NCBI RefSeq assembly: GCF_010499265.1
Contig: NZ_JAAGSC010000031.1
Coordinates: 248,001-312,000, forward strand
Source: Wenzhouxiangella limi
Lineage (GTDB): Bacteria > Pseudomonadota > Gammaproteobacteria > Xanthomonadales > Wenzhouxiangellaceae
Reading direction: 5' to 3'
Length of the DNA: 64,000 nt
Shown: positions 1 to 64,000 of the stretch, piece by piece
Layout of the letters: the number at the start of each line of letters is the position of its first letter
Position numbering within the stretch: position 1 is the stretch's first letter
The notes under the pieces: generated by a model
Told to the model about the DNA's origin: nothing
The model's input: only the letters and a program-made list of their open reading frames with translations
The model's database searches: none
Made by a program: the position numbers and the translations under genes

Positions 1-2
1 TT

Positions 3-2252
3 GCCGCCGGCGCCCTGATTGCGGTGCTGTCTCCGGCGCTGCCGCCGCCGTGGCTGCTCGGCGTCCTGGGCGCTTTTTCATTGCTGGCTGCCATCCGCTT
101 TCGGCCGGCGCGCATGCCGGCCGCGCTGGTGCTGGGGGGCTGCTGGTTTCTGGTGCACGCCCACTTTCTCCTGGCTGAAAGCTGGCCGGCCGATCGTGCC
201 GGAAGCGAGCTTCCGGTGAGCGGACGGATCGCCGGGCTGCCGGAACGTCAGGGTGATCGGCTGCGTTTCATGCTGGTGCCGGATGGTGCCGCAGCTGACG
301 AGCTTCCCGGGCGCATTCAGGTGACCTGGTACCGTCCCCGGGAGTACCTGCGACCCGGACAAAGGTGGCGCTTCGACCTGCGCCTGGATCCGCCGGCGGG
401 CCGTCTGAACCCCGGCGCCTTCGATCTGACCCGTCATTTGCTCTCGCTGGGCGTTGGTGCGACGGCCTCCGTCCAGGGCGGCGCCGAGCGCCTGGCGACG
501 GCCGGCTGGCGCGGCGCCGTGGATCGAAAACGCCAATACCTCGCCGAACGGCTGCAGGCCGAAACCACGGATCTGGACAACGCCGCGCTGCTGCGCGCGC
601 TGGGGCTGGCCGACCGCACTGCGATCAGTCCGGAGCTTCGTGAGCTGCTGCAGCGCACGGGCACGGCGCATCTGCTCGCGATCTCCGGGCTCCACATCGG
701 CATGGTGGCTGGACTGGCCGGTTTTTTGGGCGGATGGTTGCTGAGCCCGCTTTTGCTGTTCAACGCCAGCCTCGACCGCCGCCGGCTCGCGGTGGTCGCG
801 GGTCTTGCAGCCGGCCTGGGTTACGCCTGGCTGGCCGGCTTTACCCTGCCGACGGTCCGCGCCCTGATCATGCTTGCGGTGGCGGGAACCGCTCTGTCGC
901 TGCGCCGCGGCGTACAGCCGGCACATGCCTTGCTGCTGGCGCTGCTGGCCGTGCTGCTGCTCGATCCCATGGCGCCGCTGGCGACCGGTTTCTGGCTGTC
1001 TTTCAGCGCGGTTGCCGTTCTCGTGTGGGCATTTGCCTGGCGGCCGTCGCGGGTTGGGCAGGGCTGGCTGCGTGGTCTGGTGCTGACCCAGCTGGTGATC
1101 GGGATCGGCCTGCTGCCGCTCAACATCGGGGTTTTCCAGCAGTGGATTCCCGGCGCGCTGCCGGCCAACCTCATCGCCATCCCGCTGGTGGGTTTCTGGA
1201 TCCTGCCGTTATTGCTCGCGACCCTGCTGACGATGATGCTGGGCCTGCCTTCGGACTGGCTGATCGCGGCGTTGGAGCCGGGTCTGCAGCTCTTGCTGTC
1301 GTTGCTGGAGTGGCTGAACGCGCAAGCCTGGACGAATCGGCACGTGGCCGGCGCCGGATTGTTTGCTGTCATCCTTGCCGTTGTTGGCGCGCTGTGGCTG
1401 ATGGCTCCGCCCGGCTGGCCCGCTCGTTGGCTGGGGGCTTTCCTGTTGCTGCCGCTGGTGCTGCCCGCGGATCGCAAGCCGGATGCTTCCGTGCTCGAGT
1501 TGACGATGTTCGACGTCGGCGACGGCCAGGCCGTGCTGCTGGAAAGCGACGGCCAACGCGTACTGTTCGACACCGGCCCCGGAGACGGCGAGGGCCGGGA
1601 CGCCATCAGTCGCCTGCTCCCGGGCGCAGGTTCTTCCCGTTTCGGCCATTTCCTGGACGGCGTGGTGGTCGCGCGCGGACATCGCGGCCACGCCGGCGGT
1701 CTGGCAACGGCAGCGGGCTGGTCCCACCCGTTGCGGGTGCGAGTCGCGCCGGGTCTGGGCGGCAGCGATTGCCGTCAGGGAGAGGTATGGCCTCTGGGCC
1801 GCTATCGCTTGCGCTTCCTGCATCCCTCGCCGGCCCTGCCGGACCTGGGCGACAACAGTAGCTGCGTGCTGCTGATCGACGGGCCCGGCGGCCGCGCACT
1901 GCTGACGGGCGGCATCGACCACCGGGTCGAAAACCGCCTGCTGGTCGACTATCCGCGGATCAACGCCGACCTCCTGGTGTTGTCGGCCGGCGGTCATCGG
2001 CGCGCCGCCAGTGCGCCGTTCCTGGATCGTTTGTCGCCGCAGCTTGCTCTGGCGTCGGTCGACCGCCACGACCGTTTCGGGCGTCCTCATCAGGAGATCG
2101 TCGAGCGCCTGGAGCGACGCGGTACCGCGCTGCTGACCACCGGGAGATGCGGTGCCCTGCAGGTGCGGATGGCGCCAGACCAGCCACCCCGTGTGCGGAC
2201 CGAAAGAGGGCGCCGGCGACAGTTCTGGCACGATTCCTACGGCTGTCCCTGA
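3..2252 (+). CDS. comEC: ComEC/Rec2-type DNA internalisation protein, 5' end cut by the window
   Basis: ComEC forms the inner-membrane channel for single-stranded DNA in natural transformation. The reading frame is open to the left edge, so the start probably lies upstream; an in-frame GTG at 24 is possible but would begin inside a hydrophobic segment. A hydrophobic multi-pass N-terminal half carries the family's competence-domain signature ISGLHIGMV (about residue 215). The C-terminal third (about residues 490-720) is the metallo-beta-lactamase-like domain, beginning TMFDVGDGQAVLL. That domain looks inactive for metal binding: the usual SHxDxDHxGG stretch reads ARGHRGHAGG, TGD reads TGG, and the usual HHG reads GGH. 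Family assignment is secure; the lost ligands are my reading by eye. Confidence 0.9.
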   Translation, partial: AAGALIAVLSPALPPPWLLGVLGAFSLLAAIRFRPARMPAALVLGGCWFLVHAHFLLAESWPADRAGSELPVSGRIAGLPERQGDRLRFMLVPDGAAADELPGRIQVTWYRPREYLRPGQRWRFDLRLDPPAGRLNPGAFDLTRHLLSLGVGATASVQGGAERLATAGWRGAVDRKRQYLAERLQAETTDLDNAALLRALGLADRTAISPELRELLQRTGTAHLLAISGLHIGMVAGLAGFLGGWLLSPLLLFNASLDRRRLAVVAGLAAGLGYAWLAGFTLPTVRALIMLAVAGTALSLRRGVQPAHALLLALLAVLLLDPMAPLATGFWLSFSAVAVLVWAFAWRPSRVGQGWLRGLVLTQLVIGIGLLPLNIGVFQQWIPGALPANLIAIPLVGFWILPLLLATLLTMMLGLPSDWLIAALEPGLQLLLSLLEWLNAQAWTNRHVAGAGLFAVILAVVGALWLMAPPGWPARWLGAFLLLPLVLPADRKPDASVLELTMFDVGDGQAVLLESDGQRVLFDTGPGDGEGRDAISRLLPGAGSSRFGHFLDGVVVARGHRGHAGGLATAAGWSHPLRVRVAPGLGGSDCRQGEVWPLGRYRLRFLHPSPALPDLGDNSSCVLLIDGPGGRALLTGGIDHRVENRLLVDYPRINADLLVLSAGGHRRAASAPFLDRLSPQLALASVDRHDRFGRPHQEIVERLERRGTALLTTGRCGALQVRMAPDQPPRVRTERGRRRQFWHDSYGCP

Positions 2253-2352
2253 GCCTGGTCGGCCGCCGCTCGGCGAATCCGCGGCGGCAAACCCGTTATC
2301 ATGCGCGGCGAGGGTTGTCCGGACCGGATGTACCGATGAGGCTGCAAAGACC

Positions 2353-2994
2353 ATGCTAGAAATCGTGATTGCCGGCGGCTGGCTGATGACGCCGATCGTG
2401 TTGTGCTCGGTGCTGGCGGTGGCGATCATCGTGGAGCGCTTTCTGGCCCTGCGTCGATCCAGGGTCGTGCCGCACGGTCTTCCGGACCAGGTCCAGCGCT
2501 GGGCCGCCCAGGAGGAGCTCGATCATCAGCACATCGAGCAGCTCCGGCTGAGTTCGCCGCTCGGGGAGGTGCTGGCGGCCGCTCTTGAGCATCGTGACCG
2601 GCGCCGGGAGGTGATCAAGGAGGCGGTTGAAGATACCGGCCGACAGGTCGTCCACAGCCTGGAGCGCTTTCTCAACACGCTGGGCACGATTGCCGGCATC
2701 ACGCCGCTGCTTGGTCTGCTGGGCACGGTCATCGGCATGATTCGTGTTTTCAGCGCGATCATGCTGCACGGGGTCGGTGACCCGAACGAAATGGCCGGCG
2801 GCATTTCCGAGGCCCTGATCACCACCGCCGCGGGCTTGAGCGTGGCCATTCCGAGCTATTTTTTCTACCGCTATTTCCGCGGTCTGGTGCGCGATTACGT
2901 CCTCCAGATGGAAGCCCAGGCGCTCAACCTGCTGCAGGCCATCGAGCATGGCCAGATCAGCCGGCAGAAATTCCACGGTCGCGGCAACGGCTGA
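2353..2994 (+). CDS. exbB: MotA/TolQ/ExbB proton channel family protein
   Basis: A 213-residue inner-membrane protein of the ExbB/TolQ family, which forms the proton channel that energises TonB- or Tol-dependent outer-membrane work. The ATG at 2353 is preceded by a GAGG-containing site; the frame stays open upstream into comEC, but those codons are not family-like. A first membrane segment lies near residues 8-30. The conserved helical pair follows around TPLLGLLGTVIGMIRVF (about 120-140) and AGGISEALITTAAGLSVAIP (about 150-175). It is followed after 15 bases by an exbD/tolR gene, so the two form the usual motor pair. Placement directly before msbA is a common gammaproteobacterial arrangement. 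No tonB or tolA partner is visible here, so whether it serves TonB or another partner is open. Confidence 0.88.
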   Translation: MLEIVIAGGWLMTPIVLCSVLAVAIIVERFLALRRSRVVPHGLPDQVQRWAAQEELDHQHIEQLRLSSPLGEVLAAALEHRDRRREVIKEAVEDTGRQVVHSLERFLNTLGTIAGITPLLGLLGTVIGMIRVFSAIMLHGVGDPNEMAGGISEALITTAAGLSVAIPSYFFYRYFRGLVRDYVLQMEAQALNLLQAIEHGQISRQKFHGRGNG

Positions 2995-3009
2995 GCGGAG
3001 AACGCCGCC

Positions 3010-3441
3010 ATGCGCCTGCAGAACGAAGACCGCGAGGAACCCGAGATCAACCTGACCTCGCTGATTGACGTGGTGTTCCTGCTGCTGATCTTTTTCATGG
3101 TCTCCACCACTTTTGATCAGCAGGCGCTGCTGCGTCTCGAGCTACCGGAAGCGTCGACCTCGGAAGCCGAATCCGTGCCGGAGGTTATCGAAGTCACCGT
3201 CAGCGAAGACGGGCGGATTTTCGTCGATGATCAACTGCTGACCGACAATACGCGCGCGGCGCTGCAGGCCGTGCTGAACGAGCGCCGCGAGGCCGCGCCC
3301 GAGGCGCCGCTCGTTGTTCGCGCCGATGGCCGCGCCTCCCACGGACTGGTGGTGCTGGTACTGGATGCTGCGGCCGCCGAGGGCATCGGCCGTGTTGGTA
3401 TCGCCACGATGGAAGCGGATCCGGCCGGGGACGAGCGGTGA
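3010..3441 (+). CDS. exbD: ExbD/TolR family biopolymer transport protein
   Basis: A 143-residue partner of the ExbB-like channel. It has a short cytoplasmic N-terminus, one membrane helix near residues 20-40 with the family signature INLTSLIDVVFLLLIFFMV containing the proton-relaying aspartate of LIDVVF, and a periplasmic domain. The end overlaps the GTG start of msbA by four bases (GTGA), which implies translational coupling and a single transcript through the lipid A genes. Confidence 0.9.
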   Translation: MRLQNEDREEPEINLTSLIDVVFLLLIFFMVSTTFDQQALLRLELPEASTSEAESVPEVIEVTVSEDGRIFVDDQLLTDNTRAALQAVLNERREAAPEAPLVVRADGRASHGLVVLVLDAAAAEGIGRVGIATMEADPAGDER

Positions 3442-5189
3442 AACTTGCTCCGGCTGATGCGCCGCGCCTCTACCGGCGACTGCTGGGCTACGTCAGGCGC
3501 CAGCGCGGCGTCTTCGCCCTGTCGGTGCTGGCCGTTGCGCTGGATGCGGCCGGGCAGGGTCTGTTTTTCTACCTGCTGCGGCCACTGATCGATGACACCA
3601 TCGCCGCCCCCGATCCCACGTTCAATCTGGTCTTGCCGACGCTGGTCCTTGCCGCGGTACTGCTGCGGATTCTGGGCAATTTCGGCGGCGTGTTCGGGAT
3701 GGAGTGGGTCGGCCGTCGCGTGATCGCCGACCTGCGCGGCGATCTGTTCGCGCGTTACCTGGAGCTTCCGGCCGCCTACTTTGACCGCCACTCCTCCGGG
3801 CAGATGATTTCGCGGGTGACCTACAACGCCGAGCAGGTCGCGCAGGCGACCACCACCGCGCTGATCGGCACGATTCGCGACATTCTCACGGTGGTGGCAC
3901 TGGTCACCGTCATGCTGATTCAGTCCTGGCGGCTGACGATGACCATGCTGCTGCTGGTGCCGGTGATTGCCCTGGTGGTCACCGTGATCAGCCATCGATT
4001 CCGCCGTATCTCGACGCGCATCCAGGACTCCATGGGCGACGTAACCCATGTGACCGAGGAAGCGGTGAACGGTCATGAAGTGATCAAGGTGTTTGGCGCG
4101 AGAGACCAGGAAAAAGACTCATTTTCAAGTATTAATGAGAACAACAGGAGACTTCACCTTAAGTTGACAGCGACCCAGTTGCTGTCATCGTCGCTGATCC
4201 AGCTGGCGGCCGGTGCCGCGGTGATTCTGCTGCTGATCATCGCCGCCAGCGACTTCATGCGCGCCGAGGTCACCGCCGGGATCTTCATGTCCGTGCTGGC
4301 CGCGATGGTCGCCTGCATTCCCCCGCTCAAGCGTCTGACCAAGATGCACGTGGTGATCGAGAAAGGCCTGGCCGCCGCCGAGAGCATTTTCGCGGTGCTG
4401 GATACGCCGCCGGAGCCGGACGAGGGCAGCGTGGATCCGGGCCGGGTGCGCGGCGAAATCGAATTCGATCGGGTTTGTTTCCGCTACCCGTCGGCGGACC
4501 TGGCGGCGCTGACCGACATCAGCTTTCGCGTATCACCCGGCTCGGTGACCGCCCTGGTCGGTCGCTCCGGCTCCGGCAAGACCACCCTGGTCAAGCTGCT
4601 GCCTCGGTTTTACAGCCCGGACAGCGGTCAGCTGCGGATTGACGGCGTTGAGCTGGGCGAGTACAAGCTGGACGCTTTGCGTCGTCAGATCGCCCTGGTC
4701 AGCCAGGACGTGGTGTTGTTCAACGACACGGTGGCGGCCAATATCGCCTACGGCAGTATCGACCGCCCGTCGCGCGCGGCGATCGAGGAGGCGGCGCGGG
4801 CGGCCCACGCGATGGAGTTCATCGAACGTTTGCCGGATGGCCTGGATGCATCCATCGGTGAAGGCGGGGCCTTGCTCTCCGGCGGCCAGCGGCAGCGCCT
4901 GGCCATTGCCCGGGCGTTGCTCAAGGATGCGCCGATTCTGATTCTCGACGAGGCCACTTCGGCCCTGGATGCAGAATCGGAGCAGGCCGTTCAGGCCGCG
5001 TTGGAGGTGCTGATGGCAGGAAGGACCACGCTGGTGATTGCGCACAGGCTGGCTACGGTGCAGAAAGCGGACCAGGTCGTGGTGCTGGACGGTGGCCGTA
5101 TGGTCGAGCGCGGGACGCACGAATCGCTGCTGGCGCACGAGGGGGGCATCTATCGCCATCTGCACAAGCTGCAGTTGGTCGATCGCTGA
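3438..5189 (+). CDS. msbA: Lipid A export ABC transporter MsbA
   Basis: A 583-residue half-transporter that dimerises and flips core-lipid A across the inner membrane at the cost of ATP. The N-terminal 320 residues form the six-helix ABC exporter membrane domain. The nucleotide-binding domain follows, with Walker A GRSGSGKTTLVK near residue 375, signature LSGGQRQRLAIARAL near 480 and Walker B ILILDEATSALD near 500. The GTG start overlaps the exbD stop. lpxK begins 12 bases after its stop, the classic msbA-lpxK pairing, which supports MsbA over a drug exporter. A short AT-rich stretch around 4110-4165 with rare AGG/AGA codons interrupts an otherwise GC-rich gene; the protein there still reads as a normal MsbA. 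Confidence 0.93.
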   Translation: MKLAPADAPRLYRRLLGYVRRQRGVFALSVLAVALDAAGQGLFFYLLRPLIDDTIAAPDPTFNLVLPTLVLAAVLLRILGNFGGVFGMEWVGRRVIADLRGDLFARYLELPAAYFDRHSSGQMISRVTYNAEQVAQATTTALIGTIRDILTVVALVTVMLIQSWRLTMTMLLLVPVIALVVTVISHRFRRISTRIQDSMGDVTHVTEEAVNGHEVIKVFGARDQEKDSFSSINENNRRLHLKLTATQLLSSSLIQLAAGAAVILLLIIAASDFMRAEVTAGIFMSVLAAMVACIPPLKRLTKMHVVIEKGLAAAESIFAVLDTPPEPDEGSVDPGRVRGEIEFDRVCFRYPSADLAALTDISFRVSPGSVTALVGRSGSGKTTLVKLLPRFYSPDSGQLRIDGVELGEYKLDALRRQIALVSQDVVLFNDTVAANIAYGSIDRPSRAAIEEAARAAHAMEFIERLPDGLDASIGEGGALLSGGQRQRLAIARALLKDAPILILDEATSALDAESEQAVQAALEVLMAGRTTLVIAHRLATVQKADQVVVLDGGRMVERGTHESLLAHEGGIYRHLHKLQLVDR

Positions 5190-5201
5190 CGGTTCTGCCT
5201 G

Positions 5202-6197
5202 ATGCGGGCCCGCCTCGAGCGCTACGCCAATCACCTGTGGTACGAAACGCCGTGCCCGCCGTGGTTTTGGCGGATGCTGTCTGCCCTGCACGGGATCGTG
5301 CTCGGCTCACGCTGGCAGCGCCCGGACGGGCATCCTCCGGTTCCGGTGATTGTGGTCGGCAACCTGGCCGTGGGGGGCAGCGGCAAGACGCCAACGGTGA
5401 TCGCGCTGGCCCGATATCTCACCGGCCTGGGCCTGCAAACCGCGGTTATCAGTCGCGGCTACGGTGGTGACAGGGGGGCAGGCTCCGGTAAACGGCCGGT
5501 ACGGGTGAATCCGGAATCTGATCCCGGCGTGTGCGGTGACGAGCCGGTGCTGATCGCCCAGCAGTCGGCAGTGCCGGTCTGGGTCTGTCGCGACCGCCGG
5601 GCGGCGATGGATGCGGCGGTCGCGGCAGGGGCCGGGGTCATCGTCAGCGACGATGGCCTCCAGCACCGAGGTCTGGCTCGAAGCTTCGAAATCGTGCTCA
5701 TCGATGGCCGACGCCGCTTCGGCAACGGCTGGCTTCTGCCGGCCGGACCGCTGCGTCAGCCCCTGAAGCGCCTGGAGCAGGTCGATGCGGTTCTTTTCCG
5801 GGGGCCGGACGAACAGATAGCGGCGACGGAACAGTACTTTGAGCTGCGGCCCGAAGCACTGGTTCGGCTGGACGACGATGCGCGTCTTGACCCGGACGCC
5901 CTGGCCGGAAGCGCGGTCAGCGCCGTGGCCGGTATCGCCCATCCAGGTCAGTTTGTTCGCTCTCTGGAAGCGCTCGGCCAGCAACCGACGCTGCACGCCT
6001 TCCCCGACCATCATGCCTTCGTTGCCGGGGACCTTGAAGGGATTCCCGCACCGATCGTGACCACCGCCAAAGACGCCGTCAAACTGCGGCGATTGAAGCC
6101 GCTGCCGACGGGGATCCACGTGCTCGAGGTCAGCGCCGCGCTGCCTGAAGCCCTGCTGCAGTCGGTTGCCGCGCATGTGCAACAATTCGGGCAATGA
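5202..6197 (+). CDS. lpxK: Tetraacyldisaccharide 4'-kinase LpxK
   Basis: LpxK phosphorylates the 4' position of the tetraacyldisaccharide precursor to give lipid IVA, on the cytoplasmic face of the inner membrane. The 331-residue length is normal. The N-terminus has the membrane-associated opening of the family, then the P-loop VVGNLAVGGSGKTPT at about residues 51-65. SDDGLQHRGLAR (about 147-158) is the usual LpxK DDGxQH motif. It sits between msbA and kdsB and ends in a four-base ATGA overlap with kdsB, so three steps of lipid A/Kdo assembly are coupled. Confidence 0.95.
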   Translation: MRARLERYANHLWYETPCPPWFWRMLSALHGIVLGSRWQRPDGHPPVPVIVVGNLAVGGSGKTPTVIALARYLTGLGLQTAVISRGYGGDRGAGSGKRPVRVNPESDPGVCGDEPVLIAQQSAVPVWVCRDRRAAMDAAVAAGAGVIVSDDGLQHRGLARSFEIVLIDGRRRFGNGWLLPAGPLRQPLKRLEQVDAVLFRGPDEQIAATEQYFELRPEALVRLDDDARLDPDALAGSAVSAVAGIAHPGQFVRSLEALGQQPTLHAFPDHHAFVAGDLEGIPAPIVTTAKDAVKLRRLKPLPTGIHVLEVSAALPEALLQSVAAHVQQFGQ

Positions 6198-6952
6198 ATA
6201 ACGGCTTCCACGTTCTGATTCCGGCCCGACTGGCCTCGACCCGGCTGCCGAACAAGCCGCTGGTCGATCTCGGCGGGCGCAGCCTGGTTGTTCGCGTGCT
6301 CGAGCGAGCCCTGGCCGCCGGCGCGGCCGGCGTGCACGTGGCCACCGACAGCGAGCAGGTGGCGCGCTGCGTGCGTGAGGCGGGTGGCGAGGTGGTCATG
6401 ACCGGCGCCGACCATGTCTCAGGCACCGACCGGCTGGTCGAGGCCGTCGGTCGGCTGGGCCTGGCCGCCGACCAGGTGGTGGTCAACCTGCAGGGCGACG
6501 AGCCGCTGATGCCGGTTTCGGCCATTCGGCGGGTGGTCGAGCTGCTGGCCGAAGACCCTGGGGCGCACATGGCGACGCTGTGGCGGCCGCTGGAAGACCA
6601 GTCGCAGTGGCGCGATCCCAACGTCGTCAAGCTCGTGACCGACGCTGGCGGGCGGGCGCTGTATTTTTCCCGCGCGCCGGTGCCCTGGCCGCGCGGTCGC
6701 GCCTTTCGGGCCGGCGATGGCTGTCGACACGTCGGCCTGTATGCTTACCGGGTGAGCGCGCTGCAGGCTTGGCCGGAACTGCCGGCCAGCCACCTGGAAG
6801 CCGTGGAATCGCTTGAGCAACTGCGAGCGCTCGCGGCGGGCTGGCGGATCGCCTGCGCGCCGTCGCCGGAGCCGGTTCCGCCCGGTATCGATACGCCCGA
6901 AGACCTGGCGCGCGTTCGGGCGAGTCATTTCAACGTTGAACAAAAGCTATGA
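6194..6952 (+). CDS. kdsB: 3-deoxy-manno-octulosonate cytidylyltransferase (CMP-Kdo synthetase)
   Basis: KdsB activates Kdo with CTP to CMP-Kdo, the donor for the first inner-core sugars of lipopolysaccharide. The 252-residue protein begins with the cytidylyltransferase motif IPARLASTRLPNKPL, and later shows NLQGDEPLM and a C-terminal HLEAVESLEQLRAL motif typical of KdsB. It overlaps the preceding lpxK and the following phosphatase gene by four bases each (ATGA), so it lies in the middle of a translationally coupled run. Confidence 0.95.
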   Translation: MNNGFHVLIPARLASTRLPNKPLVDLGGRSLVVRVLERALAAGAAGVHVATDSEQVARCVREAGGEVVMTGADHVSGTDRLVEAVGRLGLAADQVVVNLQGDEPLMPVSAIRRVVELLAEDPGAHMATLWRPLEDQSQWRDPNVVKLVTDAGGRALYFSRAPVPWPRGRAFRAGDGCRHVGLYAYRVSALQAWPELPASHLEAVESLEQLRALAAGWRIACAPSPEPVPPGIDTPEDLARVRASHFNVEQKL

Positions 6953-7416
6953 AAAGCATCCTGTTTGTCTGCCTCGGCAATATCTGCCGCAGTCCCACGG
7001 CCAAGGCCGTGTTCGATCACAAGCTGGCCGGCGCCGGGATCGAGCTGGTCACCGACTCTGCCGGCACCGGTGACTGGCACATCGGTCATCCGCCGGATCC
7101 CCGGTCGCAGGCCTTCGCCCTCAGTTGGGGCGTGGACATGAGCGAGCAGCGCGCCCGTCAGGTGCGGCTGGAGGACTTTGCCAGCTTCGATCGAATTTAC
7201 GCCATGGACCGTTCGAACCTTGCCGCGCTGCGAAAGATGGCGCCCGAAGAAGTCGGGTCGCGCGTCGATCTGGTGATGAGTCTGGCGCCGGATTACGGTC
7301 TCGATGAAGTGCCCGATCCTTACTACGGCGGCGATGAAGGCTTCCAGCGCGTGATCGACATGCTTGAAACCGCTGCCGACCGACTGATCGCGGAGCTGCG
7401 CGCTCAGCGCCGATGA
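6949..7416 (+). CDS. Low-molecular-weight protein tyrosine phosphatase
   Basis: A 155-residue cytoplasmic phosphatase. The catalytic P-loop CLGNICRSPTA (Cys8 to Arg14, the CX5R motif) opens the protein, and the general-acid loop VPDPYYGG appears near residue 118. In other bacteria such enzymes dephosphorylate tyrosine kinases of polysaccharide export, but no Wzc-type kinase is visible here. Four-base overlaps with kdsB upstream and uvrC downstream place it in the lipid A/Kdo operon. Its substrate cannot be told from sequence. Confidence 0.92.
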   Translation: MKSILFVCLGNICRSPTAKAVFDHKLAGAGIELVTDSAGTGDWHIGHPPDPRSQAFALSWGVDMSEQRARQVRLEDFASFDRIYAMDRSNLAALRKMAPEEVGSRVDLVMSLAPDYGLDEVPDPYYGGDEGFQRVIDMLETAADRLIAELRAQRR

Positions 7417-9233
7417 CCGCCGCCTTTGACGGGGCCGCTTTCGCCCGCAGCCTGAACACCGGGCCCGGGGTTTACCTCATGAAGGATGACGAGGGCCGGG
7501 TGCTGTACGTCGGCAAGGCGCGCAACCTGCGCCGGCGCGTGGCCAGCTATTTCGACCGTCGCGACAAGGGTTCGCGGATCAACCTGATGATCGCCAGGAC
7601 CGCCGCGATGGAAGTCAGCCTGACGCGCACCGAGGCCGAGGCGCTGCTGCTGGAAAACGAGTGGATCAAGGCGTTTCGTCCGCGTTTCAACATCAACCTG
7701 CGCGACGACAAGAGCTATCCCTGGATCCGCCTCGATACCTCGCACGACTTTCCGCGGATCGCGTTCTACCGCGGCAGCCGCAAGGCCCCCGGAGAGTACT
7801 TCGGGCCGTATTCCAGCGCCGGCGCGGTGCGCGAGTCCCTGAGCGAGATCTACCGGCTGTTTGGCCTGCGTCAGTGTCGCGACAGCGTATTTGCCAACCG
7901 GACCCGCCCGTGCCTGCAGTACCAGATCGGACGCTGTTCGGCGCCTTGCGTGGGTTACATCGCCGCCGAGGACTATGCGCGCGACGTCGAGGCGGCCCGG
8001 CGCTTGCTCAAGGGGGAGGATACGGCCGTGATCGAGTATCTGGCCGAGCGCATGCAGTCGGCCAGCGAAGCACTGGACTTCGAGAAGGCGGCCAGACTGC
8101 GCGATCACATCCAGTCCCTGCAAAGAGTCCGTTCCAGCCAGTTCGTTGCCGGCGGCAGCGAAAGCCTTGATGTGATCGCCCTGTATCTGCGTGCGGGAAA
8201 GGCGGCCGTGCAGGTGGTGGAGTTTCGCCAGGGGCGCAATGTTGGCGGCCGATGCTTCTTTCCCGGCAACCTCCACGACGGCCTGACAGAAAGCGAGGTC
8301 ATGGCCGCGTTCGTGGGCCAGTACTACGCCGAGCGCATCCCCCCGACCGAGATCCTGCTGTCGCACGCGCTGGCCGAACCGACCCTGTGGAGCGAAGCCC
8401 TGGGACGCAAGCGCGGCGCCAGGGTTGCCCTTCGCTGGCGCCTGCGCGGGCAGCGGGCGCAGTGGGTGCGCCTGGCCACGACCAACGCCGAAGATGCGCT
8501 GCGCCGGCGCCAGGCTGAACGCGATCAGGTCGGCCGCGGCCTGCAGGCGCTGGCCGAACTGATCGATCTGGATCAGCCACCGCGGCGTATCGAGTGTTTC
8601 GACATCAGCCATATTTCCGGCACCGAGACCGTCGGCGCCTGCGTGGTGTTCGGCGCCGAGGGCGCCATGAAGAAACACTATCGTCACTACAACATCACCG
8701 GTATCGAACCGGGTGATGACTACGCGGCGATGGAGCAGGCGCTGACCCGCCGCTATCGTCGCGCCCTGGAGCAGGAGGAAAACCTGCCCGACCTGATTCT
8801 GGTCGACGGTGGCGCCGGCCAGCTCGGACGGGCGCAGCAGGTGCTCGATGATCTTGGCCTGGACGCCATCCGGCTGGTCGGCGTGGCCAAGGGCGCGGCC
8901 CGAAAGGCCGGCTACGAGCGTCTTGTGGTCGGCAGCAGGGAGGTCGTGCCGGGGCCGCATCACCCGGCCTCGCACCTGGTCCAGCAGATCCGCGACGAGG
9001 CCCATCGCTTTGCCATCACCGGGCATCGCCGTCGGCGCCAGAAGCGTGCCCAGGCCTCGCCGCTGGAGGCGATTCCCGGTGTCGGTCCGGCCCGCCGCCA
9101 GAAGCTGCTCAGTCACTTCGGCGGACTGCAGGGTCTGAGCAAGGCGGGAGCAGATGATCTGATGAAGGTGCCGGGCATTCACCGCGCGCTGGCCGAGCGC
9201 ATCGTCGAGCACCTGCAAAACGCGTCAATCTGA
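7413..9233 (+). CDS. uvrC: Excinuclease ABC subunit UvrC
   Basis: UvrC makes both incisions around bulky DNA lesions after loading by UvrA/UvrB. The 606-residue protein has the N-terminal GIY-YIG nuclease (GPGVYLMKDD then VLYVGKARNLRRRV), a four-cysteine-type region (LRQCRDSVFANRTRPCLQY, RCSAPCVG), the UVR motif around residues 200-230, the RNase H-like C-terminal nuclease (IECFDISHISGT, LILVDGGAGQL) and a helix-hairpin-helix pair at the end (IPGVGPARRQKLL, VPGIHRALAERI). It overlaps the phosphatase gene by four bases and precedes pgsA, the frequent uvrC-pgsA pair of gammaproteobacteria. Confidence 0.97.
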   Translation: MTAAFDGAAFARSLNTGPGVYLMKDDEGRVLYVGKARNLRRRVASYFDRRDKGSRINLMIARTAAMEVSLTRTEAEALLLENEWIKAFRPRFNINLRDDKSYPWIRLDTSHDFPRIAFYRGSRKAPGEYFGPYSSAGAVRESLSEIYRLFGLRQCRDSVFANRTRPCLQYQIGRCSAPCVGYIAAEDYARDVEAARRLLKGEDTAVIEYLAERMQSASEALDFEKAARLRDHIQSLQRVRSSQFVAGGSESLDVIALYLRAGKAAVQVVEFRQGRNVGGRCFFPGNLHDGLTESEVMAAFVGQYYAERIPPTEILLSHALAEPTLWSEALGRKRGARVALRWRLRGQRAQWVRLATTNAEDALRRRQAERDQVGRGLQALAELIDLDQPPRRIECFDISHISGTETVGACVVFGAEGAMKKHYRHYNITGIEPGDDYAAMEQALTRRYRRALEQEENLPDLILVDGGAGQLGRAQQVLDDLGLDAIRLVGVAKGAARKAGYERLVVGSREVVPGPHHPASHLVQQIRDEAHRFAITGHRRRRQKRAQASPLEAIPGVGPARRQKLLSHFGGLQGLSKAGADDLMKVPGIHRALAERIVEHLQNASI

Positions 9234-9298
9234 GCACAAGCCCTGACCCGGGGCGCGATATGCGGGATAATTCGGGCTCCGACAAAGGATTCCGGCGC

Positions 9299-9859
9299 GT
9301 GCAGCTGACCATTCCCACCATTCTGACCCTGCTCCGGATCGTGATGATCCCGGTACTGGTCGTCGTGTTCTACCTGCCGTTCGACTGGTCCAACCTGGCG
9401 GCGCTGCTGATCTTTATCACTGCGGCTATCACCGACTGGCTGGACGGCTGGATTGCCCGCCGCTTCGGCATGAGCAGTGCGTTCGGAGCCTTTCTGGATC
9501 CGGTGGCCGACAAGCTGATGGTGGCGGTGGCGCTTATTCTGATCGTCCAGCGTAACCCCGAGCTGCTGCTGGCGATATCGGCGGCCGTCATCATCGGTCG
9601 CGAAATCACCGTGTCGGCCCTGCGCGAGTGGATGGCAGAATTGGGGCAGGGCGCCCGCGTCAGGGTCGCCTGGACCGGAAAAATGAAGACCATTCTGCAG
9701 ATGGTGGCGATCGGTTTTCTGCTCTTCGCCCAGGATCTGTTCGGGTTGCCTATCCTGAGCATCGGGATCTGGCTGCTGGTGGCCGCGGCCGTCCTGACCA
9801 TTCTTTCGATGATCACCTATCTGCGCGCGGCCTGGCCCGCGGTGCAGCAACAGCGCTGA
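9299..9859 (+). CDS. pgsA: CDP-diacylglycerol-glycerol-3-phosphate 3-phosphatidyltransferase
   Basis: PgsA makes phosphatidylglycerophosphate, the committed step to phosphatidylglycerol and cardiolipin, in the inner membrane. The CDP-alcohol phosphotransferase motif is intact: DWLDGWIARRFG followed by GAFLDPVADK, matching D-x2-D-G-x2-A-R-x8-G-x3-D-x3-D. I chose the GTG at 9299 (MQLTIPTILTLLRI) because it matches the family's N-terminus and has AAAGGA nine bases upstream. An in-frame ATG at 9260 would add 13 unlikely residues. About 186 residues with several hydrophobic helices. Confidence 0.93.
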   Translation: MQLTIPTILTLLRIVMIPVLVVVFYLPFDWSNLAALLIFITAAITDWLDGWIARRFGMSSAFGAFLDPVADKLMVAVALILIVQRNPELLLAISAAVIIGREITVSALREWMAELGQGARVRVAWTGKMKTILQMVAIGFLLFAQDLFGLPILSIGIWLLVAAAVLTILSMITYLRAAWPAVQQQR

Positions 9860-9874
9860 GGCACAAGCGTCCCA

Positions 9875-10729
9875 ATGGCAAAATCCTCCGTCAAGAAGAA
9901 ATCGACCCTGGCCGAGCAGGCTGACCGTCACGTCCTCTATGAGGCCAGCGTCCAGGATCCTGAAGCCGAGCTGGAGTTCGTGGCCGAAACCTATCAGGCG
10001 CTGGCCGGCCGACCGCTGAAGCGAATCCGCGAGGATTTCTGCGGAACGGCCAATACCGCCTGCGCCTGGGTGCGCATGGATCGCGCGAACGAAGCCGTCG
10101 GCGTGGACCTCGACGCGGACGTGCTCGAATGGGGACGGCGCCATCACCTGGCCTCGCTGAAGTCCTCGGCCCGGGAGCGCGTCGAGCTGATCGAAAGCAA
10201 CGTACTTGAAGTCGTAACGGCGCCCGTGGACGCCATCCTGGCGATGAACTTCAGCTACTACCTGTTCACCCGGCGCGATCTGCTGCGCGCCTATTTTGAG
10301 CGCGCCCGCGCTGGCCTCAAGGAGGACGGCGTGCTGTTTCTGGATGCATTTGGCGGCTACGATGCCCATCGCGAAATCGAGGAGCGCACCGAGTACGACG
10401 ATTTCACCTATGTCTGGGATCAGGCCAGCTTCGATCCCATCCATCACCACATGACCTGCCGTATCCACTTCGAGTTTCCCGATGACTCGACCCTGCACAG
10501 CGCCTTCGAATACCACTGGCGCCTGTGGACTCTTCCCGAAATTCGCGAGGTTCTGCTCGAGGCGGGATTTGAGAAGGCGACTGTCTACTGGGAAGGCACG
10601 GACGAGGAAACGGGCGAAGGCGACGGCGTTTACACACCTTCCGAGATCGGCGACGCCGACGCCGGCTGGATTGCCTACATCGTCGCCGAAAAAACATCGG
10701 GTCAGCGCATCAACAGGGAGAAAAAATGA
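9875..10729 (+). CDS. Class I SAM-dependent methyltransferase, substrate unknown
   Basis: A 284-residue Rossmann-type methyltransferase. The SAM-binding region is around IREDFCGTANTACAWV (about residues 50-65) and AVGVDLDADVLEWGRRH (about 74-90), followed by AILAMNFSYYLFTRRDLL. A basic, lysine-rich N-terminus (AKSSVKKKST) precedes the domain. Its stop overlaps the fumC start by four bases, so the two are probably co-translated, although no metabolic link is obvious. The sequence gives no hint of the methylated substrate. Confidence 0.8.
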   Translation: MAKSSVKKKSTLAEQADRHVLYEASVQDPEAELEFVAETYQALAGRPLKRIREDFCGTANTACAWVRMDRANEAVGVDLDADVLEWGRRHHLASLKSSARERVELIESNVLEVVTAPVDAILAMNFSYYLFTRRDLLRAYFERARAGLKEDGVLFLDAFGGYDAHREIEERTEYDDFTYVWDQASFDPIHHHMTCRIHFEFPDDSTLHSAFEYHWRLWTLPEIREVLLEAGFEKATVYWEGTDEETGEGDGVYTPSEIGDADAGWIAYIVAEKTSGQRINREKK

Positions 10730-12102
10730 GTACATTTCGCAGTGAACGCGACAGCATGGGCGAACTCCAGGTCCCGGAAGACGCCCTCTGGGGCGCCCAG
10801 ACGCAGCGGGCGGTGAACAACTTTCCGGTCAGCGGTCAATGCATGCCGCCCGCTTTCATCCGCGCCCTGGGCCTGATCAAGAGTGCCTGCGCCGAGGCCA
10901 ACGAGGGTCTGGAGCTGCTGGATTCAGCGCGTGCCGGTGCCATTCGCGCCGCGGCCCGGCGCGTGGCCGACAACGAGCTCGATGGGCATTTCCCGGTCGA
11001 TGTCTACCAGACCGGCTCCGGCACCAGTTCGAACATGAACGCCAACGAGGTCATCGCGCGCCTGGCCGATCCTGAGGGCGAGCTCGGCATTCACCCCAAT
11101 GATCACGTCAACATGGGCCAGAGTTCCAACGACGTGATTCCCACCGCCATCCAGGTCAGCGCCTGCCTGCAGACCTCGGAGCACCTGCTGCCCGGCGTCG
11201 ATCATCTTCATGGTGTGCTGCTCGATCGCGCTGCCGAACTGGCTGAGGTGGCCAAGACAGGCCGGACCCACCTGATGGACGCCATGCCCGTCACCCTGGG
11301 CCAGGAACTGGAAGCCTGGGCCGCCCAGCTGGCCAGCGCGCGGGCGCGCATCGTCGATGCGCTCGGCAGGATCGGCCGTCTTCCGCAGGGCGGAACCGCG
11401 GTGGGGACGGGCATCAACGCCCATCCTGAATTCGGCCAGCGCGTCGCCGCGGCGCTGAGCGCGTCCACCGGTTTCGAGTTTTCTTCGGCCGACAACAAGT
11501 TCGAGGGCATTGGCAGCCAGGATGCAGCCGTGGAATTGTCCGGGCAACTGAAAACCCTGGCCGTGGCCTTGATGAAAATGGCCAACGACCTGCGCTGGAT
11601 GAACTCCGGACCCCTGGCGGGGCTGGGTGAGATCGAGCTGCAGGCGCTGCAGCCGGGCAGTTCCATCATGCCCGGCAAGGTCAACCCGGTGATTCCCGAG
11701 GCGGTGTGCATGGTCTCGGCGCGGGTGATCGGCAACGACACCACCATCACGGTGGCCGGTCAGTCCGGCAACTTCCAGCTCAACGTCATGCTGCCGGTCG
11801 TTGCCGCAACGCTGCTGGAAAGTCTGCATATTCTGGGCAGCGTCACTCGTCTCCTGGCCGACCAGGCCATTGCCACTTTCTCGGTCCGTCGCGATCAGCT
11901 TGAGGCTGCGCTGGGGCGCAACCCGATCCTGGTCACCGCGCTCAACTCGGTTATCGGCTACGAAAAGGGCGCGGCGGCGGCCAAGCAGGCCTACCGCGAG
12001 GGTCGTCCCATCATCGACGTCGCCCTGGAGGTCACGGATCTGTCGCGCGAGGAGCTGGAAAAGCTGCTCGACCCGCTCAAGCTGACCCGCGGCGGACTGT
12101 AG
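10726..12102 (+). CDS. fumC: Class II fumarate hydratase
   Basis: Fumarase C interconverts fumarate and L-malate in the citric acid cycle and needs no iron-sulfur cluster. The 458-residue length is typical. The superfamily signature GSSIMPGKVNPVIPE (about residue 310) carries the mobile catalytic-loop serine. TGSGTSSNMNANEVI and GRTHLMDAMPVTLGQE are substrate-binding regions. It starts inside the stop of the methyltransferase gene and is followed closely by greB. Confidence 0.96.
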   Translation: MSTFRSERDSMGELQVPEDALWGAQTQRAVNNFPVSGQCMPPAFIRALGLIKSACAEANEGLELLDSARAGAIRAAARRVADNELDGHFPVDVYQTGSGTSSNMNANEVIARLADPEGELGIHPNDHVNMGQSSNDVIPTAIQVSACLQTSEHLLPGVDHLHGVLLDRAAELAEVAKTGRTHLMDAMPVTLGQELEAWAAQLASARARIVDALGRIGRLPQGGTAVGTGINAHPEFGQRVAAALSASTGFEFSSADNKFEGIGSQDAAVELSGQLKTLAVALMKMANDLRWMNSGPLAGLGEIELQALQPGSSIMPGKVNPVIPEAVCMVSARVIGNDTTITVAGQSGNFQLNVMLPVVAATLLESLHILGSVTRLLADQAIATFSVRRDQLEAALGRNPILVTALNSVIGYEKGAAAAKQAYREGRPIIDVALEVTDLSREELEKLLDPLKLTRGGL

Positions 12103-12116
12103 GCACCCGGCGACAG

Positions 12117-12623
12117 ATGCGCTGGCGACCGCCGTCTGAAAAGTCCAGTCCCTACATCACCGCCGCGGGCTTGCGACGCCTGCGCGACGAGCTTGCCGGT
12201 TTGTGGCCGAGCCGCAGGGAGGTGGTCGCGGCGCTGAGCGCGGCTGCGGCCGAGGGCGACCGGTCTGAAAACGCCGAATACATCTATCGCAAGAAACAGC
12301 TGCGGGAGATGGAACGGCGTATCCGCTATCTTCAGAAGCGTCTTGATCAGCTCAAGCCGGTCACCGCGCCGCCGGCGGACTGCGACCGGGTGTTTTTCGG
12401 CGCGCGGGTTCGGGTCGAGAACGAGGCTGGCGAGATCGACGCCTATCGCATCGTCGGGGCCGACGAGATCGGCGATTCGGCGGACCATATCTCGGTGGAC
12501 TCGCCGGTCGCCCGCGCGCTGCTGGGCAAGCGCCGCGATGACGAAGTCGCCGTTCAGGTGCCCGAGGGGCAACGTCACCTGGTGGTGCTGGAGATCGACT
12601 ATGCCGGCGATGAAAGTGATTGA
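12117..12623 (+). CDS. greB: Transcription elongation factor GreB
   Basis: GreB binds the RNA polymerase secondary channel and stimulates cleavage of backtracked transcripts. The 168-residue protein has the N-terminal coiled coil with the acidic tip region EGDRSENAEYIYRKKQLRE (about 45-63), followed by the FKBP-like C-terminal domain. The short N-terminal extension and IYRKKQLREME favour GreB over GreA. It lies 14 bases after fumC. The heat-shock promoter of the next gene begins just 7 bases beyond its stop. Confidence 0.9.
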   Translation: MRWRPPSEKSSPYITAAGLRRLRDELAGLWPSRREVVAALSAAAAEGDRSENAEYIYRKKQLREMERRIRYLQKRLDQLKPVTAPPADCDRVFFGARVRVENEAGEIDAYRIVGADEIGDSADHISVDSPVARALLGKRRDDEVAVQVPEGQRHLVVLEIDYAGDESD

Positions 12624-12630
12624 TCGCCGT

Positions 12631-12660
12631 CTTGAAACTTCCGTGCCCGATGCCCATCTA
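12631..12660 (+). promoter_or_regulatory. Sigma-32-type heat-shock promoter
   Basis: CTTGAAA (12631-12637) and GCCCATCTA (12652-12660) lie 14 bases apart. This matches the heat-shock consensus CTTGAAA, 11-15 bases, CCCCATNT almost perfectly. It lies directly upstream of the small heat-shock gene, with transcription expected to begin near 12667. Confidence 0.85.
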
Positions 12661-12666
12661 AGTCTG

Positions 12667-12764
12667 CGAGAGCGCCGCAAGGGCTCTCACCCGGTCCGGC
12701 CTGATGGGCAGGCGGACCTTACCATCGAAATAACTTATTGCTTCCTATGGAGGATAAGACCATG
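12667..12764 (+). promoter_or_regulatory. ROSE-like RNA thermometer in the 5' leader of the small heat-shock gene
   Basis: The roughly 95-base leader folds by eye into three hairpins. Hairpin 1 pairs GAGAGC (12668-12673) with GCTCTC (12683-12688). Hairpin 2 pairs GGTCCG (12693-12698) with CGGACC (12713-12718). The last hairpin contains the ROSE hallmark TTGCT (12738-12742): CTTCC (12741-12745) pairs with the Shine-Dalgarno GGAGG (12749-12753) across a three-base loop, the flanking TTAT (12735-12738) pairs with ATAA (12754-12757), and T12739/G12740 are left unpaired, like the bulged G that ROSE elements need. The ribosome site is therefore closed at low temperature and expected to melt on heat shock. 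Confidence 0.8.
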
Positions 12765-13223
12765 ACCAACTTTGATCTCACACCCCTGTACCGCACCGCG
12801 ATCGGATTCGATCGCCTGGCCGACATGTTGTCCAACGCTTCGCGCGTGGATTCCGGCGGCTATCCGCCGTACAACATCGAGTCGCTTGGAGAGGATCGCT
12901 ATCGCATCACCATGGCGGTGGCGGGTTTCGCCGAAGACGATCTCGACATCGTGACCGAACGGAACACGCTGACCGTTTCGGGCAGCAAGGGCGAGAGCGA
13001 GGAATCCAGCGAAGGTGAACTGCTGTATCGCGGCATCGCCACGCGCTCCTTCGAGCGTCGCTTCCAGCTGGCTGACCATGTCGAAGTGCACGGCGCCCGA
13101 CTGGAAAACGGCCTGCTGCATATCGAACTCAAGCGCGAACTGCCCGAGCAGATGAAGCCACGCAAGATCGAGATCGGCAACGGCCGTTTGATCGACAGCG
13201 AGAAGAAGGCCAAGGCTGCCTGA
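12762..13223 (+). CDS. Small heat-shock protein, Hsp20/IbpA family
   Basis: A 153-residue ATP-independent holdase that binds unfolding proteins and co-aggregates with them for later refolding by DnaK/ClpB. The alpha-crystallin domain spans about residues 38-130 (PPYNIESLGEDRYRITMAVA, later ERRFQLADHVEV and the closing GLLHIELKRELPE). ATG at 12762 has GGAGG eight bases upstream; an in-frame TTG at 12738 lies inside the thermometer hairpin and is rejected. Control is visible at two levels: a sigma-32-type promoter and a ROSE-like leader, as for ibpA and rhizobial hsp genes. A strong terminator follows, so it is a single-gene unit. Confidence 0.93.
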   Translation: MTNFDLTPLYRTAIGFDRLADMLSNASRVDSGGYPPYNIESLGEDRYRITMAVAGFAEDDLDIVTERNTLTVSGSKGESEESSEGELLYRGIATRSFERRFQLADHVEVHGARLENGLLHIELKRELPEQMKPRKIEIGNGRLIDSEKKAKAA

Positions 13224-13259
13224 TCGCGCCGTCGCTCCATCGATACGGTGACGTCACAG

Positions 13260-13289
13260 GGGGCACCCGGTTTCGGGTGCCCCTTTTCT
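13260..13289 (+). terminator. Rho-independent terminator after the small heat-shock gene
   Basis: A perfect 10-bp stem GGGGCACCCG / CGGGTGCCCC with a four-base loop, followed by TTTTCT. It separates the heat-shock unit from plsC, which starts only 16 bases later. Confidence 0.92.
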
Positions 13290-13305
13290 GTACGATAATG
13301 GCTCG

Positions 13306-14058
13306 ATGTCGGCTACCCTTGAAAAATCGCCGTTCTGGCTTCCGCTCTACCCGCTGTGGCAATGGCTGGTGTTCGTGCCGACGGCTGTCGTGCTCACCAT
13401 CGTCGGCGGTGCTCTGGCCATTCCGATCGCCCTGATTTCTCCCCGTGCGGCCAATCTTTACGTGGCCGTGAGCTGGTGCCGAATCCTGACGCGTATGACG
13501 CCGGCGCGAGTGGATATCGAGGGCATGGAACATGTTGACCCGGATCAGTCGTACGTGGTCGTGGCCAATCACCAGAGCCAGTTCGATATTCCGGTGATTT
13601 ATGGCTATTGCGGTCTTGATCTGCGGTGGGTCATGAAGGCCGAGCTGAACAGAATCCCATTCGTGGCGGCCGGCTGCCGGGCCATCGGCCACATCTTCAT
13701 CGACCGCGCCGACCCGGCCCAGGCCCGGGATGCAATCAACTCCGCCGTGGCTCGCCTGCAGCCGGGAACCGGGATTTTATTTTTTGCCGAGGGGACGCGC
13801 AGCCGCAGCGGCAAGCTGCTGCCGTTCAAGAAAGGGGCTTTTCGCGTGGCGGTGGACCAGCAGTTGCCCGTTCTGCCCATGACCGTTACCGGCACCCGCG
13901 ACGTGCTGCCGGCCGGAACGCTGCGTCTTCGACCGGGCAGGGTTCATCTGCGCATCCATCCGCCGGTCTCCACGGCCGGCCTCAAGACCGGTGACATCGA
14001 CGCGTTGCGCGGACAGGTGCGCGATCAGATCGCCTCGGCCTTGTCGACGTCGGCCTGA
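13306..14058 (+). CDS. plsC: 1-acyl-sn-glycerol-3-phosphate acyltransferase (PlsC family)
   Basis: PlsC acylates lysophosphatidic acid to phosphatidic acid at the inner membrane. The 250-residue protein has an N-terminal hydrophobic segment (about residues 15-45), the catalytic HX4D motif NHQSQFD (about 86-92) and the phosphate-binding motif EGTRSRSGKLLPFKKGAF (about 160-177). Its TGA shares one base with the ATG of the rhomboid gene. The 'plsC' symbol reflects the family; acyl-chain and substrate preference are not readable. Confidence 0.9.
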   Translation: MSATLEKSPFWLPLYPLWQWLVFVPTAVVLTIVGGALAIPIALISPRAANLYVAVSWCRILTRMTPARVDIEGMEHVDPDQSYVVVANHQSQFDIPVIYGYCGLDLRWVMKAELNRIPFVAAGCRAIGHIFIDRADPAQARDAINSAVARLQPGTGILFFAEGTRSRSGKLLPFKKGAFRVAVDQQLPVLPMTVTGTRDVLPAGTLRLRPGRVHLRIHPPVSTAGLKTGDIDALRGQVRDQIASALSTSA

Positions 14059-14717
14059 TGCAGCTGCGGGTGCCCGACCCCGGATACACCGCCTCGGCGC
14101 GAGCCAGGACCAGCTTCATGCTCGCGGTCAAATTGACCCTGGGATTCGTCGTCATCGTGTGGCTGATGTTCGGCATTCAAACCGTGGTGGGTCCGGAAAT
14201 GGCCCGCCTCGGGCTGCGTCCCCGTGACCCTGGCGGACTTCTGGGCCTGCTGACCACGCCGTTGCTGCACGGCAGCCTGGCGCACCTGATGTCGAACACC
14301 CTGCCGCTGTTTGTCGGTGGGGTTGCGTTGTTATTTCTGTACCCGAATTCAAGCCTGCGCGTGCTGCCCCTGCTGTATCTGGGCTCGGCCGCGCTGGCCT
14401 GGACATTTGCCCGTCCGAGCGTGCACATCGGCGCCAGCGGTCTGGTTTACGGCATCCTGACCTACGTGTTCGTCGCCGGCATCCTGCGCCGCGACCTGCG
14501 CTCTGTTGGCGTATCGCTGATGATCTGGTTCTTCTATGGCTCTTTGCTGTGGGGCGTCTTTCCGCTGATCTCGACCATGAGCTGGGAGTTGCATATCAGC
14601 GGTCTGATCCTGGGCCTGCTGCTGGCTTTCCTTTACAGGGACTGGGATCGTCCGCCGTTAAAAACCTATGACTGGGAACTCGAGGACGAGGAGGATGATG
14701 ATCGATCGTGGTCGTAA
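14058..14717 (+). CDS. Rhomboid family intramembrane serine protease
   Basis: A 219-residue polytopic membrane protease that cuts transmembrane substrates inside the bilayer. The catalytic serine is in GASGLVYG (about residue 128) and the catalytic histidine in SWELHISGLILG (about 178). The early HGSLAHLMSNTLPLF matches the family's N-terminal signature of histidines and asparagine. It ends with an acidic tail rich in D and E. It starts on the last base of plsC. The substrate is unknown. Confidence 0.93.
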   Translation: MQLRVPDPGYTASARARTSFMLAVKLTLGFVVIVWLMFGIQTVVGPEMARLGLRPRDPGGLLGLLTTPLLHGSLAHLMSNTLPLFVGGVALLFLYPNSSLRVLPLLYLGSAALAWTFARPSVHIGASGLVYGILTYVFVAGILRRDLRSVGVSLMIWFFYGSLLWGVFPLISTMSWELHISGLILGLLLAFLYRDWDRPPLKTYDWELEDEEDDDRSWS

Positions 14718-14800
14718 TCCGGACACGAGGAGTTCCCGGACCGGCATCGCGACGGTAATCGCGACCGTGACTGGCCCGGACTGCACTGAGAAATCATTCG

Positions 14801-15373
14801 ATGCTGATTCGACGGGTGTTTGCAGTTCTTCTGGCGCTGGCCATCCTGGTCGTGGTGGTCGGTTTCTTCCTGCCGCGGGTGAGCGTGGTCCAGCGTTCTC
14901 TGGTGATTGACCAGCCGGCAGAAAACATTTTCCGGGTCCTGCAGGATTTTCGCCATTTTCCGCAGTGGTCGCCCTGGTTCGAGCGTGTGCCGGAGGCCGG
15001 ATTTCGGCTGGAAGGGCCGTCCGGCGGTGTCGGTTCAACGGTGGTCTGGAGCGATGAAGGCGGCAGCGGCGACGGGCGCTTGTGGATCACTTCCGTCACG
15101 CCGCCGCGACGCGTCGAGCTGCGCATGGAGCTGGGCGAAACCGAAACGGCAGGATTTTTCCTGATTGAGCCGGCCGCATCCGGTGGCGAGAGGGTTACCT
15201 GGGGGTTGCGCGTCGAGGCCGCCAGCTTTGACCTGGTGGGCCGCTACATGTCGCTGCTGCTGCCGGGGCTGGTCGGGCCCGAGTATGCGCGCGGTCTTGA
15301 GCGGCTGGCCAGCTACCTCGAACGTCATGAAGGGGTGCCGCCGGTGCCGGCCGGAGAAGCCTCAGACGCTTGA
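14801..15373 (+). CDS. SRPBCC (START/polyketide-cyclase-like) family protein with N-terminal membrane anchor
   Basis: A 190-residue protein with a hydrophobic anchor or uncleaved signal at residues 6-25, then a helix-grip SRPBCC domain: VIDQPAENIFRVLQDFRHFP (about 40-59) followed by WSPWFER is the usual start of these lipid- or ligand-binding proteins. No catalytic residues can be assigned, so I give no function. The 83 bases before it hold a small direct repeat of ATCGCGAC (14746-14753 and 14758-14765) of unknown meaning. Its 3' end overlaps aat, which is convergent. Confidence 0.78.
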   Translation: MLIRRVFAVLLALAILVVVVGFFLPRVSVVQRSLVIDQPAENIFRVLQDFRHFPQWSPWFERVPEAGFRLEGPSGGVGSTVVWSDEGGSGDGRLWITSVTPPRRVELRMELGETETAGFFLIEPAASGGERVTWGLRVEAASFDLVGRYMSLLLPGLVGPEYARGLERLASYLERHEGVPPVPAGEASDA

Positions 15374-16108
15374 GTCGCAATTTGCCAGATCCTGGGGCTG
15401 AACCTGCAGTGCCGCAAAACGGGCTTGCCAGTTCCCGATCTGATCTTCGTGTTGCGTCCCTTCTGCAAGCACGGCGCGAAACTCATCGCCGTCGAGCAGG
15501 CGCACCCCCATGCGTTCCAGGTGCGGATTCCAGACCTGGCAGTCGGCGATCAGGAAGTTCCAGCGGTGCAGCGCGTGCATGAGGGCCACCAGCGCAATCT
15601 TGGAAGCATCCCGCCGACGGTGAAACTTCGACTCGGCGAAAAAAATCTTGCCCTGGCTGAGCCCGTAAAGACCACCGGCCAGCTCGTCATCGAGCCAGAC
15701 CTCGAGGCTGTGCGCATGTCCGGCCCGGTGCAAGTCCAGGAACGCGGCACGAAGCTCGGATGTAATCCAGGTGCCGCCATCCTGCGCCCGCGGTGCCGCA
15801 CAGCCGTCGATGACGCCGCTGAAGTCTGCGTCCATGCTGAGTCGAAAAGCGCCCTGGCGCAGCGTTCGGCGCAAACGCCGGCTGACGTGGACATGGCCCG
15901 GCAGGAAGACCGCGCGCGGCGCCGGTGACCACCACAGGATCGGCGGTTTTTCGTACCAGGGGAAAATACCTTGCCGGTAGGCCCGAAGCAGGCGCTCGGG
16001 ACGCAGATCGCCGCCCCAGGCGAGCAGGCCCTCGGGATGGCTGACCGTTGCCGGATCCGGGAATTGCGACTTGGAGTCAGGCGCGAGCTGCGGTATGAAA
16101 TGACGCAT
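15362..16108 (-). CDS. aat: Leucyl/phenylalanyl-tRNA--protein transferase
   Basis: Aat adds Leu or Phe to proteins with N-terminal Arg or Lys, marking them for ClpS/ClpAP degradation under the N-end rule. The protein has the family motifs EGLLAWGGDLRPERLLRAYR (about 27-46), GIFPWYE and LWWSPAPRAVFLP. I chose ATG at 16108 (MRHFIPQL, about 248 residues); a TTG at 16129 would extend it by seven residues and overlap the upstream gene. It follows a FemAB-like gene on the same strand. Confidence 0.93.
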   Translation of the reverse strand: MRHFIPQLAPDSKSQFPDPATVSHPEGLLAWGGDLRPERLLRAYRQGIFPWYEKPPILWWSPAPRAVFLPGHVHVSRRLRRTLRQGAFRLSMDADFSGVIDGCAAPRAQDGGTWITSELRAAFLDLHRAGHAHSLEVWLDDELAGGLYGLSQGKIFFAESKFHRRRDASKIALVALMHALHRWNFLIADCQVWNPHLERMGVRLLDGDEFRAVLAEGTQHEDQIGNWQARFAALQVQPQDLANCDSSV

Positions 16109-16121
16109 CAGGGAGTTCGCC

Positions 16122-19432
<3,311 letters not shown>

Positions 19433-19477
19433 GCGCGTCGGGCGGGAATGACGGTTGCGTAGCGCAAGATTGCAGGC

Positions 19478-21781
19478 ATGCCAAAAGCGGCGAGCAAGAC
19501 ACCCGAGCCCCGCGACGCGCGTACGGTCGCCATGACCCGGCGGCTGAGTGAAGCGGCTTTTCTGCTGATCACGGTCATGGCGCTGTATCTGCTGCTCAGC
19601 CTGTTGAGCCATCATCCGCTCGATCCGGGCTGGTCCCGGGCTGCGGCCAGCGGCGAGATTCACAATCTCGGCGGGCGTCTTGGTGCCTGGCTTTCGGATT
19701 TGTTCCTGTTTCTGTTTGGCTATATGGCCTACGCGGCGCCGCTGCTGATTCTCGTGCTCGGGCTGCGCCTGCTGCGCGAGCGCACCGAGCCGGCCGGACT
19801 GGTGGAATGGTCGGTGCGGGCCGGCGGCTTGCTGCTCATGGTGGTCACCGGCTGCGTGCTGCTGGCGCTGCAAAGCCGCGGCAGTCTGCCTCAGGCCGGC
19901 GGGGCTCTGGGTGAGGTTCTGGCTGCGCCCATGATCTCGGTGCTGGGTTTTACCGGCTCAGCCCTGATCTTCCTGAGCCTTTTTCTGGCTGGAACGACCC
20001 TGCTGACGGGACTTTCGTGGATTGTGGTGGTTGACCGGACCGGTTACTGGGCGCTTGCGATGTCCGAGCGGCTGGTCGAATTCGTGGGCCAGGCCAGGGA
20101 GTGGTGGCACGGGCGCAAGGCGCGTGCGGTTCGCGAAGAGGTTCGCAAGGCCGATACCATCAAGCGCAAAGGTCGGGCCGAGGTCAAGATCGAAGCCCAG
20201 GCCGAGCCGCAGGTCTCCAAGCGCGAAGATCTGCGCCAGCGGCAGCAGCCTTTGTTCAAGAATCTGCCCGAGGGCGGGCTGCCGCCGCTGGAACTGCTCG
20301 ACGAGGCGGGCGTGCAGCGGGCCGGCTACTCCGAAGAGACGCTCAAGGCGATGAGCCGGCAGGTCGAGCTCAAGCTGGCCGATTTTGGCGTCGAGGCCGA
20401 AGTCGTGGCGGTTCATCCTGGCCCGGTCATCACCCGTTTCGAGCTGCAACCGGCGCCCGGCGTCAAAGGGGCGCAGATCTCCAACCTGGCCAAGGACCTG
20501 GCCCGGGCACTGAGCGTGATTTCGGTGCGCGTGGTCGACGTCATCCCCGGCAAAAGCGTCATTGGTCTGGAGATCCCGAACCAGAATCGGGAAATCGTCC
20601 ACCTGCGGGAAATCCTTGCCGCGGAAGCCTACACCAAGGCCTCCTCGCCCTTGACGCTGGGCTTGGGCAAAAGCATCTCGGGCAAGCCGCTGACCGCCGA
20701 TATCTCGCGCATGCCGCATCTGCTGGTGGCCGGCACGACCGGATCGGGCAAGTCGGTGGCGATCAACGCCATGATCCTGAGCCTGCTCTACAAGGCAATG
20801 CCCGACCAGGTGCGCCTGATCATGGTCGACCCGAAGATGCTGGAGCTGTCGGTCTACGAGGGCATCGGGCATCTACTTACGCCCGTGGTGACCGACATGA
20901 AGGAAGCCGCCAACGCGCTGCGATGGTGTGTGGCCGAAATGGAGCGGCGCTACCGCCTCATGGCCTCTCTTGGGGTGCGCAATCTGGCCGGCTACAACCG
21001 CAAGGTGCAGGACGCCATCAACCGCAATCAGCCGATTCCCGATCCGATGGTGCCGGCTGAAGCGCTGGCCGAGGGTGAGTCGCCCCCGACCCTGGAGCGA
21101 TTGCCGTTCATCGTGGTGGTGGTCGACGAGTTCGCCGACATGATGATGATCGTCGGCAAAAAGGTTGAGCAGCTCATCTCCAGACTGGCGCAAAAGGCGC
21201 GCGCTTCGGGCATTCACCTGATCCTGGCCACGCAGCGTCCGTCGGTGGACGTCATTACCGGCCTGATCAAGGCCAATATTCCCACCCGGATGGCCTTCCA
21301 GGTCTCGTCGCGCATCGACTCGCGCACCATCCTGGACCAGCAGGGTGCCGAGCAGCTGTTGGGGCACGGGGACATGCTGTACCTGCCGCCTGGCTCCGGT
21401 CTTCCGGAGCGGATTCACGGCGCTTTTGTTGACGACCACGAGGTCCACGCCGTGGTCCACTGGCTCAAGCAGCAGGGTGAGCCGGACTACCTGGAAGAAG
21501 TGCTCGCCGAGACCCAGACCACCGCCGACGGCCATAACATCGGCGCCAACGGTTTGCCGGAAGCCGCCGGCAGCGATTCCGACGATGAACTTTACGACAA
21601 GGCCGTTGCCTACGTGCTGGAGAGTCGGCGCGCGTCGATTTCAAGCGTTCAGCGACAGCTGCGCATCGGCTATAACCGGGCCGCGCGGCTGATCGAGGAA
21701 ATGGAGGCCCAGGGCGTGGTCAGCGCGCCCGAGCACAACGGCCAGCGCGAGGTGCTGGCACCGGCGCCGCCGCGCGACTGA
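19478..21781 (+). CDS. ftsK: DNA translocase FtsK
   Basis: FtsK anchors at the division septum and pumps chromosome ends towards the dif site to allow XerCD resolution. The 767-residue protein is a short-linker type: four predicted membrane helices in residues 25-185, a charged linker of about 100 residues, then the RecA-like motor with Walker [16 protein letters not shown] (about 425) and Walker [13 protein letters not shown] (about 548). The DNA-reading gamma winged helix is at the end ([20 protein letters not shown]). lolA follows, a conserved ftsK-lolA arrangement. Confidence 0.96.
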
Positions 21782-21820
21782 AGACGGTCGTCTGCATTTT
21801 TTTCTTCCCAGGAGTTTGCC

Positions 21821-22420
21821 ATGCGCTGGATGATCTGCGCTCTGCTGTTCTTGCCCGGCCTGGTTCTGGCCGACGCCAAAGACGAACTCGATCGCTTCGC
21901 CGACGGGCTCGATACGCTTTCGGGGTCGTTCCGGCAGATCATCTTCGACGACGACGGCTTCGCCCTCGAGGAATCTGAAGGAAGGCTGTATTACCAGGCA
22001 CCGGATCGGTTCCGCTGGGACTACTCAGATCCTTTTCCTCAGCAACTGGTCGCCGACGGCCAGCGCCTGTGGCATTTCGATGAATCGCTGGAGCAGGTCA
22101 CCGTGCGCGATCAGCCGGCGGCGGGGGAGTCCGCCCTGCTGGTCCTGACCCGGCCGGAAATGCTGGAGCGCTTTTATCGTATCGAGCCGACGGAATCCGC
22201 CGATGAGCTGCATTTCGTTCCACTCGACGACGAGTCCGGCTTCGAACGCGCGAGCCTGCGCTTCGTCGACGGGGTGCCGGTCACGCTGGAATTCACTGAC
22301 CGGCTGGTTGGGCAGATGACCCTGGTGGAACTCCGGGCACTGGAACGAAACCCCGATCTGGACGATGACCTTTTTCGCTTCGAGCCGCCGCCTGGAGTAG
22401 ACGTACTCGAGGGTTACTGA
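21821..22420 (+). CDS. lolA: Outer-membrane lipoprotein carrier protein LolA
   Basis: LolA ferries lipoproteins released by LolCDE through the periplasm to LolB. The 199-residue precursor has a signal peptide ending near LPGLVLA (about residue 18), then the conserved DTLSGSFRQIIFDDDGF, EGRLYYQAPDRFRWDY and PQQLVADGQRLWHFDESLEQ stretches. AGGAG precedes the ATG at good spacing. The last seven bases overlap the convergent DUF4124 gene. Confidence 0.94.
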   Translation: MRWMICALLFLPGLVLADAKDELDRFADGLDTLSGSFRQIIFDDDGFALEESEGRLYYQAPDRFRWDYSDPFPQQLVADGQRLWHFDESLEQVTVRDQPAAGESALLVLTRPEMLERFYRIEPTESADELHFVPLDDESGFERASLRFVDGVPVTLEFTDRLVGQMTLVELRALERNPDLDDDLFRFEPPPGVDVLEGY

Positions 22421-22941
22421 GCGTCCGGGTCTCTCGCCGAGGCGTCGCGGCGCCGGGTCGTGCCGGGAAACGGACCGCTCAAAGCCGAAAAACGATCGTC
22501 GTCGGGGCTGGGTTCACGCCCGCCAGGCGGTTGCGGAGTCGGTGGCTCGATCGGCTGCGGTGGCCAGTAGGGCACCTGTAGCAACGGCTGCTGCGGGCTG
22601 CTTTGGGGTGGTGGTTGCTCAGCCCTTTCGGTTGCCGGCTCCGCGGACCGGCGCTGCTGTTGCAGGCGCTCGCGTCGTTGATCGATAAACGCCCGGTTCT
22701 GCTCGATGCGCTCGGCCAGGCGCTTCGGTGCATCGACCACGCTGAGGTTGTTGCCGGCCCGGTAGACTGCCGCCTGTTCGTCGCAGGGGCGGTCGCTGAA
22801 GGCCACGCTGCCGTCTTCGCGTTCGCAGCGGTAAATCGTTTCATTGGCCGTCGCCGGTGCCAGCATGAGGCCGGCGAACAGGGCGACCAGCAGCCGGGCT
22901 GCGCGTCTTCCGCTTCGAGATGAGTGCGCTCTGGTTTTCAT
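22414..22941 (-). CDS. DUF4124 domain-containing exported protein
   Basis: A 175-residue protein of unknown function. A signal peptide spans about residues 12-33 (RRAARLLVALFAGLMLAPA), followed by a short DUF4124 module (IYRCEREDGSVAFSDRPC), a coiled, glutamine- and arginine-rich stretch and a proline-rich tail (PPQSSPQQP and PPQPIEPPTPQPPGG). The two cysteines of the module may form a disulfide. The ATG at 22941 shares a base with the upstream stop (TGATG), so it is coupled to the 2OG-oxygenase gene and is the last gene of the long minus-strand run. Confidence 0.72.
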   Translation of the reverse strand: MKTRAHSSRSGRRAARLLVALFAGLMLAPATANETIYRCEREDGSVAFSDRPCDEQAAVYRAGNNLSVVDAPKRLAERIEQNRAFIDQRRERLQQQRRSAEPATERAEQPPPQSSPQQPLLQVPYWPPQPIEPPTPQPPGGREPSPDDDRFSALSGPFPGTTRRRDASARDPDAQ

Positions 22942-23663
22942 CAGGCGCCCTCGGGGCGGTGGAAAAGACGGCGCAGCCTCGCTTTGAGATTGTCGGCGTT
23001 GACAACCACGATAAACACCTTGCGCAGCCGTCCTTCCGGGCAATCCAGGGCCTGCACGCCGTGCCAGGAGTTGCCCTGGCGTTGGAAAAGCAGGGAGCGG
23101 TTGCCCATGGCATCGGCCACCCAGGCGCGCTCGAAGTCGCCGAAATCTGGCGCGCTGCTGCGGGAGAAACGACCGCCGTCGTCAAGGATGACGGTCTGCC
23201 CGCCCCAGTCCCGTTCCCATTCGTCTTCGGTATTGAAATAGAAGATATGGGAGCCGAGCTTGCGCTTGGCGTCGCAGTGGGGTGAAACGGATGCGCCACG
23301 CGGCGCGTAGTGCCAGTGATAGCTCAGCGTGAATCGTCGGGTCGCAAAAAGACGGGCCAGCCAGTCCTGGTAGGCCGGGCCGTTGAGCTCGGCAATAAAC
23401 TGGTGCCAGACCGGGTGCAGGTCGAGATCCGGGTGATATTCCAGCGCATAGCGGTCGTGCGGTTTTTGTCCGTGGGCGCGCTTACGGCCAAAGCTGGCCT
23501 TCATCTGGCCGGTTTCCGGGAGGTTTTGTCGCAGCAGCTCGAAACCCCGATCGGTCAGCAGCCCCTCCGGATTGAGCCAGGGGTATGGGTCTGCCTGGCG
23601 GAAGGTGGCGGTTTCGATGGCGGTCAGTCGGTCGCGATCCAGGATCGTCTGTTCAGTACTCAT
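22941..23663 (-). CDS. 2-oxoglutarate/Fe(II)-dependent oxygenase
   Basis: A 240-residue protein with a prolyl-4-hydroxylase-like 2OG oxygenase fold. The iron ligands are seen as HCD in SVSPHCDAKRK and as the distal histidine in QGNSWHGVQALDC. The 2OG-binding basic residue is likely in the following GRLRKVFIVVV. The start (MSTEQTILDRDRL) lies inside the end of the glycosyltransferase-like fusion gene. Because it ends the probable sphingolipid run, hydroxylation of a lipid chain is one possibility; this is inference, and protein or small-molecule hydroxylation is equally open. Confidence 0.75.
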   Translation of the reverse strand: MSTEQTILDRDRLTAIETATFRQADPYPWLNPEGLLTDRGFELLRQNLPETGQMKASFGRKRAHGQKPHDRYALEYHPDLDLHPVWHQFIAELNGPAYQDWLARLFATRRFTLSYHWHYAPRGASVSPHCDAKRKLGSHIFYFNTEDEWERDWGGQTVILDDGGRFSRSSAPDFGDFERAWVADAMGNRSLLFQRQGNSWHGVQALDCPEGRLRKVFIVVVNADNLKARLRRLFHRPEGA

Positions 23664-25908
23664 GGATTTTCGATTTCGTTTCGATGGCACGGGTGTCAGC
23701 AAGATCGATCGCCAGGCGTTCAGCGGCACGCACGGTGATCTGGTCGAGCTCCGAATTCGGGGTGGGCCGGAAAGTCGCGGGAATGGGCTCGCCGAACGGT
23801 GCGGCCATGCCGGCTTCGTGCAGCGCGCGATGCAGGGCCTGGATATCGCGCGGCGGCAGGACCCAGCCGCGCTCAAGCGCGCGCGCGCACAGGTAGGTCT
23901 GCCCCTGCTGCGGCCGGATGCTGCCGCGCCGGTTGAATCGCGGTCGCACGGCGCGCTCGGTGATCTCCCGGCTCAGCCGCGTCCAGAGGCCGGCCGAGCG
24001 CTGCTCCATCGGCCAGATCAGGAACCCTCTGCCGCGACTGGCCGCGTCGGCAAGCATGGATTCGCTTTCCCCGGTGACGATCAATGCATCGGCCTCCACC
24101 AGGGCCAGGTGGTACGGATTTTCCGGATCGTCTGGGCGCCAGCGGTAAAAGGCATCATCGGCGCCAAGCCCGGCCTGCAGCGCCTCCGCGACAGGCGCGC
24201 TGCGGCGACTGCCCACGACCAGCAGCCGGGCCTGTTGTTTCTGCGCAAAGGCCGAGACCTCGTGGGCCAGATTTCTGGCCTGGGCGTCGGTGAGCTGGTG
24301 CGATCGCGAACTGCCTCCGACCAGCAGCGCGATCTTGCGGGGGGCGTTCAGCCAGGCCGACCAGCGCGCCGGCCTGTCGGTTGCATCTACCCGTCCGGCG
24401 TTGAGCGGAAGCAGGGTCGTGAGGCGGTTGGGATGCGGTGGCAGGCCGAAGTGACGGCACTGCACGATGACGCTGCCGATCGCCTCGGCCGGGCCGGCCT
24501 TGCGTCCGCTCAGGATCAGTCGCAGCTGCGGGTCCCGGCGCTGCAGCAGCCGTGCGATCCGGCAGGGCAGCCAGCCGCCGGCCAACACGATACGGGCATC
24601 GCGTCCGATTTCGGGCAGAGGTGATCGACCCAACAGACGGGCCAGGACAAAGCCCGCTTCGCTGCAGCCGATGACGGTCTCGGTCAGCGGTCGGCCCGTC
24701 CTGGCGGCCAGGCTGCGGCCCAACGCACGGGCCTGGTTGGCGTGACCGGGCTTGCGATGAGTCAGGACCACGATCGATCCGTCCAGGACCGGACCGCCCT
24801 CGTGGCGCTCATGCCGACCCCACGGGTGCCGGTAATCCAGCGACCAGCGGGTTCCGGGATGGAGGCGTCCTGCGGCCGCGAACTGCTGCAGCCAGAACCA
24901 GAGACTGCGTCGTGTCCGGCCCCTGGCGTGTCGGCGCGGCTCGCGAATGCTGACCGCCAGCCGGTCGGTCATGTCAAACAGCCGCTCCAGCACCCAGGGC
25001 ACATCCTGGTCGGGCAGCCGCTCGAACAGTTGGTCGATTTTCAGGTTCGACGGCGTGCTGTTCGGGCGTTGGGGGCCGAGCAGCGCGCGCAGACTCGCAT
25101 CCGGCAGCCCGGCAACGGCCCTGGACCAGGCCGGAGAGGGTTGTGCCGCCGTGAACGGCAGAAAGCGGTGTCGGTCGGCCTCGGCCTCGAGCTCGGGCCA
25201 GAGCGGATCGGTGGGATTGTCGAAATAGACGAATTCGGCAGGAAAGGGCCGCCAGGGCTGGGTATGGAGGGTGGTGAAATGCACAAGATGCGAGCGGTCC
25301 GGGTGATACTCGCTGTCGCGCGCATTCCAGCCGCCGTCCAGGTGCCCCCACAGACCGGCCTTGCGGGCACGCGCCTCGAGCGCCTTGCGTCCGAGACGGC
25401 GAACGTCGTGCGCGTTCCAGGCCTCGCGCATGCGCCGGCAATCGATCAGCATCACCGAGGTATCGCGGTCGTTGATCGACAAAAACCCGGCCCCGTCCAT
25501 TGGCGTATCGAACAGCTCGGCGGGATCCTTGAGGTAAATCTGGTCGGCATCGTTGTAGATGGCGCGGCCGGTGAAGTCGCAGAATTCGGGGATGGCGAAG
25601 CGGTAATTGGTGAATCCAGTCAGCCAGAAGCGCCGCCGAAACCCACTGAGATCTCGCATAAGGTATATTTCATAAATCCTTGACGGATCACGATGTTTCT
25701 CCACTGACCAGATGAAGACGCGCTCGGCCCGGAACTGGCCACGCTCGGTACCGAGATAGATTCGCACCGGGGGTTTGCTTGAAGGCCGTGTTCCGTTGCG
25801 CACGCCCAGCACGATCCGATCGGGAGCGCGGCGGTGCGCGGGTGGCCGCTCTGGATGAAAGCCAGCGGGGCGAAGTCCGCGCGCGATTCTCTGGATCAGC
25901 AGGGGCAT
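23653..25908 (-). CDS. Two-domain glycosyltransferase-like protein with C-terminal ELM1-family domain
   Basis: A 751-residue protein with two recognisable parts. Residues about 45-250 look like a GT-A-type transferase (GT8-like): VRIYLGTERGQ at the start, the putative metal-binding motif YNDADQIYL near 117, and a later FVYFDNPTDP. Residues about 350-700 match the ELM1 family (PF06258), a GT-B-like fold: VVLTHRKPGHANQARALGR, ALLVGGSSRSHQL and VTGESESMLADAASRG are its typical motifs. Bacterial ELM1-family proteins occur without a proven reaction. Position in the sphingolipid run suggests sugar transfer to the lipid, which is inference. The fusion, if not an artefact of gene calling, is unusual; no internal stop or obvious second start separates the parts. 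Confidence 0.75.
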   Translation of the reverse strand: MPLLIQRIARGLRPAGFHPERPPAHRRAPDRIVLGVRNGTRPSSKPPVRIYLGTERGQFRAERVFIWSVEKHRDPSRIYEIYLMRDLSGFRRRFWLTGFTNYRFAIPEFCDFTGRAIYNDADQIYLKDPAELFDTPMDGAGFLSINDRDTSVMLIDCRRMREAWNAHDVRRLGRKALEARARKAGLWGHLDGGWNARDSEYHPDRSHLVHFTTLHTQPWRPFPAEFVYFDNPTDPLWPELEAEADRHRFLPFTAAQPSPAWSRAVAGLPDASLRALLGPQRPNSTPSNLKIDQLFERLPDQDVPWVLERLFDMTDRLAVSIREPRRHARGRTRRSLWFWLQQFAAAGRLHPGTRWSLDYRHPWGRHERHEGGPVLDGSIVVLTHRKPGHANQARALGRSLAARTGRPLTETVIGCSEAGFVLARLLGRSPLPEIGRDARIVLAGGWLPCRIARLLQRRDPQLRLILSGRKAGPAEAIGSVIVQCRHFGLPPHPNRLTTLLPLNAGRVDATDRPARWSAWLNAPRKIALLVGGSSRSHQLTDAQARNLAHEVSAFAQKQQARLLVVGSRRSAPVAEALQAGLGADDAFYRWRPDDPENPYHLALVEADALIVTGESESMLADAASRGRGFLIWPMEQRSAGLWTRLSREITERAVRPRFNRRGSIRPQQGQTYLCARALERGWVLPPRDIQALHRALHEAGMAAPFGEPIPATFRPTPNSELDQITVRAAERLAIDLADTRAIETKSKIHEY

Positions 25909-25921
25909 GAGGGGTCTCTGT

Positions 25922-26833
25922 TCAGGTGCAGATCGGCGGGCCGAAAGGGTAGCGGGACCAGCGGCGCTGATGCCAGGTCCACCATTGCGGATGTTCCAGA
26001 ATATGCGCTTCCATGATACCGGCCAGTATTTTAACCTCGTGCGCGATTGGACGCGACGGATCCAGGTGCAGCGGCTTTGCGAGCCGGAATTGCCAGCCCT
26101 GCTCAGCGCCCGTCAGAAGCAGCGGGATCAGGGGCGCGCCGGTTCTGCGCGACAGTTCCGCCGGCCCCGGCGGCATGTCAAGGTCCTTGCCCAGAAAGCG
26201 CGCCGGTACGCCGCCTGTCCTGCTGGCCTGGTCCATCAGGATGAACACGATTCCGCCGTTTTTCAGCGCCCGTAGCATGCGACGAAAACCGGCTGCGGCC
26301 GGCTGCGCGGGAATGGCCTGGAGCCCGTTTCTGGCGATGCCGCGGGCAAAAAACGTTGGCCGGATTTTTTTTGACTCGCGGTAGACCACGCTCACCGGAT
26401 ATCCGGCCCGGGCCAGGTGGATGGCCAGGGCAATGCCGTTGCCCATGTGCATACCCAGCAGCACCGCGCCGCGACCCTGCGCGAGCGATCGATCCAGCCG
26501 CTGGATCTGATCCAGCGAGCACATTTCGGCGACCTGGCCGGGTTTGAGCGCGCCGCTGTAGGCAGCGAGGACTTCCAGGATGGCCCGGTCGTTGACTCGG
26601 TAGGCTTCGTGCAGATCGGTTTGCAGTCTGTCGTCAGTCCGGCGATCGGGCATCAGCGTTCCCATTTGTTTAAGCAGGTTTCGGCGCTTGCGCCTGCCGA
26701 GCCGATAATGCAGGGTGCCGAGCAGGTAACCGACAAGGCGCACCGTCTCCGGGCCGCCCAGGGCCGAGACCCGGGCCGTGGCCGTGAGCAGATGGAAGCC
26801 GCCGCGCCGCAGCCAGCGCCGGATCTTCAGCAT
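25922..26833 (-). CDS. LpxL/HtrB-like lysophospholipid acyltransferase family protein
   Basis: A 303-residue membrane-associated acyltransferase related to the late lipid A acyltransferases. The segment GAVLLGMHMGNGIALAIH (about 123-140) aligns with the HX4(D/E) catalytic motif, but the acidic residue appears to be isoleucine (H-MGNG-I). The later FILMDQASRTGGVPARFLG and the C-terminal HPQWWTWHQRRW are typical of the family. It overlaps the ABC exporter gene by seven bases. A role in acylating the locus product is plausible, but the altered motif could mean a different chemistry or a non-catalytic role. Confidence 0.78.
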   Translation of the reverse strand: MLKIRRWLRRGGFHLLTATARVSALGGPETVRLVGYLLGTLHYRLGRRKRRNLLKQMGTLMPDRRTDDRLQTDLHEAYRVNDRAILEVLAAYSGALKPGQVAEMCSLDQIQRLDRSLAQGRGAVLLGMHMGNGIALAIHLARAGYPVSVVYRESKKIRPTFFARGIARNGLQAIPAQPAAAGFRRMLRALKNGGIVFILMDQASRTGGVPARFLGKDLDMPPGPAELSRRTGAPLIPLLLTGAEQGWQFRLAKPLHLDPSRPIAHEVKILAGIMEAHILEHPQWWTWHQRRWSRYPFGPPICT

Positions 26834-28533
26834 TTCCGAATGCGGCCCTCCTGCACCCTTATCACCGCGTCGGCGGCCTCGACCAGCCCCTCGTCATGGC
26901 TGACGGCAAGCATGGTCAAGCGCCCCTTGAGCTGGCCGATGGTGGCGATAACGGCGGCCTCCGACTCGTGGTCAAGATTGCTGGTGGCCTCATCGAGGAT
27001 CAGCAGGCTAGGGCGGTGTATCAGGGCCCTGGCAATGGCCAGTCGCTGGCGCTGGCCGCCGGACAGCCGGCCACCGCGCTCGCCCAGCAGCGTTTCCATG
27101 CCGTCGGGCAGGGTGCTGATGAACCCCCAGGCATCGGCCATTTTCAGGGCCCGCTCGGCATCATCCGGTCCGAGGTCGGGATCGCCCAGGGTCAGGTTGC
27201 GAATCACGGAGTCGTTGATCAGCAGCGGATCCTGGGGGACGTAGCCGATCATGCGCCGCCAGCGTCGATGGTCGATTTCCTGCAGATCGACCCCGTCGAT
27301 CAGGATGCGGCCCGAATCCGGATGGAGCAGGCCGGCGACGAGGTCGATCAGGGTCGTCTTGCCGGAGCCCGAGGGCCCCGTCAGTACCGTCAGGTGGCCC
27401 GACCGGATGTCCAGGTCTATCCCGCTGAGGACCTCTTTGGCGTCGTACTTGAATCCGACCCGCTCGAACCGGATCTCGTCGTTCAGCGCGGGCGTCCGGA
27501 AACCCCGCGGCGGTTCGGCTTCCCTGCGCGCCTCGTCGATGGTGCCGGCCAGCGACCAATAGGCGCTTTCGCTGATGCTCATATGCTGCCAGGCGCGCTG
27601 ACCCTTGGCCAGATGGTTGACCGAGCGCGCGATCAGGAAAATCATGATCATCACTGTTGCCATGGGCATGTTCATCTGGACCAGGAAAAAGAAGAACCCG
27701 ATCCCGACCAGGATCGCCAGCATGGGTTCCTGCAGCGCAATCAGCGCCGCCTTTGCAAAGACCTGGTTCTTCAGGGCTTTTTTCAGTTCGCGGGTCTGGT
27801 TGGAAAGCATGCTGTCGACATGATCCTCGCGGCCCATGGCCTTGAGCGGTTTGACGGCGCCCAGTTGATCGGTCATGACCGACAGCAGCGATTTCAACAG
27901 TCCGGTCTGGCGTCTTCCTGCACCGCCAGCCATACGCACCAGAAAGTGCAGCAACCCGAGCAGGAGCCCGCCGAAGACCAGGGCGATCAGGCTCGCCTGC
28001 CATGAGATCAGCAGCGCCAGGCCGGCATAGACAACGGCGTTGATGATCTGGGTGGCCATGACGGCACCGTGATAGAACCCTTCGGAGGCGCGATTGGCTT
28101 CCGTGGCCATGGCGTTGGAAAGTTTGCCCACCGGCTGCGACAGGTAATATCGCCAGCGACTTTCCATGACCGAGCGCACCAGGCTCAGACGCAGATCGGT
28201 GGCCACATGGGCAACCGTGTAGCCGACCTGGCGGTTGGCCAGCAGCACGATTACTGCCTTGAGCGCAATCATGAGCACGCCCAGCGTCAGCAGGGTCACC
28301 AGCGTAGGATCCAGACCCAGGCGATCGACGACATCCAGCGCGACCTGCTCCGGCATCGAAGGGTCTTCCTGCTCCCCGGTGGCCAGGTTGAGCATGGACA
28401 GCAGCAGCGATAGCCCCAGTCCGTCGACAAGACCGGCGACGACCAGTGCTGCCAGTGCCAGCGAGGTCCGCCCCGGATATGCTTTGGCGAAGGTCCACAA
28501 CATGCGCAGGGCGCCCTGCCCGGATGCGCTCAT
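26827..28533 (-). CDS. ABC exporter, membrane domain fused to ATPase (MsbA-like half transporter)
   Basis: A 568-residue half transporter distinct from the msbA gene at 3.4-5.2 kb. The membrane domain covers about residues 1-325. The ATPase has Walker A GPSGSGKTTLIDL (about 375), signature LSGGQRQRLAIARALIH and Walker B LLILDEATSNLD. The switch histidine is in LAVSHDEGL. The ATG at 28533 overlaps the upstream stop by four bases; codons further upstream are in frame but antiparallel to real sequence of the neighbour and rejected. Position inside the lipid run suggests it flips the locus's lipid across the inner membrane; the substrate is inference. Confidence 0.88.
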   Translation of the reverse strand: MSASGQGALRMLWTFAKAYPGRTSLALAALVVAGLVDGLGLSLLLSMLNLATGEQEDPSMPEQVALDVVDRLGLDPTLVTLLTLGVLMIALKAVIVLLANRQVGYTVAHVATDLRLSLVRSVMESRWRYYLSQPVGKLSNAMATEANRASEGFYHGAVMATQIINAVVYAGLALLISWQASLIALVFGGLLLGLLHFLVRMAGGAGRRQTGLLKSLLSVMTDQLGAVKPLKAMGREDHVDSMLSNQTRELKKALKNQVFAKAALIALQEPMLAILVGIGFFFFLVQMNMPMATVMIMIFLIARSVNHLAKGQRAWQHMSISESAYWSLAGTIDEARREAEPPRGFRTPALNDEIRFERVGFKYDAKEVLSGIDLDIRSGHLTVLTGPSGSGKTTLIDLVAGLLHPDSGRILIDGVDLQEIDHRRWRRMIGYVPQDPLLINDSVIRNLTLGDPDLGPDDAERALKMADAWGFISTLPDGMETLLGERGGRLSGGQRQRLAIARALIHRPSLLILDEATSNLDHESEAAVIATIGQLKGRLTMLAVSHDEGLVEAADAVIRVQEGRIRKC

Positions 28534-29462
28534 CGGAACCCTCCCTGGCGCCACATCCGCCAGGCCATTCCCCATGCTGCCAGCCGCGGATACCTGCGCA
28601 TGCGTTCGGTCGGTTCGATGCGAACGCCGCTGTGGCGTTCGACCTTCCAGCTGATGTAGTCGATGCCGTTGCTGAAGGTGCCAGCGGCCTTGAACAGGCG
28701 GGCCAGGTTGAAGGCTTTTCCGGACACCCGCCGCAACTGCCACTGCAGCCGAGTCAACAAACGCTGCCGGTTGCTCGTGGTTCGGAAGAACAGCGCGTCT
28801 TCTTCGCTCAGTCCGCAGCACCGCTCGTCGGCAAGCGCCTGGGTGATTCTTTCCCAGAACACCGGGTCGGCAGCGATCAGGCGTCGGGCATTGTCGGATG
28901 ATTCCGGTCGAAGTTCACAGCGGTAGGTCGCAGTCAGTGCCCGCTGCCAGAAGCCGGTGGCTGCGACGGGCGAGGTCAGCAGCGGCGCGATTCGCCGGCA
29001 GTACTGCCGTGCCGCCGTCGCCCGGATTTCGGCAAGTTGTTCGGGCAGGGCCTGATCAGCGCGGGCATACACCAGTCGGCACGGTTGGGTGAATCGCGCC
29101 CAGAAGTAGTGATCGCTACGGCTCCGGCAGCGCCTGGCGAACTGCTCCAGGGTGACCAGCGCGTACTTGCAGCGCACCGTGCGTTTTTTGCTTTCAGCCT
29201 GAAGGTAGTACACGTTCGGTGGCAGCAGGCGATTGAAAAGCGCGGATGGATGCAGACCGTGGACGGTGCGATAACGCCGCACCAGCACCAGCAGGTCAAC
29301 AAGGCCGTCGTGGACATCCTGATCACGCCGGCAGGATCCGTAGAGCACGATCGCCAGCAGCTCTTCGCCATAGCGCGCTCGCAGGGCAGACAGCAGCCCG
29401 TCCAGCCCCTGGGGCGGTGGCTGTGAAAGATCTTCGAGCATGGCCGAGGTAACCGCGTTCAT
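28530..29462 (-). CDS. Nucleotidyltransferase-fold protein of unknown activity
   Basis: A 310-residue protein. Residues about 35-60 resemble the polymerase-beta-type nucleotidyltransferase signature: VLYGSCRRDQDVHDG then LVDLLVLV. The usual D-x-D metal pair reads L-V-D, so one ligand seems to be missing from the expected place. The remainder is basic and predicted helical, with a hydrophobic region absent. Four-base overlaps tie it to the lipid kinase upstream and the ABC exporter downstream. Transfer of a nucleotide to make an activated head group is a possible role; I cannot support more. Confidence 0.6.
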   Translation of the reverse strand: MNAVTSAMLEDLSQPPPQGLDGLLSALRARYGEELLAIVLYGSCRRDQDVHDGLVDLLVLVRRYRTVHGLHPSALFNRLLPPNVYYLQAESKKRTVRCKYALVTLEQFARRCRSRSDHYFWARFTQPCRLVYARADQALPEQLAEIRATAARQYCRRIAPLLTSPVAATGFWQRALTATYRCELRPESSDNARRLIAADPVFWERITQALADERCCGLSEEDALFFRTTSNRQRLLTRLQWQLRRVSGKAFNLARLFKAAGTFSNGIDYISWKVERHSGVRIEPTERMRRYPRLAAWGMAWRMWRQGGFR

Positions 29463-30475
29463 GGCGTGAGAAAGCGGATGGCCGGTCCGGGATCCAGCAC
29501 CAGGTCCAATGTCGGATCAAGGTCGTATTCCTGTCCGTCCACGCATACAGCGTTCAGCCCCCGCACGACCACCCGTTCGGTGCGGCCGCTCAAATAGCCG
29601 GTTTCGGCTCGCAGGGCAGGGTTCAGGCGACCGCGCAGCAGGCCGGGCAGCGTGAGCCAGAACCGGGGTGCCTGGGCACTTATCGCGGTCAGCCGAACAG
29701 GCCCCGATCCGCGCGCGGCGTAGGGATCGATCCACCCGCGATCGTGTTCCAGCGAGCTGGCCACAAAAACTCGCACGGACTGGTCCAGTGAACCCAGCCT
29801 GCCGGCGTTGATTCTCATCGGTCGCGGACGGAAACGCGATCGTCCGAGCGCACCCAGCACACCAAGCTGCAGAACCCGCCAGGCCGAAGACGGGTGTCCG
29901 GTGCGCAGCCAGCCGCGATGCCGCGTCCGGTAACGGTGGCAGTCGCGGATGACGTGATCGACCAGCGCGCCGGCGACGAAGAAGCCGAACAGCTTCAGCC
30001 CCTGATCGGGTTGCTCCAGCCTCAGGATCTGTCGCTGAGTGTGGTTCAGTCTGTCCGGATCGTGCAAAGCGCGCTCCAGCAGTCGGGCCAGCGAACGGTG
30101 CGTGCCAAGATCTCTTGCGGTGAGGTTTGTTCTGCCACCGCCGAGCACCAGCAGCGGAGGAATTGAGCTCAGCGGCGTCTTGAGCAACGCCGAGACGGCC
30201 GCCTGAACCGTGCCATCGCCACCGATCACGACCAGCCGAAGGGGCAGGTCTTCCCCGAAGCTGGCCAGCGCGGCCTGGATTTCGTCCGGCCCGTGGACTA
30301 CGTGGACCGGCGTGCCGGCCGCGCGGGCCGTTTCACAGACCCGATCGAGCCGGGCGCCGGCGCTGATTCGGAAGCTGCGCGGATTGATCAGAATCCCGGC
30401 CGACGCGCGGCCGTTCTTGCACTTGACGGCAGCCGCTTTCTCGGTCGAAGCGGATTCGGTCACCAGGTTGGGCAT
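29459..30475 (-). CDS. Diacylglycerol/sphingosine kinase family lipid kinase (candidate ceramide kinase)
   Basis: A 338-residue lipid kinase-fold protein. ILINPRSFRISAGARLDRV (about 28-46) is the family's N-terminal motif and VVIGGDGTVQAAVSALL (about 82-98) is the nucleotide-binding GGDGT motif. In Caulobacter a kinase of this family (CpgB) phosphorylates ceramide within the sphingolipid locus, and the same fold in eukaryotes phosphorylates sphingoid bases. Here it sits between a membrane desaturase and a nucleotidyltransferase-like gene in an apparent sphingolipid run, so ceramide or sphinganine is the best guess for the substrate. Diacylglycerol remains possible. Confidence 0.82.
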   Translation of the reverse strand: MPNLVTESASTEKAAAVKCKNGRASAGILINPRSFRISAGARLDRVCETARAAGTPVHVVHGPDEIQAALASFGEDLPLRLVVIGGDGTVQAAVSALLKTPLSSIPPLLVLGGGRTNLTARDLGTHRSLARLLERALHDPDRLNHTQRQILRLEQPDQGLKLFGFFVAGALVDHVIRDCHRYRTRHRGWLRTGHPSSAWRVLQLGVLGALGRSRFRPRPMRINAGRLGSLDQSVRVFVASSLEHDRGWIDPYAARGSGPVRLTAISAQAPRFWLTLPGLLRGRLNPALRAETGYLSGRTERVVVRGLNAVCVDGQEYDLDPTLDLVLDPGPAIRFLTP

Positions 30476-30512
30476 TCAGGTCAGGAGGGCAAAGGTTTTG
30501 CCGGTGGCAGGC

Positions 30513-31583
30513 TCAGGCCGCCGGTCCGGATCGCCAGTTCGTGATGGCGGACTCCGCCGGACGAACTGCCGCGGCGCGGCTGAACAGGGTCGCGACGACC
30601 CGGAAATAGTTGTCATGATTGGCCACGGCGTAGGGCGAATTCTGGCCGAACCGGTCCATCAGCCGCTGATGAGCCTGGCCCATATTGTGGTACGGCAGGC
30701 CGGGAAACAGGTGATGCAGCGCGTGATAACGAAGCCCCACCGGGAAAAGCCAGAGCGTGAGCCATGTCTGGCCGGTGATGTTGATCGAATCCTCCAGCTG
30801 TTCCAGGTGCGACATGGTTTCGCCGCGGCGCGCATAGCCGTGCGCGGCAAGATTACGCACCCAATTCAGGGCCATCGTCCAGCCGTGCAGCAGCCAGGCC
30901 ATCAGCCAGTGTGCCGGTTCTACCGGGCCGAACACGGTCATTGCCAGCCAGAACAGGACCCAGGCCAGCGCCAGCCACTCGACGGTCTCCAGGTGAGCGC
31001 GCTCTTTTTCCGGGAAGCGCTTTCGATAGAACGGGTTGGATGCGTAGGCCGAGCCCCGGCTGAGCAGCCATTCGCGGAAGCTCGGACTGAAGCGCGACAG
31101 GGGTCCGGCCAGACCGAAACGCGCCAGGGCCATCAGCGGCAGAATGGGGATGCGCAGCAGGTAGAGGAAGGTCTCGCGCAGCGGCGCGGCGGCCAGCGGC
31201 AGATATTCGCCGTCCCGCGGCGTGCCGAAATGGGCGCGCGAGTGGTGCTCGATGTGATTGCGATACAGAATCCAGGGCATCAGCAGTGGAATGCCCACCA
31301 GCAGGTTCCAGGCACGCTTGAACCAGGTCAACTCACCGCGCGGCATGTGGATGATCTCGTGCATGAAAGTGCCGGCCCGGTAAAAGGCGATGCCGGCCAC
31401 GATCAGACCGATAAGCTGTCCCGGCGAGCCCCAGGGGAGCGCGAAATAAGCCACGGTGGCCGTCCAGGCGACGGTGGCGCTGATCAGCAGGTCGGTCCAG
31501 TAGATCGCCGGGCTGCGCGCGAAAAGATCATCGACTTCGGCGTGCGCCTGGCGAATCCACTGCTTTTGTTCGCTTTCGTTCAT
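30513..31583 (-). CDS. Membrane fatty acid desaturase/hydroxylase, candidate sphingolipid-modifying
   Basis: A 356-residue di-iron membrane enzyme. The three histidine boxes are complete: HEIIHM (about 74-79), HIEHHSRAH (about 109-117) and HALHHLFPGLPYHN (about 285-298). Four hydrophobic segments surround them. No cytochrome b5 domain is attached, so an external electron donor is needed. It lies 44 bases after serine palmitoyltransferase, which suggests desaturation or hydroxylation of the sphingoid base or of the N-acyl chain; glycerolipid acyl chains are the alternative. Confidence 0.87.
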   Translation of the reverse strand: MNESEQKQWIRQAHAEVDDLFARSPAIYWTDLLISATVAWTATVAYFALPWGSPGQLIGLIVAGIAFYRAGTFMHEIIHMPRGELTWFKRAWNLLVGIPLLMPWILYRNHIEHHSRAHFGTPRDGEYLPLAAAPLRETFLYLLRIPILPLMALARFGLAGPLSRFSPSFREWLLSRGSAYASNPFYRKRFPEKERAHLETVEWLALAWVLFWLAMTVFGPVEPAHWLMAWLLHGWTMALNWVRNLAAHGYARRGETMSHLEQLEDSINITGQTWLTLWLFPVGLRYHALHHLFPGLPYHNMGQAHQRLMDRFGQNSPYAVANHDNYFRVVATLFSRAAAVRPAESAITNWRSGPAA

Positions 31584-31627
31584 GCTGACATTATAAGCGG
31601 CCGGCGCTAAGGCTCCTGCTATGACGC

Positions 31628-32812
31628 TCAGGCCGCAACCGTCATTTCGGTGAGCGCGGCGATGAGGAGGTCCACGTCATGGTCGCTATGGGCGGCGCTG
31701 AGCGAAATGCGCAGCAAATTGAGACCCGATGGCGTGGCCGGCGGGATCATCAGGTTGGCGTAGACGCCCGCAGCCAGCAGGCCGTTCCAGTGCGCGAGCG
31801 CAGTTTCGCGGTCGGGCAGGATAATGGCGGCGACCGGACCGGGAATGTCGCTGCCAAGGCGGTAGCCCAGTTCTTTTGCTGCCGCGTAGAATCGTTGGAA
31901 ATTGCGATGCAGCTGCGCCCGCAGGGCCTGCCCTCCGAGCAGCTTCTGCAGCGCTTTACGGGTGCCGGCAATGGTGGCCGGTGAGGGCGAAGCCGTGAAG
32001 ATATAGGGGCGGCTGGCCAGTCGCATGAGGTCGAGCTGGCGATGCGGTGATACGCAAAAACCGCCCAATCCGGCCAGGCTTTTGGAAAAAGTCCCGACGA
32101 CAAAGTCGACCCGGTCCAGCAGTCCGCAGGCTTCGGTCAGACCCAGGCCTCTGTTACCGAATACCCCGAAGGAATGGGCCTCGTCGACCAGCAGCCAGGC
32201 GCCGTGCTTTTCCTTGACCTCGACGAAGGCTTCCAGCGGCGGTTGATCGCCGAGCATGGAATACAGGCCCTCGACCACGATCAGCGCCCGGCGGGCGTCT
32301 TTGCCCAGCCGGGCGAGACGTCGGTCCAGGTTGTCGGGATCATTGTGGCGAAAGCGCAGCGTTTCGGCGTGGCTGAGACGGGCTCCATCGTAGATGCTGG
32401 CATGGCTGTCGGAGTCCAGCACAAGGTATTCGCCGCGACCGACCAGCGTCGACAGCGCCCCGAGGTTGGCCTGGTAGCCGGTCGAAAAAACGATGGCGGC
32501 CGGCCATCCAAATGCTTCGGCTAGTTCCTGCTCCAGCGCACGGTGGGCGTCGTAGCTGCCGTTGGCCATGCGCGAACCCGTGGTGCCCGAACCCAGCCCG
32601 CGCAGCGCGGCACCCGCCGCATCAACGACATCGGCATCAAAGGTCAGGCCGAGGTAGTTGTTGGTGCCGGCCAGGATGACTTCGTTGCCGTTGATAGAGC
32701 CGCGGGTTGCCGAATGAACCGATTCGATCGGCGTGGCGATCGCGGCCGGCCCGGTGCCGCTCAACGCGGATTGCGCTGCCGACAGGGGCTGAAACTTGTC
32801 AAACAGGCTCAT
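31628..32812 (-). CDS. spt: Serine palmitoyltransferase (alpha-oxoamine synthase family)
   Basis: Condenses serine with an acyl thioester to 3-oxosphinganine, the first committed step of sphingolipid synthesis. The 394-residue PLP enzyme shows GTNNYLGL (about 50), DEAHSFGVFGNRGLGL (about 212-227) and the PLP-lysine motif GTFSKSLAGLGGF (Lys near 243). The family also includes BioF, Kbl and HemA. The neighbours decide: a dedicated acyl carrier protein gene overlaps its start by four bases, followed upstream by a reductase and an acyl-AMP ligase, the same set as the Caulobacter sphingolipid genes. The soluble length fits bacterial SPT. ATG at 32812 begins MSLFDKFQPL. Confidence 0.87.
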   Translation of the reverse strand: MSLFDKFQPLSAAQSALSGTGPAAIATPIESVHSATRGSINGNEVILAGTNNYLGLTFDADVVDAAGAALRGLGSGTTGSRMANGSYDAHRALEQELAEAFGWPAAIVFSTGYQANLGALSTLVGRGEYLVLDSDSHASIYDGARLSHAETLRFRHNDPDNLDRRLARLGKDARRALIVVEGLYSMLGDQPPLEAFVEVKEKHGAWLLVDEAHSFGVFGNRGLGLTEACGLLDRVDFVVGTFSKSLAGLGGFCVSPHRQLDLMRLASRPYIFTASPSPATIAGTRKALQKLLGGQALRAQLHRNFQRFYAAAKELGYRLGSDIPGPVAAIILPDRETALAHWNGLLAAGVYANLMIPPATPSGLNLLRISLSAAHSDHDVDLLIAALTEMTVAA

Positions 32813-33078
32813 GAGCGCTCCTTCTGCAGGTGGCACAAACGCTCGGCAAGTTGGTCGAGGGTCTGGATTTCGGCCAGCATCTCGACCGGAACCGAAAGGT
32901 CCAGCTCGTCTTCAATTTCCATGACCAGGTTCATGATCTGGACCGAATCAAGCCCGACATCGCCGGTCAGGGCCGCCTGCCAGTCGATATCACCCTGCTC
33001 GGGCAGTGCCCGCCCGAGGGCCACCTGGATCGCCTGCTCGGACTGTTTGCGCAAGTCGGTCAAGAACGGGTACTCCAT
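32809..33078 (-). CDS. Acyl carrier protein dedicated to the sphingolipid locus
   Basis: An 89-residue acyl carrier protein. The phosphopantetheine-accepting serine is in GLDSVQIMNLVMEIEDEL (about residue 44), a variant of the usual DSL motif (DSV). Its stop overlaps the serine palmitoyltransferase start by four bases and its start overlaps the end of the reductase gene by 19 bases. In Caulobacter the equivalent carrier (AcpR) is charged by an acyl-ACP synthetase and hands the chain to Spt; the same hand-over is inferred here with the fatty acyl-AMP ligase two genes upstream. Confidence 0.9.
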   Translation of the reverse strand: MEYPFLTDLRKQSEQAIQVALGRALPEQGDIDWQAALTGDVGLDSVQIMNLVMEIEDELDLSVPVEMLAEIQTLDQLAERLCHLQKERS

Positions 33079-33992
33079 CCGGGAAGTTCGGTCAGCGCCG
33101 ATGCCAACTGCCGTTTCGGCCGCCAGCCTGATGACGCAAGCGCCACATTATCACCACAAACCCAGTCAGGATGTGTGAGTTCGCGCACCTTGCCGGGCGT
33201 GAGCAGAGGCTGGTGGCCCGTCAGATAGCTGATGCCCAGATTGGCGGTTGCCATCAGCGACAGCGCGAAGCGCGGCAGCCTGAGTGTGCGTGTCGGCCGG
33301 CCGCGAAGCGAGCCGGCAAGCCTGGCAAGCTCGGACCAGGTGTAGCCCGCACGGTGACCGTCGTCCAGACAGGCGGTGCGGCGCAGGGGCCAGGGACGGT
33401 CGATGAGGTGGACAATGGCATCGCAGAGATCGTCGACGTGCAGCAGCGAAAAGCGAGCCCGCGCAGGTCCAGTCTGCACCAGCCAGCCGCTCGCCAGCGC
33501 TCGCCACAGCGGCGCCAGTGCCGGGTCGGCGGGGCCGTAGATCGCCGGCGGACGGAGAATCAGCCAGTCCAGATGGCTGCTTTCAACAATCTGTTCGGCC
33601 TGGCGTTTGCTGCGGGCGTAATGAGAGATTTGCGGCAGCCGGGCCGCCAGGCTGGAAATGTGGATCAGGCGACAGCCGGGATGGGTCTGCTCCATCGCTT
33701 CGATCAACTTGCGCGTACCGACCGCGTTGACCCGCTCGAAGTCGCGTTGACGGCGGCCGGCAATGGCCGCTGCCAGATGGATGAGGCAGTCGCTGCCCTT
33801 GACCAGTTCCGCCAGGGCCCCGGGCGTGGCCAGGTCTCCGATAATTTCCGTGACGTCTTCGTGTTGCAGGCAGCGTCCGGGCGAACGCGAAAGCGCACGG
33901 ACGCGGTATCCCGACGCGAGCAGTCTTGCCACCAGAACCCTGCCGACAAAGCCGCTGGCGCCGGTCAGCGCAACGCTTTGGCGGGAACTCAC
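33060..33992 (-). CDS. NAD(P)-dependent epimerase/reductase, candidate ceramide reductase (CerR-like)
   Basis: An extended short-chain dehydrogenase of about 310 residues. The nucleotide-binding motif TGASGFVGRVLVARLLASG lies at about residues 9-27, IHISSLAAR carries the catalytic serine region, and HYARSKRQAE carries Tyr-x3-Lys (about 125-129). ILRPPAIYGPAD follows, as in 3-beta-hydroxysteroid-like epimerases. In Caulobacter an epimerase-type enzyme (CerR) reduces the 3-oxo group of oxidised ceramide; the matching position next to spt and acp supports that role here. The GTG at 33992 is my preferred start; a longer version would overlap the ligase gene by over 170 bases. Confidence 0.77.
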   Translation of the reverse strand: MSSRQSVALTGASGFVGRVLVARLLASGYRVRALSRSPGRCLQHEDVTEIIGDLATPGALAELVKGSDCLIHLAAAIAGRRQRDFERVNAVGTRKLIEAMEQTHPGCRLIHISSLAARLPQISHYARSKRQAEQIVESSHLDWLILRPPAIYGPADPALAPLWRALASGWLVQTGPARARFSLLHVDDLCDAIVHLIDRPWPLRRTACLDDGHRAGYTWSELARLAGSLRGRPTRTLRLPRFALSLMATANLGISYLTGHQPLLTPGKVRELTHPDWVCGDNVALASSGWRPKRQLASALTELPGWSTRS

Positions 33993-34008
33993 GACCGGCG
34001 CGGGTAAA

Positions 34009-35802
34009 TCAGTTTCCTGAGGGTTCAGCCGCCTCGGTGTGCGGCGTGCGTTGAACCAGTTCCCGCGGCAGGATCGGACGATCCTGAAGATCGTTGCGCT
34101 TGAGGAAGTCCAGCCGGGCGCCGCTGCGCGAGAGCTTGCCGGAAGAGGTGCGCGGCAGCGTATGCAGCGGCACCAGTTCAATCAGGCAGGCGATTCCGAA
34201 CTCGCTCTGGATGCGCTGCTTGAGGCGTTCAACCAGGGCGGCCTGGCGGAAACTGTCCTGCTCGCGACACTGCACCACGAGGACGGCCACTTCGCTGCCG
34301 TCTTCTCCGGGAATGGCAAAAGCCGAGGCGTCCTCGGCGCGGACTTCCGGCTGCTGCTCGGCCACGTACTCGAGATCCTGCGGCCAGATGTTGCGGCCGT
34401 TGATGATCAGCAGATCCTTGGCCCGGCCGGTGATGAAAAGCGCATCACCCGCGCGGTAGCCGACATCGCCCGTATTCAGCCAGCCCTTTGAATCAAGCGC
34501 CGCGGCGGTTGCGTCGGCATTGTTGGCATAGCCGCTCATGACGCTTTTGCCGCGCAGGTGGATGACGCCGCATTCGCGCTCCGCAGCCAGCTGGCCGTCG
34601 CCTTTGCGGATTTCCACCTCGAAGCCGGGCAGCGGACGCCCGCAGTTGACGAATTCAGTCACCCGCCGGTCGGCGGCTGCCGGGTTCGCTGGCTCGGCGA
34701 TGCGCTCACCGGCCAGGCGTTCGGCGTCCAGGCGGTCGGTCTCCAGGCCCTGACCCAGCGGCGCGAAGCTCACCGCCAGCGAGCATTCGGCCATGCCGTA
34801 GCAGGGCAGGAAAGCCGAGCGATCGAAGCCCGCCGGCTGCAGCGCATCGGCGAAACCCTGCAGCCACGCCGCGCGGATCATCTCGGCGCCAACCCCGGCC
34901 ACGCGCCAGGCGCTGAGGTCAAACTTCTCCAGGTCGCTGGGGCGGAGTCGACGTGCGCACAGGGCATAACCGAAAGGCGGGCTGAAGGAAATGGTTGAAC
35001 GATTGCGCGACATCAGGTTCAGCCACAGCCGCGGCCGCATGGCGAACTCCCTGGTGCCGAGATAGTCCACCGAAAGCTGGGAAATCACCGGGCCCAGGAT
35101 CAGCCCGACAAGGCCCATGTCGTGGTAGTACGGCAGCCACGACATGAAGCGATCGCCGCGCCGGATTTGTACCCCGAACTGCAGGATGCCGGCAAGGTTA
35201 TCGAGCACGGCTTCCTGGGTGATCATGGTCCCGCGCGGAAACCGGGTGCTGCCAGAGGTGTACTGAAGGTAGGCCAGTTCATCGGGTCGCGGTGGTGGCG
35301 GCAATGATGCGGCCGGCTCCAGGCGCATGAAAGCATCGAGCGTGCCAGACAACGCCAGTCCCCGTCCCACAGACGCTTCTTCGAGAAACCCGGCAAAATT
35401 TTCCGGCGCAAACGCCGCGCGCGCCTGGCAGTCTTCCAGCATCGCGCGCAGATGCGCCACGAACGCTTCGCGACCGCCCAGGTGAACGGCAGCAGGCAGC
35501 GGTACCGGCACCAGGCCGGCATACTGGCAGGCAAAAAAGAACACCGGAAAATCAGGATGGGTGTCAGCGACCAGGGCGATTCGACTGCCGCGCTCGAGCC
35601 CCATGCCATGCAGCCGGGCCGCCAGATCCTGGGCCTTGTGCCGAAGTTCGGTGTAGGTCAGGGCGCACTGCAGTTTGCCGCGGCCATCATAGAAATTGCA
35701 CCCGGTTGCGCCGCGGGAGGCGTAATCAAGCGCCTCGGCGAGGCTGCGGTAACCGGATGTCTTGAGGGGTAGGGAGTTGTCTGTCGGGGTCGGCTGCGGC
35801 AT
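34009..35802 (-). CDS. Fatty acyl-AMP ligase / acyl-ACP synthetase (AasR-like)
   Basis: A 597-residue adenylate-forming enzyme. AYLQYTSGSTRFPRGTMIT (about 180) is the AMP/phosphate loop, CYGMAECSLAV (about 325) the adenine-binding motif, and TGRAKDLLIINGRNIWPQD (about 460) the hinge. The C-terminal catalytic-lysine motif is RTSSGKLSRSGARLDFL. The overall pattern is that of stand-alone fatty acyl-AMP ligases that load carrier proteins rather than CoA. With acp, spt and the reductase downstream it matches the acyl-ACP synthetase of the Caulobacter sphingolipid genes. ATG at 35802; the Shine-Dalgarno is weak. Confidence 0.86.
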   Translation of the reverse strand: MPQPTPTDNSLPLKTSGYRSLAEALDYASRGATGCNFYDGRGKLQCALTYTELRHKAQDLAARLHGMGLERGSRIALVADTHPDFPVFFFACQYAGLVPVPLPAAVHLGGREAFVAHLRAMLEDCQARAAFAPENFAGFLEEASVGRGLALSGTLDAFMRLEPAASLPPPPRPDELAYLQYTSGSTRFPRGTMITQEAVLDNLAGILQFGVQIRRGDRFMSWLPYYHDMGLVGLILGPVISQLSVDYLGTREFAMRPRLWLNLMSRNRSTISFSPPFGYALCARRLRPSDLEKFDLSAWRVAGVGAEMIRAAWLQGFADALQPAGFDRSAFLPCYGMAECSLAVSFAPLGQGLETDRLDAERLAGERIAEPANPAAADRRVTEFVNCGRPLPGFEVEIRKGDGQLAAERECGVIHLRGKSVMSGYANNADATAAALDSKGWLNTGDVGYRAGDALFITGRAKDLLIINGRNIWPQDLEYVAEQQPEVRAEDASAFAIPGEDGSEVAVLVVQCREQDSFRQAALVERLKQRIQSEFGIACLIELVPLHTLPRTSSGKLSRSGARLDFLKRNDLQDRPILPRELVQRTPHTEAAEPSGN

Positions 35803-35872
35803 CAAAACTTGGGTTTCCCTTCTTTTTAGTCAAGGCCCGCACGGCACCTGCTGGGGAACGGACGAATCGGTC

Positions 35873-35878
35873 ATTATA
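35873..35878 (-). promoter_or_regulatory. Perfect -10 box facing the acyl-AMP ligase operon
   Basis: Read on the minus strand this is TATAAT, about 70 bases before the ligase start and in the divergent gap of the two halves of the locus. The -35 region at usual spacing (TTTTCT) is poor, so strength or an activator requirement cannot be judged. Confidence 0.4.
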
Positions 35879-35933
35879 GAGCGCCGTCACGGCAAAGAAA
35901 ACATTCGGTCCAAATCCGTTACATTCGTCAACC

Positions 35934-37064
35934 ATGTCGCCCGTTATCGTTTCTGCCGTCGACCATCGTCGTGATTGGGAAGATCTTTGGGGTCTTTCCC
36001 GCAAGCTTTATGCCGATGATCCGGCCTGGGTTGAGCCCCTGCGCGCTGAGCGCAAGACCTTGTGGTCGGACGAAAATCCCTGGTTTGAGCACGCCCATGG
36101 ACAGCTTTTCCTGGCCCGCCGGGCCGGACAGGTGGTCGGATCGATCAGCGCTCAGGTCGACCGTCTGCAGCCGCTGGAACAAGGCCGCCGGGTCGGCTAT
36201 TTCGGGCAGTTCGAGTGCACCAACGAAGCCGAAGTGGCCTCTGTTTTGTTCGAGACGGCATCGCAGTGGCTGCGGGAGCAGGGCTGCACGTGGATGCGCG
36301 GCCCCTATGATCTGGGCATCAACCAGTCCTGCGGTCTGCTCGTGTCGGGCTACGACACCCCCCCGATGATCCTCATGGGGCATGCGCGACCGTACTATCG
36401 CGAACTGCTGGAGGGCGCCGGACTGGTTCGCGAAATGGACCTGCTTGCCTATCGCGTTGCGCCGGATTTTGTCGCCCCTGCGGCCATGCGCCGCCTGCTC
36501 GAGCGCAGCCGGCGCCGGCTCTCGTTTCGCCCGCTGAACATGGATTCTTATGGCCAGGAGGTGGAACTGTTGCGGGAATTGTTCAACGATGCCTGGGCCG
36601 ACAACTGGGGATTTGTGCCGCTGACGCGAGCCGAGTTTGCCCACACCGGTCGCGAGATCCGCCGGATTCTGAACCCGGATCATGCCTGCGTTGCCGAGAT
36701 CGACGGCCAGGCGGCCGGTTTTCTCATCGCCTTGCCCAACATCAACGAGCTGATCCGTGATCTGGGTGGACGGCTTTTTCCGACCGGCTGGATCCGGCTG
36801 CTCTGGCGCCTGAAGCGGCGCGGTGCAAGCACAGCCAGGGTGCCCTTGATGGGTGTATCCAGGAAGCATCAGCGCGGACCGCTGGGAGCAGCCATCAGCT
36901 TTGGCATGATCGACAACGTGCGCCATGCGCTTCACCGAGACGGCATTCGCCATGTCGAAATGTCGTGGATCCTGGAAACCAACCAGGGCATGAACTCTCT
37001 GATCCACGCCATGGGCGGCGATCTCTACAAGCGGTATCGGATGTATGGCCGCGCGCTGGACTGA
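35934..37064 (+). CDS. GNAT-superfamily N-acyltransferase, candidate bacterial ceramide synthase (BcerS-like)
   Basis: A 376-residue GNAT-related protein. Typical stretches are YFGQFECTNEAEVASVLFE (about 86-104), GPYDLGINQSCGLLV and a second conserved block VEMSWILETNQGMNSLIHAMGG near the C-terminus (start near residue 340, shown here only to VEMSWILETNQG). The Caulobacter ceramide synthase BcerS belongs to this superfamily and acylates 3-oxosphinganine. No other N-acyltransferase candidate is present in the locus, and the divergent position beside the AasR-like ligase gene supports the role. No clear Shine-Dalgarno precedes the ATG. Confidence 0.72.
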   Translation: MSPVIVSAVDHRRDWEDLWGLSRKLYADDPAWVEPLRAERKTLWSDENPWFEHAHGQLFLARRAGQVVGSISAQVDRLQPLEQGRRVGYFGQFECTNEAEVASVLFETASQWLREQGCTWMRGPYDLGINQSCGLLVSGYDTPPMILMGHARPYYRELLEGAGLVREMDLLAYRVAPDFVAPAAMRRLLERSRRRLSFRPLNMDSYGQEVELLRELFNDAWADNWGFVPLTRAEFAHTGREIRRILNPDHACVAEIDGQAAGFLIALPNINELIRDLGGRLFPTGWIRLLWRLKRRGASTARVPLMGVSRKHQRGPLGAAISFGMIDNVRHALHRDGIRHVEMSWILETNQGMNSLIHAMGGDLYKRYRMYGRALD

Positions 37065-37869
37065 TTCGGAGCGGGCGGTGGACCGGATCGTTCTGGCCGG
37101 GGACCGGCGCACGGATGACCCGCTGGCGGTTGCCGCTGGCGTGGCCGGCAAGGCTCTGGTGCCGATCGCCGGCCGAGCCATGCTCACGCGCGTGGTCGCA
37201 ACCCTGACGAACTGGCGAACAAAAGGGCGCTTGATCGTTGTCGCGCCCGACAGCGCGCGCTATCGGCAAGCCGCACGGGAAGGGGCGGCAGGAGCGGGCG
37301 CGGAGCTGGTCTGGGTCGAGCCGGCCGCCTCGCTCGCCGGCAGTGTGCGGCAGGCCCTGGCCACCAGCAGATCGCGCCGCTGCCTGTTGCTCACGGCCGA
37401 TCATGTGTTGATGGACACCGCCTGGCTTGAGCATCTGCTCGGGGCATGTCCGATCGGAACGGCGGATCTCGCGGTCGGGCTGACCGACTGGCATGAGGTC
37501 ATGGCGCGTTTTCCTGGCAGCCGCCGCACGCGCTATCGATTCAGCAACGGCTCGAGCTGCGGAACCAACCTGTTCTTGGTCAACAACCGCGCCGGCGTGG
37601 AGCGAATCCTGGATCAGTGGCAGCAAGTCGAGCAGCAGCGCAAGAAACCGTGGCGCATCGTGTCGATGCTGGGGTGGCGCAATCTGAGTCGATATCTGGC
37701 CGGCCGGTTGAGCGTCGAGGGGGCCTTTTCGGCGCTGTCAGCGCGGCTCGGCGCTGAGGTGCGGCCGGTCCACGTGCCCGACCCGCTGGCCGCCGTGGAT
37801 GTCGACAGCGCGGCTGACCTGGCTCTTGTCGAGCAGGTGCTGGCTGAAAAGGCTCGGTCGCAATGCTGA
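37045..37869 (+). CDS. MobA-like NTP-transferase domain protein
   Basis: A protein of up to 274 residues with a nucleotidyltransferase (MobA-like, NTP_transf_3) fold. DRIVLAGDRRTDDP replaces the usual glycine-rich LAGGxSxRMG loop and is followed by AGKALVPIAGRAMLTRVV, the usual K-x-L-x-P-x-x-G-x-x-M strand. LLTADHVLMD is the metal-binding region. Two starts are possible: ATG at 37045, inside the end of the GNAT gene, or GTG at 37078 with GGAG six bases upstream, which I think more natural. It ends in a seven-base overlap with lptF. NTP-transferase genes also occur in the Caulobacter ceramide-phosphoglycerate locus; making an activated head group is inference. Confidence 0.7.
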   Translation: MAARWTDSERAVDRIVLAGDRRTDDPLAVAAGVAGKALVPIAGRAMLTRVVATLTNWRTKGRLIVVAPDSARYRQAAREGAAGAGAELVWVEPAASLAGSVRQALATSRSRRCLLLTADHVLMDTAWLEHLLGACPIGTADLAVGLTDWHEVMARFPGSRRTRYRFSNGSSCGTNLFLVNNRAGVERILDQWQQVEQQRKKPWRIVSMLGWRNLSRYLAGRLSVEGAFSALSARLGAEVRPVHVPDPLAAVDVDSAADLALVEQVLAEKARSQC

Positions 37870-38927
37870 TCGAGCGCTACCTGGCCTGCGAAATGCTGCG
37901 CCCGGTGATTGGAATCTTTGTGTTTCTGACCGTCGTCGTGCTGGTTTTCTATGCCAGTCAGTTGCTGGGCAGGGCGGCCCTGGAAGGGCTGCCCATGGGC
38001 ATTGTCCTGCGCATGGCCGGTCTGCGCCTTGGATTGTTTCTGGATGTGCTGGTGCCGATCTCTCTATTGCTGGGCACGGTGATCGGTCTGGGCAGGCTGC
38101 AGGCGGCCCACGAGATCATCGCGCTGGCCGCAGTCGGTGGCGGGCGACGGCGCGTGGTCAAGGCGCTGCTGGTTGCCGTGATCCTGATGATTGTGGTCGT
38201 TGCCGCCGCATCGATGCTGTTCCGGCCCTGGGCGTATGCCACGCTGTATGAGCTGGAGCGCGAAATGGCAGCGGAACTGAACCTGGACCGGGTCGAGCCC
38301 GGGCGCTTCCAGGTCGGCGACGAGCAGTGGCTGATCTATGCCCAGGGCCGCTCCGAAGCCGGCCTGGAAGACGTCATGGTGCGCCAGCGCGCCGAGCAGT
38401 TCAGCGGCCTGATTCGCGCTCAGCGTTTGATCCAGGAATCCGCCGGGGATGGTGTTGTCCGTCTCGTGTTCGAGGGCGATGTGCACAGCTACACCATGGC
38501 GTCGGAAGGCGAACCCGATATCGTTGCCCGTTTTGATCGTTTCGCCATGCTGCTTCGGGTACGGGAACCGCCGGGTCGCGAGCGCCTGCGCAGGGCCATG
38601 TCAACGCGCCGTCTGCTGGACGATCCAACCCCCACCGAGATGGCCGAATTGCAATGGCGCCTCGTTGGCCCGGTCACCGTGCTGGTGCTGGGCCTGGCCG
38701 GTCTGGCCCTGAGCCGGATCAATCCGCGCAGCGGTCAGTCCGCCCGGGTGCTTAGCGCAACCCTGGTGGGGACGCTGTATTTCAGCGCCATGGGCGTGGT
38801 CATCAACTGGGTGGAACAAGCCCGATTTCCGTTCGTTCCCGGAGGTTTTGCCGTGCCCCTGGTGGTGTTGATGGTACTGGGCGTTCGCTACTGGCTGGTG
38901 CAGCGTGGGCCGGGGCCGCCGCTGTGA
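37863..38927 (+). CDS. lptF: LPS export permease LptF
   Basis: LptF pairs with LptG and the ATPase LptB to pull lipopolysaccharide from the inner membrane into the Lpt bridge. The 354-residue protein starts MLIERYLACEMLRPV, has three N-terminal helices, a periplasmic beta-jellyroll (about 130-245) and three C-terminal helices beginning ELQWRLVGPVTVLVLGLAGL with SRINPRSGQSARVL, as in other LptF proteins. Its start overlaps the NTP-transferase gene, so its translation is tied to the probable sphingolipid genes rather than to pepA as in E. coli. It may be the cell's only LptF or a second copy; the window cannot tell. Confidence 0.88.
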   Translation: MLIERYLACEMLRPVIGIFVFLTVVVLVFYASQLLGRAALEGLPMGIVLRMAGLRLGLFLDVLVPISLLLGTVIGLGRLQAAHEIIALAAVGGGRRRVVKALLVAVILMIVVVAAASMLFRPWAYATLYELEREMAAELNLDRVEPGRFQVGDEQWLIYAQGRSEAGLEDVMVRQRAEQFSGLIRAQRLIQESAGDGVVRLVFEGDVHSYTMASEGEPDIVARFDRFAMLLRVREPPGRERLRRAMSTRRLLDDPTPTEMAELQWRLVGPVTVLVLGLAGLALSRINPRSGQSARVLSATLVGTLYFSAMGVVINWVEQARFPFVPGGFAVPLVVLMVLGVRYWLVQRGPGPPL

Positions 38928-39994
38928 GAATCCTGCGCGAATACCTCGTCGGCCGTCTGCTTGCGGCCTATCTGATTACGGCGGCCGCGCTCGGCGCGCT
39001 GTTGTGGCTGCTGGAGATGCTGGAAGGTCTGGAAGACGGCCTGGGCAGCGTCGCTGATCTGGCCGGGGTCGCGTTCTCGGCCGCGCGCGTTTTGCCCGAG
39101 GGGATCATCGACCTGTTGCCGGTGATCACCGTCCTGGCGACCGCCTCGGCCATCGGGGCACTGCAGGTGCGCAGCGAACTCACGGTGATGCGGGTGGCCG
39201 GTGTCTCGCTGTGGCGGCTGACGGGGATCGCACTGATGCCCGGTCTTCTCGTCGCCGGTCTGGCGCTGGCCAGTCTGCAGTGGCTGACACCCCTGATGCA
39301 GGAAGGCCCGGAACGGTTGATGGGCGCATCACTCGGTGAAAGCGGTCTATGGCATCCGTCACACGGTCTCTGGCTGCGCAGCGGAGAGGAATTTCTCAAC
39401 GTCCAGGACCTTCGCATGGGGCGCATACCGACCGGCATCAACCTGTATCGATTCGATCCGGGCGGGGGGCTTTCGGTTCACATCGAAGCCGAGACCGCCG
39501 TGATTCGCAGCGATGGCGACTGGACGCTGGAATCGGTCACGGTTCGGGACTACCGGGATGAGGCTCAATCGCCGCTTCGCCACGCCGAGCAGCAGCGCTG
39601 GGACTCTTTTTTGTCGGCGCGCCAGCTGGAGCTGCTGCTCAGGCCGCCTGCCAGCTTGCCGTTGACGGACCTTTGGCAATACGTCGATGGCCTGAAAGCG
39701 CGCGACCAGGATTCGGCCGAATATGAAATGGTGCTGTGGCGACGTCTGGCGCTGCCGCTGGCCTGTCTGGGCATGGTGCTGGCGGCCATGGCGACAGCGG
39801 CGGTGCCGCTGAAAAGCCGGGCGGTCAGTCTGCGTCTGGTGGCGGCCCTCACCCTTGGGCTCGGTTTCGAACTGCTGGCGGAACTGACTGCGTATCTGGG
39901 GCTGGTGCTGGGCTGGCCGGTGATCGCGGTGGCGCTCGGTCCGGCGGTTGTGCTGGCGGGGTTTTCCTGGTGGCTGTTGTCAAAAGCCCGCTGA
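38924..39994 (+). CDS. lptG: LPS export permease LptG
   Basis: LptG is the second permease subunit of the LptB2FG extractor. The 356-residue protein starts at GTG in a four-base overlap with lptF. It begins RILREYLVGRLLAAYLITA, carries the periplasmic jellyroll in the middle (about 130-260) and ends with helices around RLALPLACLGMVLAAMATAAV. The lptF-lptG order is standard; the genes upstream are not. It ends 40 bases before the convergent HiPIP gene. Confidence 0.88.
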   Translation: MRILREYLVGRLLAAYLITAAALGALLWLLEMLEGLEDGLGSVADLAGVAFSAARVLPEGIIDLLPVITVLATASAIGALQVRSELTVMRVAGVSLWRLTGIALMPGLLVAGLALASLQWLTPLMQEGPERLMGASLGESGLWHPSHGLWLRSGEEFLNVQDLRMGRIPTGINLYRFDPGGGLSVHIEAETAVIRSDGDWTLESVTVRDYRDEAQSPLRHAEQQRWDSFLSARQLELLLRPPASLPLTDLWQYVDGLKARDQDSAEYEMVLWRRLALPLACLGMVLAAMATAAVPLKSRAVSLRLVAALTLGLGFELLAELTAYLGLVLGWPVIAVALGPAVVLAGFSWWLLSKAR

Positions 39995-40034
39995 GCCGGC
40001 CGCGATGACCGGCCCAGCGGCCTGGTTGACGTTC

Positions 40035-40373
40035 TTAGCCCTGGCGTTCGACCCAGGCGTTGCACCAGCCCTCGTTCGCGACCTGCTTTCCGGGGAAGAT
40101 GCTGCAGCCGAACCATTCAGCCGACAGGTCGCCCTGGGCGAGCTGGCAGTTGGCACAGATCTGGCCTTCCTCGTAGCGGGGCCAGCGCGACTGATCGACG
40201 TCGCTGTAGTGGTGAACATATCCCAGGGCCTTGGCCTGGGCGCCATCGGGGTCGAGGCGTTCATCCTCGGCCCAGGCGGTGCCGGCCGACATGCGCGTCA
40301 TGGCAGGCAGAAGCAGCGCCAGCGAACCGGCGCCGGCCAGGCGAAACAGATTACGCCGTGAACAGGTTTTCAT
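40035..40373 (-). CDS. High-potential iron-sulfur protein (HiPIP)
   Basis: A 112-residue periplasmic electron carrier with one [4Fe-4S] cluster. It has a Tat-type signal with the twin arginines in CSRRNLFRLAGAG, a hydrophobic core and an AWA cleavage site near residue 35. The mature part carries four cysteines: CANC (about 73-76), then one in WFGCSIFPG and one in EGWCNAW, spaced as in HiPIPs. HiPIPs occur mainly in photosynthetic and respiratory proteobacteria. GGAGAG precedes the ATG. Confidence 0.9.
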   Translation of the reverse strand: MKTCSRRNLFRLAGAGSLALLLPAMTRMSAGTAWAEDERLDPDGAQAKALGYVHHYSDVDQSRWPRYEEGQICANCQLAQGDLSAEWFGCSIFPGKQVANEGWCNAWVERQG

Positions 40374-40457
40374 GAAAAGCTCTCCTCATCGATTGCAAAC
40401 TCATCCGGCCTCAATACCGGTTGCTTAGATTACCAGTCAAACAGAGCCGAAGTTGTG

Positions 40458-41066
40458 ATGTCGATCGAATCCGTTGACTCTGCCCGAATCGTGGATTTGC
40501 CGCCGGCCGGACGGGTGGAATACCGTCCCTGCGCTGCTCCAGGTTGTCCGTCGCGCGAGGTCTTCGAGCGCCTGCGGGACGATCTGGACTGGCGCCAGCT
40601 GCCGGTGCGAACGTTCGGTCGCGCGATCGCGCAGCCCCGATTGACCGACTTTCGCGGCGAGGCTGGTATCCGTTATCGGTATTCGGGGCTGACGCTGGAG
40701 GCGCGTCCATGGACGGCGCATTTGCTCAGGTTGCGAGAAGTGGTGGAGCAGCATACCGGACAGCGATTCAACAGCGTACTGTGCAATCTCTATCGCGACG
40801 GGCGTGACTACATGGGCTGGCATGCCGACGACGAGCCCGAGCTCGGGCGCGAACCGGTGATTGCTTCGCTCAGTTTCGGGGCGCGTCGCCGCTTTACGCT
40901 AAAACCCAGATCCGGCGAGGCCGAACGACTGGAGTTCGAGCTGGCCTCAGGCAGTCTTCTGGTCATGAGCGGCGATGTGCAGCGCTTCTGGTTGCATCAG
41001 CTACCACGCGCCCTGCGCGTGCGCGATGCCCGAATCAATCTAACCTTTCGATACATCGCGAACTGA
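40458..41066 (+). CDS. AlkB-like 2OG-Fe(II) dioxygenase
   Basis: A 202-residue AlkB-superfamily oxygenase, probably demethylating alkylated DNA or RNA bases. The active site shows NSVLCNLYRDGRDYMGWHAD, where WHADDEPELG holds the H-x-D iron ligands, then IASLSFGARRRFTLKPR, and MSGDVQRFWLHQLPRA with the distal histidine. The NLYRDG and GARR elements resemble the AlkB/ALKBH2-3 type. ATG at 40458; a GTG lies one codon before. Confidence 0.87.
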   Translation: MSIESVDSARIVDLPPAGRVEYRPCAAPGCPSREVFERLRDDLDWRQLPVRTFGRAIAQPRLTDFRGEAGIRYRYSGLTLEARPWTAHLLRLREVVEQHTGQRFNSVLCNLYRDGRDYMGWHADDEPELGREPVIASLSFGARRRFTLKPRSGEAERLEFELASGSLLVMSGDVQRFWLHQLPRALRVRDARINLTFRYIAN

Positions 41067-41087
41067 GGATCGCTTCCCGGTGACCGG

Positions 41088-41366
41088 TCAGCCGCTGGGT
41101 CCGGCGGAGGCTTCGGCATCGGGCGCGTAGGGACGCTCCGAATCAGGATCGTCCGGATCGGACAACACGGTCACGGTGTGTCGGGCCTGTTCCAGCATGC
41201 TGTGGCAGTGCCGGCTCAGGGTCACTCCACGCTCGAAGCGCTCCAGAGAATCCTTCAGAGAAGATTCTCCATTTTCAAGTTTTTCAACAATTTCTTCCAG
41301 TTCTTTAAGGGCTGACTCGAACTCTGGAAGGTTGTCGGCAGAGGGGGTTTCAGGTTGATCGCTCAT
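41088..41366 (-). CDS. xseB: Exodeoxyribonuclease VII small subunit
   Basis: A 92-residue helical subunit of exonuclease VII, which degrades single-stranded DNA. The core FESALKELEEIVEKLENGES then LKDSLERFERGVTLSRHC is the full XseB pattern. Its usual neighbours ispA and dxs are missing; here it ends an accA-tilS-xseB run. The middle of the gene (about 41250-41335) is AT-rich for this genome. ATG at 41366 is preferred; another in-frame ATG lies three codons upstream. Confidence 0.9.
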   Translation of the reverse strand: MSDQPETPSADNLPEFESALKELEEIVEKLENGESSLKDSLERFERGVTLSRHCHSMLEQARHTVTVLSDPDDPDSERPYAPDAEASAGPSG

Positions 41367-41392
41367 GACGGTCATTGTAGCGTGGCGCTGCG

Positions 41393-42721
41393 TCAGGCGT
41401 GCCCGTGTCGTCGCAGTTCGCTGTGCCAGAACAGTTGAACGCCGTGCTCCTGGAGCAGGCGCGAGAACGCCGGGTCCAGCCAGCGGTCGCCGAGTGCGAC
41501 CAGCCGATTATCGCGCCAGATGCGGGGCCACTCGTTTCTCTGCCAGGGGGGTACGCCGGCTTCGGCGAGGATCTTCTTGACCGGTCGTCGACCGGAATTC
41601 GGGTGCAGCCGCAGTCGTTCGCCGTTGCTGCCGGAGCGCACGCTCAGCTCAAAGCGCGGCGGAGGCGCGGAAAAACGCAGCGAACCCGACGGTTCCGGCA
41701 GCTGCAGTACATCGGCACCGTCCCAGCGAAGCCTCCAGGCGACCTGTGCCCTCGCCGGCGAGCGCAGCCAGATGCCGGCGCCGTGACGCTGAAGACGGCC
41801 TTCTTCCCAGTCCAGGATCGGCTGGCGGTCTGCGGCCGCATGGTCGATCTGGCGCATGAACTCGTCCAGTCGCTGGCCCGGCGGCGGGGTCCGGTCGTGC
41901 CTGAGGCACCAGCGCCGGATCACTTCGGCCCGGTGAAAGGGTTCGAGCTTGCAAAGCGCTTCCAGCGGCAGACAGGGACCCGGCGCTTCGATCCGTTCGA
42001 GATCGGAATCGGCCAGTTGCGCAAGGACTTCTCCGGCCGCCCGATTAAGCCTCGCCGTGCGGTTGAAAGCCTGGACGCATCCGGGAAAGCGTCCGCGCAA
42101 GAGCGGCAGAATCTCGTGGCGAAGAAAATTGCGATCCAGGCTCACCAGATCATTGGCCGGATCGCGGATGCTGATGACCTGATGGCGGTCAAGGTAGGCC
42201 TGGATCTCTTCGCGCCGCCAGCCCAGCAGCGGCCGGATGAGATGTCCGCCGCCAAAGCGCCTCTGGCCGGGGATGCCGCCCAGGCCCCCTGGGCCGGAAC
42301 CTCGCAGTAGCCGCAGCAGCAGGGTTTCGGCCACGTCATCGGCATGGTGCGCTGTCAGCAGGACATCGCCGGAACCGATATAGCGCATGAGGACTTCGTA
42401 GCGGGCGTGGCGCGCGTTGGCCTCGATCGATCCTGAGCGCCGCACCTGTACACGCTCTACCCGGCACGGGATATCCAGCGCCTCGGCCATCTCCTTGGCC
42501 CGGGCAGCGCGCTGGCGGCTGCCCCGGTCGAGGCCGTGGTCGATATGTATCGCCTGCAAGGGCCGGGTCGGGTTTTGCTCGGCCAGAAGATGCAGCAGGC
42601 AGGCCGAGTCGGGACCGCCGCTGAAAGCGACCACAATGCTCCCGGCACCCGGCCAGGCCGCCAGGCAGGGGTCAAGCCCGCGGGCCTGACCGGTGTCCGT
42701 TTCAGGCTTCTTCGAAGACAC
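41393..42721 (-). CDS. tilS: tRNA(Ile)-lysidine synthase
   Basis: TilS attaches lysine to C34 of the tRNA-Ile that reads AUA, changing both its codon and amino-acid identity. The 442-residue protein has the PP-loop [13 protein letters not shown] (about 35-47), [12 protein letters not shown] and [20 protein letters not shown], followed by substrate-binding and C-terminal domains ([20 protein letters not shown]). It overlaps accA by 20 bases, the usual accA-tilS pair. Confidence 0.95.
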
Positions 42722-43661
42722 CCGGCGACATCAGGCGCTGGTAGCGTTCTTCGAGGAGTTCTTCGACCGGCTTTCTCAGCAGCACTTCGGTCTGGGCGAT
42801 GATGGTCTCCTTGAGTCGCACGGCGACTTCCTGCGGGTTGCGATGAGCGCCGCCGGCCGATTCCTTGATAACCTTGTCGATCAGTCCCAGCGACTTGAGC
42901 CGGGGCGCCGTCAGGCCCAATGCCTCGGCGGCGGTTGCGGCCCGATCCGCGTCCTTCCACAGGATCGAGGCGCAGCCCTCCGGGGAGATCACGCTGTAGA
43001 TGCTGTACTGCAGCATGTTGGTGCGGTCGCCAACGCCGATGGCCAGAGCACCGCCGGAGCCGCCTTCGCCGATCACGTTGCAGATGATCGGCACCGGCAG
43101 CCGGGCCATGCGGGCGAGGTTTGTGGCGATGGCCTCGGACTGGCCGCGTTCTTCGGCCCCGACGCCCGGATAGGCGCCCGGTGTGTCGATGAAGGTCACC
43201 ACCGGCAGCCGGAACCGCGCGGCCATGTCCAGTAGCCGCAGCGCCTTGCGGTATCCCTCGGGCCGGGGCATGCCGAAGTTCCGTCGCACTTTCTCGCGCG
43301 TGTCGCGACCTTTCTGCTGCCCGATCAGCACGAAGCTGCGGCCGTCGAGTTCCGCCAGTCCGCCCACGATGGCCGGGTCGTCGGCGTAAGCCCGGTCACC
43401 GTGCAGTTCTTCGAACCGGTCGAAGATCATGGCAGCGTAATCCAGCGTGTAGGGTCGCTCCGGGTGTCGGGCCAACTGCGAAATCTGCCAGTCGCTGAGC
43501 TCTGCGAAGATCGCCTCGGTTCGCTCCCGGCATTTGGCCTCCAGGCGTCGGATCTCTTCTTCGATATTGAGTTCGTTGTCCGAACCAACGTTTCTTAGCT
43601 CGCGAATCTTCGCTTCCAGTTCGGCGATGGGCTGCTCGAAATCGAGATAGTTGGCAGACAT
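42702..43661 (-). CDS. accA: Acetyl-CoA carboxylase carboxyltransferase subunit alpha
   Basis: AccA with AccD transfers the carboxyl group from biotin to acetyl-CoA, giving malonyl-CoA for fatty acid synthesis. The 319-residue protein begins [18 protein letters not shown], with the active-site region [20 protein letters not shown] (about 207-226) and the following [13 protein letters not shown]. Length and order are standard. Confidence 0.97.
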
Positions 43662-43687
43662 TCAGGCAACGCGTATTTTCGGGGCGA

Positions 43688-44632
43688 TCACGGAGTATAG
43701 CTTTCGACCCGACCATCGTGCACGGTGACCGGGCCGAGCGGAATCCGCGCCGGCTTCCAGTGTTCCAGGGCCCAGGTCCAAAGCGACGCCAGGTTCTGGC
43801 AGCCAGGCGGGGGAGGATGGCCCAGTGCCTCGAGCGCCAGCGCGAGCGTTGCCCCTGCCGGGAGCGCCGCCACAGGATCGGCGGCCCGCGATTTGCTGAG
43901 CTTGCGCCCGTTCGCGTCGACGATGACCGGCAGGTGCAAATAGCGCGGGGTTGAAAAGCCGAGGGCCCGCTGTAACAGAATCTGCCGCGCGGTCGAGTCG
44001 AGCAAATCGGCGCCCCGGACGACGTCGGTCACGCCCGCGGCCGCATCATCGATGACCACGGCGAGCTGATAGGCGATCAGGCCATCGGCGCGCCGAATGA
44101 TGAAATCCCCCGACTGACGAGCCGGCACCTGGCGCTGCAGTCCCAGCGCCCGATCATCGAAGGCAACCTCGCTCTCGCCAACGGCGAATCGTACGGAGCG
44201 AGGCTGCCGGCCTTCCGGAATTCCACTGCGGCAGGTTCCGGGATAGATTCCGTCGGGCGGCAGGTCTTTGCGGCTGCAGCCACAGGGATAGGCCAGGGCC
44301 AGGTCGAGCAGCTGGTCGAGCGCGGCTTCGTGGCGAAGCCGCGAACGGCTTTGATACATGATCGGCCGATCCGGCGTCATGCCGAACTTGGCCAGCGCGG
44401 CGAGCTGGCGCTCGGCGGCGCCGGCGACCTCGCGCGGCGGATCGATGTCCTCGATTCGGACCAGCCATTGGCCCTGGCGGGCCCGAGCGTCCAGGAAGCT
44501 GCCGACGGCGGCCACCAGCGAACCGAAATGCAGATCCCCGGTCGGTGAGGGCGCGAACCGTCCGACTGGCGTGCTGACCTCCAGGGCGCACGGCGCTTCG
44601 ACCATCTTGGAATCGGGCTCCACAGCAGCCAT
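43688..44632 (-). CDS. gluQ: Glutamyl-Q tRNA(Asp) synthetase
   Basis: A truncated glutamyl-tRNA synthetase paralogue that adds glutamate to the queuosine of tRNA-Asp. It has the class I HIGH-like motif [16 protein letters not shown] (about 24-39), the zinc-site region [20 protein letters not shown] and the KMSKS-like [10 protein letters not shown]. It lacks the anticodon-binding domain of GltX, giving 314 residues. The ATG at 44632 is chosen; TTG at 44665 and ATG at 44605 are alternatives. It lies upstream of accA and is divergent from htpX. Confidence 0.93.
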
Positions 44633-44681
44633 TGTATGCTTTCGGTTTATTACCTTATCCGTCAAAAGAGGAATTCAGGAA

Positions 44682-45563
44682 ATGCAGCGAATCCTGCTGT
44701 TTGTTGGGACCAATCTGGCTGTTCTGGTCGTTTTGGGTATCGTCATGAATCTCCTTGAGCCCTGGCTGGTGGCGCAAGGGATCAACGTCAATCATGCCGC
44801 TACCCTGCTTTTTGCGCTGATCTTCGGCATGGGGGGCGCAGTCATTTCGCTGCTGATGTCGAAGCGCATTGCGCTGATGGGCACGCGCGCGCAGATCATC
44901 GAGCAACCCTCGAACCAGACCGAACGCTGGCTGGTGGATACGGTCCGGCGTCAGGCGGCCGAAAGCGGGATCGGCATGCCCGACGTCGCGATTTACGACG
45001 CGCCGGAGCCGAATGCCTTCGCCACCGGTGCGTCGCGCAATAATGCCCTGGTCGCGGTCAGCACCGGGTTGTTGCGGGGGATGCGACCCAATGAGGTTGA
45101 GGCCGTGCTGGGTCACGAGGTTGCCCACGTGGCCAACGGGGACATGATTACGCTCACCTTGTTGCAGGGCGTGCTCAATACGTTCGTTTTGCTGTTGTCT
45201 CGGGTTCTGGGCCAGATCATCGACCGGGCCGTGTTTCGATCCGATCGCGGTTACGGGCCGGGGTATTTCATTTCGGTCATCGTGCTGCAGATCGTGCTCG
45301 GAATCCTGGCCAGCATGATCGTCATGGCCTTTTCGCGCTGGCGCGAGTTCCGGGCAGATGCCGGCGGAGCCCGGCTTGCCGGCCGCGCCAACATGATCGC
45401 GGCCCTGAAGCGTCTGGGCGCCAGCAGTCAGCCGGCGCAGCTGCCGGAATCCGTCGAAGCGTTCGGGATTCGCGGTCGGGTCGGGCAGGGAATGCGGCGC
45501 TTGCTGATGAGTCATCCGCCGCTGGAGGAGCGGATTCGCGCGCTGGCCGAAGGCGCGCGCTGA
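44682..45563 (+). CDS. htpX: Membrane-bound zinc protease HtpX
   Basis: HtpX degrades misfolded inner-membrane proteins together with FtsH. The 293-residue protein has two N-terminal helices (starting [20 protein letters not shown]), the zinc motif [13 protein letters not shown] (HEVAH, about 139-143), two more helices and the third ligand in [19 protein letters not shown] lies about ten bases before the ATG. No sigma-32 site as clear as that of the hsp20 gene is visible. Confidence 0.95.
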
Positions 45564-45573
45564 CCCGCTGCGG

Positions 45574-47631
45574 CTACAGGCCCGCCTGCTCGCGCACGAA
45601 CTCTCCCTGGACCAGGGTGATGCCGAGCTGCCACAGGGTGGCGAGGTCGCTGGTGTCATCGACTTTCGGCGCCACGATCCGAACGTGATTGCGTGAGGCC
45701 TCGCGAACCAGTTCGGCGAGCTGGTCGCGCAGGGTTTCATTGCCGCCAAGGTTTTGAACCATCTCGGGCGCCAGGCGCAGAAAATCCAGCTCGAGAAACC
45801 TCAGGCTCGGGCCGGTGGCGCTGTCGGGCACGACGTCACAGACCGCAAACCGGCAGCCCATGGGGCCGAAGCGGTGGATGAACTCCTGGGTCTGGCGCAG
45901 CTTGTCCTGGACCTCGAGATCGCGAAACGCCCAGATCATCTGTCGGGCGGGCAGTACATCGCGCTTCATCTGCGCTTCCAGGTGATCGCAGAAGCTGCTG
46001 TCGAGGGCCGATTGCAGGGACAGCGTCACCATCCACAAGTCGTCGCGCGAGAATTGCCGCTCCTTGAGCTCCAGCGCCAGGCGCCGGAGCAGGTCCTTGT
46101 CCATTCTTGACGCCAGCCCCAGGCGGCCGGCGGCGGCGCTGAATACCGATGGCATGACCACCTCGTCGCTGTCCTGGGAGCGCAGCCGGGACTCGATTTC
46201 GTGGATGATGAAATCGTCCTCGTCCATGCTGGTCACCGGCGACGACAGCAGCTGGATTTCGTCGTGGTCCAGCGCATGCACCAGGCGCTCACCCCAGGCC
46301 AGGTCCCCGTCATCGGTTGCCGAGGAAATCCGTGGACGATACCGCACGTACCCATTACCGCCGGAGCGCAGGGCTTCGGCCAGGGCCAGGTCGGCCTGGG
46401 AAATCAAGTTCTCCGCAACGGGGTTGGCGCTGCTGCCCTGGGTGACACCGACGCTGACGGTGACCGGAAGGCTGATTTCACCGATCTCAATGACCTGTCC
46501 CTGACAGCTTTCGACCACCTGCCGTGATACGGCGTCGGCCTGGGTTTCGCTGTGGTTTTCAAGGACGACGGCAAAAATGTGATCGCGCAGACGCGCCATT
46601 GGAATCTCTTCACCGACTGCCTCGACAAACAGGTCGGTGAGGCTGCGGATCAGTTGATCGCTGGCGCCGATGCCGACGCGAGACTGCACGCGTTCGTGAT
46701 CGTCGATCGACATCATCATCACCGCCAGATCGGTGCTGTCGGCGTGGGATTCCAGTATTCGCTTGAGCAGGTCGATTAAGGCGGCATGATTGAGCAGGCC
46801 GGTCAGGAGGTCGGACTGCTTGATGCGGCGGAGCTCTTCGGTCAACGCCGGGTCGGCGTCGGCCCGATCCTCGTGCACAAGCATCTGGGCGCAGGCCTCG
46901 CCGCCGTAGCGCGCGCGCGAGAACATCACGACCGCGCTGAACTGGCTGCCGTCGGCGCGCTGCGCGTTGACCAGCAGTGGCGCGCCGGGGATCTCGTCAT
47001 GCGCCAGGGCCTTGAGTACCTGTTTCAGATCGGTGTCCTGGTCGGTGCTTTCCAGCAGGTCGAGCATGGACAGGCCTTCCACCTCTTCAAAGCTGTCAAA
47101 CCCGAACATCGCCAGGTAGGCGGGGTTGGCGAAGATATGCAATCCCTCATGCAGATAGGCGATGGCTTCGCTGGAACTGTCGAGCAGCAGGGTATAGCGT
47201 TCTTCGATCTCGCTGAGCCTGCGATTGGCCAGACTCGCGCTTTGCTTCGCGCGCAGCAACTCGGCCTGGCGCAGGAGGATGGCATGCAGTCGGCGTTCAT
47301 TGTCGCTGGTGACAAACCCTTCGACTCCCGCCCGGCCAAGGGTGGCGGCGGCGGCCTCGTCTTCCGGATCGACGATTCCAATCACGGCGATCGGCTGCCC
47401 GAGCTCGCGCACTTGCCGATGGACTGCGTCGAACAACTCCGGCAGGCTGCTGTCGGCATAGGCCACCACCAGGTCGATCTGGTGCTCCTCGAAGGCTCTG
47501 GTCACGGCGTTGGCGGTATCGGCGTAAACCAGCACGATGCCGCTGTCGGAACCCAGCAATCGATCGACCCGCTTGGGGCCGGCGGGGTCGTCCGTGACCA
47601 GCAGCGCCCTGACCGGCAGAAGGGAATTCAT
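45574..47631 (-). CDS. FimX-like REC-PAS-GGDEF-EAL protein with degenerate catalytic motifs
   Basis: A 685-residue cytoplasmic protein, close to the 691 residues of Pseudomonas FimX, which binds c-di-GMP and promotes type IV pilus assembly. The order is a receiver-like domain (about 5-120), a PAS domain (about 150-260, with IFANPAYLAMFGFDSFEEVE), a GGDEF-like domain (about 285-430, starting LTGLLNHAALIDLL) and an EAL-like domain (about 440-685). GGDEF is replaced by RDHIF, EAL by LLS in EIQLLSSPV, and the DDFGTG region reads CDVVPDSATG. It therefore should neither make nor cut c-di-GMP but may bind it. No pilus genes are in the window. Confidence 0.85.
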   Translation of the reverse strand: MNSLLPVRALLVTDDPAGPKRVDRLLGSDSGIVLVYADTANAVTRAFEEHQIDLVVAYADSSLPELFDAVHRQVRELGQPIAVIGIVDPEDEAAAATLGRAGVEGFVTSDNERRLHAILLRQAELLRAKQSASLANRRLSEIEERYTLLLDSSSEAIAYLHEGLHIFANPAYLAMFGFDSFEEVEGLSMLDLLESTDQDTDLKQVLKALAHDEIPGAPLLVNAQRADGSQFSAVVMFSRARYGGEACAQMLVHEDRADADPALTEELRRIKQSDLLTGLLNHAALIDLLKRILESHADSTDLAVMMMSIDDHERVQSRVGIGASDQLIRSLTDLFVEAVGEEIPMARLRDHIFAVVLENHSETQADAVSRQVVESCQGQVIEIGEISLPVTVSVGVTQGSSANPVAENLISQADLALAEALRSGGNGYVRYRPRISSATDDGDLAWGERLVHALDHDEIQLLSSPVTSMDEDDFIIHEIESRLRSQDSDEVVMPSVFSAAAGRLGLASRMDKDLLRRLALELKERQFSRDDLWMVTLSLQSALDSSFCDHLEAQMKRDVLPARQMIWAFRDLEVQDKLRQTQEFIHRFGPMGCRFAVCDVVPDSATGPSLRFLELDFLRLAPEMVQNLGGNETLRDQLAELVREASRNHVRIVAPKVDDTSDLATLWQLGITLVQGEFVREQAGL

Positions 47632-47707
47632 GCGCGCGATGTTCCGGAGTTCACCCCGGCATGGTAGCAGCATTGTCTGCGCATGCTGTTGGCCTCTTGC
47701 GCGCCGG

Positions 47708-48727
47708 CTACAGGACCGGCAGCTTGAACGGCTCGCCGGGTTGTTCACGAACCAGGCGCGGGACCAGATAACCCGGCAGGCGGATGCGCAAACCGTGCAG
47801 GAGTTCCCGGGCGATCGGCTCGTCGACTTCGAAGCGCTTGCTCCCGGCCACCCGGTCCAGCAGGTGCAGGTAATAGGGGAGAACGCCGGCCAGGAAACCT
47901 CGCTCCATCAGCCGGGCCAGGGTGTGGACCTGGTCGTTGATGCCGCGCATCAATACGGCCTGGTTGAGCAGGTGAGCGCCGGTCAGGCGCAGTCGTTCCA
48001 GGGCGTGGTCGACCGACGGGTCGAACTCCTGCGGGTGGTTGGCGTGGATGACGATGACGACCGGCCAGGGCAATTCGCTCAACCACGCCTGCAGATGGGC
48101 GGTCACCCGGTCCGGCAGGACAACCGGCATGCGGGTGTGGATGCGGAGCCGTCGGATGTGGGGCAGGCTCGCCAGATCCCGGGTCAGTTCGCACAGCTTT
48201 CGGGTCTGCAGCATGAACGGGTCGCCGCCGGAGAAAATGACCTCCTCGATGTCCTCGTTTCGGGCCAGGTAGGCAAGCGCTTCCTGCCATCTTCGCGGCC
48301 CGATGGTCTGCCCGGCGTACGGGTAGTGCTGGCGAAAGCAATAGCGACAGTGGACGGCGCAGGCGCCGGTGGTCATGAGCAGTGCCCGGCCCTGGTACTT
48401 GTGCAGGACGGCTGGCGCAGAGCGACTGTCAAGATCGCCAACTGGATCGGTGCCGAACCCCGGATGCGCTCTGGCCTCGTCCGGGTCCGGCAGAACCTGC
48501 AGCAAAAGCGGGTCAGCCATGGCGCCGGCCGTCATGCGCTCGGCGAAGGCACGCGGCACGCGCATCGGGAAATCGGGCCTGCGACTGGCGGGGGCGACGT
48601 TCGACTCGAGACCGAGGAAGGTCAACAGCGAGTCCGGATCGCAAAATCCTTCCCGAAGCTGCTCGCGCCAGTTGCTGTTGGGCCGGATCGGAGTTCGCGA
48701 TACACTAAGCGAATCCTTGTCCAGCAT
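47708..48727 (-). CDS. epmB: EF-P beta-lysylation protein EpmB (lysine 2,3-aminomutase family)
   Basis: A radical SAM enzyme that turns L-alpha-lysine into beta-lysine for attachment to elongation factor P. The 339-residue protein has the cluster motif GACAVHCRYCFRQHYPY (CX3CX2C, about 118-125), then EVIFSGGDPFML and HTRMPVVLPDRV. ATG at 48727 has AAAGGA upstream; a GTG six codons earlier is less likely. It is divergent from efp, the usual arrangement, which links the modifier to its target. The ligase EpmA is not in the window. Confidence 0.93.
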   Translation of the reverse strand: MLDKDSLSVSRTPIRPNSNWREQLREGFCDPDSLLTFLGLESNVAPASRRPDFPMRVPRAFAERMTAGAMADPLLLQVLPDPDEARAHPGFGTDPVGDLDSRSAPAVLHKYQGRALLMTTGACAVHCRYCFRQHYPYAGQTIGPRRWQEALAYLARNEDIEEVIFSGGDPFMLQTRKLCELTRDLASLPHIRRLRIHTRMPVVLPDRVTAHLQAWLSELPWPVVIVIHANHPQEFDPSVDHALERLRLTGAHLLNQAVLMRGINDQVHTLARLMERGFLAGVLPYYLHLLDRVAGSKRFEVDEPIARELLHGLRIRLPGYLVPRLVREQPGEPFKLPVL

Positions 48728-48804
48728 CGCTGCTTGTCCTTTCACGTCGCTTCGGTCGTGGCCTTGATCGCCGGGTCCGCTGCGTATTGTAATCTGGAGT
48801 AACC

Positions 48805-49374
48805 ATGGCTACCTACAGCACCAACGAGTTCAAGTCGGGCCTGAAGATCATGCTCGACGGTGATCCTTACACCATCGTCGAAAACGAGTTCGTCAAGCCC
48901 GGCAAGGGTCAGGCTTTCAGTCGTGTCCGCGTGCGCAACCTCAAGACCGGACGCACCATCGAAAAGACCTTCAAGTCCGGCGATTCGGTTGAAGCGGCCG
49001 ATATCTTCGAAAAGGAGATTCAGTACCTTTATTCCGACGGCGAATTCTGGCATTTCATGGACCCGGAGAGCTTCGAGCAGCTGGCGGCAGGTGAAGCGGC
49101 CATCGGCGACAGCGAACAGTGGATGAAAGAAGAGGATCTGTGCCAGGTGACCCTGTGGAACGGAGAGCCGCTGATCGTGCTGCCGCCCAACTTCGTGGAG
49201 CTGCAGATCGTTGAAACCGACCCCGGGCTCAAGGGCGATACATCCGGCAGCGGCGGCAAGCCGGCGCGGCTGGAAACGGGGGCAACCGTGCGCGTGCCCT
49301 TGTTCGTCCAGGAAGGTGAGGTGATCCGGGTCGATACGCGCAAGGGTGAATACGTCTCCCGGGTCAAGGAATAG
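48805..49374 (+). CDS. efp: Elongation factor P
   Basis: EF-P binds between the P and E sites and relieves stalling at polyproline. The 189-residue protein has the modified lysine at position 34 in [20 protein letters not shown], which matches the E. coli type that receives beta-lysine from EpmA/EpmB. GGAG precedes the ATG at short spacing. The adjacent epmB supports beta-lysylation rather than rhamnosylation. Confidence 0.97.
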
Positions 49375-49380
49375 CGGGCC

Positions 49381-50715
49381 GTGAGCGAGCCGGTCACAGC
49401 CCTGCTGCCGGAATGGATCGTCCCGGTCCATCCGGCCGGAGAGGTCCTGGAACACCATGCGCTGGTCATGCACGGCGACACGATCAGCGCGGTTATCCCG
49501 CGGGAAAAGCTGGACGACGCGTTTCCCGAGGCGCAGCGCATTGCCCTGCCGGGTCGCGCATTGTTGCCCGGGCTTGTCAACGCGCATGCCCACAGCGCCA
49601 TGGCCCTGCTGCGCGGTCTGGCTGACGATCTGCCGCTGATGCGCTGGCTGGAGGATCACATCTGGCCGGCCGAACAGCAATGCGTGGGGCCCGACTACGT
49701 GCGCGTCGGCACCGAGCTGGCCGTGGCCGAGATGTTGCTGGGCGGCACCACCTGTTTCAACGACAACTACTTTTTCCCCGATGTCGCGGCCCGCACCGCC
49801 ATCCGGGCCGGAATGCGGGCCGTGGTCGGCATGCCGATCATCAGCGTACCGACCGCCTGGGCGACCACCGAGGACGAGTACTTCGCGCGCGGCCTGGCCG
49901 TTCACCAGGACCTGGCCAACGAGCCGCTCGTCACCACGGCTTTTGCCCCGCACGCCCCCTATACGGTCACAGACTCTGCCTTTGCCCGGATTCGCGAACT
50001 GGCAGAAGAACTCGATATTCCGGTGCACCTCCACCTGCTGGAAGCGGCCGGCGAAATCGAAACCAGCCAGCAGCAGTACCGCTGCCATCCGATTGACCGG
50101 CTGGAAAAACTGGGCTTGTTCAACAATCGCCTGCTGGCCGTCCACATGACCCAGCTGACGCCGACCGACATGGACCGGGTCGCACGCGCCGGGGTCCACG
50201 TGCTGCATTGCCCGGCCTCGAACCTGAAGCTGGCCAGCGGGATTTGCCCGGTCGCGGCGCTGGTCGAGCGCGATGTCAACGTCTGCATCGGTACCGACGG
50301 CGCGGCCAGCAACAATACCCTGGACATGTTCGCCGAAACACGTTTGGCGGCGCTGCTGGGCAAAGGCTACAGCGGTGATCCCGAGGCGATTCCGGCCCAT
50401 CTTGCGCTGGAAATGGCCACCATCAACGCCGCCCGCGCGCTGGGCCTGGACGAAGATATCGGGTCGCTGGAGTCGGGCAAGCAGGCCGATGTCATCGCCG
50501 TTGATCTTGACAGGATAGAAACCCTGCCGGTGCATCATGTGGTTTCGCAGCTGGTGTATGCCACGGGCCGGCACCAGGTCAGCGATGTCTGGGTGGCCGG
50601 ACGCGCGCTGGTACGCGACGGCAGCCTGCAGACCCTGGATGCAGACCGCATTCGTGAAGAAAGCAGGGTGTGGCAACGTCGTCTTGCGCAAATTGACCAA
50701 AAGACACGAGCATGA
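49381..50715 (+). CDS. TRZ/ATZ family hydrolase, probable methylthioadenosine/S-adenosylhomocysteine deaminase
   Basis: A 444-residue metal-dependent amidohydrolase. Ligands are seen in VNAHAHSAMALLRG (H-x-H, about 61-75), VHLHLLEAAGE, LLAVHMTQL and IGTDGAASNNTLDM (about 302-315). Members of this group deaminate S-adenosylhomocysteine or 5'-methylthioadenosine. Location directly before ubiG, a methyltransferase that releases S-adenosylhomocysteine, is common in gammaproteobacteria and fits removal of that inhibitor. GTG start six bases after efp. Confidence 0.86.
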   Translation: MSEPVTALLPEWIVPVHPAGEVLEHHALVMHGDTISAVIPREKLDDAFPEAQRIALPGRALLPGLVNAHAHSAMALLRGLADDLPLMRWLEDHIWPAEQQCVGPDYVRVGTELAVAEMLLGGTTCFNDNYFFPDVAARTAIRAGMRAVVGMPIISVPTAWATTEDEYFARGLAVHQDLANEPLVTTAFAPHAPYTVTDSAFARIRELAEELDIPVHLHLLEAAGEIETSQQQYRCHPIDRLEKLGLFNNRLLAVHMTQLTPTDMDRVARAGVHVLHCPASNLKLASGICPVAALVERDVNVCIGTDGAASNNTLDMFAETRLAALLGKGYSGDPEAIPAHLALEMATINAARALGLDEDIGSLESGKQADVIAVDLDRIETLPVHHVVSQLVYATGRHQVSDVWVAGRALVRDGSLQTLDADRIREESRVWQRRLAQIDQKTRA

Positions 50716-50722
50716 TCAGAGC

Positions 50723-51445
50723 ATGAGCAGCGAGGCGGGCACGACGGATCGGAATCTGGATCCTCAGGAAGCAGAGAAGTTCGATCAGCTTGCCGCGCGC
50801 TGGTGGGATCCGGCTGGTGATTCCCGCCCTCTGCACGATCTCAACGGTCCGCGCACGGAATATATTGCGGCGCGCGCCAGGCTGCAGGACGCTCGGGTTG
50901 TGGACGTGGGCTGCGGCGGCGGCTTGCTGTGCGAGTCTCTGGCCCTGGCCGGCGCCTCGGTCACCGGCATCGACGCGGCCGAAAAGCCGCTGGGCGTGGC
51001 GCGCCTGCACGCCGCCGAAAGCGCGCTGGATATCGACTATCGCCAGATCACCGCCGAGGAACTCGCCCAGGCCGAGGCGGAGTCGTTCGACGTCGTCTGC
51101 TGCCTGGAGATGCTGGAGCACGTGCCCGACCCCGCCAGCACGGTTGCCGCCTGCGCCGCGCTGTGCCGGCCCGGCGGGCAGCTGTTTTTCAGCACCATCA
51201 ATCGATCGCCGCTGGCCTGGACGCTGGCCATCGTCGGCGCGGAGTACGTCCTGGGCCTGTTGCCGAAGGGGACCCATCGCTACGACCGTCTTATTCGCCC
51301 CGGCGAGCTGGCCGGGGCCGTTCGCGCCAGCGGGCTGGATGTGCGCGACATCAGCGGAATGGACTACAACCCGTTCTCTCGCACGGTGCGTATCGGCGGA
51401 CCGCCGCGGGTCAACTACCTGGTCCACGCGCACAAGCCGGACTGA
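50723..51445 (+). CDS. ubiG: Ubiquinone biosynthesis O-methyltransferase UbiG
   Basis: UbiG carries out both O-methylations of ubiquinone synthesis. The 240-residue protein has FDQLAARWWDP (about 20-30), the SAM motif VVDVGCGGGLLCESLA (about 54-69), CLEMLEHVPDP and the family-typical DISGMDYNPFSRTVRIG near the C-terminus. The ATG at 50723 lies eight bases after the deaminase stop. Confidence 0.95.
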   Translation: MSSEAGTTDRNLDPQEAEKFDQLAARWWDPAGDSRPLHDLNGPRTEYIAARARLQDARVVDVGCGGGLLCESLALAGASVTGIDAAEKPLGVARLHAAESALDIDYRQITAEELAQAEAESFDVVCCLEMLEHVPDPASTVAACAALCRPGGQLFFSTINRSPLAWTLAIVGAEYVLGLLPKGTHRYDRLIRPGELAGAVRASGLDVRDISGMDYNPFSRTVRIGGPPRVNYLVHAHKPD

Positions 51446-51450
51446 CTGGC

Positions 51451-52113
51451 ATGGGCGCATCCCGGACCATCCGGGCGGTGCTGTTCGATCTCGACGGCAC
51501 GCTGGTCGACAGCGCACCGGACCTGCTCTCGGCGCTGGCTTGGCTGCGCCGGATTCACGAACTGCCGCCGCTGGACTACGCTGGGCTTCGCCATCATGCA
51601 TCGCGCGGCGCGCTCGGCATCATCGAGGCCGGATTCGCCGATCGTCCCGACCTTGATCGCGAGCAGCTGCGCGCGCGCTTCCTCAAGCGTTACGGCGAGC
51701 GCTTTTGGGTCGATTCCCGGGCCTTTGCGGGGGTTGAGGCCATGCTGCAGCAGCTGAGTTCTGAAGGAATGTTGCTGGCCGTGGTCACCAACAAGGTGGC
51801 GCGACTGGCCGCGCCTGTGGTCTCGGCGGCCGGGTGGGATGAGGTGCTTGCCTGCGTGATTGGCGGCGACACCACGGATAACCCAAAGCCCCATCCTGCG
51901 CCGGTGCTGGAGGCCTGTCGTCGGCTTGGTGTCCATCCGGGCGACGCCTTGATGGTCGGAGATGACCTGCGCGACATCGAGGCCGGTCGACGGGCCGGTT
52001 GCCTGACCGCCGCCGCGACCTGGGGATACGTGGCACCGGGTCAGGACCCTGCCACCTGGGGTGCCGCTTGTCTCTTGCAGCACCCCCAGGAAATCCACGA
52101 TGTAATTAAGTAA
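51451..52113 (+). CDS. gph: HAD family phosphatase, probable phosphoglycolate phosphatase
   Basis: A 220-residue HAD hydrolase. The nucleophile motif is LFDLDGTLVDSAPDLL (about 11-26), motif II includes VVTNK, and motif III/IV is NPKPHPAPVLEACRR and MVGDDLRDIEAG. It most resembles Gph, which removes 2-phosphoglycolate, and it follows ubiG five bases downstream as in many gammaproteobacteria. Activity on other sugar phosphates or N-acetylmuramate 6-phosphate (MupP type) is possible: ubiG-mupP is the Pseudomonas order. Confidence 0.82.
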   Translation: MGASRTIRAVLFDLDGTLVDSAPDLLSALAWLRRIHELPPLDYAGLRHHASRGALGIIEAGFADRPDLDREQLRARFLKRYGERFWVDSRAFAGVEAMLQQLSSEGMLLAVVTNKVARLAAPVVSAAGWDEVLACVIGGDTTDNPKPHPAPVLEACRRLGVHPGDALMVGDDLRDIEAGRRAGCLTAAATWGYVAPGQDPATWGAACLLQHPQEIHDVIK

Positions 52114-52118
52114 AACCA

Positions 52119-53003
52119 ATGGTTTATAAGGATTATCTACAAGGCATTCTATTCGAGGAGATCGGCGCGCGCTGCGTTTTCGTGCGGCTGGAGCGCGTGG
52201 TCGAGGAGGTGCTCGCGCGCGGTGACTACGCGTCCGACGAGGCGCGACTGCTGGGCGAGGCGCTGCTGGTGGTGGCGCTGATGTCCAGCGGGCTGAAGTT
52301 TTCCGGTCGCATCAGTCTGCAGCTGCGCGGCCCGGGACCGCTGAAGCTGCTGCTGGCCGACTGCTCCGACGCCGGCGGATTGCGGGGCATGCTGTCGTGG
52401 GACGAGGACCGCGGCGAGCGGCCGCCGCCGGATCAATTGCGCGCCTGCGCAGGTGCCGGCTCGATCCTGACCTTGACCGTGGATCCGACCGACGGCGGTC
52501 AGCGCTGGCAGGGTATTGTGCCCCTGGAGGGTGACAGCCCGGCCGAGGCGGTGGCCGCCTACTTCGAGCGCTCCGAACAGTTGCCGACGCGCTTTCATCT
52601 GGCCATGAGCAAAAGCCGGGGCGCCGGTTTGATGCTGCAGCGCATGCCCGACCGCCCGACCGATGGCGAGGACTGGAACCGGCTGCAGCAACTTTTTGCC
52701 ACCGCCAGCCGGGACGAAATCCTGGATCTGGACGGCGAAACCCTGATGCGACGGCTTTTTCACGAGGAATCGCGGCGACTGTTTCCCCCGCGCGAGCTCG
52801 CGTTTCACTGCCCTTGCAGCCGCGATCGCGTCAGCGAAGTGCTGGTCAGCCTGGGCGAGGAGGAACTTCGACAGATGGCCGCCGAACCCGAGCCCACCGA
52901 GGTTCGCTGCCAGTTCTGCAATCAGCGATACCGCTTTGACCGCCTGGATCTGACCGCGCTGCTGCACGGTGAAGCGCCGCAGATCGGCCCGACCGTGCAC
53001 TGA
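52119..53003 (+). CDS. hslO: Redox-regulated chaperone Hsp33
   Basis: Hsp33 becomes a holdase when oxidants release zinc from its C-terminal cysteines. The 294-residue protein has the cysteine switch as CPC in FHCPCSRDRVSEVLVSL (about 231-247) and CQFC in VRCQFCNQRYRF (about 265-276). An AT-rich leader and first codons (MVYKDYLQG) differ from the surrounding GC-rich bases. It lies five bases after the phosphatase. Confidence 0.95.
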   Translation: MVYKDYLQGILFEEIGARCVFVRLERVVEEVLARGDYASDEARLLGEALLVVALMSSGLKFSGRISLQLRGPGPLKLLLADCSDAGGLRGMLSWDEDRGERPPPDQLRACAGAGSILTLTVDPTDGGQRWQGIVPLEGDSPAEAVAAYFERSEQLPTRFHLAMSKSRGAGLMLQRMPDRPTDGEDWNRLQQLFATASRDEILDLDGETLMRRLFHEESRRLFPPRELAFHCPCSRDRVSEVLVSLGEEELRQMAAEPEPTEVRCQFCNQRYRFDRLDLTALLHGEAPQIGPTVH

Positions 53004-53005
53004 TC

Positions 53006-53824
53006 GTGGACGCGCTGCAGTGGTGCCGCGATCGCTTGCTGGTGCCGGGCAATCCGCTGGCCGCGAGCCTGCTTTTCGTGCACCCACCCCAGCGCGAACG
53101 CATTCTCGCGCTGCGTGGCCTGATCACCGAGCTGGCCGCGCTGGACGATCCGGCCGCCGAACAGCCGGTTCGGGAGGCCAGGTTGGGCTGGTGGCACCAG
53201 GCACTGGCCGAAGGCGCGCCGCACCCGGCGCTTGAGGCCATGACCGATAGCGGCGCTGATGAGCGCGTATCGCCGGATCTTTTGCTGGCGCTGCTGGCCT
53301 CGATTGGCTCGGCGGCGATAAACCAGCGCTTCGAGCGCTACGAGCAGCTGTGGTCCCACTGCCTGGCCATCGGCGGCCAGGCGGGCCGCCTGGAAGCGCG
53401 CCTGGCCGAGGAGGGAGAACAGGACGATTCGGCCGCAGCCGCGCTGGGTGGCGCCAGCTACCTGATACGCATCGTTCGCGATCTGGGGCTGGATGCCCGT
53501 AACGATCGCTGGCTGGTGCCGCTGGATCTGCAGGCGCAGTTTCAGGTCGCGCGTCGTGATGCCATCAACACCCGGACTGGCCCGGGATGGGACGGGCTGG
53601 TGCGCACGCTGCTGGAGCGGGCGGTGCGCGAAGGCAATGCCGCGCGGAGTCGTCTATCGACCCGCCATCGTCATCTGCACATTCACTGGGCCCTGGATCG
53701 CCGTCTGGCCGGCCAGCTGGTGCGCCGACCGGGCGTGATCGTGCAGCGCCGAATCCTGCCGGGTCATGCCGGCAACGTATGGACGGCCTGGCGCGCCGCC
53801 CGCCGCCTGGCCCAGCAAAAGTGA
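53006..53824 (+). CDS. Squalene/phytoene synthase-family protein (NDUFAF6-like)
   Basis: A 272-residue helical protein of the trans-isoprenyl-diphosphate synthase fold. VREARLGWWHQALAEG (about 55-70) corresponds to the family's R-L-x-W-W motif and IRIVRDLGLDARNDRWLVPL (about 155-174) to the second Asp-rich region, keeping a D-x3-D. The first DDxxD region is not convincing. No carotenoid or hopanoid genes are nearby. Similar single genes in proteobacteria are annotated as phytoene synthase without proof; the NDUFAF6-like branch is linked to respiratory complex assembly in mitochondria. Function is open. GTG start two bases after hslO. Confidence 0.7.
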   Translation: MDALQWCRDRLLVPGNPLAASLLFVHPPQRERILALRGLITELAALDDPAAEQPVREARLGWWHQALAEGAPHPALEAMTDSGADERVSPDLLLALLASIGSAAINQRFERYEQLWSHCLAIGGQAGRLEARLAEEGEQDDSAAAALGGASYLIRIVRDLGLDARNDRWLVPLDLQAQFQVARRDAINTRTGPGWDGLVRTLLERAVREGNAARSRLSTRHRHLHIHWALDRRLAGQLVRRPGVIVQRRILPGHAGNVWTAWRAARRLAQQK

Positions 53825-53828
53825 AAGG

Positions 53829-54326
53829 CTAAAGACTGATTCCCAGGCCGATGCTGAACTGCGTGCGCGACTGCCAGCGCGAGGCCTCGGCCGGCCACAG
53901 GTGCACGCGCTCGGCGGCAAGTACGGGATGGGCGAGCCGATACTCGTCCACCTCGGCGTGCTCGATCCCGACGACGGTACCGAGGACGGTGACAAAACGC
54001 CCCGGCGCGTATTTGACCGGTTCCAGAAAGCCGGGGCGACGGACCAGGAAGCGCACACCGGGCTCCTCGTCCAGCCGCGGGCGATCGGCGCGGTCCAGCG
54101 GATAGCTCACCACGCTGATCTCGGTGCGGTTGGCCAGGTTGCGCACGGCCACGATGCGGCCGCCCCAGATCACGCGGTCGCCCTCCTGACTTTGACCCTC
54201 AAGGACGTGGGCCGGGCCCAGCGGCAGCACCGGGTCACTTTCGGTAGCCACAGGGCTGGTTGCACAGGCGACGAGCAGGAGCGGGATGAGCAACATCAAG
54301 GGCCGAAAAACACCGGGGTCAGTCAT
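53829..54326 (-). CDS. slp: Slp family outer-membrane lipoprotein
   Basis: A 165-residue lipoprotein. The signal ends in LLLVACATS, with the lipidated cysteine near residue 21. The mature part contains GDRVIWGGRIVAVRNLANRT and YAPGRFVTVLGTVVG, both typical of the starvation-inducible Slp family. Its role in other bacteria concerns outer-membrane stability under starvation or acid. It begins inside the end of the zinc-ribbon gene by eight bases. Confidence 0.88.
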   Translation of the reverse strand: MTDPGVFRPLMLLIPLLLVACATSPVATESDPVLPLGPAHVLEGQSQEGDRVIWGGRIVAVRNLANRTEISVVSYPLDRADRPRLDEEPGVRFLVRRPGFLEPVKYAPGRFVTVLGTVVGIEHAEVDEYRLAHPVLAAERVHLWPAEASRWQSRTQFSIGLGISL

Positions 54327-54606
54327 CGGCGCTGATCACTCCCGGGCCCTTGCCGGCGGTTTTCTCGTAGACGCCCTTGCCGATTTTCCGATACTGGGTG
54401 AAGCCGGCCTGTTCGATGCTTGAGGTCTTGAGCATGTGGGCCTTGCCGCTGACAACATTGGGTGGCGAAATCAGCCGTCTGACGGAATGTCCGCACTCAG
54501 GGCAAACGGCCAGCTTTGGATCTTTCAGCCGCTGCAGCACCGTAAAGCCGTCGCGGCAGTGATCACAGCCTTGTTCGGCGGCGCTGATGTATTCGTAGAA
54601 GGGCAT
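54319..54606 (-). CDS. FmdB-type zinc-ribbon protein
   Basis: A 95-residue protein with an N-terminal zinc ribbon: MPFYEYISAAEQGCDHCRDG gives the first CxxC and VCPECGHSVRRLIS the second (about 34-37). The C-terminal part is short, basic and probably disordered. FmdB-type regulators are widespread and poorly understood; no target is suggested by the neighbours. Confidence 0.82.
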   Translation of the reverse strand: MPFYEYISAAEQGCDHCRDGFTVLQRLKDPKLAVCPECGHSVRRLISPPNVVSGKAHMLKTSSIEQAGFTQYRKIGKGVYEKTAGKGPGVISADD

Positions 54607-54714
54607 GGCCGTTCCGGGAAATCGAGCGGCCCATGGTAGCCCATTCGGATGGCTCGAATCTGCGACAATCGGCGCTCACCTGGAAGTCGTGAGAAAGCAG
54701 AGGCGCATCAGGCG

Positions 54715-55398
54715 ATGAACAGGAGTGTCCGCCCGGTTTGGCTGGTTACGGGAGCAGCAGGCGCGCTCGGACGCGCCCTGGTTAGTCGGGTCCTTGCGCT
54801 CGGGGACGACTGCATCGCGCTGGATCGTAACGAGCGCGGACTCAATCGGCTGCATGATCAGCTGGCGGCGGTCGGCGAAGCGCCGGCGCTGTATCCCATG
54901 GATCTGGCCGGCGCCGGACCGGATGATTACGCCCAGCTGGCGCTGGTGGTCGAAGAGCGCTTCGGGCGCCTGGATGTGCTGGTACACGCCGCCGCTTACT
55001 TCAGCGCGCTGCGGCCACTGGAACACCAGCCGGCTGATGAATGGTTTACCACGCTGCAGGTCGGACTGACCGGCCCGCAGCTGCTGACTTCGGCGCTCAT
55101 GCCGCTGCTGCGCGCTGGAGAGCGCGGCACCATCGCCTTGATCAACAATACCGACTGCCTGGAAAAACCCGCGCGCTGGGGCGCATACGGCATCTGCCAG
55201 GCCGGACGGCGGCAGATGGCCGCAACACTGTCGGCCGAACTCGGGCCGCGCGGTCCGCGGACGATGGAGATCGATCCCGGACCTTTTTTCAGCCCGTTGC
55301 GCAGCGCCGCCTGGCCAACCGACACACCCGGCGATCTGCCGAATTCAGAATCGGCTGCAGCGCAGATTCAACAACGCATCCAGACCGGAGTCATGTGA
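54715..55398 (+). CDS. SDR family protein with degenerate active site
   Basis: A 227-residue short-chain dehydrogenase/reductase-fold protein. The nucleotide-binding motif LVTGAAGALGRALVSRVLA (about 11-29) is good, and VLVHAAAYFS is the usual NAG-type strand. The catalytic part is altered: the serine strand reads ALINNTDCLE and Y-x3-K reads YGICQ, so both the catalytic serine and lysine look missing while the tyrosine remains. It may bind NAD(P) without classical catalysis. Its stop shares a base with the HIT gene start. Confidence 0.8.
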   Translation: MNRSVRPVWLVTGAAGALGRALVSRVLALGDDCIALDRNERGLNRLHDQLAAVGEAPALYPMDLAGAGPDDYAQLALVVEERFGRLDVLVHAAAYFSALRPLEHQPADEWFTTLQVGLTGPQLLTSALMPLLRAGERGTIALINNTDCLEKPARWGAYGICQAGRRQMAATLSAELGPRGPRTMEIDPGPFFSPLRSAAWPTDTPGDLPNSESAAAQIQQRIQTGVM

Positions 55399-55742
55399 TG
55401 AGCAACGATTTGTTCCTGAAAATCATCAACCGCGACATCCCCGCCGACATCGTGTTCGAGAACGACCGCGTTTTGGCCTTTCGCGATATCGATCCCCAGG
55501 CGCCCACGCATATTCTGATCATTCCCAAGCGTCGCATTCCCACCATCAATGATCTTGAAGACGGCGATGCCGAGCTCATGGGAGAGCTTTTGCTAGCGGC
55601 CCGCGACATCGCCCGTGCCGAAGGCCTGAGCGAAGACGGCTACCGGCTGGTGTTCAACTGCAACCGGCACGGCTGTCAGTCGGTGTTTCACATCCACCTG
55701 CACCTGCTCGGCGGGCGCCAGCTCGACTGGCCGCCCGGCTGA
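55398..55742 (+). CDS. hinT: Histidine triad (HIT) nucleotide-binding protein, HinT type
   Basis: A 114-residue purine nucleoside phosphoramidase-type protein. The triad is in FHIHLHLLGG near the C-terminus and the N-terminal LKIINRDIPADIVFENDRVL is typical of HinT. It probably hydrolyses AMP-linked amines such as leftover aminoacyl-adenylates. It is one base apart from the convergent MFS gene. Confidence 0.93.
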   Translation: MSNDLFLKIINRDIPADIVFENDRVLAFRDIDPQAPTHILIIPKRRIPTINDLEDGDAELMGELLLAARDIARAEGLSEDGYRLVFNCNRHGCQSVFHIHLHLLGGRQLDWPPG

Positions 55743-55743
55743 T

Positions 55744-57072
55744 TCAGGTCACTTCGGGCAGCCGCGCGCTGAGCCAGGCCCCGGCCAGGCCCATCGCCGC
55801 CAGAATCAGAATCACGCCCGAAACCGGCATGACTGCGGTCAGCGCGCCCACGCTGCCGGTCAGCAGGAGCACCACGCCGATCACGGTGTTGCTGACCGAG
55901 ACATAGTCGGTACGCTTGTTGCCGCCGGCCAGGTCGACGATGTAGGTCTTGCGGCCCAGTCGTACGCCGGCATGGGCAATGGCGAGCAGGAAGAAAAACA
56001 GCGGGTAGAGCCAATGGCTGTCGGCCAGGGCAGGTACCGTCTGAACAATACCCACCAGCCCGAGGCCGACGGCCGCAGCAGCGACCCCGGCGAAGATCAT
56101 GACCTGCCGGCTGGAGCTGTCGGCGAATCGCCCCCAGAACGGGGCCGAGACCAGGCTGGCCAGCCCGTCGGCGATGACGAACAGACCCAGCACCAGCAGC
56201 GCGCCTTCGGTCTGCTCATGGGCCAGCATGATGAAAAACGGTGCGCTCAGTGCCGAGCACAACAGCAGGGATCGGGCGATCACGAACTGTCGAAAAGGCC
56301 GGTCGGTGGCCAACAGCTGCAGTCGCTCCAGCGCCGCGCTCAGGGCGTTGCCCCCGCCGTCGGTTGCGCCCGGGCTCTCGCGCACCAGGGCGTAAATGCC
56401 GGCCGCGATCAGCCACAGCCCACCGGCGAAGGCCAGCAGGATCAGGTAGGTGGCCATGCTGCCTTCGCGGCCGATATCCAGCAGCAGCACCGTCCCGACA
56501 CCGATGGTGACCAGGCCGGCCAGAAACTCCGACCAGCCGCTGACTCGGCCGCGCCGCGTTTTGGGCACGGTCTTGCCCAGGACATCCTTGGATGCGACCG
56601 AGCACAATCCACGCGCCAGGCTGAAGACGATCAGTGCGCCGATCAGCGCAAACCCGGCCGGCGCGCCTCGCAGGGCCACCGCGATCAGCGCCATGGCGAA
56701 AACCGCCAGTGCCTGAAGCACGCAGCCGACAACGAAGGTCCATTTACGGATCGCCTGGCGGCGCACGTAGCTGGCAATGACGAGTTGCGGAATCAGCGAG
56801 CCCGATTCCCGCACGGGCACCAGGAACGCCGTGAAAACCCCCGGGGCGCCGAGCGCGCTCAGCATCCACGCGAGGACGGTCTTTGGGTTGGCGATGGCGT
56901 CGCCGAGCTTGGTGAAAAACTGGGTCGCGACCTGGAGCAGAAAATTGCCGGGAACGACGCGGCAGGCGTCATCATCGATGTCCTTGCAAACGCGCGCATC
57001 TTCCTCGTTGACCAGGGCCTGGTAAGCGCGCTCGATCTGGCGGCTGACCAGAAAGTCATCGAACCTCGACAT
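55744..57072 (-). CDS. Major facilitator superfamily transporter, substrate unknown
   Basis: A 442-residue membrane protein with about twelve hydrophobic segments and an unusual soluble N-terminal extension of about 65 residues (MSRFDDFLVSRQIERAYQAL) rich in charged residues. The MFS fold is supported by the internal RRGRVSGWSEFLAGLVTIG and the inter-half loop at about 225-245. It starts one base after the csiV stop and so seems to belong to an mfd-csiV-MFS run. No substrate motif is recognisable. Confidence 0.82.
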   Translation of the reverse strand: MSRFDDFLVSRQIERAYQALVNEEDARVCKDIDDDACRVVPGNFLLQVATQFFTKLGDAIANPKTVLAWMLSALGAPGVFTAFLVPVRESGSLIPQLVIASYVRRQAIRKWTFVVGCVLQALAVFAMALIAVALRGAPAGFALIGALIVFSLARGLCSVASKDVLGKTVPKTRRGRVSGWSEFLAGLVTIGVGTVLLLDIGREGSMATYLILLAFAGGLWLIAAGIYALVRESPGATDGGGNALSAALERLQLLATDRPFRQFVIARSLLLCSALSAPFFIMLAHEQTEGALLVLGLFVIADGLASLVSAPFWGRFADSSSRQVMIFAGVAAAAVGLGLVGIVQTVPALADSHWLYPLFFFLLAIAHAGVRLGRKTYIVDLAGGNKRTDYVSVSNTVIGVVLLLTGSVGALTAVMPVSGVILILAAMGLAGAWLSARLPEVT

Positions 57073-57073
57073 G

Positions 57074-57967
57074 TCAGGGGGCTTCGTTCATCTGCTTGGC
57101 AGAACCGGACTCGGGCCGTTCCCATTCCTGGATCAGGACCAGGACACCCAGCCACGGAGAGTCGAAGTACTCAAGCCGATCCATTTTGACCGGTCGGCTC
57201 AGATTCAGGCGGTGGACGACTCGTTCGTGCCCGATCGAGGGGGCGCGGTCGATCCGGGGCACCGCCTCGCTCCAGACCAGCTCGAGATTGACGTGGCGGA
57301 ACTGGCGCTGACGAAGGTGCAGGCTGCCGTCGAGGCGGTAGTCAATGACCGGCAAAGCGTCAGGCGGTTCGATGGAGGGGTCGGTGTAAATGGCGGTCGG
57401 CGTGGTTTGCGTCCAGTCGATGGTCAGCGCTTCGTTGCCGCGAATCCGCACCGGTGAACTCCCGGTCTGCCGGTTCAGCGGCTGCAGCCAGGCGATGCTG
57501 GTCAGAACGCGGTGCCGGGGGCTGTCCTGAAGGCGCCGGACCGCTTGCTGGATGGTCTGAGAGAAGCTCGGCAGCGCGACGTAAAAGTCCGGCCAGATAG
57601 GGCCCTGTAGCCGCTCCCCGCTTGCTTGAATAAAAGCCACGGCCGGTCGCAATTGACGCCTTCGGTCCAGCGTTGCCGGATCGGCTTGGTCGTCAAGCCG
57701 GTCCCTGAGTGCAGCGTCCGCGGTTACTGTCGCGGATGGCGCGTCGAGCGGCGCGAGGCGCGCGGTCCAGGAGGCCAGCCGCGCGCGTTCGCGGGGGTCG
57801 GGCAGGGCGTTGAAGCCATTACCAGGCCCGGCCGGCCAGTCGTCCGGACGACCGTCGGTGTGCTGGAAGACGATGACTTCCACGCGCACCACGGTCCCGG
57901 GCTCGTCCTGCCCCAGGGCGGGCAGGGCGAAAAAAAGGCAAAGAACGGATAGCAGCGAGATTTTCAC
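57074..57967 (-). CDS. CsiV family periplasmic protein
   Basis: A 297-residue exported protein. The signal peptide is residues 1-19 (LLSVLCLFFALPALGQ) and the mature part begins with VVRVEVIVFQHTDGRPDDWP, the hallmark of the CsiV family (PF10972). Vibrio CsiV binds peptidoglycan and affects small-RNA levels, but the general role is unclear. The gene follows mfd after 28 bases, a conserved gammaproteobacterial order. GTG start at 57967 gives a proper signal peptide; further upstream codons do not. Confidence 0.82.
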   Translation of the reverse strand: MKISLLSVLCLFFALPALGQDEPGTVVRVEVIVFQHTDGRPDDWPAGPGNGFNALPDPRERARLASWTARLAPLDAPSATVTADAALRDRLDDQADPATLDRRRQLRPAVAFIQASGERLQGPIWPDFYVALPSFSQTIQQAVRRLQDSPRHRVLTSIAWLQPLNRQTGSSPVRIRGNEALTIDWTQTTPTAIYTDPSIEPPDALPVIDYRLDGSLHLRQRQFRHVNLELVWSEAVPRIDRAPSIGHERVVHRLNLSRPVKMDRLEYFDSPWLGVLVLIQEWERPESGSAKQMNEAP

Positions 57968-57995
57968 CAGCGCGAGTGTACCCGATCGGTCGGTC

Positions 57996-60900
57996 TCAGG
58001 CGGCTTTGCGGCGCGGGTCCAGTCTTTCAAGCACTTCCAGCGCCAGCGCCTGGCGCTGTTCCGGCGCTTCATATTCGCCCTTGATCCTCAGCCGATCATC
58101 GGCCGGCAGCTCGAAGGTGTGGGACTCTTTCTGGATCATGCGGATCAGTTCGGTCATGTCGATATCGGGCTGATTGATGAACTCGACGCGGCCACCCGCC
58201 GGCCCGACCTCAAGGCGACGAATACCGAGACGACGGGCGTCGAGCCGCAGTTCGGCACTTGCGAAAAGGTGCTTGACTTCGATTGGCAGGAGACCGAAAC
58301 GGTCGATCATCTCGACCTGAAGTTCGTGCAGCGCCTGTTCGTCGCGTGCCTGAGCGATCCGCTTGTAGAGCACCAGCCGCTGATGGACGTCGGGCAGGTA
58401 GTCCGGCGGGATCATGGCGCTCACGTGCAGATCGACTTCGCCAGTCACCGCCATCGGCTCGTCGAGGTCCGGTTCGGCACCGGACCGCAGTGCCTCGACC
58501 GCGCGATTGAGCAGGTCGGAGTAGAGCGAAAAGCCAATCGCTTCGATCTGGCCGGATTGGTCCTCGCCCAGCAGTTCGCCGGCGCCGCGGATTTCGAGAT
58601 CGTGGTTGGCCAGGGTAAAACCGGCGCCGAGTTCTTCCATGGACTGAATCGCTTCAAGTCGCTTTTGCGCATCTCGGGTCATGGCCTTGCGTGGCGGTGT
58701 CACCAGGTAGGCGTAGGCCAGGTGATGGGAACGGCCGACGCGGCCGCGCAATTGATGCAGCTGGGCCAGGCCGAACTTGTCGGCGCGGTTGATGATGATG
58801 GTATTGGCGGTAGGTACGTCGATACCGTTTTCGACAATGGTCGAGCACACCAGCAGGTTGATCCGGCGGGCGTAGAAATCGCGCATGGTGCGCTCCATCT
58901 CGCCCGGCGGCATCTGACCGTGGGCCATGCCGATACGTGCCTGCGGAAACAGTTCGGCCAGCTCGGCGACCATGCGTGGCATGCTCTTGACCTCGTTGTG
59001 CAGGAAATAGACCTGGCCGCCGCGCTGGAATTCGCGCAGGACCGCGTCGCGAATGGTTGGCGTGTCCCATTCGCTGACAAAGGTCTTGACCGCCAGCCGC
59101 CGAGCCGGCGGGGTGGCGATGATGGACAGCTCTCGCAGACCGCTCATGGCCATGTTCAGCGTCCGCGGAATCGGCGTGGCGGTCAGCGTCAGCAGGTCGA
59201 CCTCGGCCCGCAAGGCCTTCAGGCGTTCTTTCTGGCGCACGCCAAAGCGCTGCTCCTCGTCGATGATGACCAGGCCCAGATCCTTGACCTGCACGTCTTT
59301 TTGCAGCAGCCGATGGGTCCCGATGACAACATCCACCGTCCCGTCTGACAGTCCGGCCAGGACCTGGGCGGTGTGCTTGCCGGTGCGAGACAGCAGCTCC
59401 ACGCGCACCGGCCAGTCGGCGAAGCGATCGGAGAAGGTCCGATGGTGCTGCTCGGCCAGCAGTGTCGTCGGGGCCAGAATGACCACCTGGCGACCGGAAT
59501 CGACAACCGCAAAGGCTGCCCGCAGGGCGACTTCGGTCTTGCCGAAACCTACGTCGCCGCAGACCACTCGGTCCATGGGCTGGTCGGAGGCCAGGTCGGC
59601 GAGGACGGCGTCGATGGCGCGTTGCTGATCGTCGGTCTCCTCGTACTCGAAGCCGGCGGCGAAACGCGCATACAGCCCGCGGTCAAGGCCGTAGGCAAAG
59701 CCGGCGCGCGCGGCCCGCCGCGCCTGCAGATTGAGCAGCTCGGCGGCGACGTCGCGGACTTTTTCGGCGGCCTTGCGACGGGTCTTTTTCCACTGGTCGG
59801 AGCCCAGTCGGTGGAGGCTGACGGCGTCCGGATCGGCGCCGGTGTAGCGGCTGACCAGTTCGAGGTCGGTGACCGGCACGTAGAGCTTGTCGCCGCCCTC
59901 GTATTCCAGGGTCAGATACTCGCCGCGGCCGTCGCCGACTTCCAGCACCTCCAGGCCGCGGTAGCGTCCGATCCCGTGCTCAAGGTGGACGATCAGGGCG
60001 CCGGGCTGAAGGTCGGCCAGGCTCTTGACCAGGCTTTCAGGATCCTGGCCCGTACGCCGCTCGCGCGAAACCCTGCGGGCATGGCCGGGAAACAACTCGT
60101 TTTCGCTCAGCACGGCGATGCCGTCGTTTTCCAGCATGACGCCGCTGGAGACCGGCAGCACGGCGATGCTGACCGGGTCGTTCTGGCTGGCAAAGCTGGC
60201 CCAGGACTGTACTGGCCGGGGCTGCAGGCCGGCCGATCGCAGGCTTTCGCTGATCAGTTCCCGACGCCCGGCGGTGTCGGCGGCCAGCAGTACGCGAGCC
60301 GGCTGCTGCTTGAGCCATGCCACCGCCTTTTCCGGCTGCTGGTCCAGGTCGATCGGATCCGGCGAGCGAACAACGGCCGCGGCCGGCTTTCTGCGGGTGA
60401 TTCTGACGCTGGCGCGTGCGGCCAGGTTGGCGGCCAGTTCACGGCCGTCGAAAAACAGCTCGTTTGGATCCAGGGCAGGGCGCTCGATGTCTCCCGAGCG
60501 TTGTTCATGACGCTGTTCGATCTGCTCACCGTAGGATCGGGCCGCCTCGTCGACGCCGTCGAGTACGACCAGGCGATGTTCGGCCGGCAGGTAATCGGTT
60601 AGTGCGCTGGTTTGGTCGAAAAAAAGCGGTAGGTACTGCTCCAATCCCTGGCCGGCGATGCCGTCGCCGACCTCCTGGTAGGGCAACGCGCGCCGCAGGT
60701 CGACGTCGAAGCGGGTACGGAAGCGCCGCCGGAACGCGCCCCGGCTGTCCTCGTCGAAGGGAAACTCTCGTCCCGGCAACAGATCGATTCCCTCCAGCTT
60801 CTCGATCGAGCGCTGGCTTTCGGCATCGAAGCTGCGGATGGTTTCGATCTCGTCATCGAACAGCTCCAGTCGAAACGGCAAGGCCTGGCCCATGGGCCAC

Positions 60901-61418
60901 AGGTCGATGACCGCGCCACGAGTGGCAAACTGCCCCGGTTGCCAGACTTGCTCTGACGGCTGGTAGCCAGCGTCCTGCAGCTGGGCCCGGAATGCGGCCG
61001 GATCGATCTGTTGTCCGACGGCGAGTTTGATGCTCTGGCCGCGGATCCAGGCGACGGGTGCCAGGCGCTGCATCAGCGCGGTGACCGGTGCGATGACCAC
61101 CCCGCGAGCCAGTGTGGGCAGTCTCGAGAGCAGGTCCAGCCGGCGCGAGATCAGGTCCGGATGCGGTGAATACAGGTCATAGGGCAGCGTCTCCCAGTCC
61201 GGAAACAATTCGACCGGCGGTCCGTCGAGCCTTGCCAGGTCATCGCGCAGCTGACGGGCGCTGTAGCCGTCGGCGGCGGCGACCAGAAGCGGGCCGCCCT
61301 GACGTCGGCCCAGCGCCGCCAGGGCCAGGGCCAGGCCGAGCCCCTCCAGCAAGGGCCAGTCCTGCCTTGTGCCAGGCTGCGAAGGTGGCGGATTGAGAAC
61401 GGAAAAGTGGTGATTCAT
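57996..61418 (-). CDS. mfd: Transcription-repair coupling factor Mfd
   Basis: Mfd removes RNA polymerase stalled at lesions and recruits UvrA. The 1140-residue protein has the UvrB-like N-terminal module, the RNA polymerase-interacting domain around EYLTLEYEGGDKLYVPVTDL (about 493-512), and the RecG-like motor with Walker A CGDVGFGKTEVALRAAF (about 622-638) and the DEEQ box IIDEEQRFGVRQKE. The C-terminal autoinhibitory domain is complete. uvrC, also in this window, acts later in the same repair path. Confidence 0.97.
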   Translation of the reverse strand: MNHHFSVLNPPPSQPGTRQDWPLLEGLGLALALAALGRRQGGPLLVAAADGYSARQLRDDLARLDGPPVELFPDWETLPYDLYSPHPDLISRRLDLLSRLPTLARGVVIAPVTALMQRLAPVAWIRGQSIKLAVGQQIDPAAFRAQLQDAGYQPSEQVWQPGQFATRGAVIDLWPMGQALPFRLELFDDEIETIRSFDAESQRSIEKLEGIDLLPGREFPFDEDSRGAFRRRFRTRFDVDLRRALPYQEVGDGIAGQGLEQYLPLFFDQTSALTDYLPAEHRLVVLDGVDEAARSYGEQIEQRHEQRSGDIERPALDPNELFFDGRELAANLAARASVRITRRKPAAAVVRSPDPIDLDQQPEKAVAWLKQQPARVLLAADTAGRRELISESLRSAGLQPRPVQSWASFASQNDPVSIAVLPVSSGVMLENDGIAVLSENELFPGHARRVSRERRTGQDPESLVKSLADLQPGALIVHLEHGIGRYRGLEVLEVGDGRGEYLTLEYEGGDKLYVPVTDLELVSRYTGADPDAVSLHRLGSDQWKKTRRKAAEKVRDVAAELLNLQARRAARAGFAYGLDRGLYARFAAGFEYEETDDQQRAIDAVLADLASDQPMDRVVCGDVGFGKTEVALRAAFAVVDSGRQVVILAPTTLLAEQHHRTFSDRFADWPVRVELLSRTGKHTAQVLAGLSDGTVDVVIGTHRLLQKDVQVKDLGLVIIDEEQRFGVRQKERLKALRAEVDLLTLTATPIPRTLNMAMSGLRELSIIATPPARRLAVKTFVSEWDTPTIRDAVLREFQRGGQVYFLHNEVKSMPRMVAELAELFPQARIGMAHGQMPPGEMERTMRDFYARRINLLVCSTIVENGIDVPTANTIIINRADKFGLAQLHQLRGRVGRSHHLAYAYLVTPPRKAMTRDAQKRLEAIQSMEELGAGFTLANHDLEIRGAGELLGEDQSGQIEAIGFSLYSDLLNRAVEALRSGAEPDLDEPMAVTGEVDLHVSAMIPPDYLPDVHQRLVLYKRIAQARDEQALHELQVEMIDRFGLLPIEVKHLFASAELRLDARRLGIRRLEVGPAGGRVEFINQPDIDMTELIRMIQKESHTFELPADDRLRIKGEYEAPEQRQALALEVLERLDPRRKAA

Positions 61419-61469
61419 TGAGCTATCGGAGCGAGTCGGCCCGCCATTGTAGCGAGTGCCGGATGGCGT

Positions 61470-61498
61470 TTGCCCGAAAGACTTCTTTCATCTATACT
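61470..61498 (+). promoter_or_regulatory. Sigma-70-type promoter of the tRNA-Val gene
   Basis: TTGCCC (61470-61475) and TATACT (61493-61498) are exactly 17 bases apart. The bases after the -10 (AACGGGC) form a GC-rich discriminator as in stable-RNA promoters under stringent control. Start of transcription is expected near 61505. Confidence 0.75.
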
Positions 61499-61513
61499 AA
61501 CGGGCTTGTCCAG

Positions 61514-61592
<79 letters not shown>

Positions 61593-61678
61593 TCTACACC
61601 ATCCTGTCCGGCCCATGGGCTGGTTTTCCGGCTTCTTTGACGGATTGTCAACAACCGGGTTGCAAACTCAGAGGTCAG

Positions 61679-61700
61679 GGGCGCATGGCGCCCTTTTTTC
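61679..61700 (+). terminator. Rho-independent terminator between tRNA-Val and thrS (or thrS leader attenuator)
   Basis: Six-base stem GGGCGC / GCGCCC with a three-base ATG loop, followed by TTTTTT. It ends only 36 bases before the thrS start, leaving almost no room for a separate thrS promoter between them. Confidence 0.8.
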
Positions 61701-61736
61701 GCTTCGGATTTTGTTTTTTAGTGCAAGTGAGCAGAC

Positions 61737-63674
61737 ATGGTTCAGATCAATCTTCCTGACGGTTCGAGCAAACGCTTCGACGGGCCGGTGACGGTTGCCG
61801 ATGTCGCGGCGTCGATCGGATCGGGGTTGGCCAAGGCCACGCTGGCCGGGGAAGTGGACGGTCGCCTGGTTGATGCCAACCATTGCCTGGAATCCGACGC
61901 CAGTGTGCGCATCATCACCGCCCGCGACGAGGAAGGACTGGATCTCATTCGCCACTCCACCGCGCATTTGATGGCCCAGGCCGTCAAACGCCTGTTCCCG
62001 GAAACCCAGGTCACCATTGGCCCGGTCATCGAAAACGGGTTTTACTACGATTTCGCGCGCGAAGAACCGTTTCGACCGGAGGATCTTGAGGCCATCGAGG
62101 CGGAGATGCAGCGCATCGTCGCCGATGATCTGCCCGTCTCGCGCGAGATTATGGACCGCGACGAAGCGGTCGAATTCTTTCGCGACCAGGGTGAGGAATA
62201 CAAGGCTCGGATCATTGCCGATATTCCGGCCGGCGAGACGATCTCGCTCTACCGGCAGGGCGATTTCATCGACCTGTGCCGGGGGCCGCACATCCCCTCC
62301 ACCGGCAAGCTCGGCGCGTTCAAGCTGACCAAGCTGGCCGGGGCCTACTGGCGCGGCGATGCCGGCAACGAAATGCTGCAGCGCATTTACGGCACCGCCT
62401 GGGCCGACAAGAAACAGCTCAAGGCATTCCTCAAGCGCCTGGAAGAGGCCGAGAAACGCGATCACCGGCGCCTGGGCAAACAGCTTGACCTGTTTCGCTT
62501 CCAGGACGATGCCCCGGGGGCGGTGTTCTGGCTGCCGCGCGGCTGGGCCTTGTTCCGGCAGCTGATCGACTACATGCGCCAGCGCCAGGAGGCGGCCGGA
62601 TACGTCGAGGTCAACACCCCCGACGTCATGGACCGCTCGCTGTGGGAAACCTCCGGCCACTGGCAGAATTATCACCAGCACATGTTCACGACCAAGACCG
62701 AGGACGATCGCGTTTTCGCCCTGAAACCAATGAACTGTCCCGGCTCGGTCAGTCTCTATAAGCACGGCCTCAAGAGCTATCGCGACCTGCCCATCCGCAT
62801 GGCCGAATTCGGCAAGGTGCATCGCTACGAACCCTCGGGCGCGCTGCACGGCCTGATGCGGGTGCGTCATTTCACCCAGGACGACGCCCACATCTACTGC
62901 ACCGAAGAGCAGATGGAAGAAGAGTGCCGAAAGGTGATCGAGCTCAACCTGTCGGTCTACAAGGATTTCGGATTTGACGACGTCCGGCTGAAGTTCGCCG
63001 ACCGGCCGGAAAACCGGATCGGGGACGATGCTACCTGGGACAAGCTTGAAGGCGCGCTCAAGGGCGCCATCGACGCCATGGGGCTGGACTACACCTATAA
63101 CCCGGGCGAAGGCGCTTTCTACGGGCCCAAGATCGAGTTCGTGCTGCGCGACGCGATCGGCCGCGATTGGCAGTGCGGCACCCTGCAGGTCGATCTCAAC
63201 CTGCCCGAGCGCTTTGATGCCACTTACCGCACCGCCGACGGTGGGGAAGCGCGCCCGGTGATGCTGCATCGGGCCTTGTTTGGCTCGCTGGAACGTTTTA
63301 CCGGCATCCTGATCGAGCATTATTCGGGCAATCTGCCGCTTTGGCTGGCGCCCGTGCAGGCGGTGGTGATGAACATCACCGACGCCCAGGCCGATTACGC
63401 CCAGGACGTCTGCGAGCGGCTAAGGGAAAGCGGCCTGCGGGTCGAATCCGACTTGAGAAACGAAAAGGTGGGCTATAAAATCCGCGGCCGCACGCTGGAG
63501 AAAATTCCCTATCTGCTGATCGTCGGCGACCGCGAGGTCGAGCGCGGTCAGGTGGCCGTGCGGCTGCGCGATGGCACCGACCTGGGGTCCATGAGCGTCG
63601 AGGCGCTGGTCGAGCGACTGCACGCGGAAGTGGCACAGCGTGGTGTAATCGGAGATAATTCCCCTTCAGCCTGA
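61737..63674 (+). CDS. thrS: Threonyl-tRNA synthetase
   Basis: ThrS charges tRNA-Thr. The 645-residue protein has the N-terminal TGS domain ([20 protein letters not shown]), the editing domain with [17 protein letters not shown] (H-x3-H, about 73-77), the class II core with [14 protein letters not shown] (motif 2 region, about 375-388) and the C-terminal anticodon-binding domain ([15 protein letters not shown] onward). It is followed after 46 bases by infC, the conserved thrS-infC operon. The TAA-free leader overlaps a terminator-like hairpin. Confidence 0.97.
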
Positions 63675-63720
63675 GCTGAAGTGCAGGTCATAAAGCTCAA
63701 TCAACCAAGGAGCAGCACAC

Positions 63721-64000
63721 ATCGCAAGCGAAAAACAGACTCGGCGCAACGAGGACATCACGTCTCCGAAAGTGCGCGTGGTGGGTCCAGAGGGAGATCA
63801 GATCGGCGTGATGAGCAGCCGCGACGCGCTGGCCAGAGCCGAAGAATTTGGCCTCGACCTGGTGGAAATCGCGCCGCAGGCCGACCCTCCGGTCTGTCGC
63901 ATCATGGACTGGGGCAAGTACAAATTCGAGACCTCCAAGAAGGCGCAGGCTGCACGCAAGAAGCAGAAGCAGATTCAGGTCAAGGAGATCAAGTTTCGCC
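63721..64000 (+). CDS. infC: Translation initiation factor IF-3, 3' end cut by the window, AUC start codon
   Basis: IF-3 binds the 30S subunit, keeps it apart from 50S and rejects wrong start codons. The visible 93 codons read as IF-3: [20 protein letters not shown] (about 8-27), [19 protein letters not shown] and [19 protein letters not shown] with the linker beginning thereafter. The start is ATC at 63721, eight bases after AAGGAG (63707-63712); no ATG or GTG is better placed, and the first in-frame ATG is at 63811, deep in the domain. Rare starts (AUU/AUC/AUA) in infC let IF-3 repress its own synthesis in E. coli, and the same is expected here. It overlaps no neighbour and ends beyond the window. 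Confidence 0.93.

Follow-up and report, generated by a model that had tools for sequence, protein, structure and literature searches.

A divergent ceramide locus in Wenzhouxiangella limi with a second LptF/LptG pair and a GT8-ELM1 fusion glycosyltransferase: a predicted sphingolipid synthesis, modification and export set

What is made at a bacterial locus where a serine palmitoyltransferase gene stands among genes for lipid tailoring, an ABC exporter and LptF/LptG-like proteins, and how would the product be exported? According to the excerpted texts of PMC11087976 and PMC11324152, the route of bacterial sphingolipids to the outer membrane is not known or the transporters are unidentified. The window analyzed here is the whole stretch of 64,000 nucleotides from W. 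limi (contig NZ_JAAGSC010000031.1, positions 248,001 to 312,000), and gene coordinates refer to it. It was concluded that the locus is probably a dedicated set for sphingolipid synthesis, modification, flipping and export. An earlier sequence-only reading had described it in these terms, with a predicted product; homology, synteny, phyletic profiles and trees all support that reading.

Organization of the locus

Positions 22941 to 39994 form a tightly packed, divergent locus in which all genes are open and intact where they had been placed. On the (-) strand the order is aasR-cerR-acpR-spt, then a desaturase, a lipid kinase, a Tam41-like nucleotidyltransferase, an ABC exporter, an acyltransferase, a GT8-ELM1 fusion and a 2OG oxygenase; the divergent (+) arm carries cerS, a CofC-like nucleotidyltransferase, lptF and lptG. 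The locus had originally been drawn from 22414. The extent 22941-39994 is strongly supported, and the remainder is a DUF4124 gene (22414-22941, -; PF13511 23.1 bits, cut-off 22) that may belong to the locus as the last operon gene, since it shares 1 nt with the oxygenase stop and 15 of the 18 module loci retrieved have a homologue. Four overlapping core genes had also been claimed; the overlaps of spt with acpR (4 nt) and of acpR with cerR (19 nt) stand, and that of cerR with aasR holds only if cerR starts at TTG 34181, as a start at GTG 33992 leaves a 16-nt gap.

The assignment to a gammaproteobacterium was borne out, the closest named Spt sequences being those of Wenzhouxiangella MAGs (73-76% identity). 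Synteny was found among 80 named spt loci, as well as in annotated loci of E. coli and of plasmids. Gammaproteobacterial occurrence of spt is ordinary: an spt DNA match, at ~70% identity over 208 bases of the inner part of the gene, was found in 3007 of 5426 complete E. coli genomes, and all 10 E. coli hits among the matches listed are annotated spt.

The tailoring enzymes

The desaturase gene (30513-31583, -) encodes a membrane fatty acid desaturase/hydroxylase (PF00487, 87.2 bits) with histidine boxes in its sequence, for which a PDB sequence search gave no useful match. The lipid kinase (29459-30475, -; PF00781, 48.2 bits) is a candidate ceramide kinase, CC_1160-like by family. The Tam41-like protein (28530-29462, -) matched no Pfam family at E 0.01, and its assignment as a CC_1161-like CDP-lipid synthase and candidate CDP-ceramide synthase was deduced from the predicted fold (model pLDDT 90.7), the best PDB fold being the Tam41 CDP-DAG synthase (E 7e-7, TM ~0.5). 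The ABC exporter (26827-28533, -; PF00005, PF00664) is of the ABCB/MsbA/HepA type and a candidate sphingolipid flippase; it scored 289.5 bits with the HepA model and 247.3 bits with the MsbA model, both under cut-off, and a homologue occurs in 24 of the 80 named spt loci. The nucleotidyltransferase of the divergent arm (37045-37869, +) is CofC/MobA-like (PF12804, 48.4 bits; F420_cofC, 28.7 bits, under cut-off) and resembles CC_1153. The 2OG-Fe(II) oxygenase (22941-23663, -), a putative lipid or chain hydroxylase, gave a marginal 27.2 bits for PF13640 (cut-off 27) and has relatives at 58-60% identity in two Salinisphaera spt loci.

The acyltransferase (25922-26833, -; PF03279 86.7 bits, cut-off 22.3) was assigned to the PatA/LpxL superfamily. 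Its profile retrieved PatA structures at 64 bits and a lipid A lauroyl acyltransferase at 47, and no NCBIfam cut-off was reached, the best model being the PatA-type NF005919 (83.1 bits, cut-off 209). The acid of HX4(D/E), which we take to be the LpxL/LpxM/PatA acyltransferase motif, is missing, with V, I or L at that position in all 20 aligned rows; His129 and Asp201 are invariant in the same 20.

The fusion glycosyltransferase and its distribution

The fusion (23653-25908, -; PF06258 89.6 bits, cut-off 27) joins an N-terminal GT8-like GT-A domain with a DxD motif to a C-terminal ELM1/KdoT-like domain, putatively GT-B, with an SRRS motif. A PDB sequence search gave no useful match. The model (pLDDT 85.5) was matched by Foldseek to GT8/LgtC and, more loosely (TM by target 0.35-0.46), to GT-B enzymes such as MurG and BshA. 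The second arginine of the SRRT motif is Arg in 20 of 23 aligned sequences and Lys in 1; the motif is degraded in the 3 aligned relatives of the g2 genus, which indicates that the ELM1 half can be dispensed with in some cases. KdoT itself belongs to the ELM1 family and transfers Kdo from CMP-Kdo (PMC12856342). A possible CMP-Kdo source for the ELM1 domain is a CTP_transf_3 gene outside the locus (6212-6847, +; G000:C23:254212-254847; PF02348, 164.4 bits), kdsB-like by family only and the single such match in the window genome (G000). A NeuB cassette was considered as the genome's own sugar source and rejected, as no match was found in G000 at 1e-20.

Within the two genome sets searched, the fusion occurs only in spt-bearing genomes. 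In the family set of 43 genomes (31 spt-positive, 12 spt-negative), whose counts are not independent because the genomes are related, all 24 with a match, including partial matches in G017 and G018, are spt-positive, and none of the 12 spt-negative genomes has one. Eight of the 31 spt-positive genomes have no strong fusion match, 5 of these being 88-99% complete. In a class sample of 274 genomes there are 5 full-length fusions, one of them the window genome's own, and every carrier is spt-positive. Of the 16 spt genomes in that sample, 6 lack any ELM1 match, and spt is missing from 9 of the 19 genomes with ELM1. Gene order within the seven-gene tailoring block is conserved in relatives, the complete set being present in 10 of the 18 module loci and in L132. 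In G014 and G004 the block and spt lie on one contig, ~0.32 and ~0.25 Mb apart, and only these two genomes prove separation, since in several genomes with block and spt on different contigs spt is near a contig end (G012, G042). Three Nitrospirota loci, L050, L061 and L085, have the fusion immediately after spt. In L050 and L085 a NeuB/CMP-sugar cassette follows in line; in L061 the fusion is accompanied by a TIGR04396-type gene with no NeuB match, and L047 has no match to either fusion or NeuB. The NeuB cassette is thus not general in Nitrospirota.

These distributions bear on the view that the locus is of the ordinary Caulobacter type, yielding ceramide phosphoglycerate, with the glycosyltransferase, acyltransferase and oxygenase acting on LPS or other envelope lipids. 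The kinase, Tam41-like and CofC-like enzymes do match CC_1160, CC_1161 and CC_1153 by family, as these are described in the excerpted text of PMC11324152. However, no CC_1159-like CDP-alcohol transferase was found in the block by Pfam; a copy hidden elsewhere in the genome was considered, yet PF01066 copy number does not follow spt. Moreover, none of the 12 spt-negative relatives carries the fusion (9 of them show just two lptFG matches), and in the three Nitrospirota loci it stands directly behind spt. A Caulobacter-type product was consequently considered unlikely, and tailoring of the sphingolipid itself is favored.

The second LptF and LptG

The divergent arm ends in lptF2 (37863-38927, +; PF03739, 169.6 bits) and lptG2 (38924-39994, +; PF03739, 189.1 bits). 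They are not the genome's only pair misread as sphingolipid-linked, as another pair is present on contig C26. Counting domain matches, fragments included, at least 4 LptF/LptG matches were found in 27 of 31 spt-positive and 1 of 12 spt-negative family genomes; for genomes at least 90% complete the figures are 19 of 20 and 0 of 5. The one spt-negative exception, G021, shows 4 matches, and its NeuB shares 85% identity with the one linked to spt at locus L119; as the assembly is 84% complete, the missing spt may reflect a gap. In trees, the spt-linked LptF and the spt-linked LptG each occupy one side of a branch against the housekeeping copies (SH-aLRT 99 and 98), the housekeeping side being drawn from this family and one E. 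coli genome. On the spt-linked side, the copies from Wenzhouxiangellaceae are joined by those from E. coli, Pseudomonas and Nitrospirota. In the LptF tree the branch of the E. coli housekeeping copy is long, and the program raised a warning that long branches meet. Across the 43 family genomes the second pair thus differs from the housekeeping pair and is inherited together with spt.

That LptF2 and LptG2 serve LPS or another glycolipid, their place beside spt being historical, agrees with their narrow passing of the LptF and LptG equivalog cut-offs (TIGR04407, 232.2 against 230; TIGR04408, 250.4 against 240). It agrees also with LptC: no LptC2 was found, as PF06835 matched once in G000 and never more than once per genome in the 39 of 43 with any match, so that no full second Lpt machine was seen. 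Against this stand the tracking of spt by lptFG copy number and the clustering of spt-linked copies from four groups apart from the housekeeping copies. An LPS or other glycolipid role is therefore deemed rather improbable, and a role in sphingolipid export is preferred.

The ceramide core

All five genes known for ceramide synthesis had been reported as matched at the locus; this holds for Spt, AcpR and AasR, and CerR and CerS are candidates by family, synteny and identity to yghO. The aasR gene (34009-35802, -) encodes a fatty acyl-AMP ligase/acyl-ACP synthetase (NF006624 763.5 bits, cut-off 600; PDB 3pbk, 536 bits). The specialized acyl carrier protein gene acpR (32809-33078, -; PF00550, 48.1 bits) directly precedes spt in one operon. 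CerR (33060-33992, -, from the GTG start) was assigned as an NAD-dependent epimerase-type ceramide reductase from its epimerase family (PF01370, 93.7 bits) and syntenic place; 20 models were matched and none at its cut-off, in searches that used 33060-34031, a span beginning upstream of the likely GTG start. CerS (35934-37064, +) is a candidate GNAT-fold N-acyltransferase (bCerS) with a marginal PF00583 score (23.5 bits, cut-off 20.7), no match in the NCBIfam search, and 40% identity to E. coli yghO, which is given as the aca orthologue in the excerpted text of PMC9386255. A CerS homologue occurs in 40 of the 80 named spt loci.

Spt (31628-32812, -) is a proteobacterial serine palmitoyltransferase, judged from its sequence by the curated cut-off (NF047599 568.7 bits, cut-off 500) and by PDB matches, with serine palmitoyltransferases at up to 404 bits and KBL at 194. 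In a tree that contained no row named BioF or Kbl it groups with 14 other Spt sequences (support 100/100), apart from the genome's nearest paralogue (33-34% identity). It is very improbable that the protein makes another product, as a BioF/Kbl-like enzyme or autoinducer synthase, and that no sphingolipid is made, for despite the shared superfamily and 315.9 bits with the bioF model, that score is below the bioF cut-off in the curated-model search, the PDB ranking and the tree speak against it, and candidates for all five ceramide genes are at the locus.

Discussion

From the family memberships, gene linkage, co-inheritance, tree positions and predicted folds observed here, we infer all substrates and products, as well as the sequence of the steps, as follows. 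AasR would load a fatty acid onto AcpR, and Spt would condense the acyl chain with serine. CerS would N-acylate and CerR reduce, or the reverse, giving ceramide, and the desaturase and oxygenase may modify the chains. The lipid kinase would form ceramide-1-phosphate, which the Tam41-like enzyme would activate, probably into CDP-ceramide, so that a head group can be attached. The fusion may transfer a single sugar or two, its ELM1 half probably using a CMP donor to attach an ulosonic acid, in this genome Kdo, and the PatA/LpxL-like enzyme may add a further acyl chain. The ABC exporter would flip the product, and LptF2G2, sharing the single LptC, would pass it to the outer-membrane route. The proposed product is an acidic, sugar-bearing, perhaps three-chain ceramide.

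A broader hypothesis is offered tentatively: lipid A logistics could have been rebuilt on ceramide, with GT8 and ELM1 adding hexose and ulosonic acid to ceramide or ceramide phosphate, the PatA/LpxL-like enzyme a third acyl chain, the MsbA-like ABC protein flipping and LptF2G2 exporting. In relatives and at the two Nitrospirota loci, the linked NeuB and CMP-sugar synthetase might supply a sialic-acid-like donor, and the lipids would then amount to bacterial counterparts of gangliosides whose acidic head can be exchanged.

The kind of locus is already known, the excerpted text of PMC11324152 describing a Caulobacter locus with modification, flippase-candidate and LptC/F/G genes and contiguous clusters in two gammaproteobacteria. 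New are the extra lptFG copies that follow spt across the 43 family genomes and separate from the housekeeping copies, the tailoring block that keeps its order even where far from spt, and the spt-tied GT8-ELM1 fusion, of the family that includes KdoT, in line with a NeuB/CMP-sugar cassette at two Nitrospirota loci. A second LptF/LptG pair that tracks spt on its own branch makes outer-membrane sphingolipid transport directly testable; from the conserved, spt-tied fusion and acyltransferase a class of acidic glyco-sphingolipids can be predicted, and the fusion suggests a role for ELM1 proteins beyond LPS. In the open-licence literature, where absence is weak evidence, no title on bacterial Kdo-sphingolipids was found among the papers listed, matches for Wenzhouxiangella with sphingolipid mention either word once only, and the NeuB match in a search with sphingolipid is an author name in the excerpted text of PMC11765627.

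Comparison with known systems

The locus had been called larger than the Caulobacter core. The region CC_1168-CC_1152, in the excerpted text of PMC11324152, already includes six genes for modification, a candidate flippase and a second copy each of LptC, LptF and LptG, and many orthologues are contiguous in Azotobacter vinelandii and Pseudomonas luteola; what is unusual here is the content of the tailoring block. Compared by that description and not with Caulobacter sequences, the kinase and Tam41-like protein fitting CC_1160 and CC_1161 by family, the two loci share aasR, acpR, spt, a candidate cerR and a candidate cerS in a separate unit, together with a candidate ceramide kinase, CDP-DAG-synthase-like and CofC-like enzymes, a second LptF/LptG and a candidate flippase. 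The Wenzhouxiangella block adds the desaturase, PatA/LpxL-like acyltransferase, fusion and oxygenase, whereas it has no CC_1159-like CDP-alcohol transferase and no CC_1152- or CC_1158-like gene, and a search of the genome gave only one LptC.

The E. coli spt locus beside yghO shares the FAAL, epimerase, ACP, spt, GNAT gene yghO and second lptF and lptG (excerpted text of PMC9386255), but its Spt is 51% identical and it has no match to the tailoring-block genes. The Pseudomonas plasmid pPNP1 shares the core, a cerS-like match, lptFG, the lipid kinase, the Tam41-like gene, an NTP transferase, the ABC gene, a 780-aa ELM1 fusion and an oxygenase, the last of the Asp/Asn beta-hydroxylase type; it differs in having a CDP-alcohol transferase, a phosphocholine cytidylyltransferase and an IS5 element within the cluster, and no desaturase or LpxL-like match was found there. 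Nitrospirota L050 and L085 share aasR-cerR-acpR-spt followed in line by the full-length fusion, and differ in the TIGR04396-type, MocA, NeuB and CMP-sugar synthetase genes behind it, a NeuB of this kind not being found in the window genome. Acinetobacter KdoT, compared by family and motif rather than by its sequence, shares the ELM1 family and the SRR[T/S] arginine motif, and probably the GT-B fold; KdoT acts on Kdo2-lipid IVA (PMC12856342), whereas the Wenzhouxiangella domain is fused to GT8 and lies inside a ceramide locus.

Organization of the locus and identity of the ceramide core

The sphingolipid locus lies in a genome of 3.35 Mb in 44 contigs. Eleven consecutive minus-strand genes, overlapping or separated by at most 44 nt, occupy 22941-35802; starting at 35802, their order is aasR, cerR, acpR, spt, desaturase, lipid kinase, nucleotidyltransferase, ABC exporter, acyltransferase, fusion glycosyltransferase and 2OG oxygenase. 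The oxygenase gene is followed, with a one-base overlap, by a gene for a DUF4124 protein (22414-22941), a homologue of which was present in 15 of 18 loci carrying the tailoring module (the seven genes from desaturase to oxygenase). On the plus strand, divergently transcribed, are the overlapping genes cerS, a CofC-like nucleotidyltransferase, lptF and lptG. A FemAB-like/GNAT protein (PF04339, 426 bits) is encoded upstream of the locus at 16122-17273.

The sequence-only reading took the Spt-like protein for a serine palmitoyltransferase rather than BioF or Kbl, and the curated model, the PDB matches and the tree all agreed with it. The protein scored 568.7 bits against the curated serine palmitoyltransferase model (cut-off 500; the E. 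coli spt product scored 599.2 bits), fell below the cut-off of the bioF model, and had serine palmitoyltransferases as its best PDB matches. In a tree that included no row named BioF or Kbl, it grouped at support 100/100 with 14 other Spt, all proteobacterial except one from Nitrospirota and one from an unclassified bacterium; relatives from Bacteroidota, Priestia and Rubrobacter and the genome's nearest own paralogue fell outside. The nearest named Spt were those of Wenzhouxiangella MAGs (73-76% identity). A further, more distant Spt-like match (38%) was seen in another family member inside a 1215-residue open frame (G010:C34:2453-3493).

All five ceramide genes had been proposed to be matched. 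For spt and aasR this was upheld by curated models, AasR likewise exceeding its cut-off, while CerR and CerS reached no specific curated model cut-off; their putative identities are based on family membership, synteny and a distant sequence identity with the E. coli locus. In a set of 80 named spt loci, of which 49 span at least 15 kb, 76 yielded a match to acpR, 67 to aasR, 62 to cerR, 40 to cerS, 33 to the CofC-like gene and 27 to lptF or lptG. Some sphingolipid loci were plasmid-borne, in Diaphorobacter, two Pseudomonas and Roseomonas (L009, L011/L018, L016, L017), two being IncP-typed; the pPNP1 record also holds a class 1 integrase gene and sul1.

A second LptF/LptG pair

Another lptFG pair is located on contig C26 of the same genome. 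An Spt match at 1e-60 was obtained in 31 of 43 Wenzhouxiangellaceae genomes, and at least four LptF/LptG domain matches, a count that takes in fragments, were found in 27 of these 31 versus 1 of the 12 spt-negative genomes; the remaining 11 had two matches (nine genomes) or none (two). Restricting the count to genomes with a completeness of 90% or more gave 19 of 20 versus 0 of 5. In separate trees, the spt-linked LptF (26) and LptG (25) of Wenzhouxiangellaceae, E. coli, Pseudomonas, Nitrospirota and others split from the housekeeping copies (13 LptF and 15 LptG, from Wenzhouxiangellaceae plus one E. coli pair) with SH-aLRT of 99 and 98; in the LptF tree, E. coli LptF was flagged for its long branch. 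When the E. coli housekeeping pair was omitted, a joint tree agreed, supporting the spt-linked groups at 91/84 and 85/92. No genome among the 43 showed the second LptC reported for Caulobacter: 39 gave exactly one LptC match and 4 gave none. The E. coli spt locus (L010:9439-17224, one genome) has its own second lptFG pair, and DNA matching part of spt was present in 3007 of 5426 complete E. coli genomes.

The tailoring module

The order desaturase, kinase, nucleotidyltransferase, ABC exporter, acyltransferase, fusion, oxygenase is kept in relatives. Ten of these 18 loci gave matches to all seven genes, as did L132; the others lacked a desaturase or oxygenase match or were cut by contig ends, the oxygenase match being absent from all six loci of the sister genus. 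Module and spt lie apart on one contig in two genomes (~0.32 Mb in G014, ~0.25 Mb in G004) and on different contigs in others.

The fusion (23653-25908) was matched in 24 of the 43 family genomes, every one spt-positive, and in none of the 12 spt-negative ones. Twenty-three matches were at least 46% identical, two of them partial (G017, G018); the 24th (G011), at 26%, fell in the ELM1 half. A strong match was missing in 8 of the 31 spt-positive genomes, five of which are 88-99% complete. Among 274 class-level genomes, spt (1e-90) was found in 16, an ELM1 match (1e-8) in 19 and both in 10 (hypergeometric p 1e-9, relatedness not corrected for). Both fusion halves occurred in one frame in five, including the window's own genome, all spt-positive; in two of these (G162 and G289), the fusion is not on the contig that carries spt.

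The 310-residue nucleotidyltransferase has no Pfam match, but its model (pLDDT 90.7) gave Tam41 CDP-DAG synthases as the best PDB folds (E 7e-7, TM ~0.5). A Tam41-like enzyme together with a lipid kinase suggests formation of CDP-ceramide. A CDP-DAG-synthase domain is reported for Caulobacter CC_1161 (PMC11324152). The ABC exporter belongs to the ABCB type; HepA (289.5 bits) and MsbA (247.3 bits) were its top-scoring NCBIfam models, and both scores fell far under cut-off. The acyltransferase profile favored PatA structures (64 bits) over lipid A lauroyl acyltransferase (47 bits). The HX4D/E acid was absent in all 20 aligned rows; His129 and Asp201 were invariant, the latter aligning with a PatA glutamate that is catalytic in that enzyme.

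A proposed sugar donor for the fusion

One part of the fusion was modeled as a GT8-like GT-A domain (TM by target 0.61-0.63 for 3tzt, 0.48 for LgtC), with a DxD motif in 23 of 23 aligned rows; the second domain gave loose matches to GT-B enzymes (TM by target 0.35-0.46). The ELM1 half belongs to the same family as KdoT of Acinetobacter, a CMP-Kdo transferase in vitro for which the second SRRT arginine is important (PMC12856342), the genetics having appeared earlier (PMC10936431). This arginine is kept in 20 of the 23 aligned fusions and is lysine in one further. In the sister genus (L195, L198, L200), the ELM1 half lacks the SRRT and GESESM motifs and the GT8 DxD is retained.

Genes for a sulfotransferase, a TIGR04396 surface-carbohydrate protein, a MocA-type oxidoreductase and CMP-sialate-synthetase-like and NeuB-like proteins were found beside spt in relatives, as a five-gene cassette at L119:4878-10824 and in L121, L122, L124 and L126; in L119, L121 and L122 it sits between spt and the module. 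NeuB at 76% identity or more was present in 13 of the 43 family genomes (12 spt-positive; the 13th is G021), and three more had matches of 25-30%. In two Nitrospirota MAGs (L050:11301-19468; L085:5450-14384), the fusion and cassette follow spt on one strand, in the order aasR-cerR-acpR-spt-fusion-TIGR04396-MocA-NeuB-CMP-synthetase. L061 has the fusion and the TIGR04396 gene with no NeuB match, in the deltaproteobacterial L078 spt is followed by the cassette with no fusion match, and neither fusion nor NeuB was matched in L047. The linkage of the fusion to CMP-ulosonate supply in L050 and L085 offers the best clue to which donor it uses. No NeuB of the cassette kind was found in the window genome, and therefore CMP-Kdo would be the donor there. 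The single CTP_transf_3 match in the genome (6212-6847) is kdsB-like by family. The single WaaA-family match lies elsewhere, and LPS Kdo transfer therefore need not involve the fusion.

Comparison with known systems

For Caulobacter and relatives, most of this scheme appears already in published work (PMC11324152; PMC9386255; PMC11087976). The departure is on the head-group side: the block has no CC_1159-type CDP-alcohol transferase, the number of which did not follow spt across the genomes compared, and, unlike the Caulobacter scheme, it includes sugar- and acyl-transferring enzymes. The core is assigned to the ceramide system already described, and the locus as a whole is regarded as a variant of it with a predicted product.
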